In this document: one piece after another, positions 1 through 64,000 of the stretch
How the letters are laid out: the number at the start of each line of letters is the position of its first letter
How positions within the stretch are numbered: the first letter of the stretch is position 1
Source: Mesodorylaimus sp. YZB2_4
Taxonomy: Eukaryota > Nematoda > Enoplea > Dorylaimida > Dorylaimidae
Reading direction: 5' to 3'
Length of the DNA: 64,000 nucleotides
NCBI GenBank assembly: GCA_030248295.1
Contig: JASANH010000093.1
Coordinates: 1-64,000 of the forward strand
Notes under the pieces: generated by a model
The model's database searches: none
What the model was told of the DNA's origin: nothing
What the model saw: only the letters and a program-made list of their open reading frames with translations
Program-made: the position numbers and the translations under genes

Positions 1-774
1 CTATATACTTATGTATTCTAAGGCTCCTTGAACGCCTATAAAACCAGTTCAGCATGCACAAATCGGTCGAGCATTACGCTGGAATGCAAAAAATGGGTCT
101 CCAAGGCCTCTATTTGGAACGATATAGTAAAAATAGTCACTCCAAAGCACTTTTGAGTGTAGCCAAGGAGAATATCGTCGATATTTCGCTTCACTTGCAA
201 AAATGGGCGAAACGGTTTAAATTTGGCGCTTCACAGGTAGTCATCCGCCAGGATTGCAGATTAAGGTGCGCGTTGGCGCGGGACCGAAGAAGCATAGAGT
301 GGAATAAACAGAAGGGGCACGGAGAAACTAAAAATGAGCTGTTGAATTGTTTTGTTTTCGAAATTTGTTATCTTAGATTTGGTCAATTAGTCTTAGTATA
401 TTTTATACTTTTGTTATGATGAGTTTTCAAAACGAAATAGCGAGAATTCGCGGGAGCCAATCTCTGCCAGCAACTTACGCAAATATTTTTTCAGTGATCG
501 AAAATTGTCTGGCTAACAATTCTAGCAACGAATCGCTCGTTTTGGCTGTCAAGAAACTTCATGTGTTGGCTGACTCGCTTGAGCACAATCGGCTGCTACA
601 TTTTATTCCTAGTCGTCATCGGGTATGGTGGAACGATGGAACGAATTGTGGTCGATTATGGAAATATCTTGCCGAACGGAACCTTATTCGATAGCCCGCC
701 CGGCGTTGAGGAACGAATGTTGCGGGCGGATCGTGGTATGGGTTACGCTGACCGTTCAGTATCGGGACAAGTGG
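1..774. other. Intergenic, no convincing gene
   Basis: I see no recognisable coding exon here. The best open frame is at 416-694 on the plus strand, a short lysine/leucine-containing frame that opens with two Met codons. It resembles no family I know and runs into a dispersed repeat, so it could be a stranded 5' exon or chance. Confidence 0.4.
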
Positions 775-945
775 AGTAATCGATACTTTCCCCTGGCTGG
801 GAGACGTCAACCCCTCGGGTTGATGTTTCACCCGTAGGTATTGTCGCAAGACTATCTTGCTCCAGTCGGAGTTTGTGCCCTGCCGACTTCGGTCGGCCGC
901 CTCCCTCCTACGCCAACCAGGACTGGTTACACAAATACTCCCAGG
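775..945 (-). repeat. Dispersed hairpin repeat R1, reverse orientation
   Basis: This copy carries the R1 core, in which GACGTCAACCCCTC is followed by GGGTTGATGTTTC so that the two halves can fold back on each other. The flanks (a CAAGACTATCTTGCTCCAG-like block and a CTCCTACGCC...CCAGG block) recur in the copies near 45.0, 46.2, 51.9, 55.8 and 62.3 kb. There are no coding features. Confidence 0.75.
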
Positions 946-1924
946 CCGATGCGTAATTCCCACCCAGACCACCGTTGCCCGCAATTGCGTGTATTCACGA
1001 TCTTCCTGTGGTATAGCTTTAGTACTGTACGGTCAGCGAGTGAGTGAACTTCCTGTGATCGACAGTCCGGGACTATTATGAATTTATGATATACGCATGT
1101 AAGTAGATGGCGAGATAAAATTGCTTTCACGTGACTTAGGGCCAAACAAGCACGTGAACCCTGTTAATTAGACAGCTGAAGCCCCGCCCCCCCCCCCCCA
1201 TTTTTGACGTCGTACCCTGTCCCCGTTAACTTGATCATAGTGTACGTCTCTTTGTTTACACATTCACCGTTCTGGTGACGAACTCAGGACAGTGGGAGTA
1301 ACGTAAATTTGGACAACGTCTGATACACCATTGGTTGTTTGGGTTAAATTCAAACCTGGTGCAGATACTACGCATTTTCCTCGTATTTTTCTCTCAGCAG
1401 CTTTTTCTACACTGCACACGGTCTGACATCGCTTGTCGCACTTGCGTTGCACATAAAATTTGAGACGTATTTGAACACGCCATGCGATACAGTGCCATGC
1501 ACTCACTGCACACGCCAGAAACTGTGGCTCCCAGCTTACATTACAAGACCAGCTATTTTGAGTCTTCACAACATTTACCCGCATACTGTATATACGTATG
1601 AAAGAGCAGATTACGGAACAGGTGCAGAGAGAGAGAACAGGGACAGTATGTACAGAAGGGTACGTCAGAGGAGAGCGGCAATTGTTACTTAATTTTAATA
1701 TTTCTGTTGTTTATTTAGCACTGCTCTAAACAAATTTTATTCAAACCCAGACTTTGCATAGCATGAGTTCGAACTGAACTGCCATCAATCGCCAACGATT
1801 TGGTCCATCGACAGCGGATGAATAAATAGGGGCAAGGGTCATGAGATGCTGTTAGTGCAAATTCCTGACTTAAAGGAGACTGGTCGGCTCTGCTCTGCAG
1901 CAAGAAGCGCTTGGAAAGTCCTTA
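946..1924. other. Intergenic spacer upstream of the peptidase gene
   Basis: Non-coding as far as I can see. It contains a run of about 14 C near 1185-1199 and a degenerate AT-rich TATA-like stretch (AATAAATA) near 1817, about 100 bp before the ATG at 1925. I am not confident that this is the promoter. Confidence 0.4.
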
Positions 1925-3374
1925 ATGGCTGTCCTTTTCACTGCACTTTGTCTCGCTTGTCTTGCAGTTCCGATTTTGGCAGGAACTGACTGCCAAACCT
2001 TTCAAGTAAAGCCAATCGATCAGCTTCAGGATGGTTATCTCAAGAATTTGGATAGAAACTTCTACAAAAAGTTCGTGAGTGCTGAGGGAATCCCAATTAT
2101 GGGTCCCAGCGAGGTTTCTGACTATGCGTTGCGAGAATGCGCCCGAATTGTCACTCGTGTCACACGTAATCTTCGTCCAGGCTTCCTTCAAGCTCTGATC
2201 GACAAACGTGAGCGCATCGCCTTGTGGGCACGCAATGCCAACGCCTGTTCGAATCCAAAAGTTGCAAAACCATGCAGTTTTGAGAAATTTAGTGCTGGCT
2301 TGGCATTGGGCAATATCCTGATTTTGCAAGAAACTAGTTTCAATTGTGATCAACGCGGCAATGCATGGATTGGACGCGTTCTGGTGCACGAGTTCAATCA
2401 CGGCGTCAACGGCGTATTTGGAAGCGTACAGTCGGGCTTGCAATTCGATTTGGACCAGGCTTACAAAAACGCCAAGGCGGCCCAATTGTGGCCGAAAGAC
2501 GAGTGCGCAATGGAGAATAGTGCCGAATATTTCGCTATCGGCGGTCAGACTTGGTTGCAAGCTAACTAACAACGCAATTGCGACATGGGAGTGTGCAACA
2601 AAGAACAACTAAAGGTCAAGGACCCCAAGCTTTACGATGTTGTAGCAAAGGTTTACCAAGGTCCTAATTGGCTCTACAAATGTGACGAGAGCTGCGAAGT
2701 AAGCGGGGCTTGTCACTTTTCCTATGAATGACACAATAACACATTTTAGTAGGCCCAAAAGTCGCAAATGTAATAGGTCTGGGTCCGTTTTGCGAGGGAG
2801 TGACTGGTGGAGCTTATCCCAGGGCAGCCAACCAAGTCTTCTACCTAATCCATGGCTGTGCATCTTCCCTAGAGTCAGCTCGGCGGGTGACGCCCCAGAT
2901 GCTGGTTCCCTGCAAAGGATCGATTGTCAGTCGCGCCAAACAGCAGAGCTTTCACTTTCACAGCTGTCTATCGACCGGTGTTTCACACAAGGGTGCAAAG
3001 CTGCAAACCACAGCCTGAAATCTAATAAAATTGCATGAACCAATGCATGTATACTCAGGAGGGCCAGCTTCACAAAACTCAGTTACAATCAGTTCCTTTC
3101 TATTCAGCAATCAAGCGCATGTTGTGCAACCGTCTATGATCACAGCGCATATAATGGGCTATCAAAAAAGTTTTGCGACACAGTTCCATTCGTGGGCGCT
3201 GACTGGAATGATAGTATAACTTCAATAAAAATCCAGCCAGGATGTGTCGCAGAAGTTTTCGACAACAGCAATTTCGCTGGCGAGATGAAAACACTTCGAT
3301 CCGACCTCGATTCATTATCTGGTGAGATAAAATTTAATGACCGCATATCATCGATGAAAATCAGAGCTGCCTGA
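1925..3374 (+). CDS. Secreted HExxH metallopeptidase-like protein joined to a beta/gamma-crystallin domain, with an internal stop
   Basis: Exons 1925-2698 and 3108-3374. The start gives a signal peptide (about residues 1-20, ending PILAG). Residues 155-159 are HEFNH, an HExxH zinc motif, and ENSAEYF near residues 197-203 supplies a likely third ligand (E201). The order HExxH, then N-x-x-E-Y, then Q-x-W-x-x-x-N is that of secreted zinc-peptidase-like proteins I know mainly from microbes and fungi. Codon 215 is TAA (2567-2569), but the same frame continues for 43 codons that look like the rest of this family (DPKLYDVVAKVY), so this may be a nonsense allele or readthrough. The 409-bp intron joins in phase 0 to a beta/gamma-crystallin domain with two Greek-key repeats and two N-D-x-x-S/T-S calcium motifs (NDSITS, NDRISS). 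The fusion is inferred from phase; the crystallin exon could instead be a separate gene. Confidence 0.68.
2775..2955 (+). repeat. Dispersed repeat R3 inside the peptidase intron
   Basis: The order of blocks (GAGGGAGTGACTGGTGGAGC, CCCAGGGCAGCCAACC, CCATGGCTG, GGCGGGTGACGCCC) is repeated at 57030-57200. A reverse-oriented copy lies near 58975-59130. It accounts for most of the otherwise long intron at 2699-3107. Confidence 0.7.
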
Positions 3375-4545
3375 GCTACGTGATGGCTGAGCTACGTGAA
3401 ATACATTCGATTATTTGATGGCTTGAAATCGCCAGAATCCCACTTTTCAGCTTTCCGCGAAAGCTCTCGGTCAGATTGAGGTTCCAAAATGCTCTACTGT
3501 ACACAGTGGACACAGGTTCCCCCTGCCCGCCTCCCGACACAAGGCTAACAAATACATTACTTTGGGCCCCTACGCGTGCAGTTATGTACTGTGGCAACTG
3601 CCCCGACAAGACTAGTTGCCAGCGGACAAGCGAACATCTTACTTTACCAGTGGCTCAGCCAGATGCTTTTAAACCGTGCTTTCTTATAGGCCGCGATACT
3701 ACATGGAGCTTGGCAAATGCAGGTCTTGTACCCGGGTCACTCGAAAACTGTCTGGCTAGTTCTTATGAGTCTGCTTACAACTGGTCTCACACATTATGCC
3801 TTTTTTACAATCATGTGTGAGTACAGCGTTGTAATCCAACAGTGCTGCGTCCTTCGGTGCTTGCCGAAATATAGCAATGCACAGCAAACACATCGTACAT
3901 CCTGAATAATTATCAAATGCTCCTGGCAAAAGGGAGCTCTTTAGAATAGATAAAGTAAAGGCAGCCCGAATTCTAAAGCCCAAGTTGATATTGACAAGTA
4001 GCACTAGTACATTTAATCCTAAGCCGTATTTGACAAAATTGTTGCATCCCGTCGGGGTGACCTTCTAAACAAAGTTGCACTTTTGCTCTTAGTTTGACAA
4101 TTGCAAATCTTGACCTAGATTTCGTGCATGCGTCACCTTCTAGTGGCAGACGTTTGAAATATGGCCATATAGCAATCATGATAAGAAAACAGCCGTGCAA
4201 CACTAGACATACCGTACTGGGCAACGACCTCTGGCAGTTATCATTACAATCCAATAAACCGTCAAAACTCAATCATGTTGTCACACAGCCTTTACACCCT
4301 GTGGCTGACTTGATCAGCATTATAGCTTTTGTAAAATAACAGCGCAATAGGCGCGGTGATAAGGAGGTCTAGTCCTGTTGAAATTCACTACCTACGTCAA
4401 TGGCGTGTCAATAGGAGTTGAGTGAAAAATCCGGGTCAGTAGCTGGCGCGCGAATTGTTATGCGTGTGCTTGGAAGCGCCATGCTTCTTTCAGATGCAAG
4501 TTTTGCATAAGCGAAACGCGTTAAACGTAAGCCGATTGGTACAGG
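3375..4545. other. Intergenic spacer
   Basis: I see no gene. A 14-bp unit (TGAGCTACGTGATG-like) is repeated twice directly after the preceding stop codon (3372-3405). The longest frame (3476-3820) has no domain-like features and no supporting splice pattern. Confidence 0.4.
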
Positions 4546-7500
4546 ATGTGGAGGATTATCCCAAATGAAACTTGGCCATTGACACATTTTACGCTTGTAC
4601 TCATTTTGGCTGCGGCAACTGCTGTTAGCAAGCCGCCAATTTTGGATCTTGCTTTCATTGTTGAAGATACGAGCGCGTTGCCTGACGTCGATGCTGTGTC
4701 AAAGGTAGATTTTTTCAGATGAGTTTTGGCACTGCTTGACCTCTGCCAACTGATAAAACACTGCTGACTTCATTTTGACTTTGTTTTCAGATCACACACT
4801 TTCTAGTTACCATAGCAAGTCAGTTTCGACTTGACCAAGGTGCGACGCGAATCGCTTGCCAGCTATATAATGATGAAGTAATGACCATATTCAATTTTAA
4901 TCGATACTTGGAGACGCCAGATGTGGTTTCGGCCATTCTCAGACAGCCCTTTTCCAGGAGGAATTCTACGCCTTCTATCGGCCTGTATGTAAATACTTAC
5001 TTTTCTGAAGCCCATATATGTAAGCAATCAGCATTGCGCTGATTTATTTGTGCTGGACTGAAGGCACTTAGAAAGTCGCTGCTCCTTGTACATACTGCGC
5101 CTATCCACCTTCCTGTGCCCAGTTAGAGACTTAAATCTGACTAAATATCCACATCATAGCTCGATTTTTGCAATCACTCATTTTTTGAGCTTCTATTGAC
5201 CTTTCGTCTCTGTATATGGATTAGCTCCATCCTGCTGCTGCACCAGATCTTAAGGAACCCTAATTCTACTGCCATTTCTGCATACTGTGCGCCTACATAT
5301 CTCTTGTTTACTCAGTCCCTGAAATGTATCAGCAATAGCCTTATTTATAGCCCTCTACAATACTGTTTGCTATCACCAAACTACCTCACATTCCATCTTC
5401 GCGAACTTGCATTGTGAAGAAGGGTGTGGTCGCAAAATTTTTTATTCCTGCATTTTAGCGCATTGATTCGAGCTTGGAATGATTTATTACTGGCAGATAA
5501 TGGAAAGCGGTCTTGTGCATCCACTATCATTATTATAGTCTCATATTCGAGGTATTACTGAAGAACAAAAATAAATTTAAAATCTTCCTGTACTTATGAC
5601 AAAATCTTTTCTGTTCCAGCCCATCTGACTTTCAAGGCACCCAGCAGTCTTTCTATCCTTATGATGCGATTTCGGCTGCGAAGCGACTGCGAAGTGCAGG
5701 CGCCCTTGTCATCGCAGTAGGCATCGGCTCTCGAAGAGATCCTGCGACTCTGTCGATCATTGCTGGGGGGAATGCAAATTACTACGACTACAGCGATTAT
5801 TTAAGTTTAGATGAAACAACAGCGCGAAACATCGCAAATCGGTGTGCGAACTATGTTCCTAGTCCCGGTAGGTAGATAAAAAAGAACCATGGAACTAACT
5901 GTCAGAACTGTCAGTACTTTATCGCAGGATTTTACCCATGTGACATGCAACGAATCGTTGACGATGTTGTGTTCGTCGTTGACGCGTCGACTCATATGCC
6001 TTCAAGCTATACGCAGGCTGTAAGTTATTTTAGCATGTAAATGTGCGTACTAAATCCTATTTGTGTCAATGTATACTAGCAAAGTCATAAAGTCGTGTAT
6101 AAACCGCGCGTAATTTCACTGTTTGTTCAGGTAATCGTCTTTATAAACAAGTTCCTACAACCGTACCGATTTGGCCGAAGTGGAGTACAAGCGTCTCTCG
6201 TCCCTTTCAGCAGGTCAGCAGAAGTGTCCATTCGACTCAAAGATACGAGCACATTGTCATCGTTCATGCAGAAAGTTCAAACCATTCTTGCACGCCAGCC
6301 ATACAGTGGTGACAGGGACATCTACAAGTAAGGTAACTAGCAAGGTTCCAAAAACCCAGTGAAAACACAGTAGCAACCGCTTTAAATAGTGGACTCGACG
6401 CGGTTTACTATCACGCCTTGGTCGAGTCTGCTGGTTATCGCCCTCAGGCTACGCACACTGTATTCATCTTCAGCACAGATGGGTAACCATGAATAAGTTT
6501 TTCGACTACAGCTGCAAAACTCCAAAAAATCTTTTATTCATTCACAGGTTTTCAGGCAATGACCCTGTATCACTAGCAAACGCCATACGGAAAGATAAAG
6601 ATGCATCAATATATCTGGTTACTCTAATGTCGTTTCCATACTGGACAGAAGCACTTGGAATTGCAGGCGATGTAAATCATATCATTGACATCAGTAGTAG
6701 CCCAGTGGCCCTATTGGAAAACTATCTTCCTTCGCAAGCATGGACGTATGTGTGCAATGGTAAGACAATTTCTGCAAAAAACCGAAACAATCAAGATTCA
6801 TTCAATTCAATATATTTTCAGATTCAAGCCAACAAACAACAACAACTTCTAGTATCCCCACAACGACCACAAGCGCACCTAACACCACAACAAGCACCTA
6901 TAGCACACCTACTACAACAACCAGCACTGCCAGCACAACAACTGGTACACCCACCACTACAACCAGCACTTCTAGCTCAACAACCGCACCTACTACAACA
7001 ACCAGAACACCCACTACAACAACCAGCACTTCCAGCACAACAACCACACCTACTGAAACATCCAGCACTTCTAGCTCATCTACCACACCTACTACAACAA
7101 TTGGCACACCTACTACCATAACTAGCACATCTAGCTCAACGACCACACCTACTACAACAACCAGCACACAAACCACTACTACCAGCACTTCTAGCTCAAC
7201 AACCACACCTACTACAACATCTAGCACACCCAAAACGACAACCAGCACTTCTAGCTCAATAACAACACCCACTACAGCATCCAGCACTTCTAGCTCATCA
7301 ACCGCACCTACCACAACAACCAGCACACCCACTACCACAACTGGCACTTCTAGCTCAACAACCGCACCCACTACAACAACCAGCGATTCTGGCACAACAA
7401 CCACACCTACTACAACAACCAGCACTCCCACTACCACAACTGGCACTTCTAGCTCAACAACCGCACCCACGACAACAACGAGCGATTCAAGCACAACAAC

Positions 7501-10500
7501 CACACCTACCACAACAACCAGCACACCGACTACCACAACTGGCACTTCCAGCACAACAACCACACCTACTGAAACATCCAGCACTTCTAGCTCATCTACC
7601 ACACCTACTACAACAACCAGCACTCCCACTACCACAACTGGCACTTCTAGCTCAACAACCGCACCCACGACAACAACGAGCGATTCAAGCACAACAACCA
7701 CACCTACTGAAACATCCAGCACTTCTAGCTCATCTACCACACCTACTACAACAACCAGCACTCCCACTACCACAACTGGCACTTCTAGCTCAACAACCGC
7801 ACCCACTACAACAACCAGCGATTATAGCACAACAACCACACCCACTACAACAACCAATGATTCTAGCACAACAACCACACCTACTACTACCACCAGCACT
7901 CCCACTACCACAACCAGCTCTTCAAGCTCAACAACCACACCTACTACAACAACCAGCACTTATAGTTCAACAACCACACCTACTACAACAACCAGCACTC
8001 CCACTACCACAACCAGCACCTCTGGCTCAACAACCACAATTACTACTGCAACCAGCACTTCTAGCTCAACAACCGCACCCACTACAACAACCAGCACTTC
8101 TAGTTCAACAACCACACCTACTACAACAACCAGCACTTCTAGTTCAACAACCAGCACTTCTAGCTCAACAACCGCACCCACTACAACAACCAGCACTTCT
8201 AGTTCAACAACCACACCTACTACAACAACCAGCACTTCTAGTTCAACAACCAGCTCTTCCAGCTCAACAACCACACCCACTACAACAACCAGCACTCCCA
8301 CTACCACAACCAGCACCTCTGGCTTAACAATCACACCTACTACTGCAACCAGCACTTCTAGCTCAACAACCACACCCACTACAACAACCAATGATTCTAG
8401 CACAACAACCACACCTACTGCAACAACCAGCACTCCCACTACCACAACTGGCACTTCTAGCTCAACAACCGCACCCACTACAACAACCAGCGATTATAGC
8501 ACAACAACCACACCTACTACAACCACCATCACTCCCACTACCACAACCAGCTCTTCCAGCTCAACAACCACACCTACTACAACAACCAGCACTCCCACTA
8601 CCACAACCAGCACCTCTGGGTCAACAACCACACCTACTACTGCAACCAGCACTTCTAGCTCAACAACCGCACCTACTACAACAACCAGCACTTCTAGCTC
8701 AACAACCACACCCACTACAACAACCAGCACTTCTAGTTCAACAACCACACCTACTACAACAACCAGCACTTCTAGTTCAACAACCAGCTCTTCCAGCTCA
8801 ACAACCACACCTACTACAACAACCAGCACTCCAACTACCACAACCAGCACCTCTGGCTCAACAACCACACCTACTACTGCAACCAGCACTTCTAGCTCAA
8901 CAACCGCACCCACCACAACAACCAGCGATTATAGCACAACAACCACACCTACTACAACCACCATCACTCCCACTACCACAACCAGCTCTTCCAGCTCAAC
9001 AACCACACCTACTACAACAACCAGCACACCCACTACCACAACGAGCACATATAGCTCAACAAACACACCTACCACTGCAACCAGCACTTCTAGCTCAACA
9101 ACCACACCAACCACAACAACTAGCTTTTCCAGCACAACAACTAGCACACCCACAACTACAACGTCAATTATTTTTCCTCTGTGTGTAGACATAATATTTA
9201 TTTTGGATGAATCTGAAGTATTTCTTTCTGGACAAGCTGGAAGTGGCGAATGGGCAAATTCATGGGACCACGTAAGATGATTGGTACATACTGTACTTCT
9301 TTCACCAAAAAACCATGGCTGTACGAGACCCTCTCCAGCTAAAGTTTTTTAGCTACAGTTTGGGTCATTGCGATTTTAGATGTTGCAAAACTTAGGGTCT
9401 CCTCAGGGTTCATGAGTATTGCATTTTTGTTTTAGTCAAGGAACTAGATAATGGCTCGCTCCGCTCGCAATTTTTCAGTTGCTCGCTTTGTTCGCGAAAG
9501 CTTTTATCAGTGGTGGCTCACATGTGCGCCACTGTGTCTTCACATTGCAGTGCATCTTCAAAAACGCTGACCAAAATCATACAGGAAAGCAAGCGCAGTA
9601 TCAAAAAGATGACTGTAAAAGTAACTCATAAACATATTGTTCATACTGGGGCCATTTATAAAGGATATCCACCCTACCCCAAGAATAGGGACTGGCGCAA
9701 AGTGGAGGTTCAGTTTTCAACAATTGGCTTGGGGGAAAATATCAACATTGATCAACAGTAAATATTACACATTGAATAACCAATATTTAAATACCTATAG
9801 TTTATTAATCGACTATCAGGTACAAACAATGATCCAAAGCCGCCTCGTCGTGTTTTAGGTGGCGTAGAGTGCAGAGTGCAGAGGAAACGGAAATAGGCAC
9901 CTAGACGCCACTTACCCTTATCGTTAGACTGGAACACAAAACGCGCAACTGTACGCATAACTGTACGTTGCAGGGTTAGAGCAATTGCTCGCCTAGACAC
10001 CCCCTCTAAACGTCCGCGCCCCCTAGCGGTAACTTTTATTTTACCGCTTATGTAGCGATCCGGTCAAAAATCGAATATAAGATTTATAGCAGTTTTGCAG
10101 AGCTGGAAATTCGCTACAAGTTTTGTGCAGGGATCAAAGGTGGTCGAAGGATCAAAAAATTTCGAGAAAATCAGCAAAAGCTGTTTTCCCACCTAGAGGA
10201 AATTATCGATAATCTAACGATAAGTGTCAGATGAAAAATTGAGAAAAAATTCTATTCACTCTTATAGAACTCAAAATTCTGCATGAGTTTCATGATGTGA
10301 GCGAGGGCGATCGTAACTGAAAAATTTTGAGAAAATCGACGAAAACCGTTTTCCTGTGTTAAAAAGAAGTCATGGACGGACGGACGTCTGGCTTAGAGTA
10401 TTATAGATTCTAAGATTCCTAAATTTGCTTCCGTATCTTCACTTTAGGCTGTTGCAGATGAAGTATATATACATTTATAATTATTTGTGTATTCATACAT

Positions 10501-11476
10501 ATGCAAGCATTCAGTATATAACTTTTCATATCTTCATATCTCATATCTTTCATATCTTCGGGACCTTCGTATCGCTACATTTCAAGCAACCTAGCGCACT
10601 GTATTGATCGCAATACACTAAATGTGTCCATACAGGAGCGAAGTTTGACTCTATGCACAAATTTTTTATTTATGATGCCAGCAATTACTATAATCGCTTG
10701 TGCTTACTGTTTTGAGTGCACATATATGCGCTTGAGCAAGAGTAAAATAGGTTCGCAAAACTAAGTACAGTATTTTAATGGTTGCTGTTTTAGGCAAAAG
10801 AATTCATCATTAATATAACCGATGAGTATACGATTGGATATGAATCCACTCGCTTCGCAATGGTTGGATTCGGCACAACAGCTCAGGTTCAAGTAGCTTT
10901 CAATGATTCAACAACGAGAAGCGAATTTATTCAGAAAGTCAATGATACCATACTAATCTCAACTGATCGAAATCTTGGTGCCCGAAATGCAACAGAGTAA
11001 GTTTTCGATGTGTTTATTTTGTATCCTTGTTACAGCTGCTTATTCTTTTCAGCGGCTTCACCATAGCCCACAACCATATTAAATCAAATCTTAGGTCTTA
11101 TAAAGTTCCGATTTACGCCATCTTCATTTCTGTTTATGCGTAAGTCGTGGGCTCCTTGTATTACGAGTCGTGTTAGTTAATGAGACTTTTTTCCAGTGAT
11201 GATGTAACAGGAGAAGACCGAGTCGTGGCAGCAGCTTCTACTCTTCAGGAACTCGGCGTCAGTTTGTTTATTGTGCCAATGATAGACTATCAATGGGACG
11301 ATGTATTCCGGTCTGAGGTCAATGCTATTCATAGAAACTTTGCTGATTCTGTAATTTATCAATTACGGAACTATGATGATTTGGAAACGAGTTCACTCGG
11401 AAATGATATTCATGCTAGAGCTGTCAAGGAATCCAATTGCACGCAGACATTTCCAGATCAGAGATTGATAGGATAA
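4546..11476 (+). CDS. Gene A: secreted triple vWA protein with a giant Thr/Ser-rich mucin-like region
   Basis: Twelve exons with consistent phases: 4546-4704, 4791-4984, 5459-5551, 5620-5867, 5928-6019, 6131-6327, 6390-6482, 6548-6759, 6822-9271, 10794-10996, 11053-11139 and 11197-11476, giving about 1,435 residues. A hydrophobic N-terminus (about residues 13-28) suggests secretion. vWA1 spans about 36-228 (FIVEDTS at the metal site), vWA2 about 235-425 (FVVDAST) and vWA3 about 1213-1435 (FILDESE). Between vWA2 and vWA3 lie about 780 residues of TTTS/TTTP-type repeats, probably heavily O-glycosylated. vWA domains usually mediate protein or matrix binding. All three metal sites lack the last Ser of the usual D-x-S-x-S motif. 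Exon 1 combines what are two exons in genes B-D. The third vWA domain is unique to this paralogue. Substrate and partners are unknown. Confidence 0.88.
6850..9162 (+). repeat. Coding tandem repeat of gene A (mucin-like)
   Basis: An imperfect tandem array with a main unit of about 39 bp encoding a 13-residue TTTSTSSSTTTPT-like block, mixed with shorter TTTSTPTTTTS blocks and occasional TSD and TSG variants. Thr is mostly ACA or ACT/ACC. The real frame (position 3n+2) has no internal ATG and stays open throughout. The long Val/Leu-rich frames on the other strand and the Pro/Gln/Leu frames on this strand are by-products of the repeat. Confidence 0.93.
9272..10793 (+). other. Long intron 9 of gene A
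   Basis: At 1,522 bp it is the longest intron of gene A. It separates the first strand of vWA3, which is still on the mucin exon, from the rest of the domain. The donor is GTAAGA at 9272 and the acceptor TTTTAG at 10793. It contains a short near-palindrome of CTCGCTCCGCTCGC type near 9455 and AT-rich repetitive DNA, but no exon that I can recognise. Confidence 0.6.
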
Positions 11477-11582
11477 GGCAGTATTAGTATGACTGTGCCT
11501 AGATCAGATGCTAGCTTTGTAGTTGTTGTAGTTGTAAATGCTTTCGCATGCGTGCTTGTAAGTGGTAAGTTGCTGTCGGTGA

Positions 11583-11588
11583 AATAAA
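11583..11588 (+). terminator. Poly(A) signal of gene A
   Basis: A canonical AATAAA hexamer lies about 107 bp after the stop codon of gene A, the expected distance for a short 3' UTR. Confidence 0.6.
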
Positions 11589-11892
11589 AGAACTGCCATG
11601 GTGATTTCGATCATTAGCAAATAGGTACATATTTGTCTGCCGCCAAAGTAATTTTGACGAACTTTGCTGATCATGCCCTTCTTGTAGTTACCAGCCTAGA
11701 GGTATCGTTGAATCACCCTGCATTCAACGAGACTGAATAAATACAGCCACCTTGAGTTTCCGCTGATAGTGATATTACAGGTTGAATGAGCGTCACTGTT
11801 GTTGCCACAGCAGATATCAGTGAGCTGATGGCCTAGAGCGTTTTGCGTTTGATCGTGAGCCGCGTTAGGAAAAGAAATTAATAGCAGGCTCA

Positions 11893-12075
11893 ACCCGGGT
11901 CTGTGGCCTAGCAGTTAATAAGGCGTCTGCCTCTCACGCTTGGTGTGCACTTACAAAAGAGGGTTCGACTCCCGCTTGGGTAAAAAATGATTGTCAAATA
12001 TGTGTCCCTTAGGCCTCGAGTGCGCTGTATAATGCTTGGCTAAAGATAAAGTATGACATGACCTGACATGACATG
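11893..12075 (+). mobile_element. tRNA-derived SINE, copy 1
   Basis: The head has pol III promoter-like boxes: an A-box-like TGGCCTAGCAGT and, about 50 bp on, a B-box GGGTTCGACTCCC. The conserved body contains GATTGTCAAATATGTGT and CCTCGAGTGCGC, and the tail ends in a TGACATGACATG repeat. The same layout recurs at 32548 and 40105 on this strand and near 42075 and 49898 on the other. The head does not fold as an intact tRNA, so I call it a SINE and not a tRNA gene. Confidence 0.85.
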
Positions 12076-12759
12076 TCATAACATCGGCCATTGGCAAAAT
12101 CAATCGATCGAGCAAAACGGTTCATCTCAATCAACTCAACCATGGGTCAAGGGCAGGTTTTAAAGCAAAGATGTGGACTTGAAATATCAACTGGCGAAGC
12201 TTGAAGGCGATGGATCGAAGGGCAAGCAGCAAAGATAGTCAAAAGCTATAGAAGCCGCGATGAAACTGACAGTCTGCTGATGCAGTTGTGGCATGGTGAT
12301 TTACTTCTGCTGTTTCGGTAAAGCTGATATTTGGTCACGGATCTGGCAAACTGAAAAAGTGAACTTAAAATCTCACAGTGACGAGTGAAGCTGCCCGGAT
12401 GAAGCTGGATAGTGACTTGTAGAAACAGTACTTAAAAAATCACGTTTTTGCTCCCGTGTTGACCTAGTCAAAATTGGCTTCTTCAATGCAACGAAAGCTT
12501 CTTATGCAACAAGAATCTAGAGCACGGCTTGAGATGGAATACGTTGAACAAAGGAAAAGGAAAGCCTATCGAGTTCCGTTATTAACAAGTCGGCTGATTC
12601 GTTTCCTCTTGTGTGAGCTGCTTATTCGTCGAACAAATGGAGTTTAAAAAATGCAAACGGATGTGAATCAAAGAGCTGTACGACAGGAACAGGGGATCAG
12701 CTCTGACGTGATTATGAGAGATAAGACTACAGTATCTATGATGTCCAAGATGCGATGGG

Positions 12760-12768
12760 TATATAAGG
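12760..12768 (+). promoter_or_regulatory. TATA box of gene B
   Basis: TATATAAGG lies 68 bp upstream of the chosen ATG (12828) and directly precedes the first exon of gene B. Gene C has a comparable TATA box. Confidence 0.55.
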
Positions 12769-12827
12769 CAACAAAGGGACCTAGTGCCTATTGTACTACT
12801 CCTGATTCTATCCAAGAACTCAATCAA

Positions 12828-15800
12828 ATGGCACCGTTGGGAGTTCTGCTTTTTTGCCTTCTGCTCGTTTATTCCGCTTGTGGCTACAAAAGTGAGTTGG
12901 AAGGGAAAAATCTGCATGCTCCCTCGCATGTGTGTGTATTGCATTATGCACAAGTGCAGTTGTGCTGTACTCTATGTATACCAGAAGCCAGCATGCCCAG
13001 AAGAATTTATCGTGCGTTAGAGACCTTTTTATGTTTAGGATGCCTCAGCAAGCTTGACGTGGTCCTGGTCGTGGAAGATTCAGCTTTCCTGCCGGACAAA
13101 ACGGCTGAGACCTATGTAAGCATCAATGACTTTCTTGCCTCCACAGTGAATCCACGTCATTTATTTTCAGATCAATGAGTTTCTAGTAGCCATAATTAAT
13201 CAACTGAACGTGGGGACGAATGGCGCTCAAGTGGCTTATCAACTTTATGGATATAATCACACTAGTACTACCATTTTCGACTTGAACACGTTCTCTGAGA
13301 CGACTGATTGTACGGCGGCCGTTTTGAGAAATTCATTTACCCGTGACTCGAGTGATCCAGCGTCAATTCACCAGTGAGTCAAGCTTGGGCAAAACGGCGA
13401 TGTTCACAGCCAGAATGTTTCTTCTAATGAACTTCCTTTACAGGGGCCTTAGCTACACCTGGAATACAATCCTGGCAGCGGGCAAAGGCGAACGCTCTTG
13501 CTATCCAGCCATCGTCATTTTAGTTTCCTACTCCAGGTACAGTGCCTTCCGATATTTTTTGATCGAAAGTGACTGCTAGTTAGACCTGCAAATCAGAAAA
13601 TGAGCTCATCTGTCAGTTTGTATGCGATATGCAGCCAAAAATTGCACAACCTGCATTCTGAGGTTTCTTTTCAGTTACCCGGGCCCTAACGAAAACGGCA
13701 TGAGAAATAGTGGTGTCGAAGATTTATCCTGGGCTCGAAAATTCCGCAACGCTGGAGCCCTTGTGCTTGCAGCTGGCGTTGGACCCAACAGAGACGCTGA
13801 TCACTTAATCCAATTAGCTGAAGATCCTGATAATTATTTTGATTTTGCTTCATTTTCCGACCTGACACGAGACGCTGCTGTTGACGTCGTGGACCAATTT
13901 TGCAATTATCAACGCATAACAGGCCAGTTTTAGGTTTTATATTTATTTTCTTCTAAAGCCCTTGATGTTCTGGTGAACAGTTTTGATTGCGAGATACCCT
14001 GCGCGGTTGTGCTATCCGTACTTCTAAAACTTTTCAGCAACCTTTGTAAGCTCTTTGCATTTTTAGAGTTTTACCCATGCGAAATGCAGACAATCACTGC
14101 CGACGTGGTCTTCGTGGTGGACGTATCGCGTAACTTCAACAGCACATACGCCAAGGCTGTGAGTGACTTCAGTACCTTTTGAGATCCTCAGCGCCCCCGC
14201 ACTTTGTCGATTTTCCCATCATTTTTCTCCCAACTATATTCCTTGGGAAAAGTCTTTACAAAATATTGTAAAATTTCTGGTTACAAGTATCTAAGCCCAC
14301 TTTCATGGCGCTGTGCCGCATGAATAAACCTTGGCATGCGTTTTTGCGTGAAGTAGCTCTTGCCAAAATCTCTGTGAGTCAAAGTTTTTTGCAAGTCACC
14401 TCGCTGCTTTGGCCAGAATTCTTTGTGTTGACTCGCTGTGAAACCTAAGAGATGGGACGAGACGCGGGTGTGGGAACACATCTTGTTTGGCGGCATGGAT
14501 GAAATGTTCCCTCGAGAGAAACATCTTGCATTAGCTCTGCCTTCATTTGGCGCTGAGCAACTAGCAACGACAAAGACCAGTTTTTGCATTTATTTCTCCC
14601 TCAAGGTTACCTCGTTCATCACCAACTTCTTAAGTCCCTATACGTTTGGCAGTCGCGGGGTCCAAGCAGCATTGGTCACATACCACAAGGTGGCAGATAT
14701 CGCCATCTCCTTCAAAGATGCCAAACACCTTGACGATTTCGTTCGCCAGGCTGAAGATATCTTAAGCGATGCCCCTTATGGCACTGAAAGATATGTCTTC
14801 AAGTAAGGGCTCTTTAGTTTCTTTCAAAACTCTATAGCCGTCTGAATGCTTCGTTGCTCGCACCCACATACAGTAACTGCACTATCATCCAACTCTATTT
14901 TCCAGCGCTCTAAGCCAAATCTTTTACTACGTCCTGACGAATGACGCCGGATATCGCCCTTCTGCTTTGCACCAGGTTTATATCTTCACCGCCGACTGGT
15001 AAGTTCAGTAAGCAGCTTGCGCTAGAGATTAGCTTTTCACCGAATACTTCATAGCTTCAATGGCCCTGATCCAGTTCCATTGGCTCAAGCAATACGGAGC
15101 AATCAGGCCAGCATTCACGTCATTGCTTTGGCTCAAACAGTCAGTTTCTGGAAAGAATTTGTGGATGTGGCTGGAGATGCCAATCATTTTTATGAAATGT
15201 ACAGCGATCCAGACGTGGCGTTGCCTATCAATTTGCCGAAACAAGCTTGGCGCACCCTGTGCCCAAATGGTACTTGTAGTCTGTCGTAGATCATTCTGGA
15301 TGCGCTTTTCCACACTGAAGTAGCAGTCAGAAATAATAATAATAGGCGATCATTTGCTAGAGACAACGTTTTATTAAATCAGGACACTTAGAATGCCATT
15401 TGCTTCCCTTCCTGACGCTCACCCATCTTCATGAGGCAGCATGTGCTGTAGGTATGACGAAGGCAATATGTTTTATTAAATGATTTGCTGATATGAGCAT
15501 TGAAGTAATAAAAGTCACACATTTTTGGCACCTGTTTAGGTAGCGTAAAATGTTGGATACAGCAAACTTGTACAGTATAAATAACAGACCCACAGGAACG
15601 GGGCCGCTTCAACCCGACTCGTAATTGAAATCTTTAGGTCACAGAAGACGCTGCCTGCCTTTAGTTCATGAAAAAACCCATTCGTAGTGGTGTGTCAGGA
15701 AGATGTCTTCAAAAAAAAATGGAGCGAGACGATATGTATGTCTTCGACAAACGTGTGAACTCGACAGCAGAGATTTTTCAGGTTGTTATCGACTCGTTTG

Positions 15801-16569
15801 TTTTAAATCTTATTTACAGTATGTGCTCTGCTCGGCAAAAACCTTTAGAAGCTTACAGATTACTTTGGCTCTAGATAACAAATGCACTACAACGACTACG
15901 CCAACAACCTCAACCTCAACGACCACGCCCACAACCTCAACCTCAACGACCACGCCCACAACCTCAAACTCAACGACCACGCCCACAACCTCAGCCTCAA
16001 CCTCAACGACCACAGCCTCAACCTCAACGACCACGCTCACAGCCTCAACCACGACCACGCCCACAGCCTCAACCTCAACGACCACGCCCACAGCCTCAAC
16101 CACGACCACGCCCACAGCCTCAACCTCAACGACCACGCCCACAGCCTCAACCTCAACGACCACGCCCACAACCTCAAACTCAACGACCACGCCCACAACC
16201 TCAAACTCAACGACCACGCCCACAACCTCAGCCTCAACCTCAACGACCACAGCCTCAACCTCAACGACCACGCCCACAGCCTCAACCACGACCGCGACCA
16301 CAGCCTCAACCTCAACGACCACGCCCACAGCCTCAACCTCAACGACCACGCCCACAACCTCAGCCTCAACCTCAACGACCACAGCCTCAACCTCAACGAC
16401 CACGCTCACAGCCTCAACCACGACCACGCCCACAGCCTCAACCTCAACGACCACGCCCACAACCTCAGCCTCAACGACCACGCCCACAGTCTCAGCCCCA
16501 ACGAACACGCCCACAACCTCAGCCTCAACGACTACGACCTCACCGTCAATACCCGTCAAGCGCAACTGA
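12828..16569 (+). CDS. Gene B: secreted double vWA protein with a Thr/Ser-rich tail
   Basis: Exons: 12828-12891, 13039-13115, 13171-13373, 13444-13536, 13675-13922, 14067-14158, 14606-14802, 14906-14998, 15055-15269 and 15875-16569; about 658 residues. The start gives a clear signal peptide (MAPLGVLLFCLLLVYSACG). vWA1 opens with LVVEDSAF and vWA2 with FVVDVSRN, so both have a degenerate metal site. Each domain ends in a conserved Cys/Trp block (QAWRTLCP in the second). Exon 5 must end at 13922 to match the 248-nt exon of gene A; this implies a GC-AG intron, because a GT donor is lacking there and the frame otherwise stops. The last exon is a Thr/Ser/Pro/Ala tail of about 230 residues, joined in phase 1 as in gene A. 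If the donor at 15270 is not used, the protein ends at 15289 instead. Confidence 0.85.
15885..16555 (+). repeat. Coding tandem repeat of gene B tail
   Basis: An imperfect array of TSTTTPT/A-type units (about 21-27 bp) built from ACG, ACC, TCA and CCC codons. It gives the same sort of peptide as the gene A array but with different codons and unit length, so the two arrays do not look like copies of one another. Confidence 0.9.
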
Positions 16570-17439
16570 CTGACCAGACCATGCAAGGACCATCCTTGAC
16601 AACATAGCCATATGACATTGCTGCCTTACAGTTACAGTAGTTGACTTTGATTCAAATGCATGATTGCAGCAGTTACGCTAAATATATTTTGGTTGCAGTT
16701 TTGTGTTGCGCATTCTTATCTCAATGAAACAGGATGCCCAGTCGGCCCTTTAGAACAGACAGCACAAACCCGTGTCACAATGTCTGCGATACTTACACCA
16801 TCAAAGTGTCCTCGCACGATCTCCCCACAGTGTAATATGCGGAATAGCCCTACATGGGAGAAGACACCGCGGGGAGCGGATGGACTCAAAAACCCGCCTC
16901 CTTCCTACGCCTGCCAGGCTTGGTTACAGCAGCAAAAATGTACAAGCGAGAAAAAGCCACATTTCGTTTCATAATATTTGCTGGTTCACCTTTTGATCTT
17001 GTGATGATCTCTTTATTCTTCATTTTCGCCCCACAACTCTCTCTGCTGCAGTATTACTCTCTCGCAAACAGATCACGGCATCAAATCTCCTGTATCCATA
17101 GTAGCACGTGTGTTGGTGAAAGCGAACGTTGTTGGGTACCGTATACATCAGTTGTCTGAATGGCCAAACAGTCAAACATCTGCCGCTCGCGAAATTGAAT
17201 CTATAAGCTACAGTATCTGCATGGTCCTGATCTTCATCCTTATACTAGCCAGTGTCTCCTGAGTCAGTGGATTCTTGGGGGAAAATTCCGGGGGAATGCG
17301 CGGAGTTTCGGGGAGCTGCGAATGCTTATATATTCTGTCTTATTCGCTTTACACCTCATATCCATACGGCATTGGTGGGATACATCGACATCATCGATTT
17401 TTTCAAAGTCCGAGATAAGTCAAAGCATCTCATCCGCGC
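16570..17439. other. Intergenic spacer with an R1 fragment
   Basis: I find no exon. Positions 16855-16940 match the distal end of repeat R1 (CTCCTTCCTACGCCTGCC, then CAGGCTTGGTTACAGC), also seen near 890-935. Confidence 0.5.
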
Positions 17440-18740
17440 CAAGTAAATTGGTGAAAGACAACAGCACGGGTTCACTAAGCGTCGTGGTACAAATACGGCC
17501 TCGATCACAGCCAGTCAATTTATTCATGACCATCTAAATTCAAAGAAGTACAAACTTGTTGCGGGCGTTTTTCTGGTTTTAAAAAATGCTTTCGACCAAG
17601 TACCTCATGCTCTTCTTTTGAAGTCGCTCCAATGAGTCCACCGGATCCCCTGCAAGCTTATTTTTAGGGTCATTGATGGTCATTCGTCTGCTGATATCCC
17701 TGTCACCTCTGGAGTGCCACAAGGAAGTGTCCTCGGTCCAACTTTATTTGCCGCCTACATCAACGATCTGCTCGTAAAATTGGAAGCCTAATTCCCATGT
17801 GCACCTACGCATCGTCGACTATTGTAGACATACGCCGACGACTCGGCACTTTTTGTTCCCATCCAGAACTTGGATGAGTTGTTTACCGTTGTCCAGCCCA
17901 TGATTGATTTGATTTCGTCCTGGGTCACATCAGCTGGTCTCGATTTCAACATCTCAAAATCCCAGTCGATCCTATTTCGCAACGGCCATGGTACTTCCGT
18001 CCCATCCAGATTTGTTTATTTAATTTCTTCAGACACTGAATTTATTTGATGTGGTAAAAAACCTTGGTATTGTATTTTTTTGCGATATGAAATTCAGTGA
18101 GTACGTTTCTTCGATTGTTCGGAAAGCGATCAGTATGATTGCGGCTGTTAGACGCAGGCTGGGCAGGCACTTGCATCCAGCAGTCCTGGGATCTGCTTAC
18201 GATGCTTATGTGCGCACTGTGCTGGAATATGGTGTTGCCTGTTGGGATCCGATCTTGGAGAAAGATATCAGGAAACGCGCCTAGTTTTATGCTCTAAGAC
18301 TGTTTTTGAATTAGTTTACTATTTCTTACGAGGAGGGGCTTTGACGTGCTAGGTGGAGTTCATTACATGACAGGAGGAAGGGTCTAAACTGTGTCAGTTT
18401 TATCGCTTTTATCATGGTTTTCATGATTTTTATAACAGTCGATTTGTACGTATATCAGTTTCCCGTGCCAGCCGTCAGGCTTGTGAGGCATCACCTGAAT
18501 GCGCCTAGGGGCTTTTTTGATGCGTATAAGCAAATCTTCATTTTCTCGTGTATGCATATGTGGAATCAATCAATCAATTGGGAGACTGCATGGTCCTCAT
18601 ATTCGCACTTCGACATTGTATTTTTGCTTCTTCTTTGTGATTTGTCTCGCGAGTTTGTACCCGAATATTTCTTAGACCCTGTTGTGAGTGCGCCTTCAGT
18701 GTTTGTCTAACGAATAAAACATGATTATAATGATGATGAT
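17440..18740 (+). mobile_element. Decayed non-LTR retrotransposon (LINE) with reverse transcriptase fragments
   Basis: Conceptual translation in three shifting frames gives reverse transcriptase landmarks in order: QHGFTKRRGT, then a Phe-Asp palm block (KNAFDQVPHALL), [10 protein letters not shown] at 17711-17739 and YADD at 17831-17842. These are followed by the typical LINE thumb and C-terminal blocks (LGIVFFCDMKFS, YGVACWDP, RWSSLHDRR). Several frameshifts and stops mean it is dead. The 3' end runs into an ATGATGATG-type simple repeat near 18720-18740. The order and motifs fit Jockey/CR1-type elements. The 5' part and any first ORF are missing. Confidence 0.88.
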
Positions 18741-18924
18741 ATTCGAGTTAGATAATAATGGGTTCAACAAGAAGAAGGTGATGTCGAGAAAAATAAAACG
18801 GGTTTCTTGGGCGAAAGTGATAGGCGGAATGTATATGCGACCCACAGATGAGACCTGGACCCCGGCTAGATGGCGGATTCTGATTTCGCTCAGTCTCGAA
18901 ATTCTTCTGCGCCTTTCTTACAAG

Positions 18925-19227
18925 ATGGCGAATGATCCAAATCTGTACCAATTTGCACGCCTGACGACTACTGAGGAATTATCTGGCCAATTCGCCAAAG
19001 ATCAAGATCTACTGATCAATAGTCAGATTCTCAGTGATTTGCAAAATCAATCATATTCTGAACATTGCCCACTTGGTACTGCAAATAGCCAAGGCCTAAA
19101 AAGGCAACTTATACAGTTGGCGGAAAAAGGTTGGGTCCCGGAAGGAGTCTCCAAAATATGGTATCAGCGACGGTGTCGTCCAAAGGCCTCAAAGCGTTGG
19201 CACACGATCATTCTTCTCCATCCCTGA
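18925..19227 (+). CDS. Hypothetical small protein, uncertain
   Basis: An open frame of 100 codons from an ATG in good context (AAGATGG). The same frame is open upstream to 18721. The product is polar, with no signal peptide or motif that I recognise. It follows the LINE tail directly, so it could be part of another dead element. Nothing supports expression. Confidence 0.2.
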   Translation: MANDPNLYQFARLTTTEELSGQFAKDQDLLINSQILSDLQNQSYSEHCPLGTANSQGLKRQLIQLAEKGWVPEGVSKIWYQRRCRPKASKRWHTIILLHP

Positions 19228-20751
19228 CGGCGGAGGCAGAGTAAGCTGTCTTTCATGGTCGTGTTGGCATTGATGTGGACTTGGTGCGAAGACACGGCAA
19301 TGAAGCAGAATCGATCAGTTTTGGGCACTGCATGATCGATCTCCTTCGACCTTACTTTCCATTGCAGTAATATACGCACGTTTTACGAAGCTTTTTTGAC
19401 ATCCAGTTTTTCACAAGTTTGATGTGTGCAGAATTTTACTTTTGGCTTTGACAGTTACGCGGGAAGAGATATTCGCTTTTGACATGTGACATGCGTTTTG
19501 ACGTGGCGACGGTGTCGACGTATCCTACCAATACCTATCCATATTTTGGACTGCAATGCCCAGGCTCATGCAGGCTTGCTCCGCGCTTCACCCGAGTTCA
19601 CGCAGCCTATTTCCACCAAAGTTTCACATCGCCCACTCATACCCCGCCAAAAGCCTGACGAAAGTTGTCGACTAATTCAACATTTCTATGGCACCACATG
19701 TGGCTGTCACTTCACCCCAGTAACCTCATCTCCAGTTCTTATCTCTGACACTGCGTATAAACTGTATCTCGAATCGTTCAGATTCCATCACTCCACGCCC
19801 CGAACGTCGCCTGCACAAGGTCGATCCGGAATTAGCGCGTGGTCTTTTTGCAATCCATCTTCTCATGTTTTGACAATATGATCTGACTGACATGCATGGA
19901 ATGCCGTAATACTCCGCTAGATAGTGAAAGTAGGTCGAGGTCAGGTTTAATTTTATTTGCACTTGCGCTTCTTGAGTGGCAAAGCATTTTATAAATCCAT
20001 TCTTGCATTTCCTTTTTCTACCTCCTTACCCTACCTATCACATGCCTGGTCGCCTGGGCTCCGTTCAGTCCCTTTTGTAACGCGTGAGCAGAAAAGTTTG
20101 ATTTTGATAAACAAGTGATATATTATCTTGAGGCCACCTACACACGGTGGTTTTTCATAGCTGCTTCAGCAAAGGCTAGCAACTTACGACAAAGCTAGGT
20201 CAGCTACTGATAAGACCAGCTTTCGTCGTAATCTTCTCTTGCGTCATGTCGACAGGACGGCCGGGATTGCTGAATCTGTGTATTCAACAAAAATTTGTCA
20301 TTTGTTCCTGCCCTAGTTTCCATAATCGGAATGAGCTGAGATTTAAGAAGTGGAGAAAGTATTGAAAACTGGCCCGGTACTATGAATTTGACCTGCTTAC
20401 GTCAAAGCTGAGTTTGCGTTTTATCAAAAATCTGGTCGCGTCCCTTTCTCTTGGCTCACCAAACAAGGTGGCATGATGATGTTAGGTGAAAGCGAACTTG
20501 CCACATTTTTGACTGCACCTTTCGCTTGACCTTTATCAATCCAGCATCAAACGGGGCAAAAAGAAGGGACTAATACAAAACTGATAATGGTATCCTTTTG
20601 GCACCCAGCACCATCCTGGGAATGATCATAAAATGAGCTTTAGTCGAGTGCACATGTCGGTGATAAGGAAGCAGTCAAGGATGGATGATGTATGATATGG
20701 TGTGCACCACTCTACGCAAACACTATAAGTCGTGTGGGTTTTATGAACGAG
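19228..20751. other. Intergenic spacer
   Basis: No exon or repeat family that I can place. The open frames here are short, lack splice context and are not similar to the neighbouring vWA exons. Confidence 0.4.
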
Positions 20752-20759
20752 TATAAAAA
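20752..20759 (+). promoter_or_regulatory. TATA box of gene C
   Basis: TATAAAAA lies 133 bp upstream of the ATG at 20885, leaving room for a short 5' UTR. Confidence 0.6.
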
Positions 20760-20884
20760 TGGGTGTGCATAGTTTTTGACCCAGTTCTAACATCTCGACT
20801 CGGACGTGGTGGCTTGTCCTGTAGTGGTTGGAGCACGCATAAACTTTGGCGTGTCATTCTATTATTGCTATCAAAGCAAGAACA

Positions 20885-23102
20885 ATGAAGACTGTGGCAC
20901 TAGTGTGCTTGATGCTGGTTGCTTATGCCAGTGCATTCCAGTGTAAGTCATAGTGACTCCTCTGACCATAAGAATGTAGCACCTTTAGAAACGAGGGCCT
21001 TGGAGTGACTGCATCTAGATACCAAGTCATTGGGGAAATGCATTTCGCACTGCTTTGCAGCATGTGACCATCAATTGGATCTCGCTCTGGTGGTGGAAGA
21101 TTCAACCTTTCTCACAGATGTCATAGCAGAGACAAACGTAAGACATGGGCTGGGTCTAGTAACTTCAAGCATACAGCCCTCATATTTCAGGTGAAAGCTT
21201 TCTTATCGACCATAGTGGACGAATTTCATCTTGGCGATGCATACGCACACGTTGCCTATCAACTGTACGGTGTCGACAGCAAGACCGTCTTCAACCTGAA
21301 CACCTTCTCAGAAACTAATGACGCCAAGTCGGCCATCGTGAGACAAGCATTCTCCCGCGGGGCCAGCACTCCACCAGTGATCGCCGAGTATGCAAAACAT
21401 CGATCATTGACTAATCTGATAATAATTACATTTTCAATTTTTTCAGTGCTCTGAACTACACATGGACGGATATATTGTCGGTGGAAAACGGAGAACGCTC
21501 GTGCTACCCCACAGTTGTCGTCTTGCTGTCGTATTCACAGTAAGTCTCATGTCCAGACGTAGGCTTGCAGGCTTACATCCTTTTTTGAAACAGCAAAAGT
21601 TTTTGCATTTTTTATAAACACAGAGGGCACACGCTTACAGAATTTTCTCAGTCACGAGAGAGAAGCAGCATGCAATCTTCTCCTGCATTCGAGCCTACTA
21701 TACTCGATATCCACACGATAAAGATGCATTTTAGCGAAAATGGTCCCAATCAATTTGGAGCCTCTCAAACCGCTGATCAAGGTCGCGCATTGTATTGGGC
21801 GCGCGAACTGCGCCATTCGGGCGCCTTATTGATCACGGTTGGTGTTGGCAAGAACAGGGATGCAGGGTTCCTAATCGAACTGGCCGGTGACAGAAGCAAC
21901 TATTACGACTTTGAAGATTTCTCTGATTTGACAACGGATAATGGCGATGAAATAGCCGACCAGATAGCTAAGCAAGCCTGCAATTATAAACCTGTGCTGG
22001 GTTAGTACTTTATAAATAATTTTTCAAAACAGTCTTGAAAAGCTTCTCTTCATATATTCAGGCTTTTTGCCTTGCGAAGTGGAGTATGTCAAGGCCGATG
22101 TTGTATTCGTTGTTGACATATCGAAGAATTTTGATGCAACTCTCGCCGGAGCTGTAAGCTATATTTGAATATCCCGCCTTTGCCATCGTACTCATTTCCC
22201 CTTTTTAGGTCAGAGATTTCATAATTAATTTCTTGCAACCATACACGTTCGGTTCGAAGGGCGTGCAAGCTGCGTTGGTCACCTACAGCGAAGTGGGCTA
22301 CGTGGCTATCTCCCTGAATGATAGTAAAGTTAGAACCGAAAGCGATTTCATTAACTTAGTGGAACAATATTTGAACGTCACGGCCCCGTCAGAGCCGAGA
22401 AATATATATGAGTAAGCTTGGTTCGACTTTTTGTGAAGGAGACTGTTTTTCCCATGTAACAGCCTGGTTTTTTGGCTTTAGCGCTCTTGACCGTGTAGTT
22501 AACCACGTGTTTGTTGAGTCGGTGGGATATCGACCTGATGTTCCCCACGAGGTCTTCATCTTCACTGCCGATTGGTAAGTAGGACTGTGTTCAAGTTTGA
22601 CCTCATCGAAATATTGGAGGTTTAACGAAGGATCGTTTCAGCTTTAGTGGCTCAGATCCCGTCGACTTCGCCAACCAGATTCGATCGGATAAGCGAGCTG
22701 AAATAGTTGTCGTGCAATTATCGAACAGATTCAACTTCTGGAAAGAAATTGTGGATGTTGCCGCTGTTTCGAGCAACATTTGGGAAGCTCAAGCCGACCC
22801 AGCAGTCATCTTGCCCTCCTATTTGTACAAGCAAGCTTGGCGAACGCTGTGCCCTGCTGGTAAGATTTTTGGTTATTTGGAAAAAGAAAAATTTCTGAGC
22901 ATGGCATCAGCCCTGATATTGGTGATGTGCAGTAAAGTACATCAAAGTCCTCGTTCGTTATTGACGCGTGCTGTCCTTTCTAGGCTATATCCCGCCTCCG
23001 ACTACCACTGCTGGCCCAACAACCGAGGCTGCGACCACAACAGCCGAAATACCTGCCACTACAACTGCTCCTCCTCCCCCCGCTCGCCCACTTCGCTACT
23101 AA
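20885..23102 (+). CDS. Gene C: secreted double vWA protein with a short Thr/Pro tail
   Basis: Exons: 20885-20942, 21061-21137, 21191-21387, 21447-21539, 21735-22000, 22062-22153, 22209-22411, 22482-22574, 22642-22859 and 22984-23102; about 471 residues. The first exon is a signal peptide (MKTVALVCLMLVAYASAF). The two vWA domains open with LVVEDSTF and FVVDISKN. Conserved blocks shared with A, B and D include GERSCYP and SGALLITVGVG in domain 1, and YTFGSKGVQAALVTY and QAWRTLCP across domain 2. The tail is only 39 residues, rich in Thr, Ala and Pro. All exon phases equal those of B and D. Of the four paralogues this is the simplest form: two vWA domains and little else. Confidence 0.92.
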
Positions 23103-23242
23103 CAGTCAAACAGTATTGGATAACCCAAATCACCTCCAGCTATAGAACATAAAGCTGTCTTAGAGTGAACATAGCCATTGGCTGGAGTGATTAGCTAACT
23201 GTGTAGAGGTCCACACTTTTTAGTCCAGCTGTGACAAAGTGG

Positions 23243-23248
23243 AATAAA
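23243..23248 (+). terminator. Poly(A) signal of gene C
   Basis: AATAAA lies 141 bp after the stop codon of gene C. Confidence 0.6.
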
Positions 23249-23417
23249 ATGTACCCGTCGTGAGATGTCAATGGATGTAATACAGACTGAAGACCCATCT
23301 TATTAGTATGGGCTGTGGGCACTCAAGCACTCGCACTCCGCTGGGGCACGGATTTGAGTGGGTGGCTGCAAAAGTCTGCTTGCACTCATAGCGTGGAAGG
23401 AGCTGCAAACGCTTCCT

Positions 23418-23545
23418 GTTCCTATTTTACCACATCACCAAACGCTCTCGAGGGTGAAGGAGCACTGCCCAAAAACTGATTTATGGGGCCGCGGGTCGAA
23501 CGCTCGCCCGTGACTGCGCATCTAACGCCCAACGCATACTGCAGG
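23418..23545 (-). mobile_element. tRNA-derived SINE, diverged reverse copy
   Basis: On the minus strand it has a degraded B-box (GAGCGTTCGACCCGCGG) followed by the family body with the CCTCGAGAG block. It is closest to the copy at 52478-52618, with which it shares a TTTTACCACATCAC block. The A-box end is eroded. Confidence 0.65.
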
Positions 23546-25080
23546 GCCGAGTTTCACCGAGGCAATTCCAAGTGTTACAAGCGCCACAAGTGACTATTTT
23601 ACAAGTATTAGCGTTTGATCACAAACAAACTCACAAGTTAGAAATGCAAGCGTGAGAGATGCCTGGGTACAAGGGGCCTTTGGCCATTAAGTAAAAACAC
23701 GTTGCAAGTATAGAGAACTACGGGCAATACGGTACAAGCCTGACGAACGAGCGTTTCACCACGACTTTTCGGGCCCTTGTAAAAAAGCGGGCTTGTAGAG
23801 AGCGACCTGTGAAAGATGGAGGCAGAACTTGTAAATGAGCCCAAATCCAGAAGGCTGCAGCGCATTGATTTTTTGGAAGGTGAGGGGGAAAGGGGGTTTG
23901 ATAAGTTTTTGATTTCCTGCCATCATCAGTGACCTGCCAAAAGACGGAAAGAAAACGAATCCGTTGCAATAACATAGGGGAGATAGATAAAAACCAGCAA
24001 GGCAACAAGTCCTACCAGTCTCGTTCTGACTCGTAGAAAATTCAATTGTAAGTTTATGAAACCGAACTGCTCGCAGTCGTGCCAGTGCTCCCGCAAAAAG
24101 TCTTGTAACTCTAGGAGCTGCCAATGGATTATTCATTTTGGTGAAGCGCAAGTCGCTTGTGGACTCGTAACTTGTGAGCTTGTAATGTGTGAATTTTGAC
24201 TTGTTTTGCTTGTAACTTGGTGAAACCTGGCCCAGGCAGCGGTTGTTGGCTCGGCAGCACATCACTCTCATCGTCTGCCAGGACATGTGCACATGAGCAT
24301 AGTACTTTACGTCTTGCATCACACCTCCTTTGAGTCTCCCTGTGGCATTTTTGGACTCCAGAAGGTATGCCTTGCCAGAATACGGAAATGACCTTTCGCC
24401 TGCTGAATTTCATGCTGTTCTAACCAACTAACGATAAGTAGGCGGTCGGTGTAAAAGTTAAAGCATGCAAAATTTTAGCAGAAGCCCAACTCGTCCAGAC
24501 AAATTTTCCCTTCGAGCTGTGATCAGCGCACCGGGTGAGGAATAAGCAGAGCTTATATGAAAGGCATACTGTAGCAATCTATCCCAAAGGGAAAACAAAA
24601 TGTGGGCGGTGGTTTTTAAAGGAGCAAAAAGCAGTTAGAGGTGGAGTCAAGGTCTGGGAAATGGCCATAAAGTGGCATATCGCCATAACAATACTTGTCT
24701 CCTCCGTCTTCTCCCAAGAGCGCGCACAACAGAAGCAGTAGTCGACGCCCGAATGTAAACGAAACCCCGATTCGGCATGACCTTCTTATCACTTCCCAAA
24801 CTCCTTCATTTCTGTCACGCCATCATTTCGTCTGTGCCGGCTTAACGATTTACTGCTGCGTAAACTTTGACGAGCCTAGTAGCGATGAGCTTAACCCGGA
24901 TACGGGCAATGACAAGAATGGGAGTGGATAGAATGCATGATGAGCAGACAGATTCAACATTGCTCGCACTGTGCTCGCTGGCCAACATTCCTTATTACTT
25001 GAACCAAGCTCGGAAAAGAAAGTTTTTCAGTTGCTTTGTTGTTATTCTAGCTTATGCTTATTTAGTTGATTTTTTACACA
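23546..25080. other. Intergenic spacer between genes C and D
   Basis: I see no exon. Around 24160-24230 an ACTTGTGAGCTTGTAA-like motif recurs in loosely repeated form. The minus-strand open frames at 23756-24413 overlap one another in different frames and have no domain features. Confidence 0.4.
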
Positions 25081-28000
25081 ATGAAAAGTTGGAACGTTTG
25101 TATGCTTGTCATAGTGATAGTGACTTCTTCTTATGATTGTCTATTGGCTAGCAAAAGTGAGTGGGCGAAAAAATGTGGTGGTTTCTGATAGTGTTGTCAA
25201 ACTGGATGAAAGAATCACTGCTTTTAAACCCTTTGTGATTCTTGGGTTCAAATCTCACCAGGCGCAACACTTTTTCGACAATTTTGAATATTTCATGCTG
25301 TTTGATTATCTCGCTTTTCAGTATGTCCAAATAAGGTTGACATTGCCCTGGTGGTAGAGGATACGCATTTCATACCCGACGAGGACTCTGAACTTGCTGT
25401 AAGAAAGCAACTTCACCTGCCAGAATCAGATTATAATCACTTGGCAATTTGCAGCTCAAAGACTTTTTATTCGCCCTTACCGATCACTTTAATGTTGCTG
25501 TGGATCAAACCCACGTGGCATTGCAGTTCTACAACGACCAAAGCACGACTATGTTCGACCTAAATCGGTACAGTGAGACGACGGATATCGTGGCAGCCAT
25601 TCTTCTTTCCACCTTCACACGCAAGTTGTCTGATGCACCGATCGATAAGTAAGCAGTCTTACACTGACCTGCCCACACGATGCCTGAGATCACTGCCAGA
25701 TTGGGTTTACCAGGGCATTGGGCTACACGTGGGATCGTATACTGACGGTGGAGCATGGAGAGCGGTCGTGCTATCCCACCGTAGTGGTACTGGTGTCCTA
25801 TTCCAGGTATGATAGTGCATTGTGTCCCTGTGTGAGCTGTGCAATGCTATGTCCATATGGGTGCCCCTGCATGCATGCAGCCATCACTGCAATGCAGTGA
25901 TTGCTGTATGCATACAGCACAGGGGCAGGCTGTAAACTTCAGGATATAATAATCTGTACTTGGTGAGAGCAAAGGAGAGACTGGACTAGAATGTCATAGC
26001 AGGCCACGTTACAAGCAAAAATCTTGCCTTCTAGCAACCAAGGATCGAACGGCAAGAAAGAAAATTTTGCCATAGTTCGTCAACTGCAAAATTCAGGTGC
26101 CCTCGTGCTGACTGTGGGAGTTGGACCGAACAGGGACCCTGAACAACTGGTTATGCTGGCTGGCGGCTTGGATAATTATTTCGATTTCAGTGATTTCTCA
26201 GACTTGCTGAACGTCACTAGAGCTGGTCTTATGGCTAAGCAGATATGCAATTACGCGCCTGTTAAAAGTAAGTTGCTGTTTTGACGTTTCCTACGTCACC
26301 AGTTATTAGTCCTGTTTCAACAGGTGAATAATACGTGGCTGCCCATCCTGGTTTTAGACATGACCGATTTGTGGGCAGAGAGACTTGTTATCTTGCATGT
26401 GTGATACAAGAATATTAGGCAGGAATTAGAGTGCTTACTGAGTAGTTGGGCCACTCCTACATTTTTCACACATACATTACTGCGCAGCGCACTCTCCACT
26501 TGCGCACACACAACTATCGTACCAATCACACTAGCGCATCCAAACGCCAGAGGGCTCTCCCGTTACACATGATTATGTGAAAAAAGTTTTAGCAAGTGAG
26601 AAATACTTGGAGCGGTGCCAGCAAATCAGACAGTGCTCTAGCCAATCAGACAGAAGAATGACAGGCACGCAATGAACGACCCATTTTAGGTTTCTACCCG
26701 TGCGAAATGGAGACAGTGGCTGCTGATGTCGTCTTTGTTGTTGACGTATCCAGGAACATGAATGCTCAGCTGACGCAGTCGGTAAGTCCATTTTGCACTT
26801 GGCAACTAGCCAAGCTTCAAGCATGTGTCTGTCCGCTTGGAAGCAAGCGGCTGGGGTCGCACGGTTTAGTCGACCAGGAAAGTCAATCTGTGAAACCGTT
26901 CACTGGGCTTCACGCCACGCAATGGTTAACTTACTGTACGTATACCGTGAAGACCCCAAACGGAGACAGGAGCCGAACGAGCAGTGGCAGCTGTCGAACC
27001 TTGGGTTCAGATGACACCCGCCATCGCCCGAGGAAAGTGGTGTTCTGTTCCAAGATCCCCTAGAAGTGCTCAAGTGAGACCTAGGAAGGGAATCTGTCGT
27101 GTCGAGTGATCCCCTCACAGGACTGTAATCCTATGGCTTAACTGTTGAATCCAGCCAGTCAGAGTCCAAAAATTCAGATGGGTGGCACATTCTTACTTTA
27201 TAGTTGTGCGAGCTATGCTGGCCAGGTTTTCTTGTTAGCCAGTTTAGCGATGCCATTGCTTTTCTCGTAGGCACTTGGTTTCATGTCAAATCTTCTCAGA
27301 CCATTCCACTTCGGCAGCAAGGGAATCCAGGCCGCCATGGTTGCTTATGCAAGGGACGCCGACGTTGCAATTTCGTTTTCGGACGCAAAAAATCATGAAG
27401 CCTTTATGGAAAAGGTGGGAAATTTGCTTAATAATGGTCCGTATGGCACAGAAAGATACATATCAAAGTAAGTGAGGTGGCTTCTGGAGTATCCAAAGTG
27501 GCACTGTCTGTTCTTAGCGCCCTCGAAGCAGTCCATTACCATGTCCTGACCGAGAAAGCTGGCTACAGACCTGGAGTACCACATTCGGTCTTTGTGATCA
27601 GTGGCGATTGGTAAGTTATAACAAGTGAGGAATACTACGGCGTGGAGGCGGAGTTCACGAAACAAGCTAGCCAATCAGAATAGCGGAGGCGGAATCCTTT
27701 TGTTTATAATTTTTTCAGCTTCAACGGTCCTGATGCTTCTCAGTTAGCAAATAAAATCAGGACGGGAAAGTTTGCCGATATCCACGTGATCACGCTTGGG
27801 CGAAGGGTTAATTTCTGGAAGGAAAATTTAGATATAGCTGGTGATGTGGAGCACCTGCATATCGTGGAGAAAAGTCCAGAAGCAATACTACCCACTTTTA
27901 TGGCCCAACAAGCATGGCGTGGTCTGTGCTTCTGGAAGAATGGCAGTGATGCCGAGAGTAAGCAGAGGGCTCGTTCTTCAAGCAAGCAGACAGCGATCCA

Positions 28001-28344
28001 TTGTTTCAGGTGATGGCGCCACAAGTACAACTCGAGCCACTTCGACTGGGAATCCAGCAACACCACCCCCATGCTCAGCTCCCCCGCCAGTAACCACGCA
28101 CAGAATTGTGTCATCCCCAGCATCAGCCGCACCCGCCACTGTTAGCTCACACCCATCCACAGATTACTCAAAGATTAGCCAAGGGCCGAGCTCCACCAAT
28201 GTGCAATCCCAGAGTGCTTCTGGTTCGGGTCAGCCGTCTACACCCCACTGGACAACCCTTCAGTTCAGAACCACTGGGGTCGATCAGGATAACTCCACTG
28301 GGTCATCGATCACTGTACACTCAAATGACACTACAGGAATTTAG
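25081..28344 (+). CDS. Gene D: secreted double vWA protein with a Ser/Thr/Pro tail
   Basis: Exons: 25081-25156, 25322-25398, 25455-25648, 25714-25806, 26035-26267, 26690-26781, 27271-27467, 27518-27610, 27719-27957 and 28010-28344; about 542 residues. The ATG at 25081 gives a signal peptide (MKSWNVCMLVIVIVTSS). Domain 1 opens LVVEDTHF and domain 2 FVVDVSRN. The family blocks GERSCYPTVVVLVSYS, GALVLTVGVGPNRD and YGTERY are present. The tail is 111 residues, Ser/Thr/Pro-rich but not a regular repeat. Exon sizes 77, 194, 93, 92, 197 and 93 equal those of its neighbours, so D arose by tandem duplication. Exon 5 is the shortest of the four (233 versus 248-266 nt). Confidence 0.92.
25862..25927 (+). 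repeat. Imperfect hairpin in gene D intron 4
   Basis: TGCCCCTG at the left end pairs with CAGGGGCA at the right. Between them CATGCATGCAGC pairs loosely with GCTGTATGCATA, and ATCACTGCA pairs with TGCAGTGAT at the tip. It lies wholly within the intron at 25807-26034. It could be a hairpin insertion or a small foldback element. Confidence 0.6.
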
Positions 28345-28458
28345 TCCCATTTCATGTGCTCGTCAATGTACTGCCAGTAGTCCTGACTAATTCATGGTAT
28401 GACTTAGTCCTTAGTCGCTAACATACAGTATTTCTCACTTTTCCTGAGCATTGGTGCG

Positions 28459-28464
28459 AATAAA
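28459..28464 (+). terminator. Poly(A) signal of gene D
   Basis: AATAAA lies 115 bp after the stop codon of gene D. Confidence 0.6.
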
Positions 28465-29510
28465 AATTCATACAGCTTTTGTCTTCAGCCAATATTTGCA
28501 CTTTAAACTTCCCGCGCCTGTGCATCGCAGCAGCTAATTTGTCTGCTGTAGTGCGGGAAATTGTCACGTGCTCAGGCATTGGGTCCGAAATTTGCATCAT
28601 GCGCACTGGCTCTTAGGCTTATCGACATTTAATTAGTACAGTTTCGAGTAAGCTTTTTTACTTTTTAAGGTGTTAATAGCAGCTTACTAGACGCTCGGCT
28701 GATCCTAGGCTATCTGTCTTCTAAAAAACCTAATTTCGAGAAATTCGGCAGGATGAAACTAGTTTTTATTTCTTTTTTACTCGTAAATGGTTCGTTTTGC
28801 GTCGATTCGCCATCGCGTCCGTTTCGATGATGTTAGTGTATGTAGGCGGGCTGGGGAAATGCCGGCCGCACCAGGTTGCGCGGGACTGTGTATTTTCGCG
28901 TCCTCATACAATTCGTGTCGTCTAGTATTTTCAGAGGCGAGTACTGGTAGGCCATTGGCTTGGCCTAGGCGTCCTCCATTTTTTCACTATTCGATACCGG
29001 TGGCTGCTCTTTTGGACGGCTGCCTAGCTATATACGGCTATTGTATCGTCGATCCTCCTAGCCTCGTCTTGCCACCCCCTGTGCACACACGTTCGTTTTG
29101 CCTCTTTAGATACTCGACTCCTCAACATCGTCGCAGGAACAGCTCGATTTGGGTTGGTTTGGACGGTTTTGGTGGGCCGGTTTTCGTCCTGCCGCCACTC
29201 AACGATTCGTCGCGTCTGTCAATAGCAATCAAGGCTTTACCGTTTTCTTATACATCGCCTAGTGTCCGCCCGCCCGGCCGACTGGTTACGTCTACGTCAT
29301 CATCCATTGGGCTTACTGAACGAACGTCTAGAAGCTATGTATGGTACGATATGTTTCCTCTATTGTTCGCCCCGATCGTACGCTCGTGTTAGTCACGTTA
29401 GGTGGGCGCGGGGCCTTCCAGCCAATACGTGTATCCATCTACTCTACGGGTGGTAGTGTACAAATTTTTCATTTTTTTTAATTGGATTTTTCCAAAGGAT
29501 CGACAATTTC
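28465..29510. other. CG-rich leader or promoter region of the Rab11-FIP gene
   Basis: Between gene D and the Rab11-FIP start codon the DNA is visibly richer in CG dinucleotides (GTCGATTCGCC, GTCCGCCCGCCCGGCC) than the flanking intergenic DNA. A frame of 201 codons (28787-29392) is open here, but its Arg/Pro/Ser-rich product has no domain look. I read the region as promoter and 5' UTR. A T-rich stretch ending CAAAG lies just before the ATG at 29511. Confidence 0.45.
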
Positions 29511-32500
29511 ATGGAGAACGGACTCGTTGCTTCGTCGTCGATCAATGCTGAATTAAAAAGTGCGGATGCTGATCAAGCGAATGATCTATCACCGGCGTTT
29601 GTAAACGATTTAATCGATTTGAGCGATTTTGTTGGACAATCGGGAATTGGCAACGGAACTGGTGCCAAGATGTATCAAAGGTGAGCAGGAAGGATGGCGG
29701 GGTACAAGCTGGGATTGCATGGTAACACTTTTGATCAAAAATCGATCGATTGGATTTAATATGATCAGCACCTTAGCAGTGACAGCGTCATCAGATCAGC
29801 GATAAAGTGATCTATCGTTTTAGTCGGATCGCTGAAAATCTGTATTAGGAAGGTATCAGTGCTGATCATCGTCCTCGTGATCGTTTAGCTGAGTTCAAAG
29901 GATCTCAGCAGGGGGCTAATTCTAATTTTGATCAAGTTCATTGAACTGGTCAGTCCTCGACTTCGTGTGCGCGGCCACTGTGGAATTATGCCTGATCAGA
30001 GCTCATTCAAAAATAATGTCTTGTCGATAATGATTGAAATTGTGACCGTGATCAGTTATAACTTACTCGATATTCTGGTGCCGCATTGATGTTATCAGGA
30101 ATACTTGCCTTGGTGTCTGCTCAATGCAGCACCTTAAACAGATACTAGATTGGGTTGGGCACTGTACTCCAATCCTTACCATGGTCTTATCATTGATTAT
30201 GCTTAAGTTGCTATCATTTTGCACTGATAAGCTGATGTATCTGTCTCATCCGTGCTATTCAATGTATCTTATCAGTCCTTATTCGACCTCCTCTTTTAGT
30301 AGCGATGATGCGGGTCGTGATTATTCCAGTGAGCCAGTGTATGACGGCGAGCACAATCGATCGATCCTCGACTCGCCATTGACGCCGTCCAAGGATTACT
30401 CACCAACGTAAGTGTACACCCGGCAGTGCTGACCACCTGTTTACCTGGGGCCTTGTTGAGCGTGGCACCGATCCAGGTGGGAGACACTGGCACTGCGGCC
30501 ATATGCCTTTGCATCCGTCCCAGCCCCACCTTTAGGCAGGTGTAACAGCGTTGCATTTGCACCTGGGATCATGGAGAGCACCCGCCTGATGAGCGCAGGG
30601 TGGTTACACTATTGGAAGGGAATGTTGACTCAACGTACCTGAACCAACTTGGCATAGGCGACCAGGGCAGTCAGTCGAGCTCGCTCACAGTGAGTTGGAT
30701 GCACGACACAACTGCATTGTGTACCACAAAGAGCTGCCTCTCTTTTTAGAAGCGGACCAAAATATTTGACCACGAATGCTTTAGCCAGGTAATTCGGATT
30801 TTGGTCGAAACAAGGCAAGTTTTTAGGAACATATGTTTTTCAGTCACTTATTTCGAGGTCGTCCAGGCGGATCATCGACGCGAGGCGCCAGTCGACGTTC
30901 GAGTTTCGGTTCGGACGATTTGGAATCTGTATCAGCATCGGATCCGGGCGGGGTGGTCGTGTCGCCCGAAGAGTTATCCGAATTGAATAGTCGTATGGAG
31001 AAAATTCAAAAACAGTTGGAACATCAGCGAGAAACGGACGATAAGTATGTCCGATTGAAACAAGAGAATGCCGTACTCAGAGAAAAATTGAATTTATTGG
31101 AGGAACAAATGCTGGTAAGTTTTGGAAATTGTGTTGGGACTAATCCTTGTGGTTTCAACTTATTCTCTTAGCCGTATTTTGGAAGATGTTTTTATGGTTC
31201 CAGAAGTTTTTTCTGACCGATTGTAAGAACGGCCAGTCTTGATGGACGTTCGGTTTGTGCATAGGTTCAAAGAATGACCAACAGTATTATGCCTTAGTTT
31301 TTTTGAGAGTGAATTTTTGTATTCTTGGTACCATCACTGATCGATTATCGATCGGACCTGATCTGGTATCGTGTCCCATTATTCCCAGTTCAATATGTGG
31401 GGTCATGCAGTCACCAACTCAACTTTCTTTTCAGACAAGCGAAGACAAATGGCGCGCCCAATTGGCCGACAATGACCGCAAGTGCCGTGAATTAGTTGCC
31501 CATGCGGAACGAGAGAAGCAATTGGAATTAGACGCACTGAGCTTGCGTCATCGATTGATGGAACGCGATCACGAACAGTGCACCAGCGAGAGGGAGAAGA
31601 TTGTGACTGAAATGGAACAACTGCGACGAAAATGCCAACATTTGGAAGAGACTTTGGCCGATTCTCAACACGAGTTGGAGTCGAGAGAGAATTCGAGGAA
31701 GACGGGCGAACAAAGATTGTGGAAGGAGAAAGAGGAGACGGAGAAGAGATTGAGGGACGCGTTGGAGACCAGCGAGGAGTTGAGGTAAGTGCAGTAATCG
31801 TCCTCGATTCATCCACCGATCATCATTGATCACGTGATCATGATAGTGTGATCACTGATGGAGTGATCATATAATGATCATGATCAGTCATCTGCAGTGA
31901 ACACCATCCTGGCGAGGGTCATCGCTAAGAAATTTTAGTGATCAGTGGTCGTGGCTATGATTGTCCGTGGCTTGATGACTGGGCGTCGTTTGTTACACTC
32001 GGTCGTGGCCATGATCCCTGCGAAGTTCCTGTCCATCCGCTTTCGAACTGATTCATTAGAAACCACAGAATTCGAATCAGCGACTAAATCAACTTTATTC
32101 TTGAATGCGGTGGGGAGGGGGGACGTTGAGGCGAGTAGGATGGTGGATGGTAACTCACTCTGCACTAAGAGTGATCATGATCACGAACTACTAAATTGTG
32201 ATCATCATTTAGGCACGATGGGTGACGTAGTCGCGTCGTGCCATCCACTAGGCTAGCATTGACATCCATAATTTGGGTGTTTTCCAACTTTCAGGCGGGA
32301 AGTCGATCGTTTAAGAAACGAGCGTGGTCGTGTGGGTGTGACGGCCGGTGAATTGGAAGAAGAATTGCTAAGATTAAAAGAAGAACAGAAACGGTTGCGC
32401 GAGACCAATGACGAACTGCACGCCGAGTTGCTGCACGCGTCTGTCGAGCACGGGCGAAGTCTGTTGGCCAATGCGCCATCGTTAGCCGATGAAATGGACA

Positions 32501-33887
32501 GGATGTCGAAGGATCAGGTGAGTGAGTTAGTGGTAGCGAGGTGAATACCTGGGTCTGTGGCCTAGGCGAGTTGAGGACTGCCTCTCACGCTGGGCACTTA
32601 GGTGGGAGGGCTCGACTCCCGCCGGGTAAAAGTGATTGTCAAATATGTGTTCCTTAGCCCTCGAGTGCGCCTATAGTATCGGCTACGAATAAAGTATGAC
32701 ATGACTTATAGGCAGCTGGCGCGTCATATCCGACTGGTGACAGGTCAGCAGGCGAGAGATGAAGAGCGGTGCTGATAGCTTCTGCTACTCTTGCACTGGG
32801 GTTTGGAACAAGGGCACATTGGGAGGTTATGCTGGTGGCAGGCTAGTGCGCAAGCTTGGATCAGGTAGAATACATATGTGGCTGTGTGGGAAACCATAAT
32901 ACTGTACTACAGCGTGCCGAGTAGCCTTCGGTGGCCGCTCGAAACAATCCTTCCAAGCCAGGCGAAGCCCGCCATGTCAATGCTTCAGCCTGCTTTCCGT
33001 ACCCGGACTTGATCGTGCACCCGGTGTATTGTCCAGTGTACGGCCATTAACCCCGTCAGGGTGGTGTTTAAGCCATTAATCAGATCTAATACCTTGGTTG
33101 GCTGCGCTGGCGAGTGTAATTGGCGCGGATACCTTATCTGCACCAGTTCAGGGACTGATCTGCCTCTCCCAGATCAGGGCCAGACCGAGAACGAGATCAA
33201 GGTCGTGTGGCTATTTAGGTTTGCAGGTTTGCAGGTTTGCAGGTTTTTGATAATTCGTATTGAGTTCCTGGTATGAGTTGCAGTCTGGGCAATTTGGATT
33301 CAGGATTATGAGAACCCTTTTCCGGATTGTGTAGTAGGCGTGTTTGGTCGGGAAGGTTGTGTATTTGGTTGCCTTGACTGGCAGCCTTATACACAGAGCA
33401 GTCTAGGCTTGCCTTGGTTGGCCGATCGATACACTCTCGAGGCGAGGCAGAAACCCGTCGGGTTGATGTCTTTGGCACCTATGACCAGGAGGCCTGCCTG
33501 GAGTGTTTTTGAGATTATCCGCTCCCCGCGGTACGCCTGTTGCAATTGTGAGTCTGAACGGTTCTTGTGTGGTTGATGAATAAAGCATACACAAGGTGCC
33601 TGGACTGCGTGGGCTCGATCCTGTGGCGAAGACCGTCCGCTGGCTTGTCCTTCCTCGCCCTAGGATATGCCAAGGCCATGCCCCAGTCCCCCTCCCTGCA
33701 TGCCCGATCGCCAGTGTTGCGTTGTAAAATTATGTCTCTTTTTCAGGTGATGGAGGCATTGCGCGACCAAGAGATAGTCAATAAGAAATTACGCGCCTAT
33801 GTGGACGGCATTCTACTACGCATATTGGAAATGTATCCGGCAATTTTGGAAATCAAACCGGGCGAAAAAGGTTTGGATCCTTTTTGA
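29511..33887 (+). CDS. RAB11FIP3/4-like: Class II Rab11 family-interacting protein (FIP3/FIP4, nuclear fallout type)
   Basis: Exons: 29511-29680, 30300-30407, 30844-31114, 31435-31784, 32295-32517 and 33747-33887; about 420 residues. The N-terminal third is acidic and Ser-rich. From about residue 125 a long coiled coil follows ([35 protein letters not shown]). The last exon holds the Rab11-binding domain: [18 protein letters not shown], then [15 protein letters not shown]. This closely fits the C-terminus of FIP3/FIP4, which ends ...NPSILEIK. These proteins bind GTP-loaded Rab11 (and Arf6) on recycling endosomes and guide membrane to the cleavage furrow. No EF-hand is visible, whereas vertebrate FIP3 has them; length and layout are nearer Drosophila Nuf. 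Intron 5 carries a SINE and an R2 repeat. Confidence 0.9.
31803..31945. repeat. Cluster of TGATCA palindromes in Rab11-FIP intron 4
   Basis: About ten copies of TGATCA or its GATCATGATCA doublet lie within 140 bp, with two more near 32170 and 32200. Each is a self-complementary hexamer. The array is irregular and therefore not a simple microsatellite. Confidence 0.6.
32548..32708 (+). mobile_element. tRNA-derived SINE, copy 2
   Basis: A-box-like TGGCCTAGGCGAG and B-box GGGCTCGACTCCC are followed by GATTGTCAAATATGTGTTCC, CCTCGAGTGCGCC and a GATAAAG-like ATAAAGTATGACATGACTT tail. It inserted 30 bp after the donor of Rab11-FIP intron 5. Confidence 0.85.
33335..33555 (+). repeat. Dispersed repeat R2, forward copy
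   Basis: Ordered blocks GGAAGGTTGTGTATTTGG, TTGCCTTGACTGGC, TATACACAGAGCAG, GAAACCCGTCGGGTTGATGT and a GGCCTGC...CCGCGG end. The same order occurs reversed at 38598-38790, and a partial copy lies at 47770-47865. It sits in Rab11-FIP intron 5. Confidence 0.75.
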
Positions 33888-34559
33888 GATGGCAGAGTGT
33901 GGGTATATTTATTGGCGTGTGCAGATTTTGTGACCTCGTCAAATTAAGAAGCCTGTTTTTGAGATGGTTTTGGAAAGTGGCGGTAATGGGGCTGCCTTTC
34001 ATGTGATGAACTGAGCTTTCCTTTTTTGGATTTTGTGAAAAGTGATTCAAAGTTTTTCTTGATTTCATTTCGGATTCTGTCTGTGCATTGAAATATCGGT
34101 GGAAGTTTTTTAAATTTTTGACCCCTTATTAATTATTTCTGTTTTTTTGACCTTGTAGGTCGAGGTTGCACTTTTGAATATTTCTTGCTCACTTGGTGTT
34201 AGCTGTTTTGCACATTGGCTGAGGTTGTGTGGTTGGTGAATTCTGTGTACGACGGCCTTTCAAGGGGACTACAGGGCGGATCGATGGCCTTGAATGACTA
34301 GAAGTTTAGATTTATGATAAGCTGGATGCCGGACCACTTTTTTGGAATTTGTGAGAGCGGCTGTTTGTACTTTAGTAGGGCCAAAAGTGGACTCAGAGGG
34401 TGGACGGCGGGGCCGATGTGGCGTGGACAATCGTGTTTGCTCTGGCATAAGACGTACTGGTTGTGTGTGCTCTGCTTGTTGTGATGTGTACATGAAATAA
34501 GCGATAGTGCCAGGAGGCGGGGCTGCGAGGTGTCATTGGGGCAGTCACGAGTACACCAA
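33888..34559. other. Convergent 3' regions of the Rab11-FIP and C2 genes
   Basis: The two genes face each other across about 670 bp. A reverse-strand AATAAA (TTTATT at 33908-33913) is present but lies far from the C2 gene stop. The sequence is T-rich (33960-34260) with no further exon. Confidence 0.5.
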
Positions 34560-37500
34560 TCAATGGTCAGGTGGTCGAGTAAACTGATGCCAAACGGAAC
34601 TGGGGAAATTGGGATTCTTGCACATGCGTGTCCATTGCACGCAGCCACTGCCGCCAGCGTGTGGTCCGATGACCACGTAGCCGAATCGACGGTGGTCATT
34701 GATTGCGTAATATTCCCACAGCTGAAGAGGGGAAACTGATGTTGGCATTGTTCTAATCGTCTGGCCCGACGAGCGCCCGTCCATGACCAGCCACACTAGA
34801 GGTGGGACTGCGGGACTGTAAGTAGGGATCGATGTATTGATTGGTTGCACCCCCATGAATAGGCGTGGGGAAGTACATGCAAGAGCAAGGGTGTCCGTCC
34901 AACCTTTGCACTGTAGGCACAGCACTAAAATGCTGTGAAGTGCCGTGCAGTGCTTACAGTGCTGCGCATACAGTGCTGTGCTGTGCATACAATGCTGCGC
35001 ATACAGTGATGTGCTGTGCTTACAATGCTGCGCATACAGTGATGTGCTGTGCCTACAATGCCTACAAGGCTGCGCATACAGTGCTGTGCTGTGCCTACAG
35101 TGCTGCGCATACAGTGCTGTGCCGTGCTGTGACTACAATGCCTACAGTGCAGTGCTGTACCTACAGTGTCTTGTATGGCTGCACATTACCTCGATGACTA
35201 AATGCGTAATCAGCAATTTCGGCTCCTCCATTCCAAACATGTAGGCTTGCTTGGATACATGAGTTTTGTGACCTTTCCTCATCACGATTGGTGACTGCGT
35301 CGATTCGATCAAACGATCGCTTTCGAATCGCATGATTCTTAAGAACGCCTCTAAAATATGACAGGTTTTGAATTTCGCGCCATTCCTAACAATCTTAAAA
35401 ATCCGAATTTGAGTGAAGAAAATGTGAGATTAGCAAGCACATGGCTGTGCTACAGTATTTGAGCGTAGCCGTAATACTCATAGCCTTGTATGATGTGGCC
35501 ATGCATAGCCATGACCAGGCAGAATACGTGTAAAGGCAAGACGCATCCCTGAAGTGATGTTCAGGCATTTGGGAAAAGAGTTTTTGACGAGCACTTGCAG
35601 TTGGAGTGCACTCACCTCTCAAATGAGGGATATGTTTGATTTTATTTATGGTCACTGTGAGAAAGCCGATCGACTGTGAATAATGAATGGAAATGGAAAC
35701 TTCGCCTTGTTTCAACATCTAAACACATAAATTGCAGAAAGATAAATTGGTCATGGCCCTGTCCGCAAGCTTACCACATCCTTATTTTGGGCCACTGACT
35801 TTGCCAAGGCTTGTTCCAGGGGGTTCGGATGCGATGCGGGGTTGGTCATGTGCTTTTGCCCAGCCATGTCTTCTGTTGCTATGGCTGGTGTGGCGGGCTG
35901 CTGCCGACCTCTTTCAGGCTTCGCGGAACTGGTGCTCAAATGACGGCGTTTTTCTTCCTGCGCTATCCCTCTCGATGGACGAAGTGATTCTGGGGAAGTA
36001 GAATCGAGTCAAAGGAATGGAGCGAGTGGGATTCGAACTCTCGCGGTCGCTTACCTGTTACGCTTGATTTCGATCGATCGGGCATTTCTGGCGTGATAAT
36101 TAATAGGCTCGGGGCATCGCTGCACTTCCTGTCTAGTGATTCATGTGGTCTCGTCGGTACCAATGGTGTCGTTGCGAGGGACTGCAACTGGCGGCTTGAA
36201 ATTTGAGGTTGAAGGTTTAGTCCCAGCGTCGAACTTGGATTGGTGTCGACTGGCGTTGCAATTGTGGATTTGATTATCTAAACACACCCGTGGTCAGAGA
36301 TGTGGTTGAGAAAATTGAGAAGAAAAGTGAAAAAGTGTTACCCTAAGTGGGGTTCGAACCTCCGACTTCCACAAAACTAACTTACTGGAATGGATGGGGT
36401 GGTAGCATTATGTGTGGGAACGGAGAGCTTCTTCCTCGGTTTGGCTTCCTCTTCCACGGCGCCAGCGATCGCTTGTCCTCGGGACTGGCTCTGTCTCGAC
36501 TGTGACAATCGACGCACGATCTTAGTCTGTTCTCGGTCATCCTTGGACACTTCCTGCGACGCGCACGGTCGTTGGTGCTGCAGTAATCGACCGACCTCGC
36601 GTCTGGGGGGCAATGGAACACTAGACTTTCTTTCCCAGGCTTCCTCATACGCGTCACTGTCCTCTGGATAAGCCGATTCTGACATTTCGGGTAAAGTCTC
36701 CCCTCTTCGTGGCCACCCACCACGCCTAGGATGCATTACATTCTTTTTCAACTTTAATGCCATAGCGGCCAAGCAAGGCGCCATGGGACGTCGACTGGTG
36801 CTATAAATAAAGAAGGCTCCAGGCGACTGGGTGGGGACACAGTGCGTATGAGCCTGAGGCTCACGATCAGTCTCTCAAGAAAGGCCACTTACACTTTTTG
36901 GAATACCTCTTTGTATTCAATCACGGACTCCTTCCTCGTCGTCACTGACTGCGGCACGGCGGCTAGTAAAGCAAGATGGACATAGATTGGCATTCTCTGA
37001 GGCCACTCAGCCTACGCATATACAGTCTTGCTACAGTTATCACTACAGAGGCAATAGTGGTCAGCTGACACCAGCCTGAAGCACTTTATGCCAGATTTCT
37101 TTGATCTGGATTCAGCAATCGAGTGAACCCCTCTTCTCTACTCTACTCGACAAATGGTCACTTCCAACCACATATTTTTTATTAGCGCGCTCCGCTGCCT
37201 ATGTCATCCTGACATAAGCCAATCGTATCTGGCGCGAGTGTGTCAAATAAGACAAACTACTGTTGTCTAGCATGCTTGAGTTTCCAGATGCCCTCACTCA
37301 TCGTCAGGCTGGCAAGGGATAAGCGCTCTCTTGCCAGTTAAATTCTGACATCAAGCAGAAGCAGTAAGAAGCTTGATCAGAGAAGACTGCGACTATTGCC
37401 CAGGCCCAGTCAAGCCAAGGAAACCATAACAAATTCCTGACGGGTTCGTGTCCTGCCTGGATGCAGGTTTGGTTGCTTCCTCACGCCCTTGTAACACTCG

Positions 37501-40500
37501 CCCACCACCTACGTCCTGAGTCTGGGCACCTGACTCCCACCAGAAGAATACTTGTGGCGCGTAGGTGGTGCCGAGGGGAGTTTACACACCCCGCATAAAA
37601 CTCGTAGTAGCAGTCTCATACCTCTAGTAGTCTAATCCAAGACTGGTGAAACATCAACCGGACTGCTTGACATGCTACTTGTGCCTATTGATTGTTACAC
37701 CCTGATGTCCATACTGTCCCTGCTCCCTGCTTTTTGTGGAATGTACGTACAGTAGATACAGTTGAGGTGCAAACTTGATCACCCTCTTTGTTCGCCAGAC
37801 TGTCCCGATACAGCGAGAGTGTTCTTGCAGGCATCCCTTCTGGCCTCCCAACTCGCTTTGATTGATATAAGCACATGGAAAATCCATGGGATCATCCTCG
37901 AGTGCGCATGAGCGTTTGGTGATGGCATATCCACGGCACATTCTAATTTTTGGTGTGCAGAAAAGTTTCGAGCACATTTTTTAGACGTCGTCTTTGATTT
38001 TATAAGGGCTATTGTCAATTCTGGAAATGCCAAATCAGGATAGAGGCTCGTCTGGCAGTCGATCCTCCTTAGCCCCATTAGTTCAGGGAATGTCAGCTTG
38101 GTTGTCTTCGATGCCGTACACATCACCAAGTCCTCCTCATACACTGGCCGCTAGCACTTACCCTCTGATCGATTCTCTGTGGTGGCGTGTGCACCGTCCT
38201 CGCCGACCAGTTGCTCCTCGTCGCACTGCTCCATCCACTCGCCGCCCTCGTCCTCCCTGCAGTCATCCCCGCTCGTCACCTCCCCGCCGTCCGAAGATGA
38301 CGATGAGAAATGGATCAAATCAGCAGTTGGTGGGTCATTAGCTTCGTTGGGGGTTGGGGCCCGTGTTCGACGACGGCTCGTGGCAGACGTCAACGACCTT
38401 TTCTTGCCCACGTACTTGTAGCCCAAGTCCAACACAACGCTGTCTTCTTCGTCTGCTGTGTCTGAACAGAGAAGTGCTATCGTCAGGCGCGTGGGTAGGA
38501 GGAGCCAGTTTGCCAAGTGACATGGCAGTGTACTGTTGCAGCCAAGTCACTTTTACACTGCCTCATGAGTATACTGCATGGGCTAGTGTGAAACAGGGTG
38601 AGTAGCCGTACGCTGACAATGCCGCGGGCCACCTAGTCGTAGGTGCATGAGACATCAACCCGACGGGTTTCTGCCGCCTTGACGAGTGTATCGAGCAGCC
38701 AGCCAAGACAAGCCTGGCACTGCTCCGTGTATAAGGCAGCCAAATACACAACCTTCCCCACCATACACGCTCATTACACATGTTACATGTGCAGCTAGCT
38801 TACCATTCTGACCATCGCTGCCGTCGCCATCGGTGGGAACTTTCTTCGACGTGGCTTTCTCCAAGTAGATATCCAACAGTGAGGATGCCGAGGGCGAGGC
38901 ATTCTTCTTCATCTGCCTGCTGATATCGGCCACCGTCTGCCTTCGTTCCATGCTGATCTTGGCCACACTGGTCACAGCGACGGTGGTCGACCGAGGGGTC
39001 ATGTGCGCCGACAGTCCCAGCAGGGGGTTCATGTCATCGCAGGGCGACGGCAAGGCCGACACAGCCGGACTGGCTATGGGACTCAAGGCACTCAGACCAG
39101 AGGCCAGGAAACGAGGTGATAACGAGCACGTAGGTATCGAGCCAGTCGATCGACGAGAGAATTTGACAGCACCAGGAGTGGGACTAACGGGACTATTGGC
39201 CGATACTGGCGTCTGTGAGACTGTAGCCTCCGCTGACAGATGGCCGGGAGGAGCTAGCCGAGTACGGTCAGCCTCAGATATGCCCAGACGTTCCTCGGGA
39301 AGTGACCCTAAAAAAGGATTGTATGTGCGTCCAGCCTGTCCCGCATCCTGATTGGTTGATTCATTCCAAGCCCCGCCCCTTATAACTTGCATATCTTACC
39401 TGGTCAATCGATATTTTGGTTAAAGTTAGCGCAGTGTGCATTCTGTGGCAACTGTCATATCGATCATCTGTTGACAGCTAGCCAACCCCCCTTTCTCACC
39501 ATTCACGTATTTCTCACCCGTCAAGAAACAAATGTTAGCTTACCACTTCTTTTCCTCGCTAATTTCTGTTTTATTCTCAGCATGGCTGATAATCCGGAGG
39601 TTGTCATGGACGAGTAATATGGTTCTGGGGATTTGGGTATGGTTGACGGGATCGCGACTTCTTCACTGGCTGCTGGCTGTTGGGGTTGGGGCGGCTGTTG
39701 TGATCGTGCGGCATCTTCTTTTTCAACTTGGGTCACTTGGACTGAAAACATAGCTCGTTCAAAGTGAAAACGTTCAATGCCAGTCATGGAACAAGGTGCC
39801 ACACATTGTGTGTGAGTGACCATCACAGACGCGGCAAGAAGCCGAGCTGTGAGTGCGCAGTAAATGGGGACATCTGCTTTGAGCAGTCAAGACACACACA
39901 CAAAAACTGTAGGCTCGAGCAAAAGTCTTCTGAACTGGTGATCCCAGACCGCGATTCCCATGTTCGATTCCCAGTCAAGGGTAAAGTTTTTGTATATATT
40001 TTCCGGGAATTAGATGTATCAGACAGTCATACGATGAGACATGGATCGCTGATCAGTGGCTATTCAGTGCTTTGCCAATCAGCCATCACAGCATGCGCCC
40101 GAGTCGTGGCCAAGCGGGGTAAAGGCGTCTGCCTCTTACGCTGGGTGCGCAGTCCCGCCTGGGTCAAAAATGGTTGTCAAATATGTGTTCCTTTGCCCTC
40201 GAGTGCTGTATGGTGCTTGGCTATGGATAAAGTATGGCATGGCATGCACTCACTCGTTGGGGGAGTACTGTCTAAGGATGACCATTTGCGATCAGGGGTC
40301 GCAAACTGAGCCAAATGTTTGTTCACTGCTTTTGGTTGACTGGGACCTAAAAATGTAGCCACAGTTTACAAAAGTGTCACCACTGCTGGGAATAGAACCC
40401 AGTACTCACTGACTGGTCTGTCTTCCTCCTCAATGGCTAACAAATGATGCGAGCTGCTGCCTGACGGGGGGCCCGACCACGATCCACTTCTTTTCCGCAT

Positions 40501-41095
40501 CAGTCGTTGTCGAATAGGTAAGCGCAAGTTTTGCGACACGTCCCAGCTACTCTGCCGCCAGGTCATTGATGGTGCCCCTATGCAACGGAGGCAGTGAAAA
40601 ACCAAAACTTTTTACCCGGGATGGGCTCGAACCCTCCTGACGTCTGTTAGGCAGGAGTGTCATGTTGGGCATGCGACAGTGCGAGTGACATGGAGCCAAG
40701 TGTAAAGGGATTGGTATTCGTCGCCAGTGTAAAGTGGATGGCGCATTTGCAGATTTTGAGTCCCCCTCTGCAACAAGACATTCAGGCCACGCAGTAGCGA
40801 CTGCGGCCGCCTCGATTCGCAGAGTATAAACGAGACCTGGTGCCCAGCAGAGACCTTGCCATGTGGACTGTCTTACCGGACATCCTTCTCAAATCGACCA
40901 TACTCTCGCGGCGACTGGCATATGCGGCCGGGGGTGGACCTAAACAGTCATGGTTACAGCACAGCTTCTACATTCTCCCCTCCACATTCTCGTCACCAGG
41001 ATGGACCTACCTGCCGAGGGTCGTCGTCGACCTGGTACGACTTTGGTGTCGTCGAAAATTAAGCGAAACATGAGATAGTCGTTGAAGAAATCCAT
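34560..41095 (-). CDS. Long, mostly disordered protein ending in a synaptotagmin-like C2 domain
   Basis: Twelve exons, in transcript order: 41097-41011 (ATG at 41095), 40577-40410, 39741-39544, 39307-38804, 38461-38162, 36962-36893, 36800-36386, 36181-36055, 35989-35775, 35718-35616, 35350-35190 and 34721-34560. Every junction agrees in phase, giving about 835 residues. The first 75 residues include a Phe/Asp-rich block (MDFFNDYLMFRLIFDDTK) and a basic RQRLMRKRSGSW block. The next 600 or so are Ser/Pro/Gln-rich and look disordered. The last three exons form a C2 domain: GEVSISIHYSQSIGFLTVTI, later QW..M..NP and a final VWHQF, like synaptotagmin C2B. The calcium-loop Asp residues I would expect (SDPY; D-x-D) are absent, so calcium-independent binding is likely. 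I do not recognise the N-terminal part. An upstream non-coding exon is possible. Confidence 0.72.
34930..35175. repeat. Minisatellite in the last intron of the C2 gene
   Basis: An irregular tandem repeat built on GCGCATACAGTGCTGTGCTG and TACAATG units (about 14-35 bp), around eight unit copies. It ends 15 bp before the last-but-one coding exon of the C2 gene (35190). Confidence 0.8.
36018..36052 (-). repeat. tRNA-like 3' fragment at a splice donor
   Basis: On the minus strand, CGCGAGAGTTCGAATCCCAC followed by TCGCTCC looks like the T arm and acceptor end of a tRNA or of a tRNA-derived repeat. It begins a few bases inside the intron whose donor is at 36054. It has no 5' half, so it is not a tRNA gene. 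Confidence 0.5.
36325..36366 (-). repeat. SINE B-box fragment near a splice donor
   Basis: Minus strand: GGAGGTTCGAACCCCAC followed by TTAGGGTAACAC matches the B-box and the GGGTAA that follows it in the SINE copies. It lies about 20 bp inside the intron that starts at 36385. Confidence 0.5.
38598..38790 (-). repeat. Dispersed repeat R2, reverse copy
   Basis: The reverse complement reads the same blocks as 33335-33555: GGAAGGTTGTGTATTTGGCT, CTTATACACGGAGCAG, a GGCTTGTCTTGGCTGG block and GAAACCCGTCGGGTTGATGT. It ends 14 bp from the donor of the large exon at 38804. Confidence 0.75.
40105..40250 (+). mobile_element. tRNA-derived SINE, copy 3
   Basis: A-box-like CGTGGCCAAGCGGGGT is intact, but much of the B-box is deleted (GCAGTCCCGCCTGGGTC). 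The body TGGTTGTCAAATATGTGTTCC, CCTCGAGTGC and a TATGGCATGGCATG tail follow. It lies in the intron between the second and third coding exons of the C2 gene. Confidence 0.8.
40603..40662 (-). repeat. SINE B-box fragment upstream of a C2-gene exon
   Basis: Minus strand: GGAGGGTTCGAGCCCATCCC then GGGTAAAAAG, the SINE B-box plus linker. It ends about 25 bp before the acceptor of the exon at 40577-40410, so it contributes part of the region upstream of that splice site. Confidence 0.5.
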
Positions 41096-41097
41096 TC

Positions 41098-41545
41098 CTG
41101 ATTGGTGACTGATAAGACGAGTGATAAGGGAGACCAACAGAAGACGAGTAGGTACGATGAACTGATATCTTATCTCCAGGCAGCCTTATCACTTTATCCG
41201 CGACAGAATACTCAGGGCAATTCACTCAGAGCTAGTCGCTTGTCGTAGTTTTTATAAAAGCTCAACTAGTGATAACATACCACCCGTTATCACTATTCTA
41301 GCCACCTTATCAGTCTTATCACATACACTACCTCGACTGTCACTTTCACTGATGAAAACAGTGGCCCCGTCAACACGGCACACTACTTATCTCCTCTGCC
41401 TCGATCAGCTCTTCTCTCCGGGACCACCCGATGTGAATATAGCGTGCTTGGACTAATTAGGGACCCTTATCACATGATTTCCTTTCACCTAGTTTCCTAT
41501 TCTACGCGCTTCGAGTCAACACCTTTTAGCCCGGGTCTTATCTCG
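41098..41545 (-). promoter_or_regulatory. GATA-motif cluster upstream of the C2 gene
   Basis: Around ten GATAA/TTATC motifs lie within 450 bp directly before the first coding exon, including ACTGATAAGA at about 41107 and repeats near 41124, 41169, 41184, 41286, 41307, 41317, 41387, 41467 and 41536. GATA factors bind such sites; ACTGATAAGA matches the extended site preferred by nematode intestinal GATA factors. Similar motifs are also scattered in other introns of the window, so the cluster may be partly background. Confidence 0.4.
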
Positions 41546-43009
41546 TCCCGGCCTCCCTTTTATGGCCTGTGCCCCTGCACACAATGCGCGTAACCGTCAT
41601 CGCCCCTGGCCACACGCCGCTCAATAATGCTTTGCCTGAATTCGAGTGGGAGGACGGCTTACTTCTTATGCCTCACGGAAATCGGAACCAGCTATCGATT
41701 ACGTTGCAGTCGCAAATGTGAGGTGCAATCATCAGTTACGTGGCGGTCACAATCCAGGCAGCTGATGCTCCACAGTTGCAGCAGACCAGCAACAATCAGC
41801 ACGAGCGATCAGTGATGGTGAGCTTATTCAAACACATGACTGTGCACTCATCGGATAAGCGGCATCACTCGATCAGTCGATTACGTTGACGTCCCAAGTG
41901 AATTCAAATCATACATAATCCATATTTGCTGGAAATTCACCGTGTTGCGGAACCCTTCTTTCTCTAAAGCCTCATCTGAGTCACTTTGAACTAGATTTCT
42001 TTGCAGTCCCAAATTATATTGAGCAATACTTGTGCATTCTGTACATTTTCCACATTCATCAGCGATGAAGCCTTTGCCTGTGCGCGAGGATGATGCCCCG
42101 AGTCACACGGAACACATAATTGACAACCATTTGTCCCCTAGGCGGGAGTCGAACCATCTTCTGTAAGTACGCACCAGCGTAAGAGGCAGACGTCTACAAC
42201 TCCAAGCCAAGACTCGTGGCAATCCTGAACAGACTGTGAGCAGAATCACTCTGTGACCTGTTCCTTCTCTTGGTCTTCACTCTTTCTAAACCATCCCCCA
42301 GATTCTGTTTCCTGAATCATGATCTGCAATCACTTCGCCCAGCAGGGACTGAGCACACCCCGGCCTCTAATCGTAAGCACGCGCTAGATGAAGGGCGCCC
42401 ACACACAACCTCTTCAACCAGACCATATTCTATTCATACAAACACATGACATTCGTAATCTGCCACACATGCGTATCCAAGTTTGAGAAAGTCCTCTGCA
42501 TATTAGTGCTAGCTACACAATGCCCCCCCCCACATCGCACCTATCATATTCCTCGAGGAATGTCACGCAACACTGCAGTCTACGCCACACAACGGGCTCA
42601 CACCGACCATATTATGCACAGAGACATCCAAAATTGCCCCTCCGTTAAATCCAAATATGGAATATCGAAATCCCCAAAACAATAAACCACTTAAACAGAA
42701 CTTATGCAATATTCCATAACAGGTTATAACTATAAACTCAAACCCATATTCAAGTTACACAAAACTCAAATCTTCTTCACCCACTTTTACAAGAGATATC
42801 CACTAAACTCATTTACCATACCCCAAATTTTTAGAGGAAAATTCAACAAAACCAAAAAAAACAGCCAGTCTCGAAACGAGAAGTAGAGAAAAACATGAAT
42901 AATGATAATGTTTCTGGAAAACCTGACCATTTTTGCCACCCTATTTGTATCTTATATACAAGCCTCGCCTACCCACGTGCATCCCCTCCCCTCGAACATG
43001 ACATTGGAA
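41546..43009. other. Spacer between the C2 gene and the 3' end of AP-2 alpha
   Basis: Head-to-tail spacer on the minus strand. Apart from one SINE copy it holds AT-rich DNA (42640-42900) with A runs and a C run near 42523. I find no exon. Confidence 0.45.
42075..42232 (-). mobile_element. tRNA-derived SINE, copy 4 (reverse)
   Basis: Minus strand: A-box-like GAGTCTTGGCTTGGAG, the GTCTGCCTCTTACGCTGG anticodon-arm region, a B-box GGTTCGACTCCCGCC, then GGGACAAATGGTTGTCAATT. The tail is shortened. Confidence 0.75.
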
Positions 43010-46000
43010 TCAAAAGAGTTCGGACAAGAGCTCGCATAAATGCCTCGAGACGGACTCCTTGGAACTCCTGATTGTTAGCCGATACATGTTGGCCTGTCGA
43101 TTCGGTTCTAATCGTAATAAAACGCCGATTTGTGCCGCCCTGCTGTGCACTATCCCAGCGCCAACATAATTGGCAGCATTCGGATCAACTCCGCACAACA
43201 CTTGCAGTCCAAATCCGCTTAACTGAAAGCATAAATCCGTCGTAATCTCACAAAACCCAATATTCCGCATCAAATTATTACCTTTATTTTGATCTGCTCA
43301 TCATCGATGGGGAATCGAGCATTCAAAATTTTCTGGCTTTCTTGATTTGGCCTAAAAGAAACCATACGCAAATGTAAAACCAATTTCCTCTTCCCCGGAA
43401 GCTTCCACTCACTGATTTAATATTTTCCATCTCGTAAAAAATTGTTCAGATCCCATTTCGGCTCCTTCGAGAAATTTGCACAAGAACAATGGTAATTTCA
43501 ACATGATATTCTTTCTCACGCCGTGATCATGGACGAATTGTAATTGTAACATGGGGCCACCGGTGTAATCTTGCAAACACTCCACATTGATTAATTGCTG
43601 CACTTGCGCTCCGCCTTCCACAATCGTATCCACCGGTTTGGCTTGGATATTCAAGAACGACGACAGCTGACCAGGCGCCGTCACGTTCGGTGTGAACTCC
43701 ATAAACGGCGTCGACGACTTATTGCCATAGAACATACCCAAACGGGCCAGATTCTGCCTGGCCTCCATCTTGACTCCCACTTGCAACACGTCATCCTCGT
43801 ACAGCACACCGTTCTGCTTGTAGACGAATCTGCAACCGGCAACTGGTCACTGACCACTCACGCCCTCTGCATCCACTCACACTGCGCCTTCATGTTTCGG
43901 CAGAATAGAACAGAGCACTCCTTCACTGTACCTACAGTGCTGTACACGCCCGTGTGAGTGTGAGTCCTACCCGCACTATGTATACAGCGCTCGTTCACTC
44001 GGGATTTTTAGAGTGCTCTTTTGTCGCTGCAGATGACCTACAACCCGCCCTGAGTAGCCAACAAATATATCTAGAGCCAAAAAACTACTTTCCTTCCTCG
44101 CTATCAGTTTAATTATCCGCCACAGTTTCTCCAGCTTCCCCTCTCCCATTCCCCCTCTTAAACATCTCCCCAACATTCAATCCCAATCGTTTTCTATCAG
44201 GATTGGGACCCTGAACGAACGCGCTTCGCACTCACCCTGCCCCCACTTGAACCAATGCCCGACTCACTTCTTCAAGTCCTCCTCCTTTCCATGCACCACC
44301 GTCTCGCCTCCACCGAACGTGTGTCCATTGAGCGTCGAGTGGCCATTGCTCACGCCGCCCATCGTCGTCGTGGCCCCGAACATGTCCAGCAACTGAGGTG
44401 CGCCCGATGCGAACGGTGCCGCCGACGAGGGCCCGGTCGGGGTACCCAAACCCAACAGGTCTGCTGTACCACCACTCACACCATCGCTCATGCCGCCGAA
44501 ACTGTTCGCAATGTTCTAAAAACATTGTTCGCACTGATAGAGCGCCAAATAAAATCACTACAGCTGAGGAATACCAGAGTTTAGAAATGCATTTTGTAAC
44601 ACTATCCGCACGGCTGCAAAATGCACCATTAACTTCTACGACTAGAATCTAATGCAATCCCCCTTCCGCTCAAATATGATGATACATTTTGATGATATTT
44701 TCAGAAAAACCTGGTTTCGTCCAGTTCGCTGGGGCCACGAGGTTCAACGATTTCTACATCCTGATAAATCGGACTAAGGAAAGCACCAAGCAAGACAGCG
44801 GGAAAATTAAAAACAAAAGCTTCTGTGACCCCTAAGAAAAGCTCCGCCCCCTTCCAGTGAGAGATAGGTTCGGATACTGATCCTGCAGGTAAGGTGGTTT
44901 CATGCACGCATCCTATGATCCTAGTGCCCATTAAACACTTGTACGGTGGATCATAATCCAGTTGCCCATTCTCAGGCCCACCTCCTCCCACCCTAACCCG
45001 CCTCGACCCTGTGCAACCAAGCCTGGCAGGCGAAGGAGAGAACGCCGGCGGGACTAAGTCCGACTGAAGCAAGGCAAGTCTTGCGACTACTGTATGCCTG
45101 CGGCTGAAACGTCCCCCAGCCAGGGAAGATCGTTTACTCTCCCTCACTCGTCATGGCCCACCAGGCACGAGGGTTACACCTGGCAATCGGCTCTACAACC
45201 TTCTCACCATCACACCCACTATTTTGAGCATGGAAAAAGGGTCATTTCTTCGACTCACCTCTTTGAAGACGGCTTGCGGGAACTGCTTTCTCTCCTTCTC
45301 GGTCGACCCTTCGCCAATCTCGCCCGCCCCGTGATCATCGCTCGCGCCAGCCGGTTTCTTCTTCTTTAACTTGGACAACAGACTCGATTCCTTCTCCGGG
45401 AACGGGGGCATCTCTTCCAACACCGTAGCCAGCACGTCGGCCGTCGCGATACGACTCAACGCCAAATACTCGACGGCCCGTTGTTGCAATTCGGCATCCG
45501 GATTTCGAATATTCCCATCCGATTTCAGAACATCTTGGATTTGAGTTTTGATTTCGGGGAAAAGATTAATAAACTTGATGTAAGTCGATAACAACAAGGC
45601 TCGTGTGCCGATGCTGCACAAATGGTACTTGGCGTGCAACAATTGAAACTGGACCAACGGACTGAAAAGGGAAGATGGCGCGAGTCATCTCCACCCTGAC
45701 CCTCGCCCTTGTCTTGGCTCACCTGGACCTCGGATCGCCGGCAATCAAATTACCGAATTCGCCGAGGATATACGCCCCTACCTTGACCATGTTCTCGTGA
45801 CAGGCGGGCGCTTGCAAGGCCTCGAAGACGGTCTTGGCCGCGTAGCCTTGCACGTCCTCCCGATTGACCACGATTTGTATGACACGGTACCAAACTTCCT
45901 CGCTCACAAAATCGCCCGCGATTCGAATTAAGTTCAATATGACATCGACGTACCACGTGTAATCTTGCGCGTATTTCTCAGCCAATATGGCCACCTTCAG

Positions 46001-49000
46001 TACCTAAAAACGAGAAAAGGGAAAGACGAGTTAGTCACGCTCGAGGCACCTCCACCCCAGTCACTTCGAGGACTGCCATGCATGGGGTACCCTTACCATG
46101 ATGAACCATGAACGAGACTGTAACCCGCGCACCCAGGCGGGACCGAAGTCTCTTAGGAAAGAGACTCCAACTGGGGAAGGCAAGTCTCCCGACTACACCT
46201 GCTCTAGAAACATCAACCAGAGAGGTTGACGTCTCCCAGCAGGGGAGATATCGATCTGCCGACCGGCAGGAATGCTGGTTACAAGAGTTATCGCTAGGGT
46301 TGTTTGGGTAAAAACAACTAGGAGCATAACAGCTAAAGAATATGCAAGTCACACCTCCACCCAGCCCATACTCGGAAAATAGGCAATCTCTGAAATAACT
46401 CAAGCTAAACTGCTGCAGTCGTACCAAACGGGGACAGATGCACTCTACCATCTTCCAAACCTGCACTACCGCATCGACCGACCCACCGATCCGGGCCGGA
46501 TCGGTTTGGGGGAACCGACCCAAGCTGTGGGTCGGCTGGATAGGAATTTTGAATTCCCGCAAAAATTTTTTCTTGGGTGTCCATTCATGTCTTCATACAG
46601 GCAGCTAGGATCGACACTTCAACCCACGACGTTTTTCTTGGAAGTTTCGACCCCACCCACCTCCTGTCCACATAGGAGCGCGGCTCATTCGGCTTGTGAG
46701 AGGCTGATTGGGGGCAACCCTGAGTGAAACGCCTCAGTTCTATTCTGGCTGAAGACGTCAGTTAAGGAAACCCGTTCTCAGAGAACTGGCTGTGGGCGAT
46801 TCACCAGGAATTCAAGTGGAGGTGGAAGCGGTGCACTCGATTGAGAAAACTGGTCCTAATTGCCAGTCGAGACCCTCCGTTCTTGCCCTCTATCATCCGG
46901 AAACGCAGATTCTGGCGCAGGATGCCCTCGGCGGTGATGCTCTAGCGGAGCAGCTACAAGTGAGGCCGTCAGAGGGAGCCTGTCATGAGAGTTGATCGCC
47001 TCACACACTGCCGCACCCTTCATTATGACTGTTGGCAAAACCCACAGGAAATTACGGTAGGTGGGGGGGGCCCAGCCAAAAAATTTAAAAAGCTGTCCTC
47101 ATACTGGCCACCCTCCACTCTAAGAAGTCAAGTCTAGAAGCGAAACGGGATATTGCAGGTGCAGTTGCACAGTAAAAATTTGTGAAATTCTACGCTATCG
47201 CCTCAGACAGCATGAGGTAAGGGACGAGCACGTGTTAACTTATTCCTAAAGTTCTCCTCCCCTGTCCGTTTTTGCCCGAAATACGTCAGCCCCTTCCTCC
47301 CTGACTGTGGGTGTCTGTTATCCATGGTTATCGATCGAAGAAATGTGCATCATGCCAGAAAACAAATGAGTAAGCGCAATACAACGTTGGGTCGGGTGGA
47401 TCGGGTCGGTCGGTCGGATCGGTTCTGGATCGGGTCGGGTCGGTTTTGTGACCTCACACCCGGGTCGGTCGATGCTGGCCACTGCATATTGTATATGGGG
47501 GCTGATTCTACACTGTACATAGTCCCACTCAACACCATTCCAAATGGTGATTATTTGCACATACTCAAAGTTTCCCCCACTCTTAAATTTGACGTGTCGA
47601 CAAAGAAATTATTTCCCCCAACCGTTTTGCAAAAAAAACATGGGATAACGGCACCTGGCAGCCATAATTTAGTCATTTTTTCAATCATCTTCGGGCTGGG
47701 CTAGGACACACTTGAGACACCCCAGGTGTACGGACGGGGTAATACATGCACAGGGTTTGACAATTTACCCGACGAATCCCAGGTGTGTCTGGCCTGTGGA
47801 GAAGGTAGTGTATCTAGTTACCTTGACTGGCCGCCGCATATACGGAGCAGTACGTGGTGCGCATACATCGTATCACAACATCGCTGACTTCGTCTGCGGG
47901 GAGGGGTGTTTAATCTTCTTTCAAGGGGGGAGGGGGGTCGGCGACATAGCGGCTCATTTAGATTGCTTGTAAAAATTAAATTTTTTAAATTTAAATTTTT
48001 CCCGCGAAAATTCAAAGCTAAGTTTGGGCCTTCCAAGGCAAAACATTGGGTCTTTTTTACTATAAACAATTTTCTTCTGCCAAAAAAAGTACCGGGGGGG
48101 GGGGGGTCAAACACAGTAAAGGTGGACGGCAAAGACTGCGTGACCTTCACACCCTTGCCGGGCGGGACAGGGGTCTAAAACATGAGAAGGGTCCCCCATC
48201 CCCGGCCTTGCCCTGGCCACCAACTCACCATCTCTTCCCTAATCGAATAATCGGCATTCTCCAAATACGTCAACATCTCGCCCACGATCTCGGTCGCGTT
48301 CGACTTATCGCACATGGCGTACAGTAAATCCACAGCCCTCTGCCGCACGCTCACGTCTCGCTCCGTCTGAAAAGTACATGAATGGTCATCCAAATCAGAG
48401 TGCTGTTCACATAATCCACGATCCTGCTCATTCCAAGAGAGAGAGCCCATACTGAAGATCTAAGGGGGGCACAGGCTGCGAGATCCCCTCATATTCTAGA
48501 AATGACCCTTGCCTTCACTTTCAACTCAGGCACGTTCTCTCCGCACCGCAGAGGTGTGCATCGAAACCTTGGGCCCTGGGGACTATGAGAGGCTGTTGCA
48601 TAGACCCACAATGTCACTAATAATCGTGCCATCCACACTTGCACAAGTGCATTCACGACACCAGTCTCCGGGACCAACTAATCAACATCAGCGGAGGACG
48701 TGTGCCAGGGATCTCGGTGGGCTGCTTCCAAAAATGGTCAACGTCACAAAAATCAGCCAGCCATTAAAAAAATCAAACCCAAGACGGATGAAGAAATTTA
48801 AATTTTGGGGGAAATCCAAATCCACAGAACGATGTAATGCAAAATCTTTAATCTTCATAGGCAAATTGTGAAGTGGGTGTAGGCCAGTTGAGCCGTTCCT
48901 GATTGCGCCGTTTCTAGTAGCGCTGACCTATTTGCGCTGTTTTGGTTTGCGCCATGTCCTAATTTCGCCGACCCCGAATTGCGCTTCTTTCTGTTGCGCC

Positions 49001-52000
49001 GCTCTTTGATTGAGCCGGGTCATAGAGTGGTATAGCAGTTTGTGGTAGTTGCCTGTGTTTACTCGCACATCATCTAACCTTGTAATAATCCTGATGAAAG
49101 TAAAGCTTTCGGCCGTTTATGATCAGGTCTCTACTAGACGCGATGCTAAAAAAACTGCGTTTCTGCAGTGAAATTTTTGATAGGTTCTTGAGCAAGCCAT
49201 CAAAATTTGAGCTCATAATTCGTGATCAGTGCTCATACGGTATGAGCACTGATCACGAATCTTTGCGGCCCAGAGCAAGCATTGACCGATCCGGCCGGAG
49301 CGATCCGAGGGGTTGATCGGTTCCCGATCCGATCCGACCGCTGGATCGGCCGGATCGGCAACTGAAATTTTACGCTCTGTATCTGCCGAAGAATGATAAG
49401 GTGTGGCACACTATGATGAGAAAATCCCGTTTTTCTCTCAAAATAGCATTCAGTCCCACTTTAGGCTCTGCTGCTTTCTCCTCCCTGCGTCCTTTAGAGT
49501 GGACTGACAGAGTGACAGCGAGGAAACAGAGCAGGTTGGTGAGGACGCAGTGCCAAGTACTGGTGCGTCATCCCCATCAATCTAAATTCTTTTGGAGCGG
49601 ATCGGCCGAATCGGATCGGCATCCAGACCTAGGGTTGGATCGTTCGATGCCGGACCCAGAGAGGTTTCAATCCAACCTGAGAAATCAGCGCAATTAGTGA
49701 CAAGCGTAACTCAAAGCGGTGCAATTATGAATTGGCGCAACACAAAACGGCGCAATCAGGAAACGGCGCAAGTGAAACGGCGCAATCCGAATGGCGCAAC
49801 TCGTAAGCGGCGCAACTGGGTATTTCCCTGTGAAGTAGACTAGATTTTAAGGTCCTGGAACCCACAACCATAAAAACAGCGCTTGGTCCCCCTGGACGCG
49901 TCATGTCAACGTTATTCATAGCCAAGCACTATACAGCGCATTCGAGGGCTAAAGGCACATATTTGACAGTCTTTTTTTACCCAGGCGGGGGTTGAACCCT
50001 CGTGTTTTAGATCTCACCACCGATTTTCGAAGCGGTCCACACCTCATCTCAGGTCAGGAAATCCAAAGTCAGGGCAGGATGTCCAGACCCTCACATCTCT
50101 GCCAAGCCCATTCAGTTAGTCTTCTGACGGCCCCTGGCTTGGGGTGCACACCAGACCCCTCCCCCCCCCCCGGTCACACTCGTCTCACCTTCAACGCATT
50201 AATAATAGTTTCTTGATGCTTGCGCACGGCGTCGTGCGAGAATTCGGACGTGGCCAGCAGGCACATGCTTTCCAGAGCCAGATAACGTAAATTGGTCTCC
50301 TTGTGCGTCAAGAATTGACCCAGTTGATTGCATGCACGTACCAACAGGTTCGGTTCCGTGTCCATGTGAATTATGTACGCGATCGCTTCGAATAAGACGG
50401 CATTCTTCGCGTTGCTGTGCTGAACTTTCTTCGATTTCGGCGGTTCTTGCGCTTTGTTCAATATCGTCTCCAAACATTCCAATAGACGCGATCTCACGGC
50501 CGGATCATCGGGCGGCGGATAATTCTGCAGCAAACGTAACAATTTCACCGACAACCACGGCGCTGGTACGAAATAATAAGTGTAATCTTGCAGATCCGTA
50601 TATGTCGATGTCACAATCTGAAACACAAAAATAAAAGCCCAAGGATCTTGCAGAAAGCTGATTTGACTTTAAAACACCGACAAATCGGTCGTATTCATAA
50701 CCGATGGCCTCTGACTGGATTACAATCGCTGACCAGTCAAAGCTCAAAAAATCGATAATCGATCGATCGCTCGCTCGATCAATCGATTCTCAATCCCACC
50801 CGACTTACTCGGCTGAGACGGGATATGGCCAACGAGACGCAGCCTTTGTATTCTTCGGGCCAACGCTTCGATAACGCCTCGATCACACTGACAGCCGATG
50901 TGACCACGCCCATATGCTGGTCATTGAGTAGGTGTATGATACGCGAGGCGTACTCGCCGGGCGGGATGATGTCTTGACTCGTACGAAACAATCGTAGCAG
51001 GCACAGGGCGGCGCTTTGTTTCACAAAATCGATTGTATCGCTACAAAACACAACAAATCATCAATCGCATTTCACTAATCGATTCCTGATCAATAGATAA
51101 AGACACCAATCGATCGAGTCCTATGCTAAACAAAAAAGGATCAGTCTGACCAAAATATCTGGACAGCTGTAACCGAGATCACAAATCGATCCCAACACTC
51201 CCACAAAACAAAATCGATCGTTATCCATCAAACTCAACCCAAACCCAGATCGAAGACTTACGCAGAAACCAACAATTTGGGTATGTCAGATCCGAACGCT
51301 TCGCACATATCTCGCGACCCGATATTGGCGATACATTGCAATGCCAAATTGACGTGCACTGGATTACGAGATTGCAAATCATTCTTGATCGACTGAACGA
51401 TCAATCGAATCAGTTCGCTGTTGCTACTGATCAGCACCGAAATGAATAAATATCCCTGAAACACAAATATGAGCCACTGATCGTTTTCGATCTCCTGCCG
51501 CACGGGGCGACGACCGCGGGTTTCACCCGGCTGTGTTATGGTTCAGCCACGAACCGGATCCAAGACTTGTTTGGGGCTGCTAGCGCAGTACAGAACATAC
51601 CAGGCCCTCCCCCAGGACTCCACAACCACTGAGCCGCTTTATGCGTGCGATGGGACAGAATTTTAACAACTTACGATTTGTTTCTCCGTATATTTATTCG
51701 ACGACAACAGATTCACCGCTTCCATGTGACCAAAATCGATATCGTGCCCGAGGAGAAAAATGAACAATAATTTACACACATATTTCTTTTTCTGATAACC
51801 ATCCAAGGTTTTGTCACCTGCAAGAAAATATTAACATTTGCAGCCAAGCCTGCCAGGCGTGCGAGAGAATATGGTCGACCAAAGTCGGCGGGCCAAAAAA
51901 CTCCAACTGGAGCAGGCAAGTCTCGCGGCTATACCTACGGCTAAACATCAAGCCGAGGGGTTGACTCTCTCCCATTTGGTAAAGCCCGCCAGCAGAGGAT

Positions 52001-53967
52001 TACAAAATTGTCAAGGAAAACCAAAAACCCACAACTTATCGACTTCTTTCCTTATCATCTGAACAAAACAAAGTTTTCTTGTTTATTGTAAAATGCCTTC
52101 ATATCGGGGATAAATGTCACAAATTATGTCCCACTAAAGAAGTCGCCAGCTTCACCCTATCAGCCGCTCTTATCTTTAGTGACTCGAAAAGGATGTTCTT
52201 ATCAGTCTACAACATCAAAACTGTTATTGGTTCTAGGCCAACCTCTCTCACCTTGGAGAGCCTAACGTAGGGACGGAGGTGTCAAAATGCAGTCTGCCCC
52301 GTCCAATTCTCGCTTATCCCACAAAATATCTTACCCATGTGTGCACTCCTTACTAGGCAATATCTCTCCAATCGGAGACCCCACAAAGTAGATTTAGCTT
52401 GGTAAGACGTCGGACTGGCATCAGGTGGACAGGAGTCCTCCCTTCCTTCCGATCAAGTCAATACCTCCATGTTCATGTTCATGTTTTACCACATCACTAA
52501 ACGCTTATGCGCACTCGAGGGTGAAGGGACACATTTTACACGAAATGATTTACCGGCCCGCGAGTCGAACTCCCGCCCGTAACTGAGCACCTAGCGTGAG
52601 AGGCAGACGCCTCCATTCTCTTACCCTTGAACTTGGATCTAATATTGGCCAATTCCTTATTGATACGTTTGATCTCCGCTTCTTTACTTTTGCCTGAAAT
52701 GTGAATTTCAAGAAAAATTGTCGCAGAAGTGGAAAAATGATAATGACTGCAATAAAACTTAGCGGATACTACAATTCACATTGCATCTTGTCCTGCATTC
52801 TAACGCAGACCTGTTTCGCTATTAGCAGTATTTACAATCACTATTCGACGTGTCGCAATCTGCATCCGATACGCACCAGTGTAGGATGCTCACATGGTAA
52901 AGCGAGCTCAATCCGTCCGTTATCACTGTCTGTTCCTGGCAGCATTGATTAGCCTATCACCAGCCGAATCAATCTTCTATTTGTCTCCCTCGACTTCGTG
53001 TACTTGCTCTCCCACTCTTCACACCACGCATGCGGCTGACTGCACTTTCACCCCTGCTCCTGGCCGTGCGTACAGTTGGTGTGGCTTTCAGTCAACACTA
53101 ATCCCGAATAGTCATAGCAGCGGTAATGGGATGCCGCCAGTGGGCCGCTCTTCTCGCGTGTATACTCGTACAAGCTGCACGATCAGACGAGCCAGACGGG
53201 CGGGCGGCCGATCGACGAACGAGACGAGAGTTGGAGGCCGAACGGAAGGAAACGCCTAAGAGCCCAGCCCAGATGGACAACTAGTAGAAACCAAATGCGC
53301 ATACACAAACCAATATACGATATAGATGAGGGGAGAAACGACGAGCGAATAAGCCAAGGAAGAATCTAAACTCGAGCCAAGACCTCGCTAGCCAGCAAAT
53401 AAGAATACATGCCTCGATCGATAAACCTTCGACCACCCACCGCGCCTATTCGAAAACGAACGAGGGAGCGGATACGTGCGCGCCACGAATAAGAAAGGTT
53501 TAGCCAGTAACACGCTAATGGGCGGCCCAAAATCGATTCAAGCCAATGGGGTTGCGCGGCAATCTACGATCTCCTTTTATCTACGCGCATATTCCCCTAA
53601 TATATATCCGGTCCCACAACGGAATGTCTTCCTCAATTGCCAACACTAGCGTCAAAACCCATCCGATCTGATATACAAGGTTAAAAACACGTCTTGGCAA
53701 TATTCAAAGCCGATTACCGAGACTGCATAATCTTAGGCACCAGGAATCAGCCGAAATTCGACCATTTTCTTGTCAAATCTGTTTCAACTATGGGCCATCC
53801 CTTAATATCGCGGAGAGGTTCTAATCGAGATATCACCCCGCTCTTTTATCCTCATTCAATAATCTGTCAGATATCATAGACCTATTCCAATTCTCAAACT
53901 TACAATTTCTAATATCCGAAATAAACACGGCCAATCCGCGCATACCGTCGCCTTTCACGGCGGGCAT
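43010..53967 (-). CDS. AP2A: AP-2 adaptor complex subunit alpha (alpha-adaptin)
   Basis: Thirteen exons in transcript order: 53967-53904, 52693-52625, 51817-51675, 51455-51262, 51040-50809, 50617-50189, 48366-48229, 46003-45723, 45661-45259, 44515-44268, 43829-43413, 43351-43282 and 43222-43010; about 966 residues, the usual size. It starts [20 protein letters not shown], the standard alpha-adaptin N-terminus. Exon 3 has the basic [10 protein letters not shown] stretch tied to phosphoinositide binding. Exons 1-9 form the helical trunk. Exon 10 is a Gly/Ser/Thr hinge with DLLGLG and LLDMF. Exons 11-13 form the appendage, ending YRLTIRSSK and LCELLSELF. It would bind plasma-membrane PIP2, cargo and clathrin partners in endocytosis. 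No residue looks damaged. Introns 6 and 7 are long and full of repeats. Confidence 0.97.
44995..45165 (+). repeat. R1 repeat in AP-2 alpha intron 9
   Basis: Full-length-looking copy: CAACCAAGCCTGGCAGGCG, then GCAAGTCTTGCGACTAC, CTGCGGCTGAAACGTC and CCCAGCCAGGGAAGATCG. The central hairpin has lost part of one arm. Confidence 0.75.
46120..46290 (+). repeat. R1 repeat in AP-2 alpha intron 7
   Basis: Blocks in order: CCAGGCGGGACC, GAGACTCCAACTGGGG, GCAAGTCTCCCGACTACACC, the hairpin GAAACATCAACC/GGTTGACGTCTC, and GGGGAGATATCGATCTGCC. Confidence 0.78.
47770..47865 (+). repeat. R2 repeat, partial copy, AP-2 alpha intron 7
   Basis: GAGAAGGTAGTGTATCTAG, TTACCTTGACTGGCCGCC and TACGGAGCAGT match the first half of R2 at 33335. 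The second half is missing. Confidence 0.6.
48880..49830. mobile_element. Non-autonomous element with inverted end arrays of a TTGCGCC unit
   Basis: The left end (about 48890-49010) holds some six imperfect copies of a 15-20 bp unit around TTGCGCCGTTT. The right end (about 49690-49815) holds eight or so copies of the reverse complement, AAACGGCGCAA. Thus the two ends are long inverted repeats made of short tandem units. The interior contains GATC/CCGGATCGG-rich DNA and a 21-bp palindrome, with no transposase frame. It lies in AP-2 alpha intron 6. The class is unknown; a foldback or MITE-like DNA element is the best guess. Confidence 0.6.
49218..49260. repeat. Perfect 21-bp palindrome
   Basis: The arm at 49218-49238 (starting ATTCGTGATCAGTG) is exactly reverse-complementary to 49240-49260, with a single G between them. 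It lies in the middle of the element at 48880-49830. It could fold as a hairpin or cruciform. Confidence 0.9.
49898..50025 (-). mobile_element. tRNA-derived SINE, 3' part (reverse)
   Basis: Minus strand: B-box AGGGTTCAACCCCCGCCTGG, GGTAAAAAAAGACTGTCAAA, CCCTCGAATGCGC and a CTTGGCTATGAATAACGTTG tail. The A-box half is missing. It follows the inverted-array element in AP-2 alpha intron 6. Confidence 0.7.
51835..51990 (+). repeat. R1 repeat beside an AP-2 alpha splice acceptor
   Basis: CAGCCAAGCCTGCCAGGCG, ACTCCAACTGGAGC, GCAAGTCTCGCGGCTATACC, AAACATCAAGCC/GGGGTTGACTCTCTCCC. The repeat begins 18-20 bp from exon 3 (51817), so it lies directly next to the acceptor of intron 2. Confidence 0.75.
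52478..52618 (-). mobile_element. tRNA-derived SINE beside an AP-2 alpha splice donor
   Basis: Minus strand: GGCGTCTGCCTCTCACGC, B-box GGGAGTTCGACTCGCGG, then CCCTCGAGTGCGC and an ATGAACATGAACATG tail. It ends about 7 bp from the donor of the exon at 52625. Confidence 0.75.
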
Positions 53968-54676
53968 GTTTGTAAATTTTACAGCAAGTAATTGAGGAAA
54001 ATCACGATTGTAAAATCACAGAAAATCGCAGTCGGGTCGTCCTCGCAAGAATTTTTTCGAAACCAGACACTAAAATTGTGTTTGTTTCCTCAAATTTAAG
54101 AATCCTTTTAGAAAATTTGATGTTTGCGACAATATTACACCTCCGAAGTCGTCCTGATCAATTTGCAACAAAATAAGAACCGAGACGGAACAAAAAGCGA
54201 CAAGCGACAACGAATCATTGATGAGGACCGACAAAAATATTCATTCGCCGACCTCCAATCAACTTTTGCGCACACCTGCTGCAAAAGCATACGGTACATT
54301 TTGTCATCAGCAGTGGCAGAAATTGCGGCAAATTTGAAAGACGAATCGTGCAGACACAACTCCGAGTTTCTTGCCATCCGATAATTTTATCAATAAAAAC
54401 ATACTTTATTTTCCTTTTGTATTTTTATCTTAATTTCTTTACATAAAAACTATGACCTCGCAATATTATCAGCAATGTTAGTATCGCGCAAAAACGACCA
54501 GAGTATCAGATAACCTGCCGTCTGACAAAAAATGTTATCAAAAATCAGCATTTAACACCGGCCTTCCACATTTATCTCCACTAAAACAACAGGCCTAATT
54601 TCCTCTTACAATATTCTAAAACCAAAAACTTTACTCACAACTTCAAAAATTTGAATTTCCCGCCGAAATCCTTCGG
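53968..54676. other. AP-2 alpha upstream region and 3' end of the first DRAM gene
   Basis: Holds the 5' region of AP-2 alpha and a reverse-strand AATAAA (TTTATT at 54405-54410) about 270 bp after the stop of the DRAM-like gene, its likely poly(A) signal. The frames at 54124-54384 are open on both strands but show no domain features. Confidence 0.5.
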
Positions 54677-57600
54677 CTATTTTTTCGCCACTTTCGACGT
54701 GAGTGATTTGGACAGTTTCGGTTCGTCATGGGGTGCTTTCACATGTCCTTCCACGTGCTTGTTAGGACCCTCCTTGCCCTTTGTGCTGCCCTTGTGGGCC
54801 ATGAACACACCCCTGCCACTGGGACTAGGCATACCCTGATAGCTGTGCATTTGGGAAAGGGTCGGCTCCTCGATCTCCGAGACGGGCGCGGGCGGGGCGA
54901 CCACACTGTCGGGGCAGTGGTGGCCCACATCCTTGGGGAACTGAGCATGGTCGATGGTGATGAACACTTTGGGGGGCACCAGGGCCAGGTGACGCAGCTC
55001 GATCGAGTAAGTGGCGAAGTAGACGATGACAGCGATGGCAGTCAACCACTCGCACACGGTCGTCGTTGCGTGCACTAAGAAACCCTGCAAAAAGCAAGCA
55101 AGTCTGATCTCATCTGCTCAGTTATATTCTTATCAGGGATAGACTATCATCGTCGTATAACCTTATCACCTGCATAAATATTGTAGTGATAAGATATACT
55201 GCAAGTCCCCTTGTCTTGGTTGGTGACCATCGCCTTCGACGCCGAGTCACCACAGTTTGTTATTGGGGGTTGCCTTTGCACATCCTTACCCACCGCAGTC
55301 CTTATCAACACCGTGGCAGCAAAGCACATGCAGTCATAACAGGTCACGTCACTAGCCATCAGGCGCTTATGATGACACCTGTTACAAATGCGCATGCCTG
55401 GCACACAGGACCCATCTGCATAGTGTCACGCACAGACAGATGCCTCGTGCAGCGAGTACTGCCGGCCACATTGGTTCCACCCCGCCCGTAGTACGTAGAC
55501 ACCTCTGATAAGCGACCCTGCACAAGCACACGATATGATTAGGCACTCACCTCATCCCCAGGCTCGATGAACCTAAGCTGCCACAGCGTGCACATGGTCG
55601 TGTTGAAGTCCCTCCTTTGCGGCGTGAAATCGAAAAATGGATTAAATCCAAGGCTGAGCACTGAAAATGAAATAAAAGCGTTCATGGCACTGAACCTGAC
55701 ATCCATGTCAGCGAGAGTCCTTTGACCACACGAATTGATTCTCTACAATCACCCTACTAGAAGCGGCTGGCAAAAATCTAAAAGCGCACTACAAGGTAAC
55801 CGGCATTCCTGGCGGTGGGGAGGTGGATACTCTCCTCTGGCTGGGAGACGTCAACCACCGTCAATATTGACCGGTTGATGTTTCAGCCGCAGGTAAAGTC
55901 GCCAGACTTTTCACATTACTTCGGTCTCTCGGACCCCCCCCCCGCGGCCTGGATGGTGTTTACAACATGTCTATTAACGCCATAAATCACAATGTGGAAC
56001 TTGGACAAAGAAACAAAACCCTAATACACTAGACGACCGAGGGATTACTGCCCACGAGGACTCTCCACTGCCACATAACTATCACGTGTCCACCAGACAA
56101 GCGCCAATGAACTAGTTTCTATAAGGTCCTAGTCCCGCCTAGGCTGCAGTATAGACCAGCCCACAACACACTCGCTCTCGACACATCTGGCCCTGACCTG
56201 GAAGAGGCAGACCGTTCCCTGACCCACTATTCGGTAACATATCCAAGCCAATTATACCCAGTCACTTACTCAATACGAATAGCAGCGTTGCAAAGCCGCT
56301 CAATCCCAGCCTCAAGTAGACGGCCCATTTCTGATGCAATATGGGCAGATCCATTTTGTAGGTGAATATGGCTTGGCCCCAGCAATACACCAGACCACAC
56401 CCGAACGCCACGCCAGCACCCACCTGATGTGTCGTCCACGCTGCAGTTTGCTACAAAATCCATGAAACATTGTGGTGAATTCAAAGAGGCCGCCTGCCAG
56501 TCATTTACGGGTGCAGGGAGGGGTTGGGGGCAATTGTCCCCTTGTTAGGGGCTCCCGTGCACGTTTCGGCCCCGCAAAGCAGAAGTGATCTGATTTACTC
56601 CCCAGCCAAACACAGCTGCACACTGCAATGCGGGCCACGTGAACAATTTACTAAACATGCCCCCCTACGAGGATGGATAGAGCGAGATGAGTTACTGCTA
56701 CCAAGTGTCACATCGAAGACTGATCACCAGCACGGGTGATGTTTCAGCCGCCATGGAGCAGGTTGGGTGGCTGCCCTGTGTACTAGGAATCGGTCATTCC
56801 CCATGCAGTAATGAGGACCCACCACTTCCCTACTTCTTCCCTTATGTCACACTAGAAACACGAGTTCTCGTGAATATTTCGAGCGAGGCCACTCACACAC
56901 TGCGATGATTGGACTGTGGAGGGGCTGGCGGGCAATCTTCATATGAGTGTCAAAGACAGGGGAGACAGTGCACCTAGGAAGATTGCCCCCTGCAAATATA
57001 CAGTCTAACAGCAGCCCTCCCTGTGCAATACGACTGGGTCCCTGGTTCTTGGAGGGAGTGACCAGTGGAGCTTCGGCACCCCGCCAATAACCCAGGGCAG
57101 CCAAGCCAACCATGGCTGAAACATCACGCTGACGGGTGCGCAGAGGATCGAGCCAGTCGAGCCTCTACACTTGACCCAATCAGACACGACCTGCATGTTA
57201 CGTGGCGGAGTGAATATGGCACCAGTCGAAATAAGCAACCCTCAAAAAGTGCTTCCTGCTAAGGAAATTGCCTCGGAAGAGCCTCCTGATCCCCACTCGA
57301 CAAACTGGGTATAACTTACAGGAAAATTTCCAACAACGCTCATCCCAAACGCCGACGCAAATCCGATCCATAAAAAAATATTACTGTAACGTATGAATTC
57401 TTGCTTAGATTTCGTCGCGTGACGATAAAATTCCACAATTTGCCGATGACGAAAATAAACGATTAGACCGACTAAAATACGCAACAATCGATTAAGCCGT
57501 TGCAATCTATGGCACGCTATCGAAAAATCAATGCGATCAATACTTTAGCGAAATCGATAAATCACACAAGCAAGACATTTGATCACACGACTCATCGACT

Positions 57601-59688
57601 GATCACCTCGACATTATCAATCCTTGACTCGCTAGCAAATCGATCAATCGATATCGATTGATTGATCGCTTTATCGATCAGAAATTCGAGTGAGAGGATT
57701 ATCGATCTCCCCCAGCTGTTTCAGCCGCAGGTATCCCTAGACTCACCTTGCTCCAGTCTGACCACATTCACCCACGCCCAGTAATTGGAGAGTTGCAAGA
57801 GCTGCCCTTCTAAGCTGGGGATCATCGCCAGATGGGGGATCATTAGTCTACTCGGATCCAGTCTCAATATGGGACAAACTAAACTTATCGATCACCCAGC
57901 AGCACAATATTCGTATCAATATCTGATCAGAGCGCTTCGGGGCGTAAGAGAGACAAAAACTCCGACCGAATCTACAAAAGGACTACACCTGCGACTGAAA
58001 CATCAACCCGACGGGCTGACAGAGGAGATCGATCGGTCCCACTCGCCACAGTCTAGCAGGTGATGGGGTAGTGCATACGACAAACTGATGGTCGAACAAC
58101 AATCGATACTTACCAAGCAAGGCCAGCATGTTGACCAGCTGGCCGAATAGGCAGCTCTCGGGGGGATAGGATCCGAGATCGCTAAAATATCAAGTGGCAG
58201 GATTGCACAAAAAGACACCCACCACGGGCTCACCCGATATATAGGAAAATAGGCTGGACGTGCCTGTACCATATGCCGATACGATACCTGGAATCCATAC
58301 ACACATCACGAATGGACCAGGAATAAGGTCATCACAAACATGAAAAAGGTAGTGTTCAGATAGGACCCCCACCCCTTCCATACAACAATCAGTTCTTGGT
58401 TTCGGGTCGCCTCCTCCCCTGCCGCTGGTCTTTTCTGCACGCCCCTTGCCTGAGCTTTTTTGCTTCATTCATGCCAGTATCCGCAAATGGGATTCAAGGG
58501 TTGCGCACATGGACGGCGAGAGATACTGGCCACATCTCCTGGAGAATTTATTAAAAACGCCTCCTTCCCTCCCCCCCCCCCCACCTGGCCATGAAGACGG
58601 CTGCTGAAGAGACAGGGTGGGCAAATGATCATTCTTGCAGAAAAAGGCTACAGGTCGGAGAAGTGCCAGCACTCAATAAGCCTCCGACAGCACACCCTCT
58701 CAACCCTGCCCCAGTCTATGTTCCCCGCAACCTAGCCTCGCCTCGACTGTTCACCCAGAATAGCAATCCACATCTGCACGCACTGAACTTCCAGCTACAA
58801 CCTTTTTAAAACCCGAAAGCCCATAAGCAGTTGGCATGTCGGCTGTTGGTCCACTGCCTGCACGACACCCGCCCATGGCCAGTCCTTGCCACTGCTCCTC
58901 ACAATCAGCGGCAAGTGCTCTGCGACAATGTGTTGAGGCACTACTGGCAATACCCTCTGCACGAAGCCGGCAGCTGGGCGTCACCCGTCAGGGTCATGTT
59001 TCAGCCGTGGAAGACATGGTTGTCTGCCCTGGGGTTTTCTGCGTGCTCCCTCCCTCCAGCAATACGTACCCAGTCGCATCACAAGGGCTGCCAGTCTCGG
59101 ATAGCTTCTCGTTTGGATTTGGATGACTGAAAACTGCAGGTCAAAAAAGGGCACGCTGGCATGGGAGCAGGGCTGCGGCTTGGGAAATCGACAAGTGGAT
59201 GCTACTCTGGAACTCGCCATGTTTACCACACCACGCCCACACTACATAGTTCCCATCCAAACATCCCTGCTACACCATAATTTTCGCAGCTAATAATAAT
59301 CCATCTGAAACCACATTTTACGCACCCCGTGCAATAGCCATACCTCCAGTCCAATCATGGTCAATCAGCAAGCCGTATTCAACCAAATGCATCCAACTTG
59401 CTACTATGCCTTTAACACATTGCAATGCTCAAGCTTGCACGACTGGGTAAAATACAGGTTCAAATTGGTCTCCCTATGCTAAAATATGCATTTCTCGTGC
59501 AACCCTGAGTCTCGTCCACAAACACTCATTTCCTCATCCTATTTCCAACAGAATCGCATTCTTCACTTACTTTGGGCCCCCCCCCCCCCCCCGAAACCCC
59601 AAATCACCAATCATACTCACGTGATCAAAAAAGTTGCTGGAAATAAAATAGCAACCGCGAATGGAAAGGCCCAAATCCGACCTCGCAT
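54677..59688 (-). CDS. DRAM/FRAG1-family six-span membrane protein, copy 1
   Basis: Exons in transcript order: 59688-59621, 58287-58234, 58181-58114, 57471-57320, 56450-56270, 55660-55551 and 55084-54677; about 346 residues. It has an N-terminal membrane segment (MRGRIWAFPFAVAILFPATF), GSYPPESCLFGQLVN, RHRQIVEFYRHA, GMSVVGNF and VGAGVAFGCGLVYCWGQ, then membrane segments and a charged tail (HVEGHVKAPHDEPKLS). These blocks identify the DRAM branch of the Frag1/DRAM/Sfk1 superfamily, whose members are lysosomal or Golgi membrane proteins linked to autophagy. The luminal motif usually read as PYIS-D/E-TG is LYIGDLG here. It is the downstream partner of a tandem pair; the other copy lies 356 bp upstream of its start codon. 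Confidence 0.9.
55793..55930 (-). repeat. R1 repeat in DRAM copy 1 intron 5
   Basis: Reverse orientation: CCTCTGGCTGGGAGACGTC, CGGTTGATGTTTCAGCCGC and AGGTAAAGTCGCCAGACTT. The 5' boundary block GGTAACC is also seen. Confidence 0.72.
57030..57200 (+). repeat. R3 repeat in DRAM copy 1 intron 4
   Basis: CTTGGAGGGAGTGACCAGTG, CCCAGGGCAGCCAAGCC, CCATGGCTGAAACATCACGC and TGACGGGTGCGCAGAGG, the same order as at 2775-2955. Confidence 0.7.
57980..58060 (+). repeat. R1 fragment in DRAM copy 1 intron 3
   Basis: CACCTGCGACTGAAACATC, AACCCGACGGGCTGAC, then GAGATCGATCGGTCCCACTC. A second, reversed scrap (GTTTCAGCCGCAGGTATCCC) lies at 57719-57775 in the same intron. Confidence 0.6.
58975..59130 (-). repeat. 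R3 repeat in DRAM copy 1 intron 1
   Basis: The reverse complement reads CGACTGGGTACG, a GGAGGGAGGGAGCAC block, CCCCAGGGCAGACAACCATG, ACGGCTGAAACATGACCC and TGACGGGTGACGCCCAG, like the copy at 57030. Confidence 0.6.
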
Positions 59689-60044
59689 TGTTTTCGTAAA
59701 AATTCGCAAGGATTCCTAAAAGAAATCATTCAAAAATTGATCAAAATCAACTTGACCAATAAACAGGGCAATCCATATTTGATCACTCTTGTTTCCAGCA
59801 CAAAATCATCATTTACTCAACTGATCAACAAAAAAGTCACAAACCAGTTGCAATCACAGTCCGCCAAAATTGAGCAATCAGGAATGCCTTGAGCAAACGC
59901 ACCAGGCAAGAAATTACAATAGAACATTCTCCAATCACAGTTCCGAGATTCCTTTTGTTTAAGGCATTCAAAAAGCTCATTTCTCAAACAATATATCTAT
60001 GAAAATTCAAATTCTAAATTTCCCGCCAAAATAATCTACCGTGT
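59689..60044. other. Spacer between the tandem DRAM genes
   Basis: 356 bp of AT-rich DNA containing GATCAA motifs. It must hold both the 3' end of copy 2 and the promoter of copy 1. I see no clear TATA box. Confidence 0.45.
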
Positions 60045-61561
60045 TTATTTCTTTGTATTAGATTTTTTAGGCGTATTCACCGAAATTTTCACTGGTTCGG
60101 TTCTAGTTAGTTTCGCCTCGGCCCCGTCCACAGTAGAAATGCCAGCAGTCGCTGCTTTGTGCGAGCTGACATTGGCGGGAGGGAAATGCAAATTGCCGCC
60201 TTTAGTTGGTTCTGGTGCAATGACCATACTCGTGCAAATATAGCCCACATCTTTGGGCAATTTGGCGTGTTCGATAGTGAGTACTAATTTGGGTGGTATC
60301 AGTACGGCGTGACGTAATTCCATGGCGTAGGTGGCGAAATAGATGACGAACAAAATGGCCATGATCCACTCGCAGGCAGTTGTCACAGTGTGCTCGGCAT
60401 ACCCCTGAAAAATATACTTGCACGCCAATCGACAGATCCCTGTTAAAAATATCTTACTTGATCCTCGGGCGCGATAAAGACCAATTGCCATAGCGAGCAA
60501 TTATCCGAGGACACCGCTCTTTGTGGTGTGATCTCGTAGAGAGGATTGAAACCAAACGAGCCAGCTAAAACAAGCCAGACATTTTCCATACAAAATCAAA
60601 GGCTATAAACTATGATTTCATTAACCCGAAACCATATTTTACCAGACTGATGTTAAACCTCAAATCATATTTTACCTGGATATTTTGACAAACCGATGAC
60701 TGTTCGATAGTTTAATCTGATCATGGGAGAAGACTTACCCAAAACCAGACAGATGGTCGCCAAACACGCCAATATCAGACGAAAATGACAAGCCCACCGT
60801 TCGTGCAATACAGGTACCATTCTGTACGTGAATACAGTTTGGCCCCAACAATAAATTAATCCGAACCCGAAAGCTAACCCAGCCCCCAACATGTGCGTTA
60901 GGAGCCACGCGGTTTGCTGAAATTGAACAACTTCTTCTTCAAAATTGAAGTCCAGCAGAAAAACTAGTTTACTTGAAAATTGCCCACCATACTCAAACCG
61001 AACGCTGAACCATATCCGATCCACAAGAAAATTGTACTGCAATTTATGAACCGTTGTTGAGACTGCGATGCGTGACGATAGAATTCGACAACTTGCCGAT
61101 GACGAAGGTACATGACTAGGCCGACTGAAACAGAGAAATCACCGTTCAGTCAAAGGCATGAACGTTTTCAGTTGACCATAGGACAGCCCTGCGTGCGGAC
61201 ATTGCAAAATTCTGAACAGATATGCGACAAAGTCAAAAAAACATACCGAGCAAAGCAGCAATGTTCAATAATTGCGCGAAAATACAACTTTCAGGCGGAT
61301 ACGAACCGGTATCACTAAAACCGGAACCAGCTCAGACTACGAACACACCTGCGAAAACGAAAAAACTGACGAAGTTTACCTGATATAAGGAATAAACGGT
61401 TGAACATGTCCGTTGAGCACAGCGATCGAGTATCTAAAAGCGAAGCCGGTAAAAGGGCCAAAGTAGGGAGAACCCGGCAATGAACTAACTCACGTCAAGA
61501 AAAATGTTCCAGGAATAAGTAGCGCTACGCCCACCGGAAATACCCAAAGTTTCCTCAACAT
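60045..61561 (-). CDS. DRAM/FRAG1-family six-span membrane protein, copy 2
   Basis: Exons in transcript order: 61561-61494, 61433-61380, 61314-61247, 61124-60973, 60916-60739, 60564-60458 and 60404-60045; about 328 residues. Exon lengths (68, 54, 68, 152, 178, 107, 360) match copy 1 (68, 54, 68, 152, 181, 110, 408) with the same phases. It keeps the canonical luminal stretch HVQPFIPYISDTGSYPPE, then RHRQVVEFYRHAS, GLSMVGNFQ and HMLGAGLAFGFGLIYCWGQ, and a Lys-rich tail. It therefore looks like the more conserved member of the pair. Its introns are short (mostly 47-170 bp). An AATAAA overlaps the stop codon. DRAM proteins act in lysosomal membranes and autophagy; the exact role here is inferred from the family only. 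Confidence 0.93.
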
Positions 61562-62005
61562 TCTAAATACTAAAACGAATAAACTACACTAATATTTACA
61601 TACAAAAAATTCTAGGGAAAAAAATCAGCGTGGAAAAAGCAGGAAGTGTCAAAAGTGCAATTGGCGCGCGCCACCAGACACTATATACGCATTAAACAAA
61701 AGCGCGGGAATTTAAAATTTGCCCCAAACATTCTGGTAACGTATGTCTGCTAGAATCATTGACCCGCTTAAATCACTTTCTGCTGACTGATTCGCTTGAA
61801 GTTTTTCCAAAGTGTAACGCTAACTGTATAAAATAGCGAGAAAATCAATAGTTTAGATTTTTATCCATAGACGACAGCATTTGCAAACAAAATCTTCGAC
61901 ACACTCTCGACATTCTCAACAGGAATCTAGTTTTGCCAATCCCTTATCCAAGAGCGTACATTCTTTGAGCCAATAGAATAGAGCAGTACTCGGAGTGAGT
62001 GCGCA
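61562..62005. other. Divergent promoter region
   Basis: 444 bp separate the start codons of DRAM copy 2 (minus) and the cysteine-rich gene (plus), so both promoters must lie here. A TATA box faces the plus-strand gene at 61827. Confidence 0.55.
61827..61836 (+). promoter_or_regulatory. TATA box of the cysteine-rich gene
   Basis: TATAAAATAG lies about 180 bp before the ATG at 62006, in a position like the TATA boxes of genes B and C. Confidence 0.5.
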
Positions 62006-63916
62006 ATGCAGCCTGTTCATTCCGCCATGATGACCCCCTTCCCACTTGTGACTGTACTGACTGTCTTCTGTGCCTGCTTTTCCAACATTAGAGGCCAGCC
62101 AGGCCCCGACCACAGTGGCCCCCACTTGAATGTGATGTGTTTTGATGAAAACGGTGAGTGGAACTCATGGTCAGATGATCCTGTGCTATGCTATCTTGAT
62201 GCTCACGCCTGTCATGCCTCCCCTGTCTGGGGTCTCAATTGTCATCTGCACACAACATGCTGTGAGTGTAACCAAGCCTGGCAGGCGCAGGAGAGATTTG
62301 GAGGGATAAGAGCTCGTCTTGCGGCTACCTGCGGCTGAAACATCTACCTGACGGGTTGATGTTTCCCAGCCAGGAAATATCGATCACCCCACTCGCCATG
62401 GCCTACAGTACCAGGCGCCACGCCATGGTTACAGGTGTACAGCACAGTCACGACCTGTCGCCATCAGCTCATGGTACCCCTCGGATGCTTGTAATACGGT
62501 ATCCATGCAGACACTGGTTTCATCAACGACACTTGCCAGACGACAGCCGATTGTTACGACTCCAATTCCATGATGTGCGTCCACAACCAGTGCCAGTGCG
62601 TCAAGAATTTTATGGAAGAGACACCTGACATTGTGACGGCGAAGAGAAGATGTGTTCCAAGTAAGGCAGTGAAAGGCAGTCCAACAGCGCACTGTAAACC
62701 ATGGTCAGTTTTAGTGCCTTACCTGGCCAGCCCGTGCACAACACAATGCATGCCACCATACGAATGCAGGACTGGAATTGGTTTCGGCATGGATAGTTTG
62801 ACAGCAGTCAATATGGGAAGCACTGGGAAAATGTGCCAGTGCCCTGGGAAATCGCGTTATGTGAATGGATTCTGTGATGCAGGTACTTTCTGGAATTCTC
62901 ATTTCAAATTATGAAGCTGCTTCGCTCTTCAGAATGCGAAAGTGACAAGCGCACTGGAAGTGATGGCGAATGCTATCCTAGTAAGAACGAGACTTGGGAG
63001 ATTCTGGGCGTCCGTCAGTCCACTCCAGCCTGAAACCATATTCTACCGCCTCGTCCACCAGCATAAAAATACTTGACTTTCTTTTGTAGAATGCAATAAA
63101 GATGAGGTTCTGCTGGACAATCGATGCAAACAATGTAAGTTCTGAACTTTTCGATTCTAAATGAGGATTTTCATTTTATGATTGAATTTCAGTAGCTTTC
63201 CTTGGCGACCTGTGCACGGACAGTGCTCAGTGCACAGTGGCTTTTAGTTTGTGCAAAAATGGAAAATGCCGATGTGCTGATGGATTCAGTGCACAAGACT
63301 TGAAATGTGTCGCAAAAAGTAGCATTTTTTCTATAGCACTTTACACTTTCCAAGACAGTTCACTTTTTAGTGTACAGCTGTCCGTACGGTGGTGATCCAT
63401 TGCGAAAAGGCGACTCTGTGGTTTTGTGCGACAGTTTGCAAGAAAATGCACTTTGCCGGACGCCCAACCCAAAGTGCAGGGCAGTCGTGGGTGGTCCCAT
63501 CCCAGTGCAACCTCCGATGGCCAGCAACACCAGCACAGAAGTCACGAATGATCCGTCGCCATCGATTATACCCAAGCCTTACAAAGCCGACACGTGTCCA
63601 TCGAGCCACTACTGCTACAGTTACGACCTGAGCGGACCCGAGGTGCGTGGCCACTGTTGTCCTAAGCCCATTGCCAAGTGTCCGATCGGGCAGCCGCACG
63701 CGTCTGGAAAGTGCGGAGGGGATCCACCCTGTCCGCCAACTCACATCTGTCTATTCCTGGGCCCGTCGAATGACCCCAGCGTCATCTGCTGCCCCAAGCC
63801 GTGCCAAGGCTCGGACAAGGTGTACGTCAAGGACCGATGTCTGCCAGTGGTCCAGTATGGCGATGGGTGCCAGGAGAACGAGCAGTGTCAGCAGATCAAT
63901 GGCCTGTGTTCCCAAG
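62006..63916 (+). CDS. Secreted cysteine-rich protein with EB-like and lustrin-like modules (3' end beyond window)
   Basis: Exons: 62006-62261, 62511-62660, 62715-62882, 62933-62980, 63090-63134, 63193-63318 and 63371-63916, with a further donor at 63917, so the gene continues past the edge. About 446 residues are visible. A signal peptide follows the first or third Met (TPFPLVTVLTVFCACFS). Exons 2 and 6 encode EB-like modules with C-x-C pairs (CVHNQCQCVKNF; CKNGKCRCADGF). Exon 7 is Cys/Pro-rich with repeated CCPKP motifs and CPIGQPH, as in lustrin-type repeats of nematode secreted proteins. All introns are phase 1, the hallmark of module shuffling. Such proteins are often cuticle or matrix components or protease-inhibitor-like; I cannot choose between these. 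Confidence 0.86.
62268..62410 (+). repeat. R1 repeat beside the first splice donor of the cysteine-rich gene
   Basis: AACCAAGCCTGGCAGGCG, GTCTTGCGGCTACCTGCGG, then the hairpin CTGAAACATC/GATGTTTCCCAG and GGAAATATCGATCACCCC. It starts about 7 bp after the donor (62262) and fills more than half of the 249-bp intron. Confidence 0.8.
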
Positions 63917-64000
63917 GTGCGGTTAGAGAAGGCTGCATACGATTTTCACATGTTACTGGGGAGGCCCAGAGGAGAAGGGTATCAAGCCTGCCGAGTTGTG

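Follow-up and report, generated by a model that had tools for sequence, protein, structure and literature searches.

Four neighbouring double-vWA genes with tails of very different length in a nematode: candidate matrix or surface-coat glycoproteins

Gene models and surroundings of the array

The window analysed here, a 64-kb stretch (C202:1-64000) of a 145.1-Mb assembly of 1067 contigs, contains four neighbouring genes, A to D, which we rebuilt exon by exon as open spliced models from the window sequence and its open reading frames. The final models, all on the forward strand, span positions 4546-11476 (A), 12828-16569 (B), 20885-23102 (C) and 25081-28344 (D); each reads in one frame to a single terminal stop, giving proteins of 1435, 658, 471 and 538 residues, respectively. 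The four genes share a layout of a signal peptide, two von Willebrand type A (vWA) domains and one tail exon, and A continues into a third vWA domain. A sequence-only reading had placed an array of four double-vWA genes here, and its limits, the start codon of A at 4546 and the stop codon of D at 28344, proved exact. Splicing was deduced from the sequence alone: candidate exons were sought with phase and GT/AG borders fixed, and the lengths of 77, 92 and 93 nt were not imposed.

Gene A (exon lengths 159-194-93-248-92-197-93-212-2450-203-87-280 nt) opens with an exon at 4546-4704 that encodes a hydrophobic N terminus, read as the signal peptide, and the start of vWA1. The rest of vWA1 lies within 4791-5867 (exons 2-4: 4791-4984, 5459-5551, 5620-5867) and vWA2 within 5928-6759 (exons 5-8: 5928-6019, 6131-6327, 6390-6482, 6548-6759). 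The tail exon at 6822-9271 encodes 781 residues with a 99/198-bp in-frame tandem repeat and then, in frame, the start of vWA3, which is completed, together with the stop codon, by exons 10-12 within 10794-11476 (10794-10996, 11053-11139, 11197-11476). Gene B (64-77-203-93-248-92-197-93-215-695 nt) begins with a signal-peptide exon at 12828-12891, followed by vWA1 within 13039-13922 (exons 2-5: 13039-13115, 13171-13373, 13444-13536, 13675-13922), vWA2 within 14067-15269 (exons 6-9: 14067-14158, 14606-14802, 14906-14998, 15055-15269) and a tail exon at 15875-16569 with a 27-bp in-frame repeat. The signal-peptide exon of gene C (58-77-197-93-266-92-203-93-218-119 nt) lies at 20885-20942, its vWA1 within 21061-22000 (exons 2-5: 21061-21137, 21191-21387, 21447-21539, 21735-22000), its vWA2 within 22062-22859 (exons 6-9: 22062-22153, 22209-22411, 22482-22574, 22642-22859) and its Thr/Pro/Ala-rich tail at 22984-23102. 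For gene D (76-77-194-93-233-92-197-93-227-335 nt), the corresponding parts are the signal-peptide exon at 25081-25156, vWA1 within 25322-26267 (exons 2-5: 25322-25398, 25455-25648, 25714-25806, 26035-26267), vWA2 within 26690-27945 (exons 6-9: 26690-26781, 27271-27467, 27518-27610, 27719-27945) and the tail exon at 28010-28344.

The vWA exons of A-D follow one plan (77; 194-203; 93; 233-266; 92; 197-203; 93; 212-227 nt), with identical phases at all homologous junctions, although this phase agreement is partly built in because the exon search constrained phase and GT/AG. The proposal of a shared plan thus stands for the homologous junctions and falls for the first vWA exon of A, which has no separate 77-nt exon, its 159-nt exon combining signal peptide and start of vWA1. 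The opening cysteine is also missing in gene A.

Among the 38 introns of A-D, 37 are GT-AG and one is GC-AG; the latter follows vWA1 of B, with its donor at 13923. The equivalent donor is GT in A, C and D, leaving B alone with GC, and it is also GT in the two relatives E and F described below, where the search accepted GT only. Failure of the GC donor would bring translation to a stop three residues on, inside the retained intron, and B may be impaired in view of this one splice site. A further GC donor, at 27943 in D, was dropped in favour of a phase-preserving GT three bases downstream.

Directly upstream of gene A, the window holds a beta/gamma-crystallin domain (3039-3374, forward strand; PF00030, E 2.4e-7) and a probable secreted protein (1916-2569, forward strand) with no Pfam match at E up to 0.01, whose HEFNH motif we take to be reminiscent of metallopeptidases. 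Reverse-transcriptase-like pieces lie between B and C (17447-18284, forward strand), one of the two scanned matching RVT_1 at E 7.5e-5, under the curated cut-off. Downstream are an imperfect tandem repeat of 33/75/108 bp (34939-35165), an ordinary AP-2-type gene with an alpha-adaptin C-terminal domain (43409-43846, reverse strand; E 3.6e-18), and two reverse-strand open reading frames similar by eye (54677-55117 and 60045-60500) that may be a tandem duplicate, the former matching Frag1/DRAM weakly, under the cut-off. Neither Rfam nor tRNA scanning of the 64-kb window gave a hit. A crude comparison of the four 600-bp regions upstream of A-D found no shared 8-mer, and the two shared 7-mers (mean 0.84 in 200 shuffles) were equalled by 34.5% of the shuffles; a shared promoter was dropped as a candidate on these grounds.

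Domain architecture and tail composition

The Pfam scan covered C and D whole, A and B minus most or all of the tail, and the vWA3 piece of A. In these parts, only VWA models reached strong E-values: each body has two VWA (PF00092) matches (E 8.1e-35 to 2.9e-39; 121-135.5 bits against a cut-off of 23.8) and the vWA3 of A has one (E 3.7e-15; 57 bits against the same cut-off). The best sequence matches in the PDB were collagen VI alpha-3 (E 1e-64 with the vWA1 profile and 2.3e-58 with the vWA2 profile, both values being sums across many repeats), mussel PTMP1 (PDB 4cn8; 1.1e-25 and 8.4e-16, respectively), integrin I domains and vWF A domains.

Signal peptides were judged by hydrophobicity only. 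Outside them, the only hydrophobic 19-residue windows fall at residues 1206-1231 of A, which are taken to be the first strand of vWA3. The hydrophobicity scan of A-D detected neither another membrane segment nor a hydrophobic C-terminal end, which makes secretion of the products most likely. The bodies of B, C and D have six cysteines in common: the two closing pairs, a single one in an RSC motif of vWA1 and a single one past strand four of vWA2; an extra cysteine is found in vWA1 of B. Since the RSC cysteine is present in all six genes A-F and its candidate vWA2 partner is confined to B, C and D, a disulfide between domains or chains through this residue is possible.

The tails comprise 781 residues in A (before its third vWA), 230 in B, 38 in C and 110 in D, within one or two residues of the lengths first proposed. 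They had all been described as mucin-like, which applies to A (Thr 57%, Ser 26%, Pro 8%; together 91%) and B (Thr 55%, Ser 21%, Pro 9%; together 85%) but not clearly to C (Thr 29%, Ser 0%, Pro 26%; together 55%) or D (Thr 18%, Ser 20%, Pro 12%; together 50%). A long Thr/Ser/Pro-rich secreted region is therefore present in A and B, and the tails of C and D are not clearly mucins. Glycine makes up 1.7% of the A tail and 0% of the B tail.

The tails of A and B reach near-equal compositions with different DNA repeats and codons, A repeating 99 or 198 bp with codons ACA/ACC/ACT/AGC and B 27 bp with codons ACC/TCA/ACG. The eight strongest repeat lags of each tail are all multiples of 3. Between copies, single-base codon differences that leave the Thr/Ser/Pro/Ala set amount to 22 of 242 in A (lag 33 codons), where 35-37% would be expected under equal or transition-weighted mutation, and to 5 of 44 in B (lag 9 codons), where 27-30% would be expected. 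The P values for both tails are overstated, as repeat copies are not independent, so the effect size carries more weight; that for B is modest (0.003-0.011). An open frame by itself says little for the B tail because all three forward frames are open there. In A, the tail frame runs directly into vWA3, and in each of A-D the last vWA2 exon ends at the same phase-1 junction.

Relatives in the genome, loss of the MIDAS motif and descent

A genome search with the C body (E up to 0.01) returned at least 35 matches, with at least 26 on the window's own contig, all within A-D, at least five on C227, at least three on C309 and at least one on C228. Gene E, on C227, and gene F, on C309, have exons for the same vWA1-vWA2 plan, the first exon of F being 83 nt and the seventh 90 nt. 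Outside the pair, joins in E and F were read from open frames. Past the pair, E has a short Ser/Thr-rich frame, vWA3 exons like those of A and then vWA4; F has a 170-residue Thr-rich stretch in frame with a further vWA, and also vWA3 exons similar to those of A. A signal-peptide exon ending in phase 1 is present in E; one was sought in F and not found. The tails of B, C and D occupy the position of the E/F linker, so these three genes end inside it.

Among 20 loci scanned, Thr/Ser/Pro-rich stretches of at least 30 residues occur in five (on C309, C30, C312, C3 and C151), and only in F was such a stretch seen in one frame with a vWA. On C151, the stretches lie on the strand opposite the vWA matches, and two vWA loci have same-strand stretches nearby (L021, C30:724000-733999, reverse strand, longest 188 residues; L035, C3:758000-767999, forward strand, longest 118 residues). 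The F locus (L018, C309:33500-43499, reverse strand) carries extra vWA exons before and after the pair and may hold two neighbouring genes. A separate family of vWA proteins with a membrane-like segment and a basic tail is found at L004, L006 and L008 (C5), L007 (C140) and L024 (C228), in one long frame at four of the five loci and in two frames at L006. The genome also yields 133 cuticle-collagen and 19 DB-domain matches, families that mark nematodes and identify the organism as one. A search for SL1 with up to one mismatch gave no match, which does not prove its absence. Fifteen COX1 matches on several contigs (C73, C273, C741, C47 and others) contain stops under the bacterial code and may be nuclear copies of mitochondrial DNA.

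For the metal-dependent adhesion site (MIDAS; D-x-S-x-S, T and D), we aligned 21 domains: 13 family members (vWA1 and vWA2 of A-F and the vWA3 of A) and eight comparators (E vWA4, F vWA5, four other vWAs of the genome and the two PTMP1 domains), with the fourth column anchored on a threonine common to all comparators; E vWA3 and the remaining F vWAs lie outside this table. D-S-S-T-D is present in all eight comparators and in none of the 13 family domains; since the comparators were picked as ordinary-looking vWAs, the former count checks the alignment and does not estimate a genome-wide frequency. In vWA1, the pattern across A-F is E-[ST]-[FAI]-[SVA]-Y, the first Asp being replaced by Glu and the last by Tyr in all six genes. 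In vWA2, it is D-S-[NHDS]-R-[ATG], with Thr replaced by Arg in all six and the last Asp by Ala, Thr or Gly; the second Ser is lost in five of six, and D-x-S-x-S is kept by F alone. The vWA3 of A reads D-S-V-R-A, and the first motif of the sixth vWA of F is D-E-S-E-S.

A threonine stands two residues ahead of the Arg in vWA2 of B, D and F, and an Asp one residue past the lost Asp in five of six vWA2s, so that vWA2 may conceivably have a shifted local metal site. The loss of the second Ser in vWA2 (five of six) and the Glu and Tyr of vWA1 (six of six) are independent of any such reading. The uniformity of the replacements argues that the site has been kept for a different use rather than having plainly decayed. 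MIDAS-dependent adhesion by the vWA pair was rejected, and the pair would not be an ordinary metal-dependent adhesive head.

When the 21 domains were placed in a tree, all six vWA1s grouped together (100/100), as did the six vWA2s (97/98 at the drawn fork; 100/100 in a group test), and the vWA3 of A was a long branch adjoining the vWA2s. Most simply, the vWA pair and the MIDAS loss would predate the six-gene expansion. When the six bodies were joined, only the pairing of B with C was well supported (95/94). A clean single origin of the A-D cluster was not retained: of 200 bootstrap trees, only 36% kept the four genes together, and E or F may therefore fall inside the cluster.

Differences among A-D are concentrated at third codon positions (0.58-0.71, compared to 0.37-0.49 at first and 0.24-0.41 at second positions), and pS is 0.73-0.90 against a pN of 0.31-0.44 in both domains and all six pairs of A-D. 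The dS is infinite in 10 of 12 domain comparisons and 2.60 and 3.52 in the other two, on which grounds a recent duplication was dropped. With synonymous change near or beyond saturation and amino-acid change restrained, A-D are old protein-coding genes whose bodies are under long-standing purifying selection. Gene B is no outlier in constraint, including in vWA2 downstream of its GC donor.

A matrix or surface-coat reading and its alternatives

With roughly even odds (about 0.5), we read A-D as an old tandem array for secreted extracellular-matrix or surface-coat glycoproteins in which a metal-independent vWA dock carries a variable tail. The vWA pair would dock to a matrix partner, such as a cuticle collagen or proteoglycan, through a metal-independent surface, and the tail, presumably O-glycosylated in A and B, would project as a hydrated brush, with repeat number determining its length. 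The tails of A and B have grown by in-frame repeats with Thr/Ser/Pro/Ala retained. In A, the far-end vWA3 could turn the 781-residue tail into a tether linking a docking point at each end, and B, C and D would be single-ended. The sequence-only reading had suggested an adhesive, matrix or immune family. What survives of it is a conserved secreted vWA-pair body of common descent, with relatives on two other contigs and with tails that vary widely in length and glycosylation potential; an ordinary metal-dependent adhesive head does not, given the MIDAS loss in 13 of 13 family domains examined. An adhesive, matrix or immune role for A-D may still be suggested from these features.

Several known systems resemble parts of this design. 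Mussel byssal proximal thread matrix protein 1 (PTMP1) is likewise a matrix protein of two tandem vWAs, each of which the two family profiles match along most of its length, and A-D share this arrangement in proteins whose secretion is judged from a hydrophobic signal peptide. Unlike the A-D pairs, it keeps D-S-S-T-D in both domains, and it comes from another phylum. To our knowledge, PTMP1 has no mucin tail. The N-terminal array of collagen VI alpha-3, the best PDB sequence match, also consists of tandem vWAs, but no collagen helix was found in the parts of A-D scanned, and the tails of A and B are nearly free of glycine. An excerpt of PMC4754843 reports that PTMP1 binds collagen. According to a part of PMC3919171, most collagen VI vWAs have no MIDAS, and vWF A3 binds its ligand away from the MIDAS site, a precedent for vWA binding of this kind.

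Among nematode proteins, L001 and L003 of this genome presumably resemble the matrilin-related matrix proteins, which are large and transmembrane and have EGF repeats; L001, of this type, has an intact MIDAS, unlike the A-D pairs. Nematode matrix proteins related to vWA-bearing matrilins are also comparable to A-D (PMC11304992, in part). Some nematode C-type lectins, including a secreted one, carry a vWA according to an excerpt of PMC9085898; Pfam detected no C-type lectin domain in C and D, scanned whole, in the A and B bodies or in the vWA3 of A. Against the matrix or coat reading stand the MIDAS kept by PTMP1, which is the nearest matrix analogue with two vWAs, the weakly mucin-like tails of C and D and the absence of a common upstream motif.

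The first alternative, which we consider unlikely, is that A-D are coat mucins, secreted or shed, with which a parasitic nematode acts at the host interface, the vWA pair binding host matrix or immune ligands and the tail acting as a glycan decoy, a role proposed for the Toxocara TES-120 mucins. These mucins (MUC-1 to MUC-5) are a small secreted nematode family in which Ser/Thr-rich cores of differing make-up adjoin a conserved module (PMC3611597, in part), a pattern that A-D resemble, and in a root-knot nematode fewer endospores and red cells attached to the cuticle once a mucin-like gene was knocked down (PMC6638177, in part). However, the TES-120 module is ShKT, not vWA, and Pfam detected no ShKT domain in full-length C and D, in the A and B bodies or in A vWA3; the whole TES-120 proteins, at 176-316 residues, are shorter than the tail of A, and the A-D bodies are under constraint and show no hint of rapid change. 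Less probable again is a function as mucins of the reproductive tract, eggshell or plug: C. elegans has the mucin copulatory plug protein PLG-1 (PMC11304992, in part), but no sequence feature of A-D points to sex-limited expression.

It is improbable that B, C and D are decaying remnants, shortened copies of a longer multi-vWA protein that lost the MIDAS-bearing part, with B partly impaired. The further vWAs past the linker of E and F, of which the two aligned (E vWA4 and F vWA5) are MIDAS-intact, and the GC donor found only in B would fit such a history, but the four frames are all open, the residues that replace the MIDAS are themselves conserved across six genes, and B is constrained like A, C and D, also past its GC donor. 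A gene-model artefact, in which tails of other transcripts or non-coding repeats merely adjoin the vWA exons, is very improbable: the splicing is indeed modelled and the B tail lies 605 bases past a weak-looking donor (GTACTT), but the phase-1 junction is identical in A-D, the A tail continues straight into vWA3, and the tails of A and B retain Thr/Ser/Pro/Ala above chance mutation.

Returning to the matrix or coat reading, a narrower version may tentatively be put forward, in which A-D would be nematode-specific modular coat proteins combining a MIDAS-free vWA-pair dock with a glycan brush set gene by gene (38-781 residues), and gain or loss of the far-end vWA would switch between a single-ended brush and a two-ended cross-linker. 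All of the ingredients are known; their combination, a MIDAS-free vWA pair with a freely varying tail in a tandem nematode family, appears to be new. Among the open-access matches listed, no title or abstract opening describes a nematode family of double-vWA mucins. In C. elegans, the surface coat is believed to contain mucins as a major component, with the individual mucins yet to be identified (PMC11304992, in part). The A-D family supplies candidate surface-coat genes in a nematode, with a testable design, and its four adjacent genes, which share one body but differ in tail length, offer a natural series for the role of tail length in a matrix glycoprotein.
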